This document shows, in pieces, positions 1 to 64,000 of a DNA stretch of 64,000 bases; within the stretch, counting starts at the first letter, position 1, and every line of letters starts with the position of its first letter. The stretch is from Loxodes magnus (taxonomy: Eukaryota; Ciliophora; Karyorelictea; Loxodida; Loxodidae), in contig CAMPDV010000235.1 in the NCBI GenBank assembly GCA_946699065.1, positions 124,001 through 188,000 on the forward strand, written 5' to 3'. The notes under the pieces are model-generated. The model searched no databases, had not been told where the DNA came from, and saw nothing but the letters and a program-made list of their open reading frames with translations. Position numbers and translations under genes: made by a program.

Positions 1-904
1 CTACTAGAAATACCCTAGAACCATTAGATCTATTAGACTTCATTACTAGTCACTTAGTTGAAATTATAACCATTCATAATCCTAAGCAAGTAGTTTCTCT
101 ATTTACTTAGAGAGTATTTTAATTAGTGGTAATGTTCAGATAACTTAGAACAGTTATTCATAATGTTATCATCATAGCTTAATGGTTCGTTAAGCTTACT
201 ACTGTGTAGAAGTTTAACCAAAGAGGTTACTATTTTATTACTCAGATTCAAAATTTATTTAGTTGCTTAAAACCGATAAAGATAACACTAATGATGATAA
301 TGCAATTCAGTTTAGTATATCGTATCTAAGATTCACAATATACAAGATATAATGAAGATAATAGACAAGTAGAAATCGCCAAAGCTTAGAAAAGCTAGAG
401 TAAGTTAAATAGATACCCTTTAAAAAGTTTAGATAGTCAATGCTTTAAAATTCCTATTAATACCTCTATAAACCATCATTGTCCTAGTATGATATAAATA
501 CTTAAGATTATACCTTAAGCAGACAACCAAATAATTTCCCTTAAATGACTCTATTAGAATATATATTTAAGCTTATTTTAAATTTATTACCCAAACACTA
601 CTTTACTCTTTATATTTGCTAACCTTAAACCAAATAAACCATATACTCAAAAAAGAGATCTGGTATAGAAGTGAGGCTTTGTCAATAGTTTAAAATTATC
701 TAATCTCTTACAGTAGATTAAGACATATTTCTAGTTAAGTTACTATAATCTTTTTTTAAATTAGATAAGAATGGTTGAAAGTAAAGGAGTCTGACTAAAC
801 AAGAAGCTTAATGAATGAAAAGGAAAATAGTAAAGTCATTCAATAACTAAGGAAGTTTGATAGAAATAAGACTTAGTCTGAATAGCCAGAATTTTATTAA
901 ATAA
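1..904. repeat. 5' flank of duplicated block A (matches 23706-24913)
   Basis: Non-coding AT-rich flank upstream of TMEM63-like gene 1. Bases 1-113 are near identical to 23706-23818. After small indels and a rearranged stretch the match resumes (about 270-840 versus 24380-24913), ending in the shared phrase GAGTCTGACTAAACAAGAAG. The window starts inside this repeat, so its true left end is unknown. No gene seen. Confidence 0.75.
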
Positions 905-1330
905 TAAAAATATGGATGTACGCCGCAGTCAGAAGAACTAGTAGGTAATCTGGTGCAGTATATAATGAATTGCGAGTAATCTTACATTAAATAACCACGG
1001 GGAAGGGTGAATAAGCTCAGAAGAGACAAGCATAACTTGCCCAAGGGTTCTCACTAGCAGTATGAAAATTTGACTAACGAGACTACTAATGACTTAATTG
1101 CTAATTCTTATTTGATCTTATTCAAGAAGACTGGAGCATTTATCTCGAGCCTCAAGAAAGATTTTTGATAAGCAGATTCCCCATTTGGAGAAACTGATAA
1201 GACTGATTGGACGGCTAGAATAAGCAACTAGAAGTATGAGAACATTTTTTTAATATTCAATATTAATATTTAAAGAGCTGAGCGCCAATTAGGTGCTACG
1301 TGCTCCTTAATCCTATTTATTTAATTGATT
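905..1330 (+). mobile_element. Insertion present in block A only; likely 5'-truncated LINE-type remnant
   Basis: The aligned block B sequence (about 24975-25020) lacks this roughly 420-bp stretch, so it is an insertion or a retained segment. It is visibly richer in G+C than its flanks. One frame from about 928 reads protein-like when TAA/TAG are Gln and TGA is Trp (pieces such as EELVGNLVQYIMNC and KKDFWQADSPFGETDKTDW), with no recognised family. It ends with a hairpin-prone GAGC...GGTGCTACGTGCTC (about 1275-1304), which resembles the 3' end of the reverse-transcriptase element near 17103-17132. I infer a 5'-truncated retroelement. The target duplication is not clear. Confidence 0.45.
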
Positions 1331-1418
1331 ATTTAAATAAAGCAAAATTTTTAATTTGCAAGTAGCTAATAAAGGAAAAAAGCTCTAAAATTAATTAAAA
1401 AGCATAATTGATTTAAAT

Positions 1419-4400
1419 ATGGATGAGATTGAAGAAGTCAAGGAAAACCTTTCAAGCTAGATCTAAAATGCTTCTATATATGGAGAAAATTATTAAAAAA
1501 GATAAGGGTCTAATGCTTAAATAAATAACATTACAAAGCATGAAATAAATCCTAATTTAAGAGAATAGTAAAGAAATATAAAATTTGATTTGGAAGATAA
1601 AAGAAAAAATGTTAGCTCTTTGTTTTTAAGAAATTTGAATTTATAAACGGAATCTGACATAGAAGAGAATAAGATAAATAAGGAAAATTAAAGAAGTAAA
1701 ATAAAAAAATTTACTAACAAAAATAAAAATGAAAAAAAAATTAAGAATAATATAAAATAAGTTGAAAGTATAAAAGAGGAGTTTAGTCCTAGAAGCCCAA
1801 AATCTGCAAAATAAAAAATTATGGACGATTTAAATACTTAAAAATCGCCTGGATATGAAAAATATAGAAAAGGTTTCGAAGCTACTTCTCGAGGTAATAT
1901 TCTGCTCGCTCAAAATCATCATCAAGCTAAACTCATTAAAAAAATCGACTTCGAAGATATTGAAAATAAAGAATTCTGTGACTGCTGTGGACTTCCTGTC
2001 GAAGGCGTTTCTTACTCCATCAAATGTAATGTCGATGAATTCGCTGATTTCGGAATCGGTTTCAGTCTTTATTTCATCTATCTCAAGTTCGTCATCATTC
2101 TCCTCTCTCTAGCGTTCCTTCCTTTCGGTTTAACCATGTGAATTTTGTGTATCTAACAAAATGGTTATAAAGAAGAAAATCTGACAAAGGAATATATCTT
2201 CTAGCTTAGAAGTAGTATAGGTAGTTATGTGAAGAACGATAATAACGAGTAACTTCCTATTTATTTTGGAGTTTTTCAACTTCTAAACTTGATAATAATG
2301 GTAATCTCAGTGATAGTGTTTAAGTGATACTGTTAAAAGAAGGAACTAGATATCGATTTGAAGTTCGTATAACCTAAAGATTATACGATATGATTGAAGA
2401 ATTTACCGAATGGAATAAGTAAAGAGTAGTTAAAGAAGTATTTAGAGAAGAAAGGAAGAGCAGATGGGAAGAAAAGCGAAGTAGTGAAGATAATATTTCC
2501 GATAAAGCTTGATAAGTATATGAAGTTAGTGAACAAATATAAATAATTATAGTTAAGAAAGACAGCGTTGGAGATAAGCGAGAAGAGTAAGGAGAAATGA
2601 AATAAAGAGGAAATAGAGAATAAGTTGTAAGAGATATAAGAAGAGATAAATAGGAGCGAGGACTAGACTTAAATATAATAATCAACAACCAATTAATCTT
2701 TCATAACTTTCTAAACTCAATAAGATGCTTAATAGGTAAGGAAGAATTTTAATAAAAATTTAATCAAAAGATTTTTAAGCATTTTATAGCTAAACGCTTA
2801 GAAGATAATTTAATAGAAGTAGATTTAAAAAAATAAAAGTTCAGTTTTTTCTCAAGATCTATCTAATCCAAGTGATATCTATTGAGAAAATTTAGGTATT
2901 AGTTTAGGTCGAAAATTAAAATATACAACCTTAGTATGAGTTACAACTTCGTGCGTTTTAGTAGGAGGGATTTATTTTTTATTTTATGTTAAAAACATTC
3001 TGAATAAGAAAAATAGAAAAGAAAGTACATTTATTCAATCTGATGAAATTTATCAATCATTTATAATTTGAGTGATAAATTGATGTTTGAATATTGTACT
3101 AAGTTATTTGAGTTCATTTCAAAAACATGAAACTTGAACTGAGTTTACTTCGAGTGTAACTAGAAAAATAACCATTTCATAGAGTATTGCTTCTGCACTT
3201 TTAATTTTACTAGTAGAAACGGAAGTTGCTGAATGATTTACGGAATTTGACTTAGCTACTGGTATTTTTAATATCCTCTTTACTTTCGCTTTCGTTTCTC
3301 CCTTCATCTCTCTACTCAATCTTAGTCAAAGATACAAATAAATTAAAAGACTCTGAGTCTCTCTTTTCATCAACAAAATCTATTACTCCCAAGCTTAACT
3401 CAACCTCCTATATGAAGATCAACAGTTCAATGTCATCACTAACTACTCTCATATCAACAAAACTCTCATCACTACTCTCACCTATGTCTCCATCCTACCT
3501 TTCGCTTATCTTATCACTCTCATCGGTTTCATCGTCAAATACTGAACTGACAAATACATGTTCATCTCTTCTAGTAGACCTTTAAGTCTGGGATCTCACC
3601 TTAATAAAAGTATGGTCGAACTACTTTCTTACTTCATTCTGATTTACTCAGTTTCATCTTGAATATTTTACTATAGATTGAAGTAAGAAATTCAATACTT
3701 TATGATAATAGGAGTAATAATAAGTCTAGCTTATTTGGTATTTCCTGAGAAAGTAGTGTTTCAAATGTGTTAGAGTAGCAAGTTAAAGGTATTTGATGAG
3801 ATGTACTAATCGAAGTAATACGAGTATGAGTAGAAAGCTATTCAATTTGTAGAGGTAACGTTTAATACAGGACTATGATAGAGTGAATCCAATAACGAGT
3901 GCTGAAGGATGGAACTGATTTTTTTAATTACAATGTAAGTTTATATAAACAGGAAGTGTAACACTTGAATGAGACAGATCCAAGTATAGACATGTAGCAA
4001 ATGAAGCAATCAAAACTTCAGTGCTTATTGAACTACTCATTGAACAGAGAAACGATAAAGAAGAAGTTCAATAGTTTTACTGGTTCTACTATCTTACCTA
4101 AATTAAATTACTTTTTAAGTTAGAAAAACGAAAAGGCTGTCAAGAAAAGATTTAATTTTGGAAGGAGGTAAATAAGTTAGCTGAATCAACTTGATGAAAT
4201 CATAATAAGAAAGAATTAAACTTTAGAATAGCAAGTTTTATAGAGTTAAAACTCAAAAGAAAATGAGATAGTCTTAGAGAATTTTAAGAAGCTTTAGAAT
4301 GCTTTCACGTATGAACAAATTAGAAAAAAAAAAGATTATATAAGTTAAATCAGAAGGAACAACTTACAAAATCCTATTAAAGATGATATCATCTCATTAA

Positions 4401-4897
4401 AAACTTACTTATAAAGCAATCTTTTGAAGAACAAATAGATGCAGTATATATTCAAAAGATTCGTTATTACTAAGCTAGCTGGTTCAAATGAAGTTCTTGG
4501 CTCTTATTTCAGTCAGTTTTATTCTGGGTAGTTTTAAAATAATAGCTCACTATTTTTGAAAAGTTCTTAATAACTTAACGATTAAGTCTGAAATTCTATA
4601 ATAGCTTTGTAATAAACTGAAAGAGATTATGAAGTATAAATTTAAAGTGACTAGAAGTAAAATCATAAAGAATTATTTTCAGAGTTTTGGCAGAATTAAG
4701 TTAAAACCTTTTTAGAAAAGAACAAAAAAGAAGAAGTTCCAGTTTTTGACATAAAGAGCAAAATAAAGCAAAAGAAAATAAAAAAAGAAGTTCGCTTAGG
4801 AACTTAAAATACTCAAAAGAGAACAAATGAAAATAACGTCAATATGTAAAGCAACCATGAGTTAGACTTAGATGAAATAGAAGAAATACAAGCTTAA
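1419..4897 (+). CDS. OSCA/TMEM63 (CSC1/DUF221)-like multi-pass membrane protein, gene 1
   Basis: Probably a mechanosensitive or osmosensitive cation channel-type protein of the OSCA/TMEM63 superfamily; the function is inferred from family. Residues 1-150 are a Q/N/K-rich disordered head. A CDCCG motif lies at about 187. Membrane segments lie at about 217-240 (FIYLKFVIILLSLAFLPFG) and 285-306. An RRM-like cytosolic domain begins DYTIWLKNLPNGIS (about 320), and DPSDIYW-type sequence (about 483) precedes the pore-side membrane cluster (about 500-760). A Q-rich cytosolic tail follows. Many in-frame TAA/TAG/TGA are sense. Two introns (3855-3870, 3935-3956) are needed to keep the frame aligned with the paralogue at 43313. 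ATG at 1419 is shared with gene 3. The end is uncertain: I use TAA 4895-4897, where similarity to gene 3 fades; no in-frame TGA occurs before gene 2, whose ATG is in the same frame. Confidence 0.68.
3855..3870 (+). other. 16-nt intron (gene 1, intron 1)
   Basis: GTAACGTTTAATACAG lies between codons for Val-Glu and Asp-Tyr-Asp-Arg. Removing it restores the frame that aligns with the diverged paralogue, where a different 17-nt GT...AG sequence occupies the same place (45779-45795). The exons on both sides differ between paralogues mostly at third codon positions. Confidence 0.8.
3935..3956 (+). other. 22-nt intron (gene 1, intron 2)
   Basis: It starts GTAAGTTTATATAAACAG and runs to the next AG. 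The 22-nt form, not the 18-nt form, joins the frames so that the following protein (QHLNETDP) matches QQLDQTDQ of the paralogue at 45878. Position is conserved with the 18-nt intron at 45860-45877. Confidence 0.72.
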
Positions 4898-6490
4898 TTT
4901 AGAAACTAAGTTTAAATATTTACATATAGCATCTAATTTAAGTATACTTTAATCAATATTCAACAAAGTGTAAATTTAAAATAAGAGTCATTAAAATAAG
5001 TCAAGGTATTTATTTCTTATTTCTCGTTAAAAATGTAAATAAGAACTAAAATATAAATCACGAATGCAAACCTTTAATCTCAAGCTAACACTTCAGAAGA
5101 TCTGATAATTGAAGAACCTGATAATTTGAATACTTCTATTAAAGATGAGAAATCAGAGCAGTAGAAATAATAAGTAATTGAGAGTAAAAGACTGCCTATT
5201 GTTAAAATATTTCCTTTGTAATTAAAAGTTGAACATACAGAAGAAAATTAATTAAGCGAATAAATTTAAAATGATAAAGACAATTAAAATAATTAAGAAA
5301 AAACAGAACAAATAAAGGAAAATAAGATTTAAGATTAAACTTAGATCAGCTAAGCAAATAATAAATTTCAAAATAAATTAAACTAAAAGATTGAAGTTAG
5401 TTAAATCTTCAAAAACAAAAAAACTAACGTCAGTGAAGCCGAAAATAAAATTCTGAACAATCTCAAATACTTAAAAATCTCTTGGATATGAAAAATATAG
5501 AAAAGGTTTCGAAGCTACTTCTCGAGGTAATATTCTGCTCGCTCAAAATCATCATCAAGCTAAACTCATTAAAAAAATCGACTTCTAAGATATTGAAAAT
5601 AAAGAATTCTGTGATTGTTGTGGACTTCCTGTCGAAGGCATTTCTTACTCCATCAAATGTAATGTTGATGAATTCGCTGATTTCGGAATCGGTTTCAGTC
5701 TTTATTTCATCTATCTCAATTTCGTCATCATTCTCCTCTCTCTAGCGTTCCTTCCCTTCGGTTTAACCATGTGAATTTTGTGTATCTAACAAAATGGTTA
5801 TAAAGAAGAAAATCTGACAAAGGAATATATCTTCTAGCTTAGAAGTAGTATAGGTAGTTATGTGAAGAACGATAATAACGAGTAACTTCCTATTTATTTT
5901 GGAGTTTTTCAACTTCTAAACTTGATAATAATGATAATCTCAGTGATAGTGTTTAAGTGATACTGTTAAAAGAAGGAACTAGATATCGATTTGAAGTTCG
6001 TATAACCTAAAGATTATACGATATGATTGAAGAATTTACCGAATGGAATAAGTAAAGAGTAGTTAAAGAAGTATTTAGAGAAGAAAGGAAGAGCAGATGG
6101 GAAGAAAAGCGAAGTAGTGAAGATAATATTTCCGATAAAGCTTGATAAGTATATGAAGTTAGTGAACAAATATAAATAATTATAGTTAAGAAAGACAGCG
6201 TTGGAGATAAGCGAGAAGAGTAAGGAGAAATGAAACAAAGAGAAAATTGAAGAAATAGAGAAAATAGAGAAGAAGTTATAAGAGATATAAGAAGAGATAA
6301 ATAAGAGCGAGGACTAGACTTAAATATAATAATCAACAATCAATTAAGCTTTCATAACTTTCTAAACTCAATATGATGCAAAGTAAGTGCACAAAAGTTT
6401 GAAGTTAGTTATTTTAAGAAGTAATTGAAATCGATGAAAATGTAAGTAAATTAGTGATTCTATAAAAAATCTCCTAATTTTAACTTTAAG

Positions 6491-7157
6491 GATATAGTTT
6501 GAAAATGGAAGGCTTAAAGAAAGGTTTCTACACCACCTCCAAGAAATAGGAGAGGAAACCAGAAACCGAAATAACCCAGACCCCTGCCAAGTAACAAGAA
6601 TCTCATCTATCAGGAACACAAACCAGGGAGGAGTACTAACAGGCTAGGAAAAGCCACGAACTTACCCCGGCATCTTAGGAGAAGCCAAGGAAACAACCTA
6701 ATTCTGCTCTACATTAGGAAACATCGGAAGTCTATCCTTCCGGACAAAAGAGCGTGGAGCAGCTCATTAAAGTAGTGCTAAGCCTCTAGCAAGAGGTAAA
6801 GAAGCTTAAAAGGGAAAATACGAAACTAATGGACCTGATTGAGCAACAGAATACAAGAGAGCTCCGAATGGCAAACTGGGAAAGGGAGCTCGACAACATC
6901 TGGAAACACCAACAGGAACAAATGAAACATATGAATGACTCAATAAAGACGATTCAAGAGCAGAACAAGCAAATAATCTAGAGCCAGAGCCAAGTGCAAG
7001 AAATTCCTAAGATAGAGAAAATGGACATTGAAGAAGAGCAAGTAATCAAAATGACAAGAGAGAAAAGAATTAAGAAGAAATGTTATTTCTGTGGTAGCTA
7101 TAGACACCTATATAGGAAATGTAAGAAATTCCAGGAATACAAAAGAGAATATTGGAT

Positions 7158-7212
<55 letters not shown>

Positions 7213-7441
7213 GAAATTCTCTATTGTAGCGCAGAAGGGAATATATATATATAAAAAGATGGAATCAAAGAAGTGGTGAAACAAGAACCTTAATATTACA
7301 GAAGAAGGGAAAACAAGAAATGTAAATAGGACCAAGGAAGAGAAAACAAGACATAAGTCAAGAAAACTTTTTACAAACTTATTTTACGCGGCGGTGATGT
7401 AGACTGCTGCGAAACATTTAAATCAAATTATTATAATTATT
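6491..7441 (+). mobile_element. ORF1-only retroelement, copy 1 (zinc-knuckle protein)
   Basis: Inserted in gene 2 with a 14-bp target duplication (6477-6490 and 7442-7455, ATTTTAACTTTAAG); gene 4 has a single closely matching site. An open frame from ATG 6505 starts MEGLKKGFYTTS, has a Q-rich middle with coiled-coil-like heptads (about residues 95-165), and then a CCHC zinc knuckle CYFCGSYRHLYRKC (C-x2-C-x4-H-x4-C, about residues 193-206). A Lys/Glu run encoded by an AAAG microsatellite and a GNIY motif follow. A GC-rich hairpin (arms 7387-7394 and 7404-7411) lies near the 3' end. No reverse transcriptase is present. The start is shared with the element at 16042. Codon use is richer in G/C and in CAG/CAA than the host genes. 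Confidence 0.75.
7165..7211. repeat. (AAAG)n microsatellite inside retroelement ORF
   Basis: About eleven AAAG units that encode a Lys/Glu/Arg run just after the zinc knuckle of retroelement copy 1. The sister elements do not share this run. Confidence 0.9.
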
Positions 7442-8114
7442 ATTTTAACTTTAAGTATATCATTTTTCGTGAATCTCCTGATCCAAGTGACATCTATTGA
7501 GAACATTTAGGAATTTAACTAAAACAAAAAATTAAATATTATGTATTAGTTAGATTTTTAACTAATTGTGTACTTCTGTTAGGAATTTACTCTTTGTACT
7601 TTGTAAGAAATAAGTTAAAAAACTCTAGTAATAAAAGTGGATTTGAAAGACGATTAGAAGAAGGATATCAATCTTTGATAATTCTGGGAATCAATTTTAC
7701 TCTAATAAATCTTTTAAGCTATTTAAGTGCTCAATAGAAACATGAAACATAGACTGAATTCACTACAAGCGTTACAAGAGAGTTAACTTTAGCCGAAAGT
7801 TTGGCGTCTTCATCAATTATCCTTCTTTTAGAATCAAACTCTAATGAATGATTTACAGAATTTGACTTAGCTACTGGTATTTTTAATATCCTTTTTACTT
7901 TCACTTTCGTTTTCCCTTCATCTCTCTTCTTAATCTTAGTCAAAGATAAAAATAAATTAAAAGACTCTGAGTTTCTCTTTTCATCAACAAAATCTATTAC
8001 TCCCAAGCTTAACTCAACCTCCTATATGAAGATCAACAGTTCAATGTCATCACTAACTACTCTCATATCAACAAAACTCTCATCACTACTCTCACCTATG
8101 TCTCCATCCTACCT

Positions 8115-8390
8115 AGTTGTACCTATTTGTATCTAGTTATAACGAGATGTAGTACCAAGCAGCACTTAGTTATAACAAGGAGTAGTACCTATACGTATCT
8201 GTAGTACCGAGTATGTGTACCTATTAGTACCTAGTTATAACGAGAAGTACCTAGTCTTACCTATTAATACCGAGTAGTCGTAGCTATTAGTACCTATTTA
8301 TACGAGAAATAGTAACTAATAGTACTATTTATCACCTTGTATAACCTAGACGTACCAAGTAGTACCTAGTCATACATTTAGTTACTTATA
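8115..8390. repeat. Left rDNA-flanking degenerate AGTACCTA repeat array
   Basis: Short imperfect repeats built on AGTACCTAGTTATAACGAG and TAGTACCTATTAG. The same words in the same orientation recur at 14041-14167 on the other side of the rDNA. Confidence 0.8.
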
Positions 8391-9119
8391 TTTTATCACC
8401 TATCTAGGATTTACATCGAGATTCTCATTTCTATCTCTACTGGGTTTTATTTACTTTAACTTACTTTGATTATTTAAATTCAAAATATCAAATTTTTGAA
8501 AATTTGTAATAAAAGATGCTAAAGACCTAACTTGGGAAGGTATTGATGCTTGACTATCTAATGATGATAAGAAGATATTACTTTTTAAGTGCTAATCAGT
8601 AGTAGAAGGATAGAGATAAAAGAATGAAAAGAGAAGTAAAAAGCATGAATAAAAAGATTTCTTGGACTCTAAAAAGAAATGAAAATTTCAAATTTGAAAA
8701 AAGAGAAAGCAAAAGAAAAAATTTGGATAGATGAAGAATGGAACGAAAAAGATGATGCTTAAGTATGAGCACTTTAAGTACTGCCGTTTGAGACAAGAAG
8801 ATTCAATATAAGCAGATAAAAGTAGAAAAGAGACTTGAAAGAAAAAAATGATGGGTTTGATGAATGAGTATGTGTGATAAAGGCGTGAATCTAAAAATTG
8901 AGAAATGCATATATAAGAAATGAAGGTTGGCTAAGAAGGCAAAAAGATCTTGATACCTAAAGTGGTGGTTTAGCGTATATTTTTTAAGACAAGTAGAGAT
9001 AAAAGGTGGGTTGAAGTATGAATTGTTAAAATGAAGGGTAGGTAGTGTTATGAAACATAAATGAAGGTTGAGGAAAGGAATATAGAAAAAGTGGATGGAA
9101 ATAGAAAAGATATGATATA
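8391..9119 (+). other. rDNA 5' spacer / presumed 5' external transcribed spacer
   Basis: AT-rich, then purine-rich (GA-rich on plus from about 8600) sequence immediately upstream of 18S. No protein gene is supported. The transcription start is not identifiable by eye. Confidence 0.5.
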
Positions 9120-9937
9120 AATCTGGTTGATCCTGCCAGTAGTCATATTCTTGTCTCAAAGACTAAGCCATGCATGTGTAAGTGTAAGCATTTACTCGTG
9201 GGACTGCGAATGACTCATTAAAAGAGTGGATGGTGTGTTAGATGGATAATCGTAGTAATTCTAGAACTAATGCATGCAAGATTTTTTTAGATATCGTCCG
9301 TGTGGGAATTATAATACACGAGGACCATGCTGGGAGGCATGGCAGTTCATTCAAATTTCTGCACTATCAGCTTTCGATGGTAGCGTATTGGACTACCATA
9401 GTAGTTACTGGTAACGGAGAATTAGAGCTCGATTCCTGAGAGACAGCTACCACATCTAAGGAAGGTAGCAGGCGCGCAAATTACCCAATCCTGACTGAGG
9501 GAGGTAGTGACAAGAAATAACGACACTGGGCTTCGTCTCTGTGATTGGAATAAGTACAATGTAAAAGCGTTAGTGAGGACCCACTGGAGGGCAAGTCTGG
9601 TGCCAGCAGCCACGGTAATTCCAGCTCCAGTAGCGTATATTAAAGTTGTTGCAGTTAAAAAGCTCGTAGTTGGACATCTCTCTTTTATGATGTAAAAGTC
9701 ATATGAGGGATCTGCCTGGCAGCATCATACGTTCTTAAGTGGACGATGATGAAATGCGGGCCCTTTACCTTGAGGAAACTAGAATATTTAAGGCAGGCTC
9801 CTGCCTGAATACCGCAGCTGAGAATAATGCTCGTGGTTAGTCTTGGTGAGACTATCTACTATCTTTAATAGGGACAGTTGGGGGCATTGGTACTCAGTAG
9901 TCAGAGGTGAAATTCTTGGATTTACTGAAGACCAACT

Positions 9938-9987
<50 letters not shown>

Positions 9988-10760
9988 AAGGATTCCAAGA
10001 CGATTAGATACTGTCCTAGTCTTAAACATAAATTATGCTGATTAAGGATCGGTGAGACTGTATAAATCTCCTCGGCACCTTCCGAGAAATCAAAGTCTTT
10101 GGGTTCTAGGTGAGTATGGTTGCAAGACTGAAACTTAAAGGAATTGACGGAAGGGTACCACAAGGAGTGGAGCCTGCGGCTTAATTTGACTCAACACGGG
10201 GAAACTTACAAATCCAGACATAGTAAGGATTGACAGATTGAGAGCTCTTTCTTGATTCTATGGGTGGTGGCGCATGGCCGTTCTTAATTGATGGAGTGAT
10301 CTATCTGGCTAATTCCAATAACGAACGAGAACTCAACCTGCTAAATAGACTCTTTCTAGCGAGGAAGTTGTCTTTTTAGAGGGATTTCCAGCTTTTAGTT
10401 GGAGGAAGTGTGAGGCAATAACAGGTCTGTGATGTCTTTAGATGTCCTAGTCGCATGCGCCAACACTGATGCAGCCAATGAGTTCCTAGGTATAGCTACT
10501 CCGGCAACCTCGTAACTGCGTCGTAGTTGGGATTGACACTTGCAATTCTTGGTCATCAACTAGGAATTCCTAGTAAGCGCAAGTCATCAGCTTGCACTAA
10601 TTAAGTCCCTGACCTTTGTACACACCGTCCGTCGCTCCCACCGATTTCGAGTGATCAAGTGAACCTCTCAGACTAATGGGAAGTTAAGTGAACCTTATCA
10701 CTTAGAGGAAGGAGAAGTCGTAACAAAGTATCCGTAGGTGAAGCTGCGGATGGATCATTA
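9120..10760 (+). rRNA. 18S (SSU) rRNA
   Basis: Starts AATCTGGTTGATCCTGCCAG and ends GGATCATTA. Universal blocks are present: GTGCCAGCAGCC (from 9600), AAACTTAAAGGAATTGACGG (10130 region) and the decoding-site region TACACACCGTCCGTCGC (10618). At about 1641 nt it is short for a eukaryote, and several variable regions are reduced. It appears full length, with no intron. Confidence 0.97.
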
Positions 10761-10847
10761 ACATTAATATCAAACATTACAAAGCTAAAATCTATTTACA
10801 GCTTTATGCTGCTTTTCATTTTATCAAATATATAAACCTAAACAAAA
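10761..10847 (+). other. ITS1
   Basis: About 87 nt of AT-rich spacer between the 18S 3' end and the 5.8S start. Confidence 0.8.
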
Positions 10848-11003
10848 CAAAAGATCCAACGATGGATGCCTGGGCTCTGGCGTCGATGAAGGACACAACG
10901 AAGCGCGAAATTCAATGCGAATTGCAGGACTCCGTGAGTCATCAGGTTTCCCAACGCAACAGGCACCTTGGGGAAACTCAAGGTATGTTCCTTTCAGTAT
11001 CAT
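10848..11003 (+). rRNA. 5.8S rRNA
   Basis: Contains ATCCAACGATGGATGCCTGG, CGTCGATGAAGGACACAACG and GAATTGCAGGACTCCGTGAG, all diagnostic of 5.8S. Ends are approximate; the length of about 156 nt is normal. Confidence 0.95.
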
Positions 11004-11065
11004 ATAAAATACAAATGTAAGTGAATAAGAATTCTCTTATCAAGTGAAAAAATTGAGTATATGTA
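11004..11065 (+). other. ITS2, very short
   Basis: About 62 nt between 5.8S and 28S. It is too short for the usual four-helix ITS2 fold, a reduced form compared with most eukaryotes. Confidence 0.75.
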
Positions 11066-11777
11066 CTTGAGATCTGAGGGGGGCAAGATAACCCGCTGAA
11101 CTTAAGCATATCAGTAAGCGGAGGAAAAGAAACTAACAAGGATGGCCTTAGTAACGGTGAGTGAAGCGGCCAAAGCCCACTTGTAAATCTTCGGAATTGT
11201 AAGATAGGGAGGAATGATGTAAGTTTGATTGGACCTAAGTGGTCAGAAATGACACTCATGGAGGGTGATAACCCGTGAGGTTCAATTATATTGAAAACCA
11301 AACTATCTAAGACAGCTTGGGATTGTTGACCAAAGTGCGAGGTAAACTCCTCGTAAGGCTAAACACGTCCAGAGCCCGATAGTACACAAGTACCGTTAGG
11401 GAAAGGTGAAAAGCACTTTGGAAAGAGAGTTAAAAGACCTGAAATAGTTGAGGAGGATGCTGTGTGTCTACAATAAATCTGAGCAAAGCTTTGAAAAGAA
11501 GTATTGCAAAGATATAATGGACAGACCGTCCCTTTTTGAAACACGGATTAAGGAGTCTAGTTATATTGGGAGTCTGCGCATGAAACTGTGTAGGCTAAGT
11601 GAAAGTGATCTCTACCATCAGTAGAGGCCCGTAAGTGGAGTAAGCGAAATGGTTGGGATCCGAAAGATGGTGAGCTATGCTTGGGCAGAACGAAGCCAGG
11701 GGAAACTCTGGTGGAGGCTCGTGTAAGTGCTGACGTGCAAATCGCTCTGGGGACCTGAGTATAGGAGCGAAAAACTC

Positions 11778-11812
<35 letters not shown>

Positions 11813-12887
11813 CCCTCAGGATAGCTGGGACTTTTAGTACCATCCGGTAAAGCCAACGAACAGAGATTCGGGAGGAGTCACTCCTTCCTCCTATTATCAA
11901 ACTTTAAATGGGTGCAGTAACGTTTCATAAATGAACGTGACATGACATAAATGTCCCTAGTGGGCCAATCCTGGTAAGCAGGACTGACGATAAGGGCCCA
12001 ACCTGAAGCGGAATTAAGGCGACAGAACCTGTCTGCAAGTAAAGGCGTTAGTCCATTTAGACAGTAGGACGGTGGTCATGGAAGTCGAAACCCACTAAGG
12101 AGTGTGTAACAACTCATCTACCAAATGGACTAGCCCTAAAAATGGAAGTCGCGAAAGGCGGGTGCCTATATTCTGCCCTCTGATGTAGGGGTACGTAGTA
12201 TCTGCATGGAAGTAATTCTGTGAAGAGTTATGGAGCAGGTATTAGTGCAGATCTTGGTAGTAGTAGCAAGTATTCCAATGCCAATTTGGAAGACTGAATT
12301 GGAGAAGTTTTTCATGAGAACCGCACTGGATCATGAGTCACCCAATTCTAACCTTATGAGGGAAAGGGAATATGGCTAATATTCCATAGGTACTTACTAC
12401 ATAGTGGTGACACAATATGCTCAATATGTCGGGGTTGGTCCTGGGAAGAGTTATCTTTTCTATCTAGCATACATGTGCGTCTGGATCCATTACGGCGAGA
12501 GAGGCATGATGTATGGAAGAGTAGCACACTGTATGTGTTGTCTGGAGCACCAACTACGATCCATGAAACTTGCGGCATGTAATATGTAGGAGTATTCGTA
12601 CCTATACCGCAGCAGGTCTCCAAGGTTAGCAGCCTCTAGTCAATAGGACAATGTAGGTAAGGGAAGTCGGCAAATTAGATCTGTAACCTCGGGAGAAAGA
12701 TTGGCTCTGAGGGCCAGGCGGAAGTCTCCACTAGAGGGATTTAATGATTTAATTTTCACGGAAGTGGGAGTTTTGTCGCCATGTCTGAAGGTGGTCGGCC
12801 CTGCAGAGAATGGCCAACTCAGAAATAGAGCGGTAGGAGGAATCCTACTGCTTAATTAAAACAAAGCATTGTGAAGGTGATATGTTA

Positions 12888-12924
<37 letters not shown>

Positions 12925-12943
12925 GGTGATGAGATTCAACGAA

Positions 12944-12986
<43 letters not shown>

Positions 12987-13526
12987 TATCTAATTAGTGA
13001 CATACATGAATGGATTAACGAGATTCCTACTGTCCCTATCTTCTACCTAGCGAAGCCACAGCCAAGAGAACGGGCTTGGCATGATCAGCAGGGAAAGAAG
13101 ACCCTGTTGAGTTTGACTCTAGTCTGACGCGTAGAGCGGCGTAGGAAGCGTAGAATAAGTGGGAGGCCGCGATCTTGAAATACCACTACTCTTAACGTCG
13201 CTTTACTTTTCCTGTCATGCAGTAACTTTCTAGCAACGCAATTTGGTGTGAGAAACCGCCAGGTGGGGAGTTTGGCTGGGGTGGCACATCTGTTAAAAGA
13301 TAACACAGGTGTACTACAGCCAGCTCAGAGTGGACAGAAACCGCTCACAGACCAAAAGGGGTAAAGCTGGCTTCATTCAACCTCTCAGTGTCAGGATGAA
13401 CTGGGAAACCATGGCCTATCGATACTTTGCCTTTTACGAGTTTTAAGCCAGAGGTGTCAGAAAAATTACCACAGGGATAACTGGCTTGTGGCAGCCAAGC
13501 GTTCATAACGACGTTGCTTTTTGATT

Positions 13527-13560
<34 letters not shown>

Positions 13561-14000
13561 GAATTCAACAAGTGTCGGATTGCTCACCAGTCAAAAGGGA
13601 ACATGAGCTGGGTTTAGACCGTCGTGAGATAGGTTAGTTTTACCCTACTGATCACTGCGTCGCCACAGTAGTCCAACTCAGTACGAGAGGAACCGTTGGT
13701 CCAGATCTCTGGTATCACCATTGATTGAGCAGCCCATGTGGCTACGCTACCATCTGCATAGATTATGACTGAACGCCTCTAAGTCAGAATCTAATCTGGG
13801 AGCGACGCCTTCTATCTACTTATGAAAACAATACTTTTTATATCCCCAAGCCCTCCCCATGTCTGTTAACAGAATAAGGACGTCTCATCACATACAAGTA
13901 GATAGGATAAATCCTTTGTAGACCACTAAGTATTTACCTGGGGTTGTACGCATGAAAGTAAGCTTGCCTTACGATCTGCTGAGACTCTTCCATGGTCACT
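11066..14000 (+). rRNA. 28S (LSU) rRNA
   Basis: Begins near GAGATCTGAGG with GATAACCCGCTGAACTTAAG. It includes the peptidyl-transferase region and the sarcin-ricin loop (CAGTACGAGAGGAACC, 13678 region) and ends after TTACGATCTGCTGAGACTC. At roughly 2.9 kb the expansion segments are small. The 3' end is estimated by comparison with yeast 25S. Confidence 0.95.
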
Positions 14001-14040
14001 CGATCTATCTCTTCTTTATCTCTCTGCTGGGGCATTAATC

Positions 14041-14167
14041 ACTTAAATACCTAGTAGTACCTAATAGTGCATAATAGTACCTAGTTATAGCAAGAAGTAG
14101 TACTTAATAGTACCTAGTTATACGAGAAATAGTACCTAATAGCACCGAGTAGTACCTAGTCATACCT
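14041..14167. repeat. Right rDNA-flanking degenerate AGTACCTA repeat array
   Basis: Repeats such as AGTACCTAGTTATACGAG and ATAGTACCTAATAG, matching the left array at 8115-8390 in direct orientation. The junction back into gene 2 falls inside the last unit. Confidence 0.8.
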
Positions 14168-15299
14168 TTCGCTTATCCTATCACTCTCATCGGTTTCATC
14201 GTCAAATACTGAACTGACAAATACACGTTCATCTCTTCTAGTAGACCTTTAAGTCTGGGATCTCACCTTAACAAAAGTATGGTCGAACTACTTTCTTATT
14301 TCCTTTTGATTTACTCAGTTTCATCTTGAATATTTTACTATAGATTGAAGTAAGAAATTCAATACTTTATGATAATAGGAGTAATAATAAGTCTAGCTTA
14401 TTTGGTATTTCCTGAGAAAATAGTGTTTCAAATGTGTTAGAGTAGCAAGTTAAAGGTATTTGATGAGATGTACTAATCGAAGTAATACGAGTATGAGTAG
14501 AAAGCTATTCACTTTGTAGAGGTAACGTTTAATACAGGAATATGATAGAGTGAATCCAATAACGAGTGCTGAAGGATGGAACTGATTTTTTTAATTACAA
14601 CGTAAGTTTATATAAACAGGAAGTGTAACACTTGAATGAGACAGATCCAAGTATGGATATGTAGCAAATGAACCAATCATAACTTCAGTGTTTATTGAAC
14701 TACTCATGGAACAGAGAAACGATAAAGAAGAAGTTCAATAGAATGTCTGGTCCTACTATCTTACCTAATTTAAAAAACTTGTTTGGCTAAAACAAAGTAG
14801 TAACAAATCTTAAGTAGCAACTAAATTTTTGTATAGGATAGAGAACTTAACTTGATTAGTTAGATAGGATAATTAAAAGAAATTCATAAGTTTCAGAGTA
14901 GGAGTTATTAAACTAGACAGACTTAGATTAAAGCTAAGTTGCTAGTAAGAAGCTTTCTATATTATAAAGTGCTTCTGTCTATGAACAAATCGCTCAAAAG
15001 CGAAAAACAATAATTTAGATGAATAATCAGAATTTTCAAGAAAAGTTGCAAAATATAACTTTAGGAAATTATCTAAAAAGCTAAGTCCAGAAGGCTAATG
15101 ACATAAATCATTTGATGAAGCATTTTTTGTAAAAAATAAATCTGCAGGAGAGATTTTAAAGAAAGGCAATAAAGAAGATTTAAAGATATTCCTTACAGAG
15201 AGAAAAGGTAGTAAAATTTTTAAATAAACCCATAATATAATTGACCTCATAAAGTTAAAGTTAAAAAGCTTTGTTAAAGTCTTAGTAGTCAGTCATCTG

Positions 15300-15985
15300 A
15301 CCTATTCTATCAGCTTGTCTCCATTAGTTTGTCATGAATTCCTACTAGGCTTAGTTAGGCGGTATAGCACTTCATTAGTGCACCATCCTTTAATATTCTG
15401 AATATTTTTTTTTTGCATGAAGCCTTCCTAATTATTTCTCCAAGGATTAAGATTGAATTAAAGAGTTTTTTCTATAAATTTTTCCACTTTATGTTGGATA
15501 TATCCTAAATAGTTTTTTAAAAATTATCTTATTTATTCTTTCTTTAAATTTCGCTTAGTTAGTAGCAGTATTTTCATTGGTGTTATTTATTGCACACGTA
15601 ACATTTTATTCTTTTTTTAAACTATTATTCCTGTAACACTTATTTAAATTTAAATTTACTAGTTATTTTAAATTAATGCTTACTGTTTATTTTAATTTGA
15701 GGCTTCATTTTCTATTTCCATAGGATCTGATTAATTCTGAATTTATTATTAAATTTAAAGAATTATTTGTTTTCTATTTCTTATGATGATTAATATTGTT
15801 TCTCAAGCAAAGACGTTATTAATTTTTCTACTTTATCAGTGAAGTATCTATTCTTAAACATAAACTCTTTTAATGACTTAGATAATATTTCTATTTGAGC
15901 TTGTGTCGGAAGTTTTTTTAATTCTGGATTTCCAAGTGGTTAATGTTTGTCATATCAATCATATTTCTCACTTTCACTCATTGTA
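15300..15985 (-). mobile_element. Zinc-knuckle ORF1-type retroelement remnant, minus strand
   Basis: From ATG 15981 (minus) an open frame reads MSESEKYDWYDKHQPLG, becomes Lys/Gln-rich, and carries a near-canonical zinc knuckle CYVCNKQHQWKYC (C-x2-C-x3-H-x4-C, one residue short of CCHC). Trp in DWYD and QWKY is TGA. The 3' part holds a hairpin GCACT...AGTGC with GTGCTATACCGCC (15357-15383). It abuts the point at 15250 where gene 2 is cut off. The short stretch 15251-15299 shows nothing else. Confidence 0.5.
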
Positions 15986-16041
15986 ATTATTTCGCTTTTT
16001 TATTTTTTAGAGAATTTTCCTAATTAAATGTTTTGTTCAAA

Positions 16042-16998
16042 AAAAAATATGGAAGGTCTTAAGAAAGGCTTCTACACCACCTCCTCCAAAGTCTAAAAGG
16101 AGGAGAGGAAGCAGGAAGTTCTAAAGACTAAAACCCAAACCTAGACGCTCTAATAATAACATTCTCCCCAGAAGACCTAAAAATAACTCTAAACAACTCC
16201 TCCCAGACAGCCTCAGAAACATAGCCATGCTACTACCTCAACGGAAAATCTTCCAAAGAAGCAGAAGATAAGCGACTTTCAGACGCAAATTCGGAACTTC
16301 TCACCATATATGGACCTCGGTGAGATAAGCAAGGAACAAATACTCGGAATGGCTAAAGAGGAAATGGCTAAATTAATTATAGCGTTAATTAGCCATAACT
16401 AAGACTTAGAGAAATAGGTTATGGAGCTTGCCCAAGAACAACAATGACACCTGGACGACGAGGAGATGCATGCTCCTAGAAACAAAAACTAAGCTGCCAT
16501 GAATATTCAAATTGACGAATTCGACAGGCAGTTGGAATAGCAATATGATATGAACGAGAACATGCACATCAAGTTAGAGAAAATTGAAAACAATATTAAC
16601 CTTAAAATGGAGAATATCAAGAATTATATCAAGATCTAGACAGCACACTCCGTTCCAATGGAGTTGGAAGAGGTCTAGAATAAACAAAGCGAATTAACTA
16701 AAGAAAGATACTTTAAGAAAAAATGCTTTATCTGAGGAAGAATAAACCATCTCTGAAGGAAATGCAGATAAAGAAAAGAGATTCAAAAGAAAATTTGAAA
16801 CGAACTAACCTAATTCTACCCAACTAGCAGTGGGAATATTTATAGGAAGAAAAGCAATATTCGGAGCAATCCACTGCGAAGACTTGAAAGTGACTGGAGG
16901 AACGGACCACCAAGAGTTCAAGTACCTATCAGTTGGATAGGGAGTAGGAAACTATTAAGAAAACAATCCCTTCTCTGAATAACTTAAATTTAATTAAT
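16042..16998 (+). mobile_element. ORF1-only retroelement, copy 2
   Basis: Flanked by an 18-bp target duplication with one mismatch (16024-16041 and 16999-17016, TTAAATGTTTTG then T/C then TCAAA). Length 957 bp versus 951 for copy 1, and the same start: ATG 16051 reads MEGLKKGFYTTSS. A Q/E-rich, coiled-coil-like middle is followed by a zinc knuckle in which the second Cys has become Trp (CFIWGRINHLWRKC; TGA where TGT/TGC is expected) and a GNIY motif. The middle is partly out of frame. It is an older, decayed copy of the same family. Confidence 0.7.
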
Positions 16999-17099
16999 TT
17001 AAATGTTTTGCTCAAAGTTCTGTTATTTCTTAGAAGCAATTTTATATTATAAATTAATTAATTAATTAATTAAATAGTAAATATTTATTAAGCTGATTT

Positions 17100-19147
17100 T
17101 TTAGCGCGTAGCACTTCGTTTTTTCGTGGCTCTTTCCATATCTATAATATGTCTGATTCTTCATTAAACCTTATGTTTATAGGTGTTCTTTTTATTTACA
17201 TTTTTTTATCATTTTCCTCTTCATTATCTCCTGTTCTTTTGTTTTCTATTTATCTTCCCTTTATTTGATCATTTTACAAGCATCATTTTTTTACATATCT
17301 TACTAAATTTCGTTACTATTTCTTTTCTTCTTAGGCAAGCTTTATACACTCATAAAATTACCTTTTTTTATTCTATAGTTTTTGTATTTTCTTTTTTCAT
17401 TCAATCTTTTTTCCTTTTTCTAGCATATCTTTGATATAATCTTATTTTATCAAGTTAGCTTGAGCTCTTTTTAGCTCTTCTAAGGTTTTAATGGATTTTT
17501 AGAATTTTGCCATATCATATTTTATCAATTAGTTTAATTCCTTATTTCCCTACTCCTATTTCTCTTAGTTTCAACTTCTTATTTATCTTCCTTCTTTGTA
17601 TTCTGAACATTTTCTATGATATGCCTTTCATTTTCTCTTGCATCATTACAGAAGGGTACTGACTTTTCACAACTAGGTTTCTTTCTTTTAAGCAATCCTA
17701 ACTCCCATTACATCTCTTTCTAATTCTAAATATGTAGCATATTACTTCTTTTCTATTTTTATTGTACCTCAGGTAGTTGGGATATCTTACAACATAATCA
17801 CAAATCATGTTTTTCTATACTGTAATTTTGTTATTAGTTACTCTATTCTTTCTATCTTCTTCTATACCCTATATTCTCAAATTGCTTGATTAATGCTTTT
17901 CTTCCCTTTTTAATTGATATTACCATTATCTATAAATATCTCATTTTGCACTTAATAGGAGATATCTTTGATTTCTCGTAAAGATAATCTCTATGATGTT
18001 TCTAATTGATCCATCACTTATTTTCCTACAAATTATTTGCGATATTGGATCACTTTTGTCTCATAACTGAAAAGTGAGCTTACGAAAGTTTTTATCATTA
18101 TTCCTGCATTATATGGTGTTAATGCCTTGTTCATTTTTTTTCCCAGTATTAATGTTTATATATTTAATTCTGCTTCTAGTCTATTCTCCATGTGTTTTTA
18201 AAATTAATGTTCTCTTCTATTATATGACCTAGATACTACAAGGTCGTTACTCTTTAATCATTAGATTTCCACTTCGATAGTATTTTCAATATTTTCTCGT
18301 TTACTATTTTCTACTGCTTTTCATACTATTCATTTTGTTTTATCTGCAATTTCCAATTTGTACTTTTCTCCCCATTAGGTTAAATTTTCGATTACTTCCT
18401 TTAATTATTCCCATTCCCTTATTAAGGCTAGGTCTTCTGCGAAAGACTAAACATTATGCATATATTTCTTATGTTCATCCCTCTTCGTTTTTATAATCTA
18501 TCGTAATTTCTAACTTTTAATCTTCCAAGCTATTGAGAAGTCTTGCTATTATCAAGTTAAATAGTCTCGGCGACGCTATGCTTCCCTTTTTTAGTCCTTT
18601 ATTTGTCACGAATGATTTTGCTATTTAATCATTGACTTTCAGTTTAATTTCTTCTTCACAGTAGAGTTTGCTAGAAGTTTAATTATCTATTCCGGTACTT
18701 TTAGATCATTTATGATTTATCATATATCTTTTCTTTGCACTGAGTCAAAACTTTCTTAATATCAGCAAATATTACAAAAACATCTTTTTTGCTACGCATT
18801 TATCATTCCTATAGTTCTTAGATTGAAGATTTATAGTGCGCATTATTTACCTTTTTTGAAACCATATTAGTATTCGCTTTCATCATTATGAAGATATCCT
18901 TACAATTGCTAGAAAATTAATGCGTCTACAATTTTTAAAGCATGATTCAATAAAGAGATTGGTCTATAGTTCATCTTGCTAATCTATCCTCCTTTTTTGT
19001 ATATTAATATTATGTATTATTATTTCATCTCCTAAGGCACTAATCCCTCTTAAATCATCTTAGCTATTATTTTGCAAGTTCTTCTATTCATTTTTCCCGC
19101 CTGCTAAAATAGTTCCTACTTATATTTAATCAGATCCTGCATATAAC
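17100..19147 (-). mobile_element. LINE-type (non-LTR) reverse transcriptase remnant
   Basis: Minus-strand reading from about 19143 gives classical non-LTR RT blocks: YIILIYKKGG, MNYRPISLLN, EYQYGFKKGK, motif A as FADIKK then FDSVQRKDI (in shifted frames), motif B GLKKGSIASPRLFNLI, and motif C FAEDLALI (Asp-Asp changed to Glu-Asp). At least three frameshifts are needed. The first Asp of the catalytic YADD-type pair is replaced, so it is dead. The copy is 5'-truncated at 19147. The 3' end at about 17100 has GAGCCACG...GTGCTACGCGC on the minus strand, similar to tails near 1275-1304 and 50325-50356. It probably belongs to the element class that could mobilise the ORF1-only elements, but that is inference. 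Confidence 0.75.
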
Positions 19148-19336
19148 AAACTAAATACCTTGAATAGTAAAATTAACTATGGTATTAAAATGGAAAATAG
19201 TCTTATAATATGATTGAAGGAAATAGACTTCGCTAAAGTTAAAACTAAAAGGAGAAAATCCTCTATCATTGCAATTTAACGAAAACCCTTTACAAATATT
19301 TTAAACTACATCTTTCAATTTAATTTTGAGAAACTA
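19148..19336. repeat. Dispersed repeat, copy 1 (matches 38396-38583)
   Basis: About 185 bp starting AAACTAAATACCTTGAATAG and ending TTTGAGAAAC, with the same sequence and scattered changes at 38396-38583. No target duplication or gene recognised. It lies directly against the truncated 5' end of the RT remnant. Confidence 0.8.
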
Positions 19337-20913
19337 AAAATATAAAAAAATTATATTTTTTAATTTAAGGAAGAATTATAAAAACCTTAACTAGCAAGAG
19401 CTTAATACCATATCTTAATTTGGATTGCTTATAAACTAAAGGGAAAATATTTTGAAGCTTAAGATTAGTATATTGCTATATATCTTATAGAAGCTTTTCT
19501 AGTTTATGCTTATTTTATAATTTTTTTATTTAAAGATCTGCGTTTTATAGTCAATCGCTTATCTTAATTAAGCTGAGATACTTTCTTATAATTTTAATTA
19601 TTCTAACCAAGAGAATGATCTTATTTTCCTTGTCTAGTAGGTTAAACATTTTATTTAAATAGGATATGAGTATTAAAGATTTTGTTTAGCTCTCTCTATC
19701 AAAATATTCTATATTAAAATAAAGGAATACCTAACAATTATAAAGCTGTAGAAAATGTGATTATTCCCCAATTATTAAATGATTAGTATTAATAAAGTAA
19801 TTGTATATTTTTCATATCTTTACTCCCAATTCCTAAGTATTAGTTACTTCTAACTCTTAAATAAGTTGAGAATCAAATTTATATTCCTTTTTCTGTTTGC
19901 TTCTTAAATCTTCTTACATTTAACCTATTTTATATATAATAGCCTAACACTTAATTTTTTCTATATATATTAGATATTTCTTTAGCTTACTAAATCCCAA
20001 TTGAATATCACTAATAAACTGAAGATTATAATTGCTTAATCTTAGACTAGCACATATATAATGAAGCACTTAGTCAATAAGTATTATCCTTAATACATTT
20101 TTCACTCATTAGCTTTATTTGATTTATTGATTTATTATAATTCTTTAATCTAATAGCTTTCGATATCTTAATATCCTTATTCAATAATACCTAATATATT
20201 AGCTGCTATCTTTTCTTAATTTAAACTAATTATATTTTAAGATACCCTCTTGAAACGTGTCTTATCATATATCTGATAATATATAGCTTCTGTTATTTTG
20301 TAGTAGGCAAAGTTAATCTATTTAACATATCTCATCTCAAGTATAGATTTAAGTAATTATCCCTCTTTATAATACTTCTTTAGAAAGAGAAAGTGAGTTT
20401 ATACAATTTCACCCTAACTGCTTTAAGTTAGTCTTAAGATACAACTTGTAAAAATACTCTCTAGAGCTAAAAGCTAGAGTATTAGAACTATTAACTATAG
20501 CAGTTTAGGTTGTAGGAAATATTGCTTTATATTTGTACTCTAACTTAAAAAACTGGTTATACTAATAAAAGCCCTTGTAATTGCATTTTTATATGCTTTA
20601 GAATTTAAATCACAATTTACAGTTAAAAAGTATTATTCCTCTTGTTGAAAGCATAACGAATGGAATGCTAAATTAGTCTACCTTAAATAGGAATTTTTAT
20701 TCTTCTTCAAACTACTAAAAATAAACCTTTGAAGCAAAACTAGTCTTTATAGGCAACAAAGGTTAATATTACCCATAGCTTTAATATATTATACATATAT
20801 GGAGTGATTACTCTATACGTAAGCTGTAAAATACAATCATAGCTTATTAAATATACTTTTAAAAGCTTTTTGTTTATTAATTTATTGCTTTAATAATTAT
20901 GTTTAGTTGATGA
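19337..20913. other. AT-rich intergenic sequence
   Basis: Nothing protein-like in any frame by eye; no tRNA or recognisable repeat. Confidence 0.5.
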
Positions 20914-23139
20914 TCAAGTGAGCGATAGAAACTAAATTCCTTTAATAAAAATTTTGCCTTCGTTAGCTTGAGAAGTGATTTCAATCTCTAATTCAATGAA
21001 TCCTACATTTTAAAACTTTTCTATCTTATATTATTTAATATTTTCCTTTTCTAGGTTTTCAGTTGCTTGTAATAAAAGCATGCTTTCTTATTATTCAGCT
21101 GGCATTCCACTTATTTTTAAATTGGTTTCTGCTTTTTCATTGATTTAGTATATGAAATTAGCTTCTATTATTACGAAAGGTCTTTTGAACAGAACTCTTA
21201 TTTTTAAATCACTTGCTAGAATGCTTTGCCCAAGCTATAGTGAACTGATTTTGTTAGTACTATGATTTTAAGTCAGTCATGCTTCTTCTATTCAATCTTC
21301 TTTTACTTCTAATAATTAACCACGTTCACGGAATTAAATGCTATAGTCCCAAGCTCTTAATCCTTTTAACTGATTTTCTTACTAAGACTTGGCTTAGAGA
21401 GTGAAGTATTCATACTAATACCCTTGTGATTACTAATTTCAAGAAAACCACTTTCCTATCCATTTATCTTATAGAGCTACAATGTAGTAGAATCCTGAAA
21501 AATTCCAATTAAGATCATAAGATTAAGTGAAGAACTTAGGTGCCATCATTATAAATCCCTCTTACTCCTTTCACTAGTAAGTCCTAAGAAACTCCATATC
21601 GTTTAGCTAAACCAAGCAATCCTTGATGTTTTAAAATCACTCATGTGATTAATTAAACTTCCATCCTTCAATATAAGTTCTTATTTTCTGAGACTATAAG
21701 TCTTTGACAGTAATTCCTGATAATTAGGTATCATTCTAGAAGAGGATTATAATATCCACTTTGATTATGAAATCACTTTTATCATTTAATTACTCTCCTA
21801 CTAGAAAAGTTATTTAGTTCTGATTACTCTTCTCCATTAGAATTACGTTAGTTTTATCTTTAATATAAATAACTCTTTAATGAAGATACTAAGCTATTAG
21901 TATCTATTAGATAATACACTTTCAGATTACGTACTAAATACTCAGAAACTTATCACTTTTATTGACAAGGATTAAGCTTTATTTACCTAATCATATTCTT
22001 TCTGAAAATCCTTAGATATAATTGACTTCCTATAATTTTTTAGTTGCTTCTTTTAATGGCAACTATTGAATTGTTAATGTACTATTATCACAGTTCTATG
22101 ATATAAGATTATAAAATTGAGTAATCAAAAATAAATTGAGGAAGCTTATAACTTGATCTATATTGTTTCAAAACATGCTAGTTACATAAGAAAGATATAA
22201 CTAACTAAACTTCCATATCTCTTACTCCATCTAAGCTTACATACAACAACAAGACACTTGTATAGTTATCTTAATTTAAAATACCTCTTAGGTACTAACT
22301 AGTTGCTATATAACTTAAATATGTAAGTTTATTATAGTTTTAAGGCTAAAAAGAATCTACTTTTAAACGAATGTTAGAGACAATTTTTTACTTAGATAGT
22401 CAGTTCTTTTATTACTAGTAAGCTATGAATAAAGCAGCTTTTTATGAATACTAGGATATTAAAAAGAAGGGCTTTACTATTAACTTCTCTAATTACAATT
22501 AAAGTGTCATTTCTTAGTAAAAAACTACATAATGCTTGTCTGATAAGTCTGTACTTTATTAGAGTTCTACTTTCCTATGGTTTCCTAATAGTAGTTTTGA
22601 ATAAACTTTTGCTGAGATCTGCTTCCAATGCTCCCAGTTCTTTTGATACGGATATAATTAAAAGCTTATTCACTTGAATACCCTTTGAATTTAATCAAAT
22701 AGCAAGCAATTATGGTACCAGTTCTACCTAACCCTGCATGGCAATGAATATAGATTTTCTTTTTGTTCCCTGCGATGATTCTTTGCATTATTTCTACTAT
22801 TTAGTTAGCTTTCTTAATAGAAGGCGCTGTCAAATCCTACCAGTTTATGTTGTAATACTCTATACCTACTTCTTTCAAATCTTGAGGGTCATATGCAAAT
22901 CCAGTTTCAAGTAAGTCCGCACAACTTGAATGTTCTAAAGGGTACTAAAGGTTAAAAATAGCTCCAATATTAGCTTCTTAGAATTGCTCAATTATAGAGT
23001 GTTTTTAAATAAGTTACTTAGTCAATCTTTATCCAGCTATAATATCAGGAGTAATTCAATCAGAATGCAGTCCTTTAATAGCAGTATTAGAAGGATTAGA
23101 GTGCTACTTATAATCTTCCCACTTGCAATACTAAATCAT
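20914..23139 (-). CDS. PTPDC1: PTPDC1-like protein tyrosine phosphatase
   Basis: Cysteine-dependent dual-specificity/tyrosine phosphatase of the PTPDC1 family (animal members are linked to cilia; that role here is inference). 741 codons plus TGA, close to the roughly 750 residues of human PTPDC1, in one continuous frame. The catalytic loop HCHAGLGRTG has nucleophile Cys133 and Arg139. Upstream blocks AIKGLHSDWITPDIIAGQR, AIFNLQYPLEHSSC and YYNINWQDL (general-acid Asp region) follow family order. The Trp in HSDWITP is TGA, and many Gln are TAA/TAG. The start at ATG 23139 (MIQYCKWEDYK) is chosen because the family domain begins right after it; an upstream extension is possible. The stop is TGA (20914-20916) after FLSLT. 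The C-terminal 500 residues are less conserved, with no motif I recognise. Confidence 0.85.
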
Positions 23140-23705
23140 TTATTACAAAAATCAGTTTAAACAAAATTTAAAATCAAGCAAGTATTTAAATCTAATTAGC
23201 GCTTATAATTATACTTTCAAATTGAACCATAAAACAGAAATTAATTCAAGCAATCAAATAAAGACACTATTAAGAACTATAAGACAGTGTAGATTATAAG
23301 CAAGAAAATTCCAATGAAAGGATCACTGTTTGTTAAGAAAATATTATTAGTCTGCTTAAGAAATCATTATATAAACGAGACTGCTGTGAGTATGATTCCA
23401 CCATTAGATAAACGTTTGTAGACCTTGGCTTTCATTCTTATATATAAAGTATTCTAATTTGCTAATAATTCAGTCTTAATAACAATAATCAACTAAAATT
23501 ATTTTCTCAAGGTATCTTTTATATATTTTATAAGCTAGCTAGATCAAAGGGTTTTAAATATAAAGTAATGGATATAGTTACGATATAAATGAACCTTAGA
23601 AGTGGTTAATAGATTTATAACTAAAGAGTCTTTTAATCAGCTAAGTTAATTTGCATCTTAGCATGTTTATTTAACTTAAAGTAGCTCATATTAATCATTC
23701 CATAT
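23140..23705. other. Intergenic region upstream of the phosphatase gene
   Basis: AT-rich, no gene seen. It should hold the phosphatase promoter and the left edge of duplicated block B. Confidence 0.4.
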
Positions 23706-25084
23706 CTACTAGAAATACCCTAGAACCATTAGATCTATTAGACTTCATTACTAGTCACTTAGTTGAAATTATAACCATTCATAATCCTAAGCAAGTAGTT
23801 TCTCTATTTACTTAGAGATTAGAAATAAAAGTATGAAGAGCAAATTGAAGGTTTGGTAATTATTTCTATATAAGAACCCACATATTTAGTACCTTAATTA
23901 GTGGTAATCTTCAGATAACTTGAGCAATTACTCAGAATGCAATCATAATAGCTTAATTGTACGCTAAGTTTACTAGTGTCCAGAAATCTAACCAAAGAGG
24001 TTAAACTTACTAGCTGCTCTTATAAAACAGAGTAACAAAAGTTAGACTAAAGCAAGATATTTTTTAATAAGTTAAAAGGTTTTTAATTATCTGGTAGAGT
24101 ACGAACTATCACATTAAACCAATTCTATGCTTATTTATTTACTATACTCACATAAAAGAGTAAAGCAGATAATAATTACTATTAAATGACTCTATAATTA
24201 TAACTAGCGATTAAATTTAAGATATATAGTAACTAACATCAATAAGTAGAAGAGCTAAGCATAATTTGGGTGATTTAAAGAATTAAGCTACAATACTAAT
24301 AATGAACTTTAAAAGCTTACATCTTTATTACTCAGATACAAACTTAATTTAATTTAATAGTCATTGAAATGCTTTAATTTAAAATTGGCAATTAATGGTG
24401 ATAATAAAGACCAGTTTAGTATGTTATATCTAAGATTCACAATATACAAGATATAAGAAAATAATGACAAATAGAAATCGCCGAAGCTAGAGTAGGTTAA
24501 ATAGATACCCTTTAAAAAAGTTAAATAGTTAATGCTTTAAAATTCCTATTAATACCTCTATAAGCCATCATTGTCCTATTACGATATAAATATTTAAGAT
24601 TATACGTTAAAGCAGACAACCAAATAACTTCTCTTAAATGACTCTATTAGAATATATATTTAAGCTTATTTTAAATTTCTTAGCCAAACACTACTTTACT
24701 CTTTATATTTGCTAGCCTTAAACCAAATAAACCATATACTCAAAAAAGAGATTTGGTATAGAAGTGAGGCTTTGCCAATAGTTTAAAATTATCTCATCTC
24801 TTACAGTAGATTAAGACATATTTCTAGTTAAGTTACTATAATCGTTTTTTAAATTAGATAAGCATGGTTGAAAGTAAAGGAGTCTGACTAAACAAGAAGC
24901 TTAATGAATGAAAAAAATGTTAAATCAATAAATAACAAAAGCAATCTTATAGATATAGGATTTAGTCTTAGTAGCAAGAATTTAAATAATTGATTATTAA
25001 AAAAAAAACATAAATATATAATTTACGCGCAGCCGAAAAGAAAAAGGAATCAATAAAAGAATTAAAAAGAAGAATTTTTTAAAT
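23706..25084. repeat. 5' flank of duplicated block B (matches 1-904)
   Basis: Copy of window bases 1-840 up to about 24913, with extra sequence at about 23819-24380 that block A lacks or has in altered form. The part nearest gene 3 (24914-25084) is diverged and lacks the insertion found at 905-1330. Confidence 0.75.
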
Positions 25085-28000
25085 ATGGATGAGATAGAAA
25101 AAGTTAAGGAAAACTTTTCTAGTTAGAATTAAAATACTTCTACATATGAAGATATCGATTAAACAAGATAGAGCAGTTTTGCTTAGAAGCTTAACTTTGC
25201 AAAGCAAGATATAAAATCTAATTAAAGAGAATAATAAAGAAATATAAAATTAGAATAGGATCATAAAGGAAAAAACGTTAGTTCTTATTTTTTAAGAAAC
25301 TTGAAGGTAAAAACTGAGTCTGATCAAGAAAATAATAAGTAGGATACTGGAAATAAAAGAAGTAAAGTAAAAATTTTTACTTAATGAAATGAAAACGAAA
25401 ACAAAAATAATAATAATATTTTAAAAACTGAGAGCATCAGAGAAGAGTTTACTCCAAGTAGTGATAACTCCACAAAATAGAAAATTTTGAATCATTTAAA
25501 TACTTAAAAATCTCTTGGATTTGAAAAATATAGAAAAGGTTTCGAAGCTACTTCTCGAGGTAATATTCTGCTCGCTCAAAATCATCATCAAGCTAAACTC
25601 ATCAAAAAAATCGACTTCGAAGATATCGAAAATAATGAGTTCTGTGATTGTTGTGGACTTCCTGTCGAAGGCGTTTCTTACTCCATCAAATGTAATGTCG
25701 ATGAATTCGCTGATTTCGGAATCGGTTTCAGTCTTTATTTCATCTATCTCAAGTTCGTCATCATTCTCCTCTCTCTAGCGTTCCTTCCTTTCGGTTTAAC
25801 CATGTGAATTTTGTGTATCTAACAAAATGGTTATAAAGAAGAAAATCTGACAAAGGAATATATCTTCTAGCTTAGAAGTAGTATAGGTAGTTATGTGAAG
25901 AACGATAATAACGAGTAACTTCCTATTTATTTTGGAGTTTTTCAACTTCTAAACTTGATAATAATGATAATCTCAGTGATAGTGTTTAAGTGATACTGTT
26001 AAAAGAAGGAACTAGATATCGATTTGAAGTTCGTATAACCTAAAGATTATACGATATGATTGAAGAATTTACCGAATGGAATAAGTAAAGAGTAGTTAAA
26101 GAGGTATTTAGAGAAGAAAGGAAGAGCAGATGGGAAGAAAAGCGAAGTAGTGAAGATAATATTTCCGATAAAGCTTGATAAGTATATGAAGTTAGTGAAC
26201 AAATATAAATAATTATAGTTAAGAAAGACAGCGTTGGAGATAAGCGAGAAGAGTAAGGAGAAATGAAACAAAGAGAAAATTGAAGAAATAGAGGAAATAG
26301 AGAAGAAGTTATAAGAGATATAAGAAGAGATAAACAAGAGCGAGAACTAGACTTAAATATAATAATCAACAACCAATTAATCTTTCATAACTTTCTAAAC
26401 TCAATAAGATGCTTAATAGGTAAGGAAGAATTTTAATAAAAATTTAATCAAAAGATTTTTTAGTAATTTGAAGCTAAATGCTTATCAAATAATTTAGAAA
26501 AAACAGATTTAAATAAATAAAAATTCGGTCTTTTCTCAAGATTTGTCTAATCCAAGTGATATATATTGAGAAAATTTAGGTATTAGTTTAGGTAAAAAAT
26601 TCAAATATGCAGCTTTTGTATGGGCTGCAACTGCATGTGTTTTAGTAGGAGGGATTTATTTTTTATTTTATCTTAAAAACATTCTGAATTAGAAAAATAG
26701 AAAAGAAAGTACATTTATTCAATCTGATGAAATTTATCAATCATTTATAATTTGAGTGATAAATTGATGTTTGAATATTGTACTAAGTTATTTGAGTTCA
26801 TTTCAAAAACATGAAACTTGAACCGAGTTTACTTCGAGTGTAACTAGGAAAATAACCATTTCGTAGAGTATTGCTTCTGCACTTTTAATTTTACTAGTAG
26901 AAACGGAAGTTGCTGAATGATTTACGGAATTTGACTTAGCTACTGGTATTTTTAATATCCTCTTTACTTTCGCTTTCGTTTCTCCCTTCATCTCTCTACT
27001 CAATCTTAGTCAAAGATACAAATAAATTAAAAGACTCTGAGTTTCTCTTTTCATCAACAAAATCTATTACTCCCAAGCTTAACTCAACCTCCTATATGAA
27101 GATCAACAGTTCAATGTCATCACTAACTACTCTCATATCAACAAAACTCTCATCACTACTCTCACCTATGTCTCCATCCTACCTTTCGCTTATCTTATCA
27201 CTCTCATCGGTTTCATCGTCAAATACTGAACTGACAAATACATGTTCATCTCTTCTAGTAGACCTTTAAGTCTGGGATCTCACCTTAACAAAAGTATGGT
27301 CGAACTACTTTCTTATTTCCTTTTGATTTACTCAGTTTCATCTTGAATATTTTACTATAGATTGAAGTAAGAAATTCAATACTTTATGATAATAGGAGTA
27401 ATAATAAGTCTAGCTTATTTGGTATTTCCTGAGAAAGTAGTGTTTCAAATGTGTTAGATTAGCAAGCTAAAGGTATTTGATGAGATGTACTAATCGAAGT
27501 AGTACGAGTATGAGTAGAAAGCTATTCACTTTGTAGAGGTAACGTTTAATACAGGACTATGATAGAGTGAATCCAATAACGAGTGCTGAAGGATGGAACT
27601 GATTTTTTTAATTACAACGTAAGTTTATATAAACAGGAAGTGTAACACTTGAATGAGACAGATCCAAGTATAGATATGTAACAAATGAACCAATCATAAC
27701 TTCAGTGTTTATTAAATTACTCGTTGAACAGAGAAACGATAAAGAAGAAGTTCAATAGAATGTCTGGTCCTACTATCTTACCTAATTTAAAAAACTTTTT
27801 TACTTAGAAAATCATAAAATCTGTTAAGAAAAGACTTGATTTTGGAAGGAGGTAATTAAACGAGCTGAATTAACTTGATGAAATCATAATAAGAAAGAAT
27901 TAAACTTTAGACTAGCAAGTTCTAAAGAGTTAAAATACTAAAGAAAATAATAGAGGATTTGAGAATTTTAAGAAGCTTTAGAATGCTTTCATGTTTGAAC

Positions 28001-28584
28001 AAATTAAATAAAAAAGAGATTTTATAAGTTAAATTAGAAGGAACAACTTACAAAATCCTATTAAAGATGATATCATCTCATTAAAAACTTACTTATAAAG
28101 CAATCTTTTGAAGAACAAATAGATGCAGTATATATTCAAAAGATTCGTTATTACTAGGCTAGCGAGTTCAAATGAAGTTCTTGGCTCTTATTTCAGTTAG
28201 TTTTTCTCTGGATAGTTTGAAAAGAAAAGTCCACTATTTTTTAAAAGTTCTTAAAACCTTAAAGATCAGGACTAACAATCTTAAGTAGCTATATAATCAA
28301 CTGAAAGAGGATAAGATATATAAGTTTTAAGTGATGAGAAGTAAAATCATAAAGAAGTAGTTTCAGAGTTTTGGTAGAATTAAGTTAAAAACTTTGTAGA
28401 AGAGAGCAAAAAAGAAGAAGAAATCCCAGTCTTTGATATAAAGAGCAAGCTAAAGAAAAAAAAAGTAAAAAAGAAGGCCTCCTAAGGAACTTAAAATACT
28501 GAAAGGAGAACAAATGAAAATAACGTCGATATGTAAAGCAAACATGAGTTAAACTTAGATGAAATAGAAGAAATACAAACTTAA
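25085..28584 (+). CDS. OSCA/TMEM63 (CSC1/DUF221)-like multi-pass membrane protein, gene 3
   Basis: Block B counterpart of gene 1, with the same start (MDEIEKVKENF) and the same domain order: disordered head, CDCCG, two membrane helices, RRM-like DYTIWLKNLPNGIS domain, membrane cluster, Q-rich tail. Introns at 27539-27554 (16 nt) and 27619-27640 (22 nt). With both removed, ATG 25085 to TAA 28582-28584 is 1154 codons in one frame, so it is open and probably functional. The core is nearly identical to the other three block copies, while head and tail resemble only gene 1. No in-frame TGA follows until 28803, beyond the ATG of gene 4, so the stop may be TAA here. Confidence 0.7.
27539..27554 (+). 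other. 16-nt intron (gene 3, intron 1)
   Basis: GTAACGTTTAATACAG, identical to intron 1 of gene 1. Confidence 0.78.
27619..27640 (+). other. 22-nt intron (gene 3, intron 2)
   Basis: Same sequence and position as intron 2 of gene 1; begins GTAAGTTTATATAAACAG. Confidence 0.7.
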
Positions 28585-28726
28585 ACTAAAAACTTAGTTT
28601 AAATAGTTAATATAACAGTCTACAATCCAATTTAGTTATACTTTAATCAATATTCAACAAAGTGTAAATTTAAAATAAGAGTCATTAAAATAAGTCAAGG
28701 CATTTATTTCTTATTTCTCGTTAAAA

Positions 28727-31700
28727 ATGTAAATAAGAACTAAAATATAAATCACGAATGCAAACCTTTAATCTCAAGCTAACACTTCAGAAGATCTGCT
28801 GATTGAAGAGCCAGATAATTTGAATACTTCTATTAAAGATGAGAAATCAGAGCAGTAGAAATAATAAGTAATTGAGAGTAAAAGACTGCCTATTGTTAAA
28901 ATATTTCCTTTGTAATTAAAAGTTGAACATACAGAAGAAAATTAATTAAGCGAATAAATTTAAAATGATAAAGACAATTAAACCAATTAAGAAGAAACAG
29001 TACAAATAAAGGAAAATAAGATTTAAGCTTAAACTTAGATCAGCTAAGCAAATAATAAATTTCAAAATAAATTAAACTAAAAGATTGAAGTTAATTAAAT
29101 CTTCAAAAACAAAAAAACTAACGTCAGCGAAGCCGAAAATAAAATTATGAACAATCTCAAATCTTAAAAATCGCTTGGATATGAAAAATATAGAAAAGGT
29201 TTCGAAGCTACTTCTCGAGGTAATATTCTGCTCGCTCAAAATCATCATCAAGCTAAACTCATCAAAAAAATCGACTTCTAAGATATTGAAAATAATGAGT
29301 TCTGTGATTGTTGTGGACTTCCTGTCGAAGGCGTTTCTTACTCCATCAAATGTAATGTCGATGAATTCGCTGATTTCGGAATCGGTTTCAGTCTTTATTT
29401 CATCTATCTCAAGTTCGTCATCATTCTCCTCTCTCTAGCGTTCCTTCCTTTCGGTTTAACCATGTGAATTTTGTGTATCTAACAAAATGGTTATAAAGAA
29501 GAAAATCTGACAAAGGAATATATCTTCTAGCTTAGAAGTAGTATAGGTAGTTATGTGAAGAACGATAATAACGAGTAACTTCCTATTTATTTTGGAGTTT
29601 TTCAACTTCTAAACTTGATAATAATGATAATCTCAGTGATAGTGTTTAAGTGATACTGTTAAAAGAAGGAACTAGATATCGATTTGAAGTTCGTATAACC
29701 TAAAGATTATACGATATGATTGAAGAATTTACCGAATGGAATAAGTAAAGAGTAGTTAAAGAAGTATTTAGAGAAGAAAGGAAGAGCAGATGGGAAGAAA
29801 AGCGAAGTAGTGAAGATAATATTTCCGATAAAGCTTGATAAGTATATGAAGCTAGTGAACAAATATAAATAATTATAGTTAAGAAAGACAGCGTTGGAGA
29901 TAAGCGAGAAGAGTAAGGAGAAATGAAACAAAGAAGAAATAGAGAAGAAGTTATAAGAGATATAAGAAGAGATAAACAAGAGCGAGGACTAGACTCTAAC
30001 AGAATAATCAACGACCAATTAAGCTTTCATAACTTTCTAAACTCAATATGATGCAAAGTAAGTGCAGCAAAAGTTTGAAGTTAGTTATTTAAAGAAGTAA
30101 CTGAAATCGATGAAAATGTAAGTAAATTAGTGATTCAATAAAAAATCTCCTAATTTTAATTTTAAGTATATCATTTTTCGTGAATCTCCTGATCCAAGTG
30201 ACATCTATTGAGAACATTTAGGAATTTAACTAAAACAAAAAATAAAATATTATGTATTAGTTGGATTTTTAACTAGTTGTGTACTTCTGTTAGGAATTTA
30301 CTCTTTGTACTTTGTAAGAAATAGGTTAAAAAACTCTAGTAATAAAAGCGGATTTGAAAGACGATTAGAAGAAGGATATCAATCTTTGATAATTCTGGGA
30401 ATAAATTTTACTCTAATAAATCTTTTAAGCTATTTAAGTGCTCAATAGAAACATGAAACATGGACTGAATTCACCACAAGCGTTACAAGAAAGTTAACTT
30501 TAGCCGAAAGTTTGGCGTCTTCATTAATTATCCTTCTTTTAGAATCAAACTCTAATGAATGATTTACAGAATTTGACTTAACTACTGGTATTTTTAATAT
30601 CCTCTTTACTTTCGCTTTCGTTTCTCCCTTCATCTCTCTACTCAATCTTAGTCAAAGATACAAATAAATTAAAAGACTCTGAGTCTCTCTTTTCATCAAC
30701 AAAATCTATTACTCCCAAGCTTAACTCAACCTCCTATATGAAGATCAACAGTTCAATGTCATCACTAACTACTCTCATATCAACAAAACTCTCATCACTA
30801 CTCTCACCTATGTCTCCATCCTACCTTTCGCTTATCTTATCACTCTCATCGGTTTCATCGTCAAATACTGAACTGACAAATACATGTTCATCTCTTCTAG
30901 TAGACCTTTAAGTCTGGGATCTCACCTTAACAAAAGTATGGTCGAACTACTTTCTTACTTCATTTTGATTTATTCAGTTTCATCTTGAATATTTTACTAT
31001 AGATTGAAGTAAGAAATTCAATACTTTATGATAATAGGAGTAATAATAAGTCTAGCTTATTTGGTATTTCCTGAGAAAGTAGTGTTTCAAATGTGTTAGA
31101 TTAGCAAGCTAAAGGTATTTGATGAGATGTACTAATCGAAGTAGTACGAGTATGAGTAGAAAGCTATTCAATTTGTAGAGGTAACGTTTAATACAGGACT
31201 ATGATAGAGTGAATCCAATAACGAGTGCTGAAGGATGGAACTGATTTTTTTAATTACAACGTAAGTTTATATAAACAGGAAGTGTAACACTTGAATGAGA
31301 CAGATCCAAGTATAGATATGTAACAAATGAACCAATCATAACTTCAGTGTTTATTAAATTACTCGTTGAACAGAGAAACGATAAAGAAGAAGTTCAATAG
31401 AATGTCTGGTCCTACTATCTTACCTAATTTAAAAAACTTTTTAGGCTAAAATAAAGTAGTAACAAATCTTAAGTAGCAACTAAATTTTTGTATAGGATAG
31501 AGAACTTAACTTGATTAGTTAGACAGGATAATTAAAAGAAGTTCATAAGTTTCAGAATAAGAGCTATTAAACTAGACAGATTTAGATTAAAGCTAAGTTG
31601 CTAATAAGAAGCTTTCTATATTATAAAGTGCTTCTGTCTATGAACAAATCGCTCAAAAGCGAAAAACAATAATTTAGATGAATAATCAGAATTTTCAAGA

Positions 31701-32181
31701 AAAGTTACAAAATATAACTTTAGGAAATTATCTACAAAGCTAAGTTCAGAAGGCTAATGACATAAATCATTTGATGAAGCATTTTTTTGTAAAAAATAAA
31801 TCTGCAGAAGCTGAGATTTTAAAGAAAGGCAATAAAGAAGATTTAAAGACATTCCTTGCAGAGAGAGAAGGTAGTAAAATTTTCAAATAAACCCCATAAT
31901 ATATTTGACCTCATAATAATATGAAAGATAAAGAGTTAAGTCCAAATTATAAAATTTAAAAATTAAAATCTTAGCAAGAAATTTTAATAAGAAAATAAGC
32001 AACTTCATAATTTTGATAGAAGCAAGTTTTGTCTTTCGTTGAAGAACTTGAAAATGAAAACTAAGAGACATAGCAAAAAGTTGAGGAAAAATAAAATGAA
32101 GATAATAAAGTTGACGAGTAATAAAAGCCTGAGATTGAAGTGATTAAAACCACATTTAAGATTGAGAGTGTTGTTCAATGA
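28727..32181 (+). CDS. OSCA/TMEM63 (CSC1/DUF221)-like multi-pass membrane protein, gene 4
   Basis: Intact homologue of broken gene 2. From ATG 28727 (MQIRTKIQITNANL), after removing the 16-nt intron 31181-31196 and the 22-nt intron 31261-31282, 1139 codons run in one frame to TGA 32179-32181 (...FKIESVVQ). The head is long, acidic and Q-rich (residues 1-150). The conserved core starts at YEKYRKGFEATSRG. Then come CDCCG, the membrane helices, the RRM-like DYTIWLKNLPNGIS domain, ESPDPSDIYWEHLG, and the pore-side membrane cluster. The segment between the RRM-like domain and FDLTTGIFNILF differs strongly from genes 1 and 3, while the sequences on both sides are almost identical, a mosaic pattern. 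It lies about 140 bp after gene 3 in the same direction. Confidence 0.75.
31181..31196 (+). other. 16-nt intron (gene 4, intron 1)
   Basis: GTAACGTTTAATACAG. Removal is required for the frame that ends at TGA 32181. Confidence 0.8.
31261..31282 (+). other. 22-nt intron (gene 4, intron 2)
   Basis: As in gene 1. The length sum (38 nt for both introns) makes the whole gene a multiple of three. Confidence 0.75.
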
Positions 32182-35100
32182 AACAATAAAGATTAATTTA
32201 TACTTTAATTAGCTTTGATCATTTTCATTTTAGTTAGCAATCAGAATATACTTTTCTCTTGCAAGCCTTGCATGATAACCCTATACATTTACTTATCCTT
32301 TTTAGTAAAATAATCCTTATACACTAAATCTTATCTCTATAAATTAGTTTTTAGGGTTATAAACGATAATTACTCTTATGAAAGTATTTAAGTGGGAACT
32401 TCTTAAGTCATAATATTTATTACCTCTTGATAGTTAAAATTTGTATTGAGAGGTAAAAGAAACTTCCAGTGATAAGGTCTAAGAATAAGCATCCAATCAA
32501 TAAAAACTGATATTTATTGCTAGTATGAGTTTAAGGTTAGAATAGCTAGAGGAGATACTAAGCATCTATGATAAAACTTAATTATACAATAAATGCATTT
32601 TTTATCTACTTCCACATCTTTAATTAGGTATTCCACTGAAACAAATAAAATATACCTAAGCAATTTCAAATATTTTAATTAGGGATAACCTTAATTATCT
32701 TAGTCTAAGAGCTTTAAACTTTAATTTAAATAAAAACGCTTTATTTTAAGCATTAAAGTAACTATCATTTTTATCTTAAAGCTATAAGCAAAATAACCTC
32801 TATAATTAAAAGCAAAAGAGATAAACATCCATTTAGGCCAAATATCACACTGCGTCGTATTAATATAAAAGGATAATAAAATAGATCAAATAGCACACCA
32901 ACGCTTAACAAATAAAAGGATTTACATTAATCTAAAAAGTGACTTTTATCCTCAAGCATTACCAAATTATCTAAGCTATTCATTTATAATTTTGCATCTA
33001 GAAATAGAAAAATTCCAATAGCCATTTATGAAAATATCTTAAGAAGCAGCTATTAAGTATAGCTAATAAATAAGCTTGCAAGGTTAATAAGTAAGAGTAG
33101 GCTTCTTAATTATAAGGGTTTATTAGGAATCTTCATTCTTAGTGCAATTGTAAGAGTAATAAAGTTAAGCAATTTAATGGATAATTTATCTATGGGATTG
33201 AATACCTTAAGGTCTCAATTGTTATACCTAGTCTTTTTAGTTTATTATTTATAATTTAAAGTCTCTTTAATGTGAAAAAGTCAGCTAATAATATCGGAAG
33301 AGACTTATCTATTAATTTTATTTCTTATAAGTATCAAGACAATTAAGTTAAGTAACTGAATATTGAGGCTTGGAAGAAAAATATCTAAGGACTTGCTAGT
33401 CTATTATATAACAAGTTGAGGAGTTTAAAGTTAAGCAAGGCTAAATTTTTTTAAATTATACACATAGAAATCAAACTAGTCGTGCGGAGTAAAATTCAAC
33501 CAAGAAATCTTAAATCTAAACTTCAATTAAAAGAAATAAAAAGTCCCTTTAAAAGCAAGTTTATTAGATATAGCAATTGAAATATCTTAAAGTATAACTA
33601 TAAAGAGAAAATATTAAATGAGAGGAATAAAAGTTAGTCTCAGTAAATTATTTTGCAGCTTCTTAACTGAAAGTGAGATGCTATTTGTAATAAGATCAAG
33701 ACAGATATTAAGAATGTAAGGAGAGGTTTAAATAAGTATATATTAAAGATACCATTTATTAAAGAACTAAGACTTAAAAATAGCTATCTTTCATTAATTT
33801 AAATGAATAACAGACTTTAGTGAAGGATTAGACTTAAAACTTAATTTTAAATATCTTCAATTTCGTTAAAAAAAGGAGATAAAAACGAATCTTGAAAACT
33901 CTGTTATTTTAACTTAGTTCCTTTCTAGGTTAGATAAGCAATATTTAAGCATTTAAATTAATAACTAGAGCTTATTGCTATATATTTTAACTTCATCAAA
34001 CTACTTATTTCGTTAATAAAAACCTAATTAAACTAATCAAAAGACTATAAGCGTAGTTGAACTTATTTAAAGGACTTAAGTCAAATTTAAGCTTTTTAAC
34101 CTAAATCTTGGTATAAGTAAATCAGACTAAGCGAACGAGGAATTAAAGATATAATAATTAATTAAGCAAAATAATAGAAACTAAGAAAACTAAAGCTTAG
34201 CGTTACTAATTACCTGCATTTTTATTTATAAGGTAATTAGTTTTATCCAAGAATATTAGCTTAAATTAAATAATCATATACTCAAAGTAAGCCAGCTTAA
34301 GTCATTTATTTTCAAAGAGATAAATAAAGAAAAATAGAGCTTAGAAAATAATAAGTGAGGTATATAAAATTCATTAAGCAAAGATACAAAATAGGTTTAT
34401 AAGGACTGTATAGGAATTTTTTAGGTAGAGTGAATTTAAACTACTATTAAGCTGCAGGCTGATAAAGTTTATCTATTTAATCAAAATTATTTCTTATCCT
34501 ATAATCTTTTTATATTAACTGAAGCAAGTGCTCCCTACATTATGAACTATTAAGTTTATCTCCATTCATATTTTTTAAGAATAACAACCACCAAGCAAAA
34601 ATGACGATGTTCTAAAGAGTAAGACAGATTTATCTACTTCTTGAAAATGCTTCATAATGTTTCTCTCAGTCTAACCTCTTTAGATTCAACCTAATTTATT
34701 ATCCTAGTACAATTATAAAAGTCACATTTTTAAAGCAGGAAGGCATTTAATTTAGAGATTTAAAGAGGGAATTGAGTATTTTGAATTTACTGACAGATAA
34801 AAGGTTTAAATGAGTTGTAAGAATATATGGAATTAACCTGTTAAAGTAACGTTTTTATTTAAATTTAGTTATTTTATTTTCAATTATATAAAAAACAAAA
34901 AAGCAACATGAAATTTTAGAAGTAGAGAAGCTTATCTTAAATTAATAAGCAAACCAGGCACTAGCTTCAGCAGTAATGTAAAAATACGCATGAGGATATG
35001 TCTTAAGAAAGTTAAAAATAATCCCAACGGAACTGTAGAAAATATAGTGTAAGAAAGTATAGCTAAAATGAAGTGGACTGAAGGGAAAATAGGCCTTAAA

Positions 35101-37422
35101 CACCATATAATACTAACATCTTTCTAATAGATGCTAATTAATACCACGCACCAGACTTTTAAATCGGTTACGGGACTATGTAAGGCTTGATAGACAGAAA
35201 ATTTTACGAAAACATGATAAAAAGCTTCAAAAAATGAGAGTTCTGCTCTTACTCTTAGTTAATTTTTTTTATTTTCCACTACCTGTGTAGTTAATCAAAG
35301 CCCTTAAAGCTAAAGTTCTACAAAGTATTAACGAAGTCTTTAATCTTTCTTTAATCCAATTTAAATTAACCAAGTTTATTAAAAATAAAGGGAGTTTAAT
35401 GGAGGTAGATTTTATACTTTACCTTTATATAAAGAAATTAATTATAGATAGGAGTTTTAATCTACTACTTATATAATAAACCTTATTGCTTTGCTTTAAG
35501 TTATTAAGTAGGTACATCCTTATGTAATTTAACTAATTAATTTGCTATTTTATACTGAATATCCTTATTTAGATTAATGCTTGCTTAGTTTGGAAGCTTC
35601 CATGCTTATTATTTGAAAAGCTTGTTTTGTTACTGAAGTTATTGAAATTAGAGGTCTATAGCTGGTTCAGGTGAAGACACTATTGTTAAGGATTAGAATA
35701 GGCTTTTCTAGTTTAAGCTAACTTGAGATATTTTCTTCCATTAAGTGAGGAATATTAACTTTAAAAATATAGAAATAGTGTTTTTTAATAATTAGTAAAG
35801 TCTCTATTGTAGCTAAACATTCCACTCTTATATATTAAAATATTTCTGACTTACTATTAAATAAAGATATCGTTAATAAGATAAATTATATCAAATCCCA
35901 GCTTATGAGCATTATTAAATCATTTAGCTTCCTGTACCTTCTTAATATATTTAGATATTTCTTATTTTATTAAAAGCTTTCTATAGCCTTTATTCTACAT
36001 TATTAAACTAAGAAGCTTTAAGTTAATTGTATTAAATCAGCTTTATTGCCTAATTTCTGCAAATTTTAGGATTGTAATTTTTCATTTTAGCAGTATGAGA
36101 TCCTATTGTTATGACTTAATTAGATCATCTAATACTCAAATATCTCATTTCGTGCTCTCGCTTAGTTTATAGCTTGGTGTTCTAAAGTTTAAATATCTTC
36201 TGATACACTTAAATGATCTAGTTTACAATCTTTCCTTAAACTAGTTTTACATCTTTAATATATTTAGTAAGCAAAATAAAGAAAATAAAGGAAATGCTTG
36301 ATTAATAATTAAGCTATATTTAAATTTCTAAATTAGATGATAATCAAAGATTATCTAAAGACTTAGATAACAATTATAAGCATTAAATTTAAAACTTCTT
36401 TATTATATAATATCCTTCCATTCAATTAAAGCCTTTCATAATAATACTTAAACTAAAGAAATTATTAAACTTTTAGTCTTTTGAAACCAATTATAGTTGA
36501 GAAGTTTATCATCAGAAAAGGACAAAATGCTTTATTGCTCAACTTAAAAATTAAATTTTTAGCAAGGAAGTGAAATAAATAAAGACTGTAATTAAAAGAA
36601 GAAATAGCCTAAGAAATGAAAAGATTTGAATCTTAGAGAATGAAAAATATAAAATTTTGTGAAAAATTGATTTTCGGTATAAAGTATAAAATCTAAGTTC
36701 AAATCATTAATTAACTTATTCTAGCGTTAATTTAATGAATTAGTAATCACTTTAAAGAACTTTCTTGTATTATGATATAATTCTTTTATTAGAGATAGAA
36801 AGCAATGCTAATAATCTTATCCAAAGCATCTATTAATAGGTTACTATAAATAATAATATTCAAGTTACAACTATTCTAAGCTACTCATATAAGTAAGATG
36901 ATGGCTAAACTTATTATTCACTATATAATGAAACTAAGTATAAAAATAATGATTTTATAATCGAAAGCTATACAAAATATAGTCAAAGCTAATTATATCA
37001 AAATAGCTCATCTATAAATTAATTTTCTTTTATAGATAGCAAAATTAATAAAATTATCATATATCAGCTAATAAAATTTAGATTTAATAAACTAAGTAAA
37101 GAAATAAGGAGAAGATAAACCAAATCAAATAACTAAATATAATTATTTCTATTCATATAAAACAAAAATTAATATCAAATATACCTATTGCTTTATAAAT
37201 GTATTTAGATATACCTATTTTGGAATAAAATTTAAATAGCATGAACGTATAATTTCAAATATATTAGAATATGTATTCTTTTATATGAAGCCAATGCATG
37301 ATTGCAAATATTTAAATATCAATTATAATTAAAATTTTTTCAATTGTAAAGATTTAGAAGTTACTAGTAAAACTAAATGGAAGAATAATATAGTTAAATT
37401 TTTTATTAATTTCAAAATAATT
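32182..37422. other. 5.2-kb AT-rich region without recognisable genes
   Basis: Read in several frames with the recoded stops; no stretch shows protein-like composition, no tRNA, and no match to other parts of the window that I can see. It could be intergenic, or germline-type DNA that other ciliates would eliminate. Confidence 0.45.
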
Positions 37423-38030
37423 TCACCTTTCAGCTATAAATTTGAAAAATTTCAAATATCTATAAAGTTCTCCTTTCTCTAATAATATATAAATTTCCAT
37501 CAAAAAATTCTTGCTTTCTTCGTAAACTCTTTCCATTACTCGATGAAAAGAAAACTGTTGTTTTGCGTCAGATTGATCTCCAGATTTTTCTTCTTATTTT
37601 ATTTTCTCGGTTTCAGACATTTCCGTCATAGTGTCATCAATTTTTGCAAATGACGTTTATTTTTCTAATTTCTATTGGCTTTAAAATTTTTTTCTTTTCA
37701 CTATTTTCATTGTAATGCAATCACTTTATTAAGATTCTTGTCGGATTTATTCCAGTTTTCCCTCAATCTTTGTAATAATTTCTTCTTGCCTCACCCAGTT
37801 ATTTTCGTCTTGTTCTTGCAAATTTCAAATATCTTTTTCCATTATTCAAACTCTTTCTCTAACCATTTTTGTCCTGAAGTATTTCTAAATTTATCGTCGA
37901 AGTGAAGTTCATCATCTTAAATGTGATTCTCAACATCTTATTTTGTTGCATTAGATTTTAAGAATAATATATTATATCTCTTTTCTTTATTAAGAATAAC
38001 CTTTATAATAATTATTTTATAAGCAGCCAT
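37423..38030 (-). CDS. Unknown charged protein of about 202 residues; one frame break
   Basis: Minus-strand frame from ATG 38030 (MAAYKIIIIKV) through DDELHFDDKFRNTSGQKW and EKEFEQWKK. A one-base frame change follows at an A-run (plus strand TTTTT, 37834-37838), after which it continues as QEQDENNWVRQEEII, KIDDTMTEMSETEK and FLMEIYILLEKGELYRYL to TGA 37423-37425 (...FIAER). With one extra A the gene is exactly 203 codons. It is charged and probably partly helical, without a recognised domain. The break may be a sequencing error in a homopolymer, a real mutation, or frameshifting. The first 40 residues are the least certain. Confidence 0.5.
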
Positions 38031-38094
38031 TTTCAAAAAAGCCATACTATATTTGAATCAAGAAGTCGATTGCAATATAACTAGAAGAGTTATT

Positions 38095-38394
38095 ATGATA
38101 ATTTATTGTTTGATAGTGATAGTGATATCTATTATACCATTAATTTTTTCCCTTTTTTTTGTTTATTACGCATTGCTAGTACTTATCATCATAATTAGCT
38201 CCCTGTTTCTAATTATTCTCTTCTTACTGTTATGATATTTGATTAAATATATCAGTTGTGATGATTGGATAATTCTTTTACTATTGAACACTATAAAAGT
38301 AAGAAGAAACTGGCTTCTACTAATATTTAGGCTTCATTAGTTAAAAATGAAACTAGAATATTTTAATATACTTCCAGTCTCAGAAAAAGAATGA
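38095..38394 (+). CDS. Small hydrophobic membrane protein, unknown
   Basis: ATG 38095 to TGA 38392-38394, 99 residues. It has two strongly hydrophobic stretches at about residues 2-24 and 26-47 (Ile/Leu/Val/Phe-rich), then a charged segment KVRRNW and tail NILPVSEKE. One TGA is read as Trp. It is divergent from the gene at 37423-38030. AT-rich DNA can give such hydrophobic frames by chance, so this is weak. Confidence 0.3.
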
Positions 38395-38395
38395 T

Positions 38396-38583
38396 AAACT
38401 AAATACCTTGAATAGTAAAGATAATTATAGTATTAAAGTGGAAAATAGTATTAAATATGATTGAAAGAAATGGAGATTGCTCAAGTTAAAATTAAAAAGA
38501 GAAAAAGCAACTATCATTGTAGATTAAAGAAAAGCCTTAACAAATATTTTAAGCTGTATCTTTCAACTTAATTTTGAGAAACC
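38396..38583. repeat. Dispersed repeat, copy 2 (matches 19148-19336)
   Basis: Begins AAACTAAATACCTTGAATAG, as in copy 1. It starts right after the TGA of the small membrane ORF. Confidence 0.8.
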
Positions 38584-39656
38584 AACAAAAAATCAAACTT
38601 TTTAAATATCAGATAAATTTATGAAAAGCTTTACTACAATGAACTAATAAAATTTACATAAAGAAAGGAAAAAATAATGATGAAGTTAAGCTATTCAACA
38701 AGAAAACTAGGCAAGATATGAAAACAGCAAAAATAGATAGTGAAACTTTTGTTTATTTAATCTTTAGATAGTAAATCATTGAAAGGGAATTTAAATTCCC
38801 AGAAAAAACCAAACTTTCAACTATTCATATTCACAAATATCAGTGACTAACTTAGGTATTTGATGTTAATCTCACTCTATCATACTGTTATAGTTAATTC
38901 TATTTTAAATTTAGAATATATTTATTTAAAAGAACATCAGATACATAATTAATTTTATTTCTACCCTGTCTCTCTATTTTTTAAGCATAGAATTAAAATT
39001 ATGCAAAAATAAAATTTTATTAGTGTCTGATTATTATACTCAACTTAATATGCTTTAAAAATAAAATTATCTATTTAAAGCTTTTTGAGACTTTAAGGCT
39101 ACTCTTTAGATCTCTTTAAATATTGTTAGTTTGTAAATTTTCTAAATAAACTAAAGATATTTTTATTTCTAATTTTAGTTCTACTTTGAAAAAATGAAAA
39201 GGATGATAAATCTTTCTTTCCTATGCTTCACAACCAATACTACGAAATTAGAAAATGTTCTTCCCTTAAATATATTCACTTTTTTATTCGCTTAGATATT
39301 AGATTTTTATTCAAATCCTAGTAAAATTTCACAATAGACTAAGTTAAAGCTAAATATGACTGTTTATATATACAGCTAGATTTCTAAGTGTATACTTGTA
39401 TTTTTTTTATATAATTAGCATAGTTTTATTTATCTATTATGGTTATTATGGCTATTATGAAAATTAAACTATCTCTTCAGTTTATATTCAAATCACTTAA
39501 AATTATATAAATGCTTAGTTAAATAATCTAAAAGCATAATGAAAGATTGTAGAATTATTTATTATAGTTTTATAATGAGAGTGATAGATAGCTATGCTAG
39601 TATGAAAAAGTAGCTACTTTTGCTTATTATTTAGTTGCTTTACTTTAAACAAAAAT
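38584..39656. other. AT-rich intergenic sequence
   Basis: No gene or repeat recognised apart from the tRNA terminator at its right edge. Confidence 0.45.
39651..39655 (-). terminator. RNA polymerase III T-run terminator for tRNA-Glu
   Basis: TTTTT on the minus strand, one base after the tRNA 3' end. Confidence 0.7.
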
Positions 39657-39728
39657 TCCACATCCGGGACTCGAACCCGGGTCTTTCGGGTGAAAGCCGA
39701 ATATCCTAACCTGCTAGACTAATGTGGA
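39657..39728 (-). tRNA. tRNA-Glu (anticodon UUC)
   Basis: 72 nt with no intron. The acceptor pair TCCACAT/ATGTGGA closes. The A box TAGTCTAGCAGG and B box GGTTCGAGTCC are intact. The anticodon stem TTCGG/CCGAA encloses loop CTTTCAC, so the anticodon is TTC, reading GAA (and probably GAG). The 3' CCA is not encoded. It is an ordinary eukaryotic tRNA-Glu, not one of the suppressor-type tRNAs (Gln UUA/CUA, Trp UCA or CCA) that the altered code needs. Confidence 0.95.
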
Positions 39729-42700
39729 TCTTTAAGATACTTATAAAGAACCTATTTAAGATATTCAAATCTATTATATTACCAAATACTTATCTTAAAT
39801 AGCCTCTTTCTAAGAAAATCTCTCTAACTCTATTTTATGATAATTAACTTAATTTTAGTTATCAAGTACCAACGTAAAACGACTGGCATGTAAAAAAGGG
39901 TTAATATAAATACTTTATTAAATAGCTAGCCTTATAGTTATATGATTGCTTAACTATCTTAAAAAAATAATTTTTATTATAATAGTAAAGTCTTTTTAAA
40001 TATTTAGCTTGTAATGTGTCTTCCATATACTGGATAAACATTATGAAGATATACCAAAAGTAAAAGTTATATAATTATTAAGGTTTCTTGAGATTCATTT
40101 ACTCTTAAAAAAACTCAAATTTACATTAAAATTAATACCAAGGATAAAATGCTCTCAACTGTTGACTAAGTGATTCATCTATCAACCTTTTATGTTTTAG
40201 TTAATTTATCGATTGTAAGATTATTAAAGTCTCCAATTAGCTCCTTACATTTTATTCTTAGCTATTACTAACTCTTTCTATTGTTTCTTTTAAGCTTTTC
40301 ATTTATATTATATTGACCATAAGAGAAGTGCAAATTTCCTTATTAGCCTTTAAATAATAAAATAATATAATTATACAAATAAATATAAAGCTTCTATAAT
40401 ACCATTTTGCAGTCTCTATTACTACACTCTAAAGTATTATAGAAGTACCAAAGATTAAAGGTTAAAAAGCAGCCTAAGAGATAGAAATTACACATGCTAA
40501 TATATCTTCAGATACTATACTCTCCAAAGTTTATCTATAAATCCTTAAATAATAATAGAAAGTCAATTAGCTGCAGTTTGCTTATATTAGAGAGGGCTTT
40601 TTTAATGTAGGATATGGATTACTAACAATCTTCCAAGCTGCTTAACAGTTTGTGATAATATCGATGTGATATCCCAATTATATTGCTTGAAAGAATAATA
40701 AGCAGTTTTCAATAATCTCCAATATCTTTACTAGCAAGTTATATATCCCTGTTGCTTGTATATTCACAATCTTTTTTATCTAATAGACTAAAGCATGTTC
40801 GCTTGACGGATTACCATATATGAATTTCATTTAACTAAAATCAAAATAAACTTATTAAGTTAATGCTTAAGTTATTTATTCAAGGAGATTAAGTTCCTAT
40901 AAGTATAATGATCTCTACGATATATAAATTTAGTTAATTTTCCTTTAAAAACTAATTTAGTTAAGAACTTTAACAAGAAATCTAGAAACAGTAAATTTGC
41001 TATCTGCGATGTTCTTTTTTCGTTTAACCAACTTCAATTTTTCAAAAGCATAATTCACAAATTAGAAGTCAGATTTATGTAGCATAAAAATTGAAATTTT
41101 ACCATTTAGGGTTTAGTCTTTTGGAAATACTTTATATATCCATTCCTTTTGAGTATAGCTAAGCTCTTTATATTGATAAGCTGATATTTAATTATATGTA
41201 TAGATAAATAAATCCATAATATAATAATGTTCCCATCTTTCCAATCAAGCTTATCCACCCCATTTCTCTCCTCTACCATATACATTTTAATCATTTTAAT
41301 AGCTCTATGGATATAAATATGAGCCTGCATTAGTTAGACAGTCTCCTTTATTTAAACTAGTTATTTCCCATTCCCATCTTAATGCAGAAAAGACTTATTA
41401 AAGCAATACTCATAGAACTACCTTTTCTAGTTACTCACCTTCTTAAAGCATGCTCCATAAAATTTGGAAACTAATAGAAAAAGGGAACAATAGATAGTCT
41501 TAGAGCAGATAAAATACATAATTATACATTAAAAGCTCTATATTTGCTTGCAAAAAAAATGCTTTACTAAGTTCCTATTTTATAAAGTTAGGCTGATAAA
41601 AACAAGTAATCTATTAAAATTCAGCATTAGAAAGGCTTGATAAGTATTTGCCTTGGAATTTGAGATAAAAATTGTTGATAGTAATCATTCTTTTTTTAAG
41701 GGGTAAGTTGTGACTCATAATTATTGTAGTATTAGAGTTAAAAAAGAACGATAGTGTGCTTTACCAGGAGATAAAGAGTGAGAATATGAAGGTAATCAAT
41801 ATGTAGGATCCAATAGGGATTATGAAGTATAATAGGACAGATTTTAATAAAATGAAGTTAGATTAATGCTTACAAAGTAGGTTGAAAATGAGATATAAAA
41901 GATGAGCTTATAAGTATATATCCCTAAAGCCCGGCTATAATATTAAGCTTATTTAAACAATTAAAAATTGAATAGATTAAATCTGTACTTAACAAATAAT
42001 ACAATTGTATAGAGACGAAAGTATTCAAAATAAGCATAATTTTAAGGTTTAATAAAGAACTAAATATGCTAGATCAAAACTGTTACATTCCAAGTAGAAT
42101 CTATTAAGAAAGTTCTTTGATAGATAATAGCATAATCATTAAGCATTAAAATGGATTATGTTTAACATTTTTAAAAAATATCCTAGTCTTAGAAGGAAAT
42201 TAAAATTAAGGGTAAAGAAAATACATATTTTAATAAGTCTAGGCTTCGTTAAGAGCATATAATATTATATGAAGAATCATTAAGTTGAGATCCTAAAGAA
42301 AAATTAAAGCTAGCAAATCTATAATTCAAAACTTTACAGTCTGAATTGCTTCTTTTACCTTTCTCTTTTAATCATTTATATTGCTATATTACAAAAATTT
42401 AATATTAACTTTTGCCTCTTTCAACAGCTTTTTTAGCCTCCTAAAAGCAGAGAATCTACTTTTGAAATTAGGTAGAAAAATTAAATCTGAACTAAGAATT
42501 TGCTTAAGTATGCTAATCTTATTGCTTGATAATTAAATAAAGGAATAGGAAAGAAAGATAATACAAGCAAATAATCAGTATAATATAATGATGCTGTCAG
42601 CTCTTCTTAGTAAGTTAATATAAAAAGAGAACTCAGATTTTATTCTTAAGAGACAGATTAAAGTATTCTAACTCTTTTGGCCTTATAAAACTATGCCACT

Positions 42701-43312
42701 TAATTACCCTCTTAAATATTCGTTAATTTGTTGAGAGGTTAATTCTTCAGGTTAGCAATATAAAATTGAAAGTCCTTCAGATTATCATATAATTTTTCCG
42801 TCTCTATATGAGATAATTTTTTTTTATGGAAAACTATATTTAAAGCTCAGTGCTTTCTAGAACTTATCAAGTTAGCTCTAGTTTAGATCTTGCACCCTTA
42901 GTATATTTAACTCCCTTTCCGTCTAATAATTTTATTATCATAGCTATTCTATAAATAGCATAGTATTTCTTAGTTTGACTATTAGATGGAAGAGATATAT
43001 TAGAAACATTTAAAATGAATAGTGGCTTTCGATGAAAACATCAAAGAGATACATATTTTAAGCTCCTAATAGAAACTATCAATTCTAGCTTATTACTACC
43101 TTTTAATTATTCAGATAACAAACCTAAATCTTGCTTTTTTTAAATCACTAGAGTAGATTGGGAATATCTAAAGTCTATCTAAAAGGGTAAAATCTACAGT
43201 CATTCTTTCGATCTAATAATGAAAGTACTTTATATAAATATAACGAAAATTAATAGATGAAAGTAACCATTTTTGTATTTTAAGTTTAATGTCTGGATTA
43301 ATTTAATAATAA
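39729..43312. other. 3.6-kb AT-rich region without recognisable genes
   Basis: No family, tRNA or window-internal repeat recognised. The last part should include the promoter of gene 5. Confidence 0.45.
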
Positions 43313-46300
43313 ATGAGCATTAAATAAGCAGATCAAATAATCAAGTCATAAGACTTATTCTTATGTGTTAATCAGGAAGAAAATAATGCTGATAACTTGA
43401 TTGTAGAAAACCTAGACTCTTTTTTCCAGAATTAGTAGCCTGAAATAAAGCAGAAGGAGAATATTGAAAGGTAAAATGGTTAGCTAAATGACTTTCGAAT
43501 TGACAGAGATAAGGAAACATTTATTAAGTAAGTGACAGTCTAAGAAAGTAAAGATAAAGAGCTGATGATTAAAAGGTTTAAATCGTAAAATATTTATGAG
43601 TTTAAGACCAATAAGTTTAGCAACCCTAAGAAAATAAATACTTAGAAGGAATAAATTAAGGAACTCTTGAAGGATATAAGGTTAAGCTCAAAAAGCAATG
43701 CAAAGAGTTAAATTTTGAGTAATTTGCAAGTAGAAAAATAATTTGGCTATGAGAGTTATAAAAAAGGATTTGAACCTACAAGTAAAGGAAGTATAAAGCT
43801 AGCTTAACTACATAATCAGGCAAAAAAGATTAAAAAGATCAACTTTGAAGATGTTTAAAATAATACATTTTGTGATTGCTGTGGGTTTCCTGTTGAAGGA
43901 TAGAAATATAAAATCACTTGCAATGTTGATGAATTCGCCGATTTCGGAGTAGGCTTTAGCCTCTATTTTATATATCTAAAGTTTGTCATTTTTTTACTTC
44001 TTTTAGCTTTTCTTCCCTTTGGATTAATAATGTGAATCTAATGCTTCTAAAGGGAGAGTTCACTTTTACAAGACATGGGCTTAGAAACAAATTTTGAAAT
44101 CAGAGGTAGCATAGGAAACTATATTGCTGATGAAAATGATGGGCAGCTTCCTACATACTTTGGAATATTCCAGCTGGTAATAATAATAATAATGATGATA
44201 GCAGTCACCATTTTTAAATGATACTGCTAGAAGAAAGAATTTGATATAGATTTAAAATTCATTTAGCCAAAAGACTATACTATATGACTTAAAAACCTAC
44301 CAAATGGGATTACTAAAGAATAGCTATTGTCTTTTATAAGTAGCTTTGAGAACGAAAAAGATTAGAAGAGATAAGTAGTGAAAATGTTGTTTCCTATTAA
44401 ACTTGAGAAGTATATGAAACTAGTTAGCTAGTACAAAAAGCTTTAACTTAAGAAAAAAATCCTAGAAACTACCTAAGAAAACTCTAAGAAAGTATAGTGA
44501 TGTCTTTGTCAAGAAATTAGTTTGGAGCGGATTGAGAAGAGAATGAATAAGCTGTAGAATAAGATTAATCAAAGTTAGCAAAATGAGAGTTAAAACCTAT
44601 CAGTAGCAACTAACTAAGCTTTCGTTACTTTTTAAATGTAATTTGATGCAAAATAATTTCATAAGCGCTTTAATTATAATCCTTTATTTTCGTTTTGTAA
44701 GTCTATAAAATTCATTGCCTAGAAATGAATCAAAGTAGTGAGTCCTGAAATAAACTAAAACGTAATTATCTCACAAGCAACGCCAGATCCAAGTGATATT
44801 TACTGAGAAAGCCTTGGAGTAAATATAGGGGAAAAGTTTAAATACATAGTAGCAGTTTGGATTTCTACTTTATGCGTGCTAGTAGGAGGCATCTACCTTT
44901 TATATTACTTAAAGAAAGCTCTGAAGAAAGACAATCAGTAAAGAAACTCCAAAACCGTATTAGCAGAAATTTATTAGGCGTTTATCATTTTGATAATAAA
45001 CTGAATTCTAAATAAAGTTCTAAGTTACATAAGCTCGTTCTAAAAGCATGAGACGTGAACTGATTTTACCACAAGCGTAACGTAAAAAATAACTTTGACA
45101 TAAAGTTTTGCTTCTGCTTTTTTAATCTTATTAATAGAACGGAATGAAGATAATTGGTTTGATAACTTCAGCCTGGTCACTGGAGTCTTTCAAATATTAG
45201 TAGTATTTGCTGTAATCTCTCCATTAAAGACTTTACTTAATCTTAATCAAAAAATTAAGAAAATATAAAGACTTTGAGTCAGATGCTTGTAAGGCCACTT
45301 TTATTACACTTAAGCAAAGTTGAACCTGTTGTATGAAGACGAGCAATTTAATGTAATTTCCAACTACTCCCACATTAATAAGACTCTAATAACTACCTTT
45401 GTCTATGTTTCCATTTTACCATTTGCATATGTAATAACTCTAATTGGGTTTATAGTAAAGTACTGAACTGATAAGTATATGCTCATTAGATGTTCTAGCA
45501 GACCTTCAAGTCTAGGATCAAATCTAAACGAAAGCATGGTTTAACAACTTTCTTACAACCTCATTATATACTCAGCTTCATCTCTGATGTTTTACTACCG
45601 TTTGAACCAAAACATTCAATACTACATGGTTATAGGAACTATAATAAGCTGTGTTTTTTTAGTTTTTCCAGAGAAAAGAATATTCCAGAGATACTATAGG
45701 AACAAATACAAAATATACGATGAAACTTATCAAACTAAACAGTACGAGTATGAAACTAAAGCTACTCAGTTTATCGAAGTAAGTGCTAAGTTCAGGACTA
45801 TGATAGAGCATATCCTATAACAAGCGCAGAAGGATGAAACTGATATTTTTAAATGCAACGTAAGCTTTAAAATGTAGTTTAATAACTTGATTAGACGGAC
45901 CAAAGCTAAGCATTCCAACAAATGAACTAATCATTCTTATAGAGCTTACTGAACTACTCATTAAATAGAGATACAGTAAAGTAAAGAATTGATAGAATAT
46001 AAGGATCAAACTAACTTCCAAGCTTAAAAAGCATTTTTAGCTAAGGTAAAAAGAAAGAAATTAAGTAGAAAATAGATTTTGGAAAAGGGTAGTTAAACAA
46101 CTTAAACATACTCAACTAGATGATAAGCAGAAACTAAGCTATTATAGAATAATAAGTTTTAACCAGCTAAAATTTAAAAGAGAATTGCTAAGAATAGAAA
46201 AAATTCCAGCAGCTTCAAAATAATTTAATTTTTGAATAAGTTAAGCAGAAGTAAGAAACACTAAAACGAATCAACTTAAAGAATTCAAAGGAAGACTAAG

Positions 46301-46761
46301 AAAGTGCATTTGTTTCCTTAAGTAATTATTTGAAAGCTGGTTTGAAGTAGAATTCACAGGTCTTTATAATATTAAAAAGTTTCGTGACTCAAAAAGTTAA
46401 ATCTCAAAATTAGATTTTCAATCCTTCGCTCATGTCAAGGAGCGAAAACTTGTTTGAAAGTTAATAAAACGCTGCTTTGCATTACGATTATTCAAAATAG
46501 CATACGGAATAACAATCAACGTTGCCTATTACTCAGTAAAGTACTGAAAGAGATGTTCAAAATCAGTCATAAATAGACTCTAAATAAAAATAGCAAGAAA
46601 ATGCAATTTAATTCAGAAGAAAAGAATTCGAGAATTTCTGGTAGGAAAAAAATCCAGAAATTGAAGATTAATGATAAGACCTAAGGGTGAAAAAAAAGAA
46701 TAGACATGTTTAGTTTATTGATCCAAATTAGAGTTTAGAAGAAAATAAAGAGAACAGTTGA
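43313..46761 (+). CDS. OSCA/TMEM63 (CSC1/DUF221)-like multi-pass membrane protein, gene 5 (diverged)
   Basis: ATG 43313 (MSIKQADQIIKSQDL) to TGA 46759-46761 (...LEENKENS). After removal of introns 45779-45795 (17 nt) and 45860-45877 (18 nt) it is 1138 codons including the stop, in one frame. It has a Q/N-rich head to about 145, the CDCCGFPVEG motif, a membrane helix with DEFADFGVGFSLYFIYLKF, a second helix FQLVIIIIMMIAVTIFKW, and an RRM-like domain DYTIWLKNLPNGITKEQL. AFVTFQMQFDAKQF and ATPDPSDIYWESLG follow, in the order seen in OSCA/TMEM63 proteins, then a membrane cluster through YVSILPFAYVITLIGFIVKYW and a Q-rich tail. It differs from genes 1-4 mostly by silent and conservative changes, so all are under protein-level constraint. 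It is the best outgroup for the duplicated cassette. Confidence 0.75.
45779..45795 (+). other. 17-nt intron (gene 5, intron 1)
   Basis: GTAAGTGCTAAGTTCAG, with GTAAG donor, CTAAG branch-like centre and CAG acceptor. It sits exactly where genes 1-4 have a 16-nt intron of different sequence. Confidence 0.85.
45860..45877 (+). other. 18-nt intron (gene 5, intron 2)
   Basis: GTAAGCTTTAAAATGTAG. Same position as the 22-nt intron 2 of genes 1-4. The length difference of 4 nt is compensated by removal, keeping QLQQLDQTDQ aligned. Confidence 0.82.
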
Positions 46762-49700
46762 TCAAGATTAAGATATCGAGCTCAAATAATTATGTTAATT
46801 CTATATTTCCAGTTTAAAAGGTTAAAGCTTAATAAGTTTAAATGATGAAGCATGATCCTTTAAATAAAAAGCTAATACTCAAAATATATTTCTAAAGTAC
46901 CTTATCACGCTTTCTATATACAATCTTGCAATCTAATTAAGCTATTAAGCTATTAAGATACAAGCATATATCCAGATATCTATATATTAATAAATTTTAT
47001 ACTAGACAGCACATTTTAGATTTATCCTTTTAAGATTTATATCCTTCAAATAGGTTAAATAGCAGTAAAGCATTTAAGTTAGTTAATTAGCTATGCTTTT
47101 ATTAAACTAGCAAAGGTTATACAAGTAGTCGTTACTACTTTTATCTTACTTGTTTGAATGCTATTTTGTACTTTTAATAATTGATTGTGCTCAAGGGAAA
47201 ATTAATTATTCTTGCTAAGCTATTTACTCTCATAGTAATACATAGCAAAACAATATTGACACTAAGAGATAAGCACTAAAATGTTCTAGTAACTCAGTCA
47301 TGCTAGTAAAAATGACTTCATTATGTCTAGAAGAAGTTAAAAAATCTGATCTTAGTATTTGAAAACATCAAACGAATATCCAGCTTTCACAAATGATAAA
47401 TCTAATTTACACGCACAAAAAAGTAAAAAGATCTAGTGCAGAGCTAAGTAAGCTTATTATCAAAAAAACGACTAATTTTACAAAGCCTAAATAACCAAAA
47501 CAATGAAAAAAGAATTAAAATAATAATAATAAAACCATTTTCAATCAATAAGTATTATTTCCTTTTTTAAATAAAATTAGAAAGGAACATAAATGGAATA
47601 CCTTTATAAATATAACAAATATTATCCCTAATTAAATCAAACTAAAGCAAATCTAAGTATATATACTAATTTAAATAATTATAAGTCTAAATATACATAA
47701 CTATCGTTTTGTACAATTGTAAATATATTGTCTAGGGAATGCTTAGTAATATCAGAATCTTGATAGCTTTAATACCTTATAGATTAGATAATAGCGAGTA
47801 TAAATAATTAAGCAATTCTAATTAACTTAGGATTTAAGATTATAATATAACCAATTAGCTTAATTTGTAGAAAAAGATGACAATATTCAGGAGAAATATA
47901 ACTGAAGGAAATGCTTAAGGTATATATTAATAAACAGCTTAATAGGTTTTACAGCTAATATATATAAAGAAATTATGGAGATTAATAGTATACAAGTAAT
48001 CAAATATTAAAACTCGAATAAATCACACAGGGAATTTTTCATAAAGATAGTAGAAAAGGATAAGAAACATACTCGATTATGATAATGTTTTTTAGTTATT
48101 TAGAACTCCTAATTTAAATTCTAGATATATACACTATGATGATATTCATTATTATATATCACTATAATTTAAATAATACTAAAGATATACATTAGATAAA
48201 CAAAATTATATGAGGATATCTTTTCTAAGCAATATGAACTAGTTAATTTATAAATATGATAACTTGATGTAAGGAAAATTAGATCAGAAATATAACTTCA
48301 GTTAGAATAATAAATTTACATGCTTTAGCATTCTACCTTAAATATGCAAACCAAAACTTTGAATAACTTTAGTAAATTAATCTAGTTACTTGTTTGGAAT
48401 ATTTCAAATAGATAAAGAAAGAGTTAAATAAGTATATGAATCATATTCTTTAAAATAAATAAACGTTATGAAAACGCTAAATAACCCAAATTGCTATTTA
48501 TTTAAGAAAAATATGACTTCATTTAAAATCCATCTTATGCAATTTAATTGTCAATACATATAAATTATCAAAGACCTAAGAATATATATAAAATTCTTTA
48601 GTTTATTTCATAAAAATAATATTTAACATACTATACCAAAGAAAAATTGGAATAATTTCAATTACCTTTCTAAGTATTAAAGAAAGAATTAAATAGAATC
48701 AACATCAAAAATGTTTACCAACTCAGTTACTTGAAAAATTTCTATAAGAAGCTTGCTTTGAACAAATGTATTTTCTTTTCAACTGTTCGTATTTGTAGCT
48801 GGTTACTAATACTGATGTAATTACTAAGAATTATAAATTTAGATTTATTATTCTTTAGCATACTTATGAAAATATAATAAAACTAATCAATTATATATAG
48901 GATATTTTGGTAACTTATTATTGAATTTAGTTCAATTTTGTTATATATATATATATCAAAATTAAAGAAAACCTCATTTAAAACTTAATAAATAGAGAAG
49001 GCTTAAGATTACTATCACCATTAATTCTTCTAGCTATTTGATATTTAATAGTTGATTTAAATTGAGTAAATATCTCTGGGAATGATTGATTATAAAACAA
49101 GTATTAAAGAAATTAGATTTACCATATTATTCTTATAGTTAGCTTTACTCGCAACTTCTAAATCTATACCATTTTTGAAGAATATTTATAGTATAATTGA
49201 TATTTAAATATTTGCGATCAAGCATCGGTTTTATATAGAAGTTCATATACTCCAATATATCTAAAATTAAATATTTCATACACTTATCCTTTTTAATCTT
49301 TATTTCATAATAGATAGAATAAAATAAACTTATTAAGCAATAAGGAGTAATATGGTATATTTAATATTAGCTTTCATTTTCATATATAGGAATAATTATT
49401 TTAGTTATATAATTTTGATTTATCTTCTCTTAATTTCTTTAGTTATTATATTTAATCTGGCTGGTATTCGATAAAGCTATTATCGTTTGCTATGTATCAA
49501 TGAAAATTCATTTCTATATAAGCTATTTTTAATATAATTAGCTTTGATGTTTTTTTGTATAGCTTTTGGTTATAAAAGCCTTAATTTTATACTTAGCTTC
49601 CTTATAAAGTGAGTAATAATTTTAGTTATCCTCGTTAATTTTAAGAGTAACTTAGAGTAGTTATAACTTGAATATTTATTATTTATAGTAGTTAGTATTA

Positions 49701-50604
49701 GATGCTTGGTTAAGATTATTAGTCTTGCTTTATATACCTAATAAAAGAATAATATCATAATACAAAGTGATGCTTTAAAATGATTTCTAATTTATTAAAT
49801 CACCACTAAAATAAGGTAATACATTGATTTTAACTTAGACTGCGCATATATTTAAAGCCGAAGATTCATTTTTCTTAAAGATTACTTTTTCCTATTTTCT
49901 AGATACAGCTAATCTTAATTTCTTTATCAGTTCTTCTTTTAATTTCAACTTTTATTTATTTAACTCCCCTTACTAAAAATTTAATTTCTAGGATAAACAA
50001 AAATATTTCAGTCTTTTGCTGGAAACGAAATATTTAGATTTTTACCTATTTAGAAAGCTAAAAGTTAAAGATTAATTTATCCTAAGTTCTATTTAATTTA
50101 TATAGTCCTTTTTTATTATTGTGGGAGATATATTTCTATATTAATATTTTTAACTTCAAGCATATAATTTATATCTAGATACTTTAGATAAATTTGACTG
50201 GCTTATAAATGAATAATTTAAAGTATTGATAAACGTTTAGCATAGTTAAATATCTCAATCTCAATATTTTTATTATTTCTATTACCTGAAGGCTTGCTTG
50301 AAGAAACGGATATATATTGAAATATGGAAAGAGCTACTTACCAGCGAGGGGCTACGCGATCTATAATCAAATTTATTTATTTTTATAAATATTTATTTAA
50401 TTCTCAGGAAATAAATAAATAAGCATTATAAAGAGTTTAAATTTACTTAAAAAATTCATTTTAATTTAGATAATTATAATTAACAATTTACTTGCTCTAT
50501 ATTTTATTAAATTTAAAAATATTTACTTATAATTAGATGGTTAAAATTAATTTTTTATTATTATAAAAGCTTAAAATTTAAGTTTAAATAAACTCATTAG
50601 TATT
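46762..50604. other. 3.8-kb AT-rich region without recognisable genes
   Basis: Nothing recognisable except a possible retroelement tail at about 50310-50360 (separate entry). Confidence 0.45.
50310..50360 (+). mobile_element. Possible LINE 3'-tail fragment
   Basis: ATATGGAAAGAGCTAC followed by GGGGCTACGCGAT resembles the minus-strand 3' end of the RT remnant (ATATGGAAAGAGCCACG ... GTGCTACGCGC, 17102-17145). It is a local GC-rich patch in very AT-rich DNA and would be a heavily 5'-truncated copy. Confidence 0.4.
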
Positions 50605-53600
50605 TCAACTATCTTTTGTGCTTTCATATCCTTTTTTATATCTTCGTCTTTCTAATTCTTCATTCACTTTCTGAATATCTTCTTTACTTAGGTTTTTATT
50701 GCATACAAAACATATTCTTCAAGTACCTATACATTCAAAACAAAGAACATGGTTACAACTTAGCAAAGATGTTTTTTATTCATTTTTTTTGCATTTTTAA
50801 TACTGGCATGATTATACTGCTGGATCTTTTTATAAGATATCTAAATTTGTTTAGCTTTAAATAATTTTATGGTATATTTAATAATCTATTTGATTTCATT
50901 CATGTTCTTCTAAGTAATTAACTAAATCAAAAGGAGTTAGTAAATGTATTTTTTTACATTTTTTACAATTAATTTCATATTAAACTTAGTTTATATTTTT
51001 AATCAATTTTTTTTATTTGTGTATTTTAAAAAGCTTATATATTAAGCATCCTTTACACAAATAACTATCACAATCTAGTTTTCAATGATCTTTATTTTAT
51101 TTTAAGCATTCCAAGCAAACATTTTCCAATTCTTTTTTTTATGATTAGCTTGTTTATTTCTTTGGTTAAAGTGATATTTATTGTTATTTTAGACTTTTTT
51201 TTTCCTAAATAATTTCTTTGTATTACTAATCACCAATAAATTCTTTGATCTTTAGTAAGGAAATTTTTTTAGCTTAGCAATTAGGACATTCTACTTAAAT
51301 GTTCATATCTTCAATAGTTATATTTCTGTTTATTTACTTAATGTATTATATTATACATTTTGCACAGAATTTATGTTCGCAGTCAAATATTAATATTTCG
51401 TTGTCAAATTATGTCTCAAATTCACAAGAATTAAGCTAACAATTATAAATAATAGTATTAAATTATATTTCAGATTCTGTTTAATTTTTAAAACTATCTT
51501 AATAACTTTTGTCGAAATCAATTTGATTAGTTTTGGTCTTAAGTTACTAAAAATTTTATTCTTTTGTCTAATCTTCTACTTATTTATTTTATTAGGCTTC
51601 AAATTATAACTATCTCTTCACACCTTATTCATAATATATTTATTACTATTATTTACCTATTAATGAAATTATATCATCCTTTTTTAAGTTTTATCTGCAA
51701 ACTTTGCAAGTAGGCTTTCGCACACCATCACATTCAAAGACAATATAAAGATTTTTTGTTTATTCTTTTAGATCGTTTAAAGCACATTCTTTACAAAATT
51801 AATGTTCACAATCAAATTTTATAATTTCCTTATTTTATTATTAATTTGTACAATTTATCATTTAACATTTTTAATTTACTTCCAATTTCTTTATAGGCTA
51901 TTTAACATTTTGGTTTTAAGCTTTAAGCTGACTTCTTAATTAAGCTTTTTTGTATTAAACATCAAATTCTTATTATCCTAGAATATTCTTAAAATCTTCA
52001 AGTTCTAAACTTTCGTAGCATTATTTGCAAGCAATAGGTCTATTTTCTTCTTCTAAAGTTACTAAATCTCCATTCGTTTCCTTTTTTAATTACGTTTATA
52101 AGCATTACCTGCAATAAATATGATCGCATTTTTTCAAAATTATTTATTCTTAGATTAATTTAGGATTTTTACACAAAGAACACTAAAATTAGGCACTTTT
52201 CTAATTTTCCTATTATTCTTGTATTTAGTTTTTCTAATTTTATTTTCTTTATTAATTTTATGCTTATTTTTTAATCAAATTGTCATAATATTATTATCCT
52301 AATATTTCTTAATAATCTGTTTTCTAAAATGTATATTAGCAAACGGAACACTGATGATGCTGAGACTCTATTAATTCTAATGAAATATTATATTATCCAT
52401 TATTTTATATTTTATCTATTAAACAGATTTTGCAAAATTTATGTGAGCATTAAAGAGCAATTATATCTTATTTTGATGTTTATGCTTTGCAATTAAGATT
52501 TTAGCAATTATTAGCTTACTTTTACTAAAATTCATTTTATGTCTTAATAATTTTTCTATTAATGGAAATTGGGTCACTTTATTTTGTTTCCTATACTTCA
52601 ATCTCATTTTACTTCTATTTCTAGGGCTAAATTTAAATTTACTATCTTTCTTATTTATGATTTTATCTTATTATTACTTAGTTAACATTTGGCTAAATCT
52701 ACTACTACTGCTTTTGATAAAACTCCTACAATCTTACTAAAGCATCTTATTCATATTATTCATATTTTTATTATCCTAAGATAGATTTTAATTCTTCTTA
52801 TGATAATGTTTCATTACATTTTAGGCAATTTATTTTAACATAATCTTATTCAAACTCGTATATATTCATTTTGCCTTATGTTTTCTTGCTTATAGTCTTA
52901 GAAAGGCATTAGTCACAAAAAGAATGCTTGCAATTAAGTTCTATAAGTTTTAATGTTTATCTATTACTATTACAAAATACATTAGTACATTTTGCCTATA
53001 CAAATTCCCACTCATTAAGTTATTAACTTTAAAGCTCTTTCTCTTATTTTCTTTTATTTACTTAAGTTTAGCTATCTTAAAATATTTCCTATCTTTCTAC
53101 TTTTTTTATATCATCAATTTTAAAAGTATTTTAACTTAATTTTTCTTCTTATAAATTTTTAAATTTTGAATTTTTTTAAATTCTTTATTTTTAGTTAGAA
53201 TTTACTATTAATTATCTTTTATCGCTTTATTTATGATTTTCTTACTTTTCTAAATCTATTTTATTTTAATCTTGCATTTTAACCTTAGATTGCAAAATTT
53301 ATTTTTACTGGTTTTTTATATTTTAATAACTTCGTTTTTGCTACTATTCAATATTATCTTTTTTTATTGAGTTTTTTAAATTAGAATTACTTATAATTTT
53401 TTAATCCTACTACCTTTAATTTTTATTCTAATCTTATTCTAATACTTATAATTAGTTTTTAAGATCTTTTATTAACTAATCTTTTAATATACTCTATGTC
53501 TCGAACTATTGAAGCGACTAAGAATTTATCGTTTTTAAGCTATCTATTTTTTCATTTTGTTCTTTCAGTCTAGTTTTTAACTCTTAATTTTCTTTGTTTA

Positions 53601-54327
53601 ACTCTTTACATTAAGAACAGCTAATTAGTCTATATTCTTAGAATCCAGATAAAATTTCTTAAATATCAAAAGACTGGAAGTTTTTTATCTATCTCTAATC
53701 AATTTACTTATTTACAGAGTCCAAAACTTCTTGAATTGCTTGATTGAAATTAATGGCTTATTATGAGGTTATATTTACTATCTAGTTTTCCTATAGCTCT
53801 ATCTTCTGTACTGTCTAGAAGTGTATAAAAAATTAGTCTAAAAACGCTTGCAAATCTTTTAGAAATTAAGTCCTTTTATGGAAGGCTTGCTTTCAATGCT
53901 TCAGTAAACATCTCATAACTTCGTTAAACTTACTTGATAAATCAAACTAGTAGCTTTTTATTCTATCCTATATTTATTACTTCAATTCTTTTCACTCTTA
54001 GCATTTCTATTATACTTTCAGAGACACACTTTTATATTACTTCATAAGCTATCCGATTTCTTAGATTATCTTTTGCTTTTGTTCTTCTTCCTTTCGGTTT
54101 TAATTTTGTAGTTTTTTGTATATTTCAGGGTTTATCATCTAAATTAGCCTGTCTTTTGTTTTACTAAATTTGTTTCTACACTTTACACAGTTAATCTGCT
54201 AATCTCTTTGTATTCCTTCTAAGCAGCATGCGTAGCATATAACATGTTTGCAAGGAATATCAATGGGAATGTGTTCTTCCAGCGTAAAAATACTTCCACA
54301 GTTTTCGCAGCTATCTCCTTCTTCCAT
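50605..54327 (-). CDS. Multi-RING zinc-finger protein (eight RING-like fingers), putative E3 ubiquitin ligase
   Basis: 1241 codons in one frame from ATG 54327 to TGA 50605-50607 (...ESTKDS). The N-terminal RING has C7, C10, C26, H28, C31, C34, C47, C50 (starting CENCG, centre CKHVICYAC). A Gln/Lys-rich, coiled-coil-like region follows to about 440. Then come seven RING-like fingers with the core C-x-H-x2-C-x2-C: 447-504 (CKHSFCDQC), 608-663 (CSHKFCKIC), 716-770 (CDHIYCRQC), 821-877 (CEHQFCKEC), 963-1017 (CEHKFCAKC), 1071-1124 (CDSYLCKGC, His lost) and 1174-1209 (CNHVLCFEC). About 14 residues after fingers 2-6 comes an (I/F)xGxQQ motif (ILGQQ, ILGQQ, ILGQQ, IGKQQ, FIGDQQ). A single RING usually recruits an E2 enzyme; this tandem arrangement is not one I recognise. 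Ligase activity is inference. Confidence 0.8.
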
Positions 54328-57300
54328 TAGACTATAAATAAATTATGATCAATTACATTGAATATAAGCCAGCTTATTTAAAACCTTCTAATATAATTTA
54401 AATACTTTAAACATTCAGTTTTACAGTCATTTAATAACACTTAAATACTCTTATCATACTGAATATCTCGCTACTCTTATCTTAGTTATTTTATTATATC
54501 TTATTTAATTTCCTTTAAAACGACTAGATTTAAACTAATTTTAGTTTCGAAATCATAAAGCTAACTTCTCTGTTTATATAGATAGTTGCTATAATTTTAG
54601 CTTGATTTATGAATATTAGTCCTTTTATATTAATATAACTAGGAAATTGATAATAGACTTATGCTTTGATGTCTTAATATGGCTTATATAAAATAGTGGT
54701 ATCAAGTCTTATGGTATTAAATCTATAAGTCACATTAAATTACTTACAACTGTTTTTATATTATTCATTTATGGATTTCCTTATGATAGTTATTACCTAA
54801 TGATTGTGATTAAGTTATTATTTTACTATTCTATAAGAAGAAAACTTAGATAGAGAGCTAGTTAAAGAAATAAGGTTTTGAATCTGAATTTGTTGCCAAT
54901 ATGTTAATACTTGGTAGTTTTATTCAATCTATATCTCAGCTGTAAAACAATTATCCTTTTTTGAAGGATATATGGATATTAAGAGATGAGGTTATTAAGC
55001 TGTTTAAATTAATAATTATACAAAGGCTTCTTAATATACTTTAGGACTAATTCCTGTGAATAAATTACATATTAGTATATAAAAGTAAGAACAATATCTT
55101 CAGAAACTTGATTCTTAAGTTCTATAAGGGGATTTAGTATTCTTCTATATGGACTAACATCTAGATTAGTAGTTATATCAAGAGACACTATATTTAAATA
55201 GGATGGAATGCTTATCAAGATGAAAACTGACCGAAGAATAGATTGAGTAATTGATGTAAAAAGAATATTTTCTATAAGCTTAAAAGGAAAAATAAAAAGA
55301 ATCTAAATAATTTCCAAAAGGAAAACATACTAAATCAATTAGATCTTATATTTCTAAATTAAACAGCATAATCTATAAGTCTTATAATTATAAACTCAAA
55401 TCTATTTTTAAATCTTTTGACAGCAAATAAATAAAATTATAGAAGCATCTAATGATTAACAATATTGGTGTTTAAGCCATTTGCATTTAATTTTAAATAG
55501 AAAATTAAATAATATACCAACTCAAAGCGAGTTGGATATAAAGTAAGCTAAATAGCGATATTAGGTATCATAAAAGCTAGTGATTTTTATACTATATCAG
55601 AATGTCGATTTACTATAGATTCAACAGGAAATTTAAGAGATTATTACTTTCATCCTCTTCAAACTATCTTGTTAATAATAATATAGTCATCTCTACATCA
55701 GAGTATATTCAAGAGAGCTATTAAGTTCAACAAAGTTAAAAGTTTAAAATTTAAAGGAGAAGAAATGAAATAGGTGCAAAAGGGTTATAACCAAGTAAGC
55801 TTTTAAATTAATAGACTTATAATCTTTAACAAAGTAATATCTTAAATTATCTCATTTTAAAAGGTTAAAATTATCAATTATTAACGAAGATCAATACTTA
55901 TAAGTATCTATGAGGATGACTAAAATAAGAAAAGCAAGTAGTGTATAAATTAAAATAAAAGCTCAACACATATTAGAGAAAAGAAAGTATGTTTGAATAA
56001 TAACTTAATCAGTTATAAAATTTAGATCAAAAGATAAATAGATAATTATTCTATATAGTACAAACCTAATTAAAGTCATTAGTTTCAATAAATTACTTTA
56101 TAAAGGCACATAAGTATAAAAGGAAAAGTTGATATAATTATATTATAATAACATGCAAGAATCATAAGTTTAAAGATATTCAAGAGTAATTTTAATTAAA
56201 TAATAGTGATAGGATTTTGCTATAGCTATTTATAAATAAAAGAGAATAAAAAGTTTAATTTATAAGAGATTCTGAAAAGTTTTACTTTATAGAAAGCGTT
56301 CAGTTAAACCTTTTATTTGGAAAAGTAAATTTAAATTTACTCTTTGAGTATTAATTTAATTTTACAAAATAGGTTTATACTTGGCATTAGGATAGTTATT
56401 TTGAATAAGGTATTAAATAGGTATCAAGACACTTAAAAGTTAAATAGATAAATTTTATAATCTCATTGATTTTAGTAGATTCGCTTAGATATATAGCTTT
56501 TGTTTTGTCTGTAGATAAATTATTAATATCAAACTTAGTAAAATAGTTAGATGCTACTATAATCGTTTTTTTCAGTTGAAAATATAATTCTTTTGAATCA
56601 TGCTTCGATCTATAAATTTCAATGCTTTTTGCATATTCAAGGGTTAGTATAATATGTATTTTTGGATTTAAGTCCTTGGTATTTTAGTTAAACTTATCCT
56701 TTAATTTTCTTTATTAAAATCTAAGACCGAAAATTCTTATTCTTGGTAATTTGTATAATAAAATTTCGAGCACTCTAATACTTAGAAAAACAATCGAAAT
56801 TTTTAGTTTGCTAGGCTAAAATTTAAGGATTATCTCCTTAAGCTAATAAAGCTATTTTACTATTTGAGGCTTATATTTTGTTAATTATTATAGTTTTCCT
56901 GTATGATTTTAATACTTCAAAGCAATATTAATCTAAATATATCTCATTGCCTTTTTTATAAAGTTGCCAGATCTATTTTCCTAAATCAAATTAAGTTAGA
57001 TATTGATAGTGTTATTAGCTATATTTGGAGTAATTTGGAGAAGTTAAAGTTAGTTGAACTTATTTTATTTTAGATATTTTTAACTTAATGGCTTTACTTT
57101 TGCTTGATTTTAAGTCCCTAGCTAGAAGTTTATCTATTACTTTAAGTATTTCGCTGCTATAACATTTTATCATTTTTGATTAGTCAGAGAAGCTAAGTAT
57201 TGTTAATACTTCTTAAAATTTCACCAGAAAATTCTCCGTTTTTCTATGAGTATATATGTTATATGTAATTGCAGTCAGTTCTTAAATATGAATATCAGTT

Positions 57301-57332
57301 ACTCGCATTAGGCTCTATCTCTTATATATTAA
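54328..57332. other. 3-kb AT-rich intergenic region
   Basis: No gene recognised on either strand; it contains the upstream region of the multi-RING gene. Confidence 0.45.
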
Positions 57333-57797
57333 TTTCCTCTTTTCCTCTTTTCCTCTTTTCCTCTTTTCCTCTTTTCCTCTTTTCCTCTTTTCCTCTTTTC
57401 CTCTTTTCCTCTTTTCCTCTTTTCCTCTTTTCCTCTTTTCCTCTTTTCCTCTTTTCCTCTTTTCCTCTTTTCCTCTTTTCCTCTTTTCCTCTTTTCCTCT
57501 TTTCCTCTTTTCCTCTTTTCCTCTTTTCCTCTTTTCCTCTTTTCCTCTTTTCCTCTTTTCCTCTTTTCCTCTTTTCCTCTTTTCCTCTTTTCCTCTTTTC
57601 CTCTTTTCCTCTTTTCCTCTTTTCCTCTTTTCCTCTTTTCCTCTTTTCCTCTTTTCCTCTTTTCCTCTTTTCCTCTTTTCCTCTTTTCCTCTTTTCCTCT
57701 TTTCCTCTTTTCCTCTTTTCCTCTTTTCCTCTTTTCCTCTTTTCCTCTTTTCCTCTTTTCCTCTTTTCCTCTTTTCCTCTTTTCCTCTTTTCCTCTT
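57333..57797. repeat. (CCTCTTTT)n 8-bp satellite, about 58 units
   Basis: 465 bp of uninterrupted TTTTCCTC units with no variant unit seen; one strand is pure pyrimidine, the other pure purine. It ends abruptly on both sides in unique AT-rich sequence. The open frames over it (FPLFLFSS and KRGKEEKR repeats) are by-products of the 24-nt frame period. Confidence 0.97.
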
Positions 57798-58365
57798 ACC
57801 AGCATTAACTAAATATTAAATTTATAAATATCATCATATCTACTCTAAAAGCATAACCCAAAAGCTTTGTTCCTCATTATATTCCAATATAAATTCTTGA
57901 TTATCAATCATAGAATATCCACATACCTAGCAACTCCTGCTATACTAGTATACTAATTTCAAAGTTTATAGGATATTATACTAGTAATTATCTTTTTCTA
58001 AGCTATTTAACTAGCCTCCAACTAAGTTTAAAAATATAGATATTATCACTAAAGTCTATTGTTTAACTATGAAATATAAGGTTTGATATTATAATTTCAG
58101 TTAAGTATCTTAAGTATCTAATTGCTTCACTTTAGATTATAGAATTAGACCACACAAATTTAAATTAGTAAGAGCTTATAAACATATTGCTTTGTCAAAT
58201 CTTACCTTCTTAGATTTAGGATTTCTTAAAAAGCTAAATGAGCATCTAGTAAGCACCTAACCGATATCAATTAAGACTAGAGTTAAAAACTTGAATATGA
58301 GTAAAAAAGTAAAGGTTTTAACATATCAAAAGCCAGTCTCTTTATTATCAGTTACCTACTCATAA
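57798..58365. other. AT-rich intergenic sequence
   Basis: No gene recognised. Its last bases include the left target duplication of the element at 58382. Confidence 0.45.
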
Positions 58366-58381
58366 ATTATAACTATACTAA

Positions 58382-59214
58382 ATTAAAAAAAAAAATGGAA
58401 TAATCTATTCGCCTTTCCAAAAACCAAATTAAGAACGCAAAAAGGAAAGCTGCGAAACTAATGCAGAAACAATAACAAGAAGAAGATAAATCAAGTTCCT
58501 CATCTGAAGGAAAAGTTATAATTGGAACAATAGAGACGAATCCAGTAAAAGTACAAAAATAATCAGAAATCTAAATATAAATTGACTAAATGAAAACAAT
58601 AATACAAAATTATTAGGAAACAATTTACAATCAAGGGGAAAAAATAAGAGAACTAATGAATACTATCGAAGATTAAAACAACGAGCTACTAATAATAAGA
58701 CGACAATTAATTTAAAATAATTTAGTCACGGAATAGTAACTATATGAATAATCTCAATCGAATTTTAAGCAAGAACAAAATATGATTATTGAAAAAGTTT
58801 CTACATAAACAAACATCCAAGAAAAATAGAATGACGAAAAGAATAATATAGAATTACTCCAAAGAATCGATTAACTTGAAAAAAAAGTATTTCTGAAGAG
58901 ATTCAAGAAAAGACCAATCAAAAATTGCTATTATTGCAAATCAAAGTGACACTTATTACAAAATTGCGATCAGTGAAGATAAATTTAGATGAAAGAACAA
59001 CAAAGAACGTTAAGAATGCTTAGCAGACTCTGAATCACCGAAACGGGAATTTACAAGAAGAAGATATTCGTATAAAAGACAGAAGATTCTCAGTGGTTCC
59101 ATCCACAAAAAAAAATGGCGTGGTATCCATCCACGCTAAAAAAATGGTAGCAAAAACCTGGTTGAAAATCCAGGGAACGCTAAACTTTAATTACTTTTAG
59201 TTTACTATATATAT
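58382..59214 (+). mobile_element. ORF1-only retroelement, related family, copy 3
   Basis: An exact 16-bp target duplication ATTATAACTATACTAA (58366-58381 and 59215-59230) frames an 833-bp element. After an A-run, ATG 58395 opens MEQSIRLSKNQIKNAKRK, then a Q/E/N-rich coiled-coil-like region, and a canonical CCHC knuckle CYYCKSKWHLLQNC whose Trp is TGA, followed by TETGIYKKK (compare GNIY in copies 1 and 2). Two hairpins lie near the 3' end: arms 59118-59123/59131-59136 and 59157-59161/59170-59174. No RT is present. Unlike copy 1 it uses host-like codons (TAA/TAG for Gln). The frame is open over nearly the full element, so it may be recent. Confidence 0.75.
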
Positions 59215-59230
59215 ATTATAACTATACTAA

Positions 59231-59877
59231 AGAAAGATGAATATGACTAGTAAAAGTACATAGTAAGGCTAATATTTACCTCTTAATCTAAATTTAAAGC
59301 CTTTGCTTAATACTCTCAATCTAATCTCGCTTGATTTATAAGTATATTAACTTAACATAATTTGGTACTAAGTAATTTATTTCGCTTTAGTAAAATTAAT
59401 AGATATGAAAGCTCAAAATTGATAAGTAAACAGATGCAATTTCAATTTTTCTATTAGTAGATTGCAGTAAACTGTGGCAATTCTTAGAGCTAGACTAAAG
59501 AAAGCTCTTAAGTTTTTTAAGAAGGATTCAATAAGATATCGTTTAAAGGTATAATATGAGATGATTAATTGGTAATAAAGGAAAATCAAGATAGTCCTGC
59601 ATATTAAAGGACAGATAAAAAAACTTTATAGCGATCAATCATGTTTGGGAGAGTTGTACTTAGTTTTAAATTTAAAGAGTGAATTGATAAATTAAAAATG
59701 TAAAAGAAATAGATGGATTCTAATTAAATATGGAGAAGTGCCTTTTCCTTAATCATAACTTTCTAAATTATCAGTAAACATAGCGGTAGTGGTATCACGA
59801 GTTATTAGAGTGACTGTAATATAAAGTGACTTAACTCAGTGAGTAGAATTATTTTTGGAGATAAGTTGATTAGTAAT
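59231..59877. other. AT-rich intergenic sequence, 3' side of the SR gene
   Basis: No gene recognised. Confidence 0.45.
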
Positions 59878-60768
59878 TCAAAGTATAATTAATTAGAGAA
59901 AAGTTTAACTGGATTAATTATCGTATTCTTCATGGTTTGGGAGGGGACTTTCTCTTTTTTCAGTAGGACTTAGATTTCGTTCTTTTTCTTTTTCATGGGA
60001 GGGAGATCTGCTTGCCGAATTCTTGTTGCTGTTGTTATTTTCCTTTGAATTCGAAGGTGAGCGCTGAGGTGAAGGAGATCTTCTATCAGACTTTATAGAA
60101 GGACTGCGTTTTTGAGAAGAATGCACAGAATTAGATCTTGAGCGAGATCTTGATCTTGATCTTGACGATCTTTTATTATCACCATGAGTTCTTCTATTAG
60201 GCGATGGAGTTCGTGACAGACGACAATCACGTTTCATATGACCTTTTTCATTGCATCTAAAGCATCTAATGCTTTTAGATTCTCGGCATTAATTAGCCCA
60301 ATGTCCAAGTTTGTTGCAGTTAAAACATTTATCAGAAGAAGAAGGACCTCTCCTTTCACCTCTTTCCTCACGTGACGATCTTTCGTTACGATCTTTATCT
60401 CTTTCCTTATCGCGATCTTTATCTCTTTCCTTATCGCGCTCTTTATCTCGGTCCCTCTCGTTATCGTAACGGTCATTTCGATCCCTCCTTCTTTCTGGTT
60501 CGCGATCATACCTCTTTCCTTCTGCTTTCTCAACTTTTAGTCTTGAACCATCAAGAAATTTTCCATCCATATAATGTATAGCATCTTATGCATCTCTAGA
60601 ATCAGAGAAAGTCTGTATTATATAGATTACAATAAAAGCATAGTGATTTTTCACTTCGATATCTTTTACTCTTCCGTATTTTGAAAACTCCTTCTCTAAA
60701 GTTTTCTTAGAAGTCTGACTTGCAATTCTTCCTACAAACACTTTAGAACGACTTCTTGAATCAGACAT
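59878..60768 (-). CDS. SR-family splicing factor: RRM, two CCHC zinc knuckles, RS tail (RS2Z-like)
   Basis: Nuclear pre-mRNA splicing regulator by family. From ATG 60768: MSDSRSRSKVFVGRI, an RRM with RNP2 VFVGRI (about 10-15) and RNP1 HYAFI/TFS split by the 18-nt intron 60613-60630. An Arg/Asp/Glu-rich stretch with KERD/KDRD repeats (about 95-125) follows, then knuckles CFNCNKLGHWANQC and CFRCNEKGHMKRDC, then a Ser/Arg/Pro-rich RS tail. TAA encodes Gln in the first knuckle (NQC) and in DAQDAI of the RRM. One RRM plus two knuckles is like plant RS2Z proteins; animal SRSF7 has one knuckle. The end is either TAA 59914-59916 after EEYDN (278 aa) or TGA 59878-59880 (290 aa); I use TGA by analogy with the other genes. 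Confidence 0.88.
60613..60630 (-). other. 18-nt intron (SR protein gene)
   Basis: Minus strand GTAATCTATATAATACAG inside the RNP1 motif. Removal gives HYAFITFSDSRDAQDAI, a perfect RRM continuation. It is a multiple of three and has no stop under the altered code, so retention would insert six residues. Confidence 0.85.
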
Positions 60769-61859
60769 ATTTAACTATACCTAAAAAAAGTCAAATAACA
60801 TTGAACGAAAATTTTAAAAGTTCAAATTTTTGAATTTTCATACTCCTTTCAAAAAGAAAAGAAAGTAAAGCATTAGCTTCCTAGCTTTGTCTTTAATATC
60901 ACTATAAGTTTAAAGATACCTTCTACAAAGGGTTCTCTTTAATACTCTTTTGCTCTTATTAAAGCTCTTTAAATGCATATACACCAGTTAAGCAGGTTTT
61001 TTAATACAGGTTCTAGACTGATTGTAAGGTTATAGAAGGTGCTTATAAATAGATCTAGCAATAAAGTAAACTTTTCTAATTCCTTAATTTAACTTAGTTG
61101 CCTCATTAATATAAGAAATTAGCTAAGTAGCTGCTCAATAGAAAATGGCATTCGATATAGAGAGATGGGCCTCCTTATAACTAAGACTAATAATATACCT
61201 CATAATATATATCCTTTTACCCATCCTTACCTATTTTATACAGACAGTCTTAGCATATATCTTAGTTAAAGAGAGTACTTATATGTATTCAGTTTTAGTG
61301 AGTTAGAAATTAAATTTCTAATTTATAATTAAATATATATCAGCTTAGTCTCTTAGTGTATTTAGACACTAAATCCATTCATTCTTGTAACAAAATAAAA
61401 ATTAAAGGTTGCTATTTCTACTTTTACTAGCTAGTGGAAAAAGAGTTTTATATAGTAAAATATGATACTTTGTCTATCTGTCAGTTTGTCTTAGTACTTT
61501 CTTTATAAGATAAAATAGCCTTTTAAGCAAAAACTATTTGAAAGCATTATTAACTCCTTTTTCTAGAGCTAATTACATATTAGCTTATCATACTTGCCAA
61601 TAACACTAAGAGTGGAAATTATCTAGCAAGAGACTCTAACCTTATCATATATATAGTATAGCTTGAACTTATGACAATAATGGTTTAAGTTCTGAATAAA
61701 GGTCATAAATAAAGCAGAGTTCTTTCTTATAAATATTGATATATCTGATCATAAGCATTTAAAAGGTTGAGTTTAACTATTTCAGTCTTTTATATTGAAT
61801 AACTGAGCTATTAATTTCTGTTAAGCATTAATTCATAATCCTATCTATTTTGCTATAAT
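60769..61859. other. AT-rich intergenic region between divergent genes
   Basis: Lies between the SR gene (minus) and the VIT-VWA gene (plus), so it should hold both promoters. No further gene recognised. Confidence 0.45.
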
Positions 61860-64000
61860 ATGTTTGCTTAGTTTATAGATAGTAGTAAAAATAGTTAGAG
61901 TAAGATACTTTTTGGTCTGAATGACAGAGTTAAAAAGTAATCCATTCCTCTTTAATCTATTTAGGTTAACTGCTTTGTACAGGACTCCTTTGTCAAGCTC
62001 TAGATATGTTAGACTTATTAAAATACTTTCGATTATCCACTTGAAGTTGAATATGTATTTCCTGTTTCAAGTGATGCCTCAGTTTCAAGCTTGCAAATTA
62101 AAACTGACGAAGGATTAGTGATAGATGCTGTGATTGAAGAGAAAGAAGAGGCTTAGGAGTAGTACTAAGATAATATATCTTAAGGCAATACTGCTTTTTT
62201 GGCTTCTTATGATAAAGACAATTCATCAGACAGAATGCTCCTTTATATTGGAAACCTGCAGCCTAACTAACACACTACTGTTATAATTACTTATATTGGA
62301 ATTTGTGCAATCGAGTAATCAAGCTAAGTGATCTTCATTCCTTGTACCTTCACTCCTAGTTATTAAGGGAAGAAAGAACTAAACTACATTTTGGGATAAT
62401 TATTTAGCCCCACACCAATTGATGTAGTAGACTAAGTTCCTTATAAAATTAGCATAGAATGCGATCTTTACTATTAGTAAAAACAAATCCTGCTTGCTGA
62501 ATGCCACAGTCATAAAATAAATACCGTGCAAGAGACTCCAAATCATTGGAAAATTAGCTTGGATTCTACTTAAGCTTATGTACCTGATTAAGATTTCGTT
62601 CTAAAATTCTAAACAGAAGACTAGTTCGCTCCTAAGTTTTTGATATAGAAAAGCAAAGACAACTAAATAGCTGGATTCATTTCCTTTATTCCATAATTAA
62701 GCTAAAAGTCAGATGGAACAGGAGAGTTTTTATTTGTATTGGATAGGAGTGGATCAATGTAAGGAACGAGAATCTAAATGGCTAAATAAGCAGCTATTTT
62801 GTTCTTGAAGTCTCTTCCAATGGATTGCAAATTTAATATAATAAGTTTTGGAAGTAACTATCAATTTATGTTTCCTACCTCTACTAAGTATACTGATTAA
62901 ACTTTAAACTAGGCAATTAACCTTATTCAAAACTTTTCAGCGGATATGGGTGGAACAGAAATTTTAAAACCTTTAGTCACAATATTCTAGCAACCGATAG
63001 ATCCAAACTTTCCCAGAACTATTTTCCTTCTTACTGATGGTGAGGTAAGTAACCCAGAGCTTGTAGTAAACAAAATTGAGGCCAATAGTGAAGAGTGTAG
63101 GGTTCATACCTTTGGTATAGGAGAAGGAGTATCAAGTTAACTTATAACTGAATGCGCTAAAGCAGGTAGAGGAAAGTCTAATTTCATAAAAGATGGAGAA
63201 AACATTCAATCTAAAGTAATAGAAAGCTTAAAAATGGCAGCTTAGCCTGTTCTTATGTTTGAAAGTATAGATTGGGGAGGATTAACAGTAGAACAAGTCC
63301 CTCAAAAGCCATCTTGCTTCTTTGCTAATGAGCTGACTTACTTATTCTTCTTCATGGAATAAGTTTAATAGCCAATTGCCGAGATAAAAATCAACTGTAA
63401 AAATACATAAATATAAGCTTAGAAATTCACTCATTCTGTTATTATTGATTTTGACTCTATTCAATCAGAAGATACTCTACATAAGTTAATTGCTAGATAC
63501 AAGATAAAAGAGCTTGAGAAAGATACTCAGAAAAATAAATAGACGATAATTTCTGTTTCCACTAAGTACTAAATACTCTCAACTTTGACCTCCTTCATTG
63601 GTAAGAAAACGAACACCAACCCTACTTAACAAGAAATGAAATTTATTAAAATTCCTATTTAGAAACCTAAAGATTATTCTTAGAGCTAACCATAACGCTT
63701 TTAAAATTAGTTTTCTTATCTTAACTAACAGCAAAGTTTGTTTTCAAATTCTGCTCAAAATTGCCAATTATCTTCTACTTAATTATTTGGATAACCCCAG
63801 TAATATTAATATAACTAAACAGTTAAGTGTTTTGGTAGACCTTCTCCCATCCAATGTCCATAAATCTAACCAGTCTAGCTTTAAAAATGTTCCTAACCAT
63901 AAATGTCGCTAGATTATTCCTTCAATTCTATAGGTATAATAAATAAAATCCAGCCATAATAATAAATGTAATAATAGAATTTCCGATAATGCAATACTTA
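61860..64000 (+). CDS. VIT and von Willebrand factor A domain protein, 5' part
   Basis: ATG 61860 (MFAQFIDSSKNSQSK) opens one frame to the window end (713 codons, no in-frame TGA). VIT domain (about 10-150): TYQNTFDYPLEVEYVFPV, EEKEEAQEQY and IGNLQPNQHTTVIITYIG. VWA domain (about 290-460) has a complete MIDAS: DRSGS (Asp295), GGTEI and LLTDGEVSNP. A Gln/Pro-rich tail begins at about 600 and runs off the window. VIT-VWA proteins are related to inter-alpha-trypsin inhibitor heavy chains, VWA5A and PARP4; many protist members are intracellular and of unknown role. Metal-dependent ligand binding is likely from the MIDAS. No signal peptide. Gln is often TAA/TAG and all Trp I see are TGG. Confidence 0.88.

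Follow-up and report, generated by a model that had tools for sequence, protein, structure and literature searches.

In the genes of the 64,000-nt stretch of DNA analysed here (hereafter, the window), which we infer to come from the macronucleus of Loxodes magnus, a karyorelict ciliate, UAA and UAG are read as glutamine and UGA as tryptophan, most genes terminate at UGA and a minority at UAA, and UAG is needed at no end seen; we put the probability of this reading, including the tRNA and eRF1 mechanism given below, at about 95%. The code itself has already been published, as the karyorelict code (NCBI table 27) of Parduczia (Swart 2016, PMC4967479) and Loxodes magnus (PMC11441545); the observation is real, was read correctly in the original prediction, and is essentially known. 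The part beyond table 27 as written is the apparent use of TAA as an additional stop in some genes. A code without a dedicated stop codon was confirmed from raw DNA, with transcripts not needed.

Stop codons within genes and at gene ends of the window

TAA, TAG, and TGA all occurred in frame within genes, as predicted. According to a self-trained codon HMM, TAA was the third most frequent in-frame codon (55 per 1000), and TAG, TGA, and TGG reached 20.6, 14.7, and 5.9 per 1000, respectively; on reading, the HMM had assigned some transmembrane exons to the wrong strand. A six-frame listing of the window comprised 191 overlapping ORFs. A search for rRNA against a plasmid collection gave two weak matches. 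The five TGA terminators named in the original prediction were all found in place, together with a candidate TAA terminator:

20914..20916, minus strand: terminal TGA
32179..32181, plus strand: terminal TGA
37423..37425, minus strand: terminal TGA
46759..46761, plus strand: terminal TGA
50605..50607, minus strand: terminal TGA
50605..54327, minus strand: multi-RING-like protein, a single frame with approximately 183 internal TAA/TAG/TGA codons, ending at TGA 50605-50607
59914..60768, minus strand: SR protein with RRM and zinc knuckles (Pfam PF00076 and PF00098)
60613-60630, minus strand: 18-nt intron of the SR gene, read by eye
59914..59916, minus strand: candidate stop codon (TAA) of the SR gene, from GC change and sequence

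At the five TGA ends, the GC content fell from 0.26–0.29 (120 bp upstream) to 0.10–0.25 (60 bp downstream), and the 20 codons preceding each end (n = 100) contained no TGA, two TAA, and three TAG. The RING matches of the multi-RING-like protein were all below the Pfam cut-offs. The SR-protein gene may end at TAA, where the GC content was 0.392 before and 0.233 after the codon; the next in-frame TGA (59878-59880) lies 12 codons beyond.

Two further proteins were assigned to domain families:

22480..23100, minus strand: dual-specificity (PTPDC1-like) phosphatase stretch (Pfam DSPc)
61749..63998, plus strand: protein with VIT and von Willebrand A domains (Pfam VIT and VWA, stops as X)

The phosphatase TGA at 23056-23058 (minus strand), within HSD-TGA-ITP, had been placed on a family-conserved Trp, and five aligned homologues of six carried W, W, F, W, and W there, i.e., Trp in four of five. 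A TAG in the same domain (22945-22947, minus strand) corresponded to Gln in 6/6 homologues. The VIT/VWA frame, the best-aligned gene in the window, reaches the window end without a TGA when TAA and TAG are taken as sense; a column test of its TAA codons on the best 120 of 1225 homologues scored 5.0 for Q versus 13.9 for S and E. A frame at 17643-18947 (minus strand), taken by eye for a reverse transcriptase, had no Pfam match above the cut-off, and five further frames likewise gave no Pfam match above the cut-off. The window also holds several tandem gene copies, partly broken.

Anoctamin/OSCA-like gene copies

Two diverged paralogues showed the following features:

29129..31180, plus strand: copy of an anoctamin/OSCA-like gene, a single long exon carrying 10 TGA and 29 TAA/TAG
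31181..31196, plus strand: 16-nt intron, shortly 5' of EGWNW (from alignment)
31236..31244, plus strand: W-N-W codons TGG AAC TGA (from alignment of copies)
43868..45778, plus strand: diverged copy of the anoctamin/OSCA-like family (compared part)
45779..45795, plus strand: 17-nt intron (from alignment)
45835..45843, plus strand: W-N-W codons TGA AAC TGA (from alignment of copies)

The claim that the paralogues encode a Trp of EGWNW with different codons, one with TGG and the other with TGA, amid silent changes, held for the compared copies, with TGG AAC TGA at 29-32 kb and TGA AAC TGA at 43.7-46.8 kb; a copy at 3.9 kb in the same alignment also carries TGG AAC TGA. The introns shortly upstream of EGWNW are GT..AG in both the 43.7-46.8 kb (17-nt) and 29-32 kb (16-nt) copies. 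Two frames overlap at EGWNW, and its interpretation as an out-of-frame reading was dismissed because the 17-nt intron settles the frame. Between the two paralogues, TGA sites were paired with TGA or TGG in 9/13 cases, and TAA and TAG sites were paired with TAA/TAG/CAA/CAG in 14/33 and 8/18 cases, respectively. TGA of the anoctamin-like gene stood opposite W in only 2 of 10 cases, in one of two distant homologues. The PHM7_cyt match of the 29129..31180 copy was slightly below the Pfam cut-off, and a PDB search with the anoctamin-like protein returned no match.

Residues encoded by the three codons

Stop codons were aligned to conserved residues in Ras-superfamily genes of the L. magnus genome (63 non-redundant of 90 loci), where a conserved column was one with a single residue in at least 80%. 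TGA fell on Trp in 27/27 conserved-column cases, TAG on Gln in 13/13, and TAA on Gln in 38/42. The Trp of WDTAGQ was encoded by TGG in 27 genes, TGA in 27, and other codons in 5, and the catalytic Gln by TAA in 35, TAG in 12, CAA in 6, CAG in 4, and other codons in 2. Generic column scores at TAA left Gln and Lys unseparated (K 200, Q 181, E 178); the same test misassigned CAA and CAG (to K and E) and is therefore a weak test for Gln codons. TAA as Gln at conserved positions, as originally proposed, stands in the Ras columns, but the zinc-knuckle ANQC and RRM positions lend it weaker support than had been claimed: to our knowledge, these are not Gln-conserved columns.

If L. magnus used the common ciliate code, with UAR as Gln and UGA as stop only, the TGA-bearing copies would be pseudogenes. 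The partly broken tandem copies in the window fit such a reading, but the 27 Ras cases of TGA at conserved Trp and the divergence between the anoctamin-like copies, which is greatest at third codon positions, make it scarcely credible. Table 27, as proposed for the window, with TGA as Trp, TAA/TAG as Gln, and TGA as the main terminator, is supported instead.

Terminating codons at anchored ends

Protein-anchored ends provide a direct count of terminating codons without transcripts. In 61 Ras-family genes, a C-terminal cysteine motif marked the end. When each end was scored by whichever of TGA and TAA came first in the four codons after the motif and TAG was left unscored, 48 ends were TGA, 12 TAA, and 1 neither; when TAG was also counted, the numbers were 45 TGA, 12 TAA, 3 TAG, and 1 none. 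Ran C-termini had TGA in 5/5 cases. TAA stood at approximately one-fifth of the anchored ends; therefore, the prediction of TGA as the usual terminator was right, but TGA as the only one would not be. Under table 27, UGA is the sole terminator, and the 12/61 TAA ends, identified by sequence only, therefore led us to class the code as table 27 with a minority stop-UAA.

The coding score was −0.41 bits/codon after anchored TAA and −0.44 after TGA, versus +0.49 after 143 internal TAA codons, and the sequence 3' of the 12 anchored TAAs looks like a 3' UTR. It is nonetheless conceivable, albeit unlikely, that UAA never terminates and that these 12 genes encode extended proteins or have other ends. 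UGA was called the only stop in the 2024 L. magnus paper (PMC11441545), a TGA directly follows the TAA in L078, L107 (one of the 12) has a slightly positive downstream coding score, and the CCKN-TAA end is common to L105, L107, and L110, which are probably paralogues. Nor did TAA thin robustly before ends: its frequency over the 20 codons preceding the motif was 0.90× in all 65 motif loci (p 0.58, not significant), and the 0.55× seen in a narrower set (loci without TGA between domain and motif; cysteine codons included) was not robust. Against this, TAA lay within four codons of the motif at 12/13 non-TGA ends (P 8e-7, chance rate 25.5%), the GC content dropped from 0.290 to 0.196 across TAA ends, as at TGA ends, and the same CNVL prenylation box precedes TAA in L126 and TGA in both L104 and L115. 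The 2022 abstract of Seah reportedly allows for stop-UAA in a small minority of karyorelict transcripts.

A code of the Condylostoma type, with termination at all three stop codons as well, would accommodate the two that apparently terminate here, and TAG was the first such codon after the motif in 3/61 loci (L001, L002, and L023). However, TGA followed within three codons in all three, L032, which is similar to L023, has TGG at the position of its TAG, and none of the 61 anchored loci had an end needing UAG. TAG was, moreover, enriched rather than avoided over the last 20 codons preceding the motif (38/1300 vs 97/7130 further upstream), whereas TGA was absent there (0/1300 in all 65 motif loci vs 84/7130). 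We consider termination at all three codons very improbable. Judging from these sequences, UGA (Trp/stop) and UAA (Gln/stop) are probably both truly ambiguous in L. magnus, with UAA ending 10–20% of genes and UAG encoding Gln only. If so, two ambiguous codons would explain the published depletion of UAA, and not UAG, before gene ends, and the L. magnus code would stand midway from table 27 to that of Condylostoma. The counts also suggest that models assuming UGA as the sole stop may overrun the ends of some Loxodes genes.

tRNA genes and proposed mechanism

Among 125 matched genes, the two tRNA-Trp(CCA) genes that were read completely (L131 and L132) had a 4-bp anticodon stem, with 27:43 mismatches of A.C and U.C. 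The activity of tRNAs of this kind is predicted from studies of Blastocrithidia and Condylostoma. Amplification of tRNA-Trp to 125 copies in competition with eRF1 was dropped as an explanation, there being no copy-number control. UAA and UAG would be read by Gln suppressor tRNAs, and eRF1 would prevail only close to the poly(A) tail, a role for poly(A) suggested by published work; the UGA avoidance observed here just before gene ends would follow from eRF1 winning only there.

Comparison with known codes

The L. magnus genes share with table 27 UAR as Gln, UGA as Trp or stop, and UGA avoidance before gene ends, and differ in that UAA apparently ends approximately one-fifth of anchored Ras-family genes. 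More than one ambiguous codon and a tRNA-Trp(CCA) with a 4-bp stem (PMC13092985) are shared with the Condylostoma magnum code (table 28); UAG terminates there, whereas no end needing UAG was seen here. In the Blastocrithidia code (PMC12153298), all three stops are likewise sense codons, UAA is dual, and tRNA-Trp has a 4-bp stem, but UAR encodes Glu and UAA is the sole stop. The window introns measured 16, 17, and 18 nt, compared with the published L. magnus mode of 17 bp (PMC11441545).

Residues encoded by the stop codons

The use of stop codons as sense codons in Loxodes magnus is genuine and was interpreted correctly in the original prediction, which had TAA, TAG and TGA all as sense codons and TGA also as a terminator. 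It has been published before for this species, and the element added here is a tally of genes that end in TAA.

A Ras-family search of the host assembly (7,843 contigs, 705,730,643 bases) scored 150 matches among 721 candidates, and every row among the matches listed carried an internal TAA, TAG or TGA. For the column test, 90 loci were reduced to 63 non-redundant ones, which were aligned to one another with the stop codons masked. At columns where one residue made up at least 80%, the stop codons aligned to conserved residues as expected from the proposed code: TGA to Trp at 27/27, TAG to Gln at 13/13 and TAA to Gln at 38/42 (the rest being Glu 2, Asp 1 and Val 1). The highest score for TGA was Trp (290.7; next Tyr, 86.5), likewise for TGG (Trp, 289.6), while TAA and TAG scored in the order Lys > Gln > Glu and CAA in the order Lys > Glu > Gln; the control assigned 55 of 60 sense codons (at least 5 sites) correctly, with CAA and CAG among the five misassigned. 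The WDTAGQ motif, found as searched in all but 4 of the 63 loci, had TGG (27), TGA (27) or another codon (5) for its Trp, and TAA (35), TAG (12), CAA (6), CAG (4) or another codon (2) for its catalytic Gln.

Judged by the column results for the VWA, phosphatase and anoctamin-like genes, the window by itself supports TGA as a Trp codon and TAA and TAG as sense codons, and makes a thin case for TAA as Gln. In the phosphatase (22480-23100, −), the TGA proposed to encode a conserved Trp indeed faced W, W, F, W and W in the homologues, and one TAG column was Q in 6/6 homologues; a clear Gln was absent at six other TAA and two other TAG columns. The VWA gene (61749-63998, +) was compared, with stop codons masked as X, to 120 homologues among the matches listed of 1225. 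All 42 sense codons with at least 4 columns were assigned correctly in this control; TAG scored Gln 9.6, narrowly above Glu 8.1 (15 columns), and TAA scored Ser 13.9, Glu 13.9, Lys 8.7 and Gln 5.0 (29 columns). To our knowledge, the zinc-knuckle and RRM positions cited earlier for TAA are not Gln-conserved columns.

Two anoctamin/OSCA-like copies (29-32 kb and 43.7-46.8 kb, +) were confirmed to encode the Trp of their EGWNW motif by TGA in one and TGG in the other, the frames agreeing past an intron located by alignment of the copies:

45779-45795, +, intron before EGWNW, 17 nt
31181-31196, +, intron before EGWNW, 16 nt

Introns of 16, 17 and 18 nt, read by eye in the window, agree with the lengths published for L. 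magnus (mode 17 bp, mean 19.3; PMC11441545). In the coding stretch 5' of EGWNW, the copies diverge chiefly at third positions. A TGA in either copy was partnered by TGA or TGG at 9/13 sites, and the partner was a codon that the proposed code reads as Gln at 14/33 TAA and 8/18 TAG sites. With only two homologues found, both distant, 2/10 TGA codons of the anoctamin-like gene faced W, in one of the two. At least five copies of this gene family, whole or broken, are present in the window, which also contains a 5.2-kb segmental duplication (1315-6495 vs 24980-30171, 92% identity).

A self-trained codon HMM, allowing any codon, gave coding-frame rates per 1000 of 55 (TAA), 20.6 (TAG) and 14.7 (TGA), near the background rates of 60.0, 24.2 and 14.4; it took the wrong strand for some transmembrane exons, judged by reading.

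Codons that end genes

The five TGA terminators claimed for the window (20914, 32179, 37423, 46759 and 50605) were all present at those coordinates. Many Rab/Ras proteins are closed by a prenylated cysteine motif, from which the C-terminus can be placed whatever the stop codon is. The sample of ends anchored in this way comprised 130 loci (128 non-redundant), of which 63 were without an in-frame motif, 4 were set aside for a TGA upstream of it and 61 were usable. When the four codons past the motif were scanned for TGA or TAA, TGA came first in 48 loci, TAA in 12 and neither in 1; with TAG also allowed, the first codon was TGA in 45, TAA in 12, TAG in 3 and none in 1. The TAG-first loci (L001 and L002, CCK-TAG-TGA; L023, CC-TAG-Y-V-TGA) all had a TGA within the next three codons. 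At the 3'-flank rate, the probability of at least 12 TAA among 13 non-TGA ends was 8e-7.

Across the anchored TAA ends GC dropped from 0.290 to 0.196; for the ends with TGA the corresponding values were 0.317 and 0.191. A codon score trained on TGA-ended genes and their flanks was −0.41 over the 20 codons after TAA ends (negative in 11/12), independently of the training set; it was −0.44 after TGA ends (47/48) and +0.49 after internal TAA (5/143), the TGA-end figure being not independent and the internal-TAA figure partly so. The CNVL box was followed directly by TAA in locus L126 and by TGA in L104 and L115, and EDEDL-TGA closed five Ran genes. Within the window, TAA 59914-59916 may end the SR gene (59914-60768, −), judging from sequence: GC goes from 0.392 to 0.233 across this candidate, and the next TGA is 12 codons further on.

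Seah 2022 is reportedly the source of the code for all karyorelicts, and is said to leave a stop-UAA possible in a small minority of transcripts. Titles and abstract openings of the papers listed contained no report of a stop-UAA in Loxodes or karyorelicts, nor did the accessible portions of PMC6935857 and PMC10553269. Parduczia uses UAR for Gln and UGA for Trp, stop and also selenocysteine, and all three codons were inferred able to terminate in Condylostoma (Swart 2016, PMC4967479); L. magnus has the code of Parduczia, with UGA named as the only stop (PMC11441545), and Loxodes is given UAR as Gln and UGA as stop (PMC6935857).

Codons before gene ends

Over the 20 codons before the motif in all 65 motif loci, including the four set aside, TGA occurred at 0/1300 vs 84/7130 upstream (p = 1e-6); in the set-aside loci, the last TGA was 33-56 codons 5' of the motif. 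Relative to upstream, the frequency of TAG was 2.15-fold, that of CAA 2.55-fold and that of TAA 0.90-fold (not significant), so the share of TAA among Gln codons went from 269/507 upstream to 44/135 before ends by arithmetic on this count, a thinning that is relative only. Another count, whose codons include the motif cysteines, gave 0.55 times for TAA. On re-check, the TAA thinning was weakened as side evidence and the count of TAA ends was unaffected. Published transcript data (PMC11441545) have UGA and UAA depleted over about 20 codons before ends and UAG not.

tRNA genes

A tRNA-Trp(CCA) pattern had 125 exact matches in the genome, and the reversed pattern, as a control, had 0. The 100 places listed of the 125 have one 30-mer in common, 48 on contig C67 and 52 on C148, mostly in tandem:

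G000 C67:482323-491201, tRNA-Trp(CCA) tandem array, spacing about 187 bp
G000 C148:155464-169421, tRNA-Trp(CCA) tandem array, spacing about 241 bp

The window itself has a tRNA-Glu(TTC) gene at 39656-39728 (−).

In the two tRNA-Trp genes whose full sequences were read, positions 27 and 43 (27:43) are mismatched and the stem has four good pairs; such a tRNA-Trp in Loxodes was already stated in PMC13092985.

Other features of the window

A single eukaryotic rDNA unit (8115-14159), with degenerate repeats at its edges, interrupts an anoctamin-like gene copy. Its left flank (7442-8114) corresponds to 30153-30826 at 97% and its right flank (14160-15252) to 30819-31916 at 96%. The rDNA of L. magnus has been described as tandem arrays, and this arrangement may be an insertion or a misassembly. 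The frame at 17643-18947 (−) appeared reverse-transcriptase-like by eye, and Pfam gave no match for it. An inverted pair of about 0.87 kb (36548-37399 vs 49117-49987, 76% identity) and an 8-bp tandem repeat with 58 perfect copies (57333-57797) were also observed.
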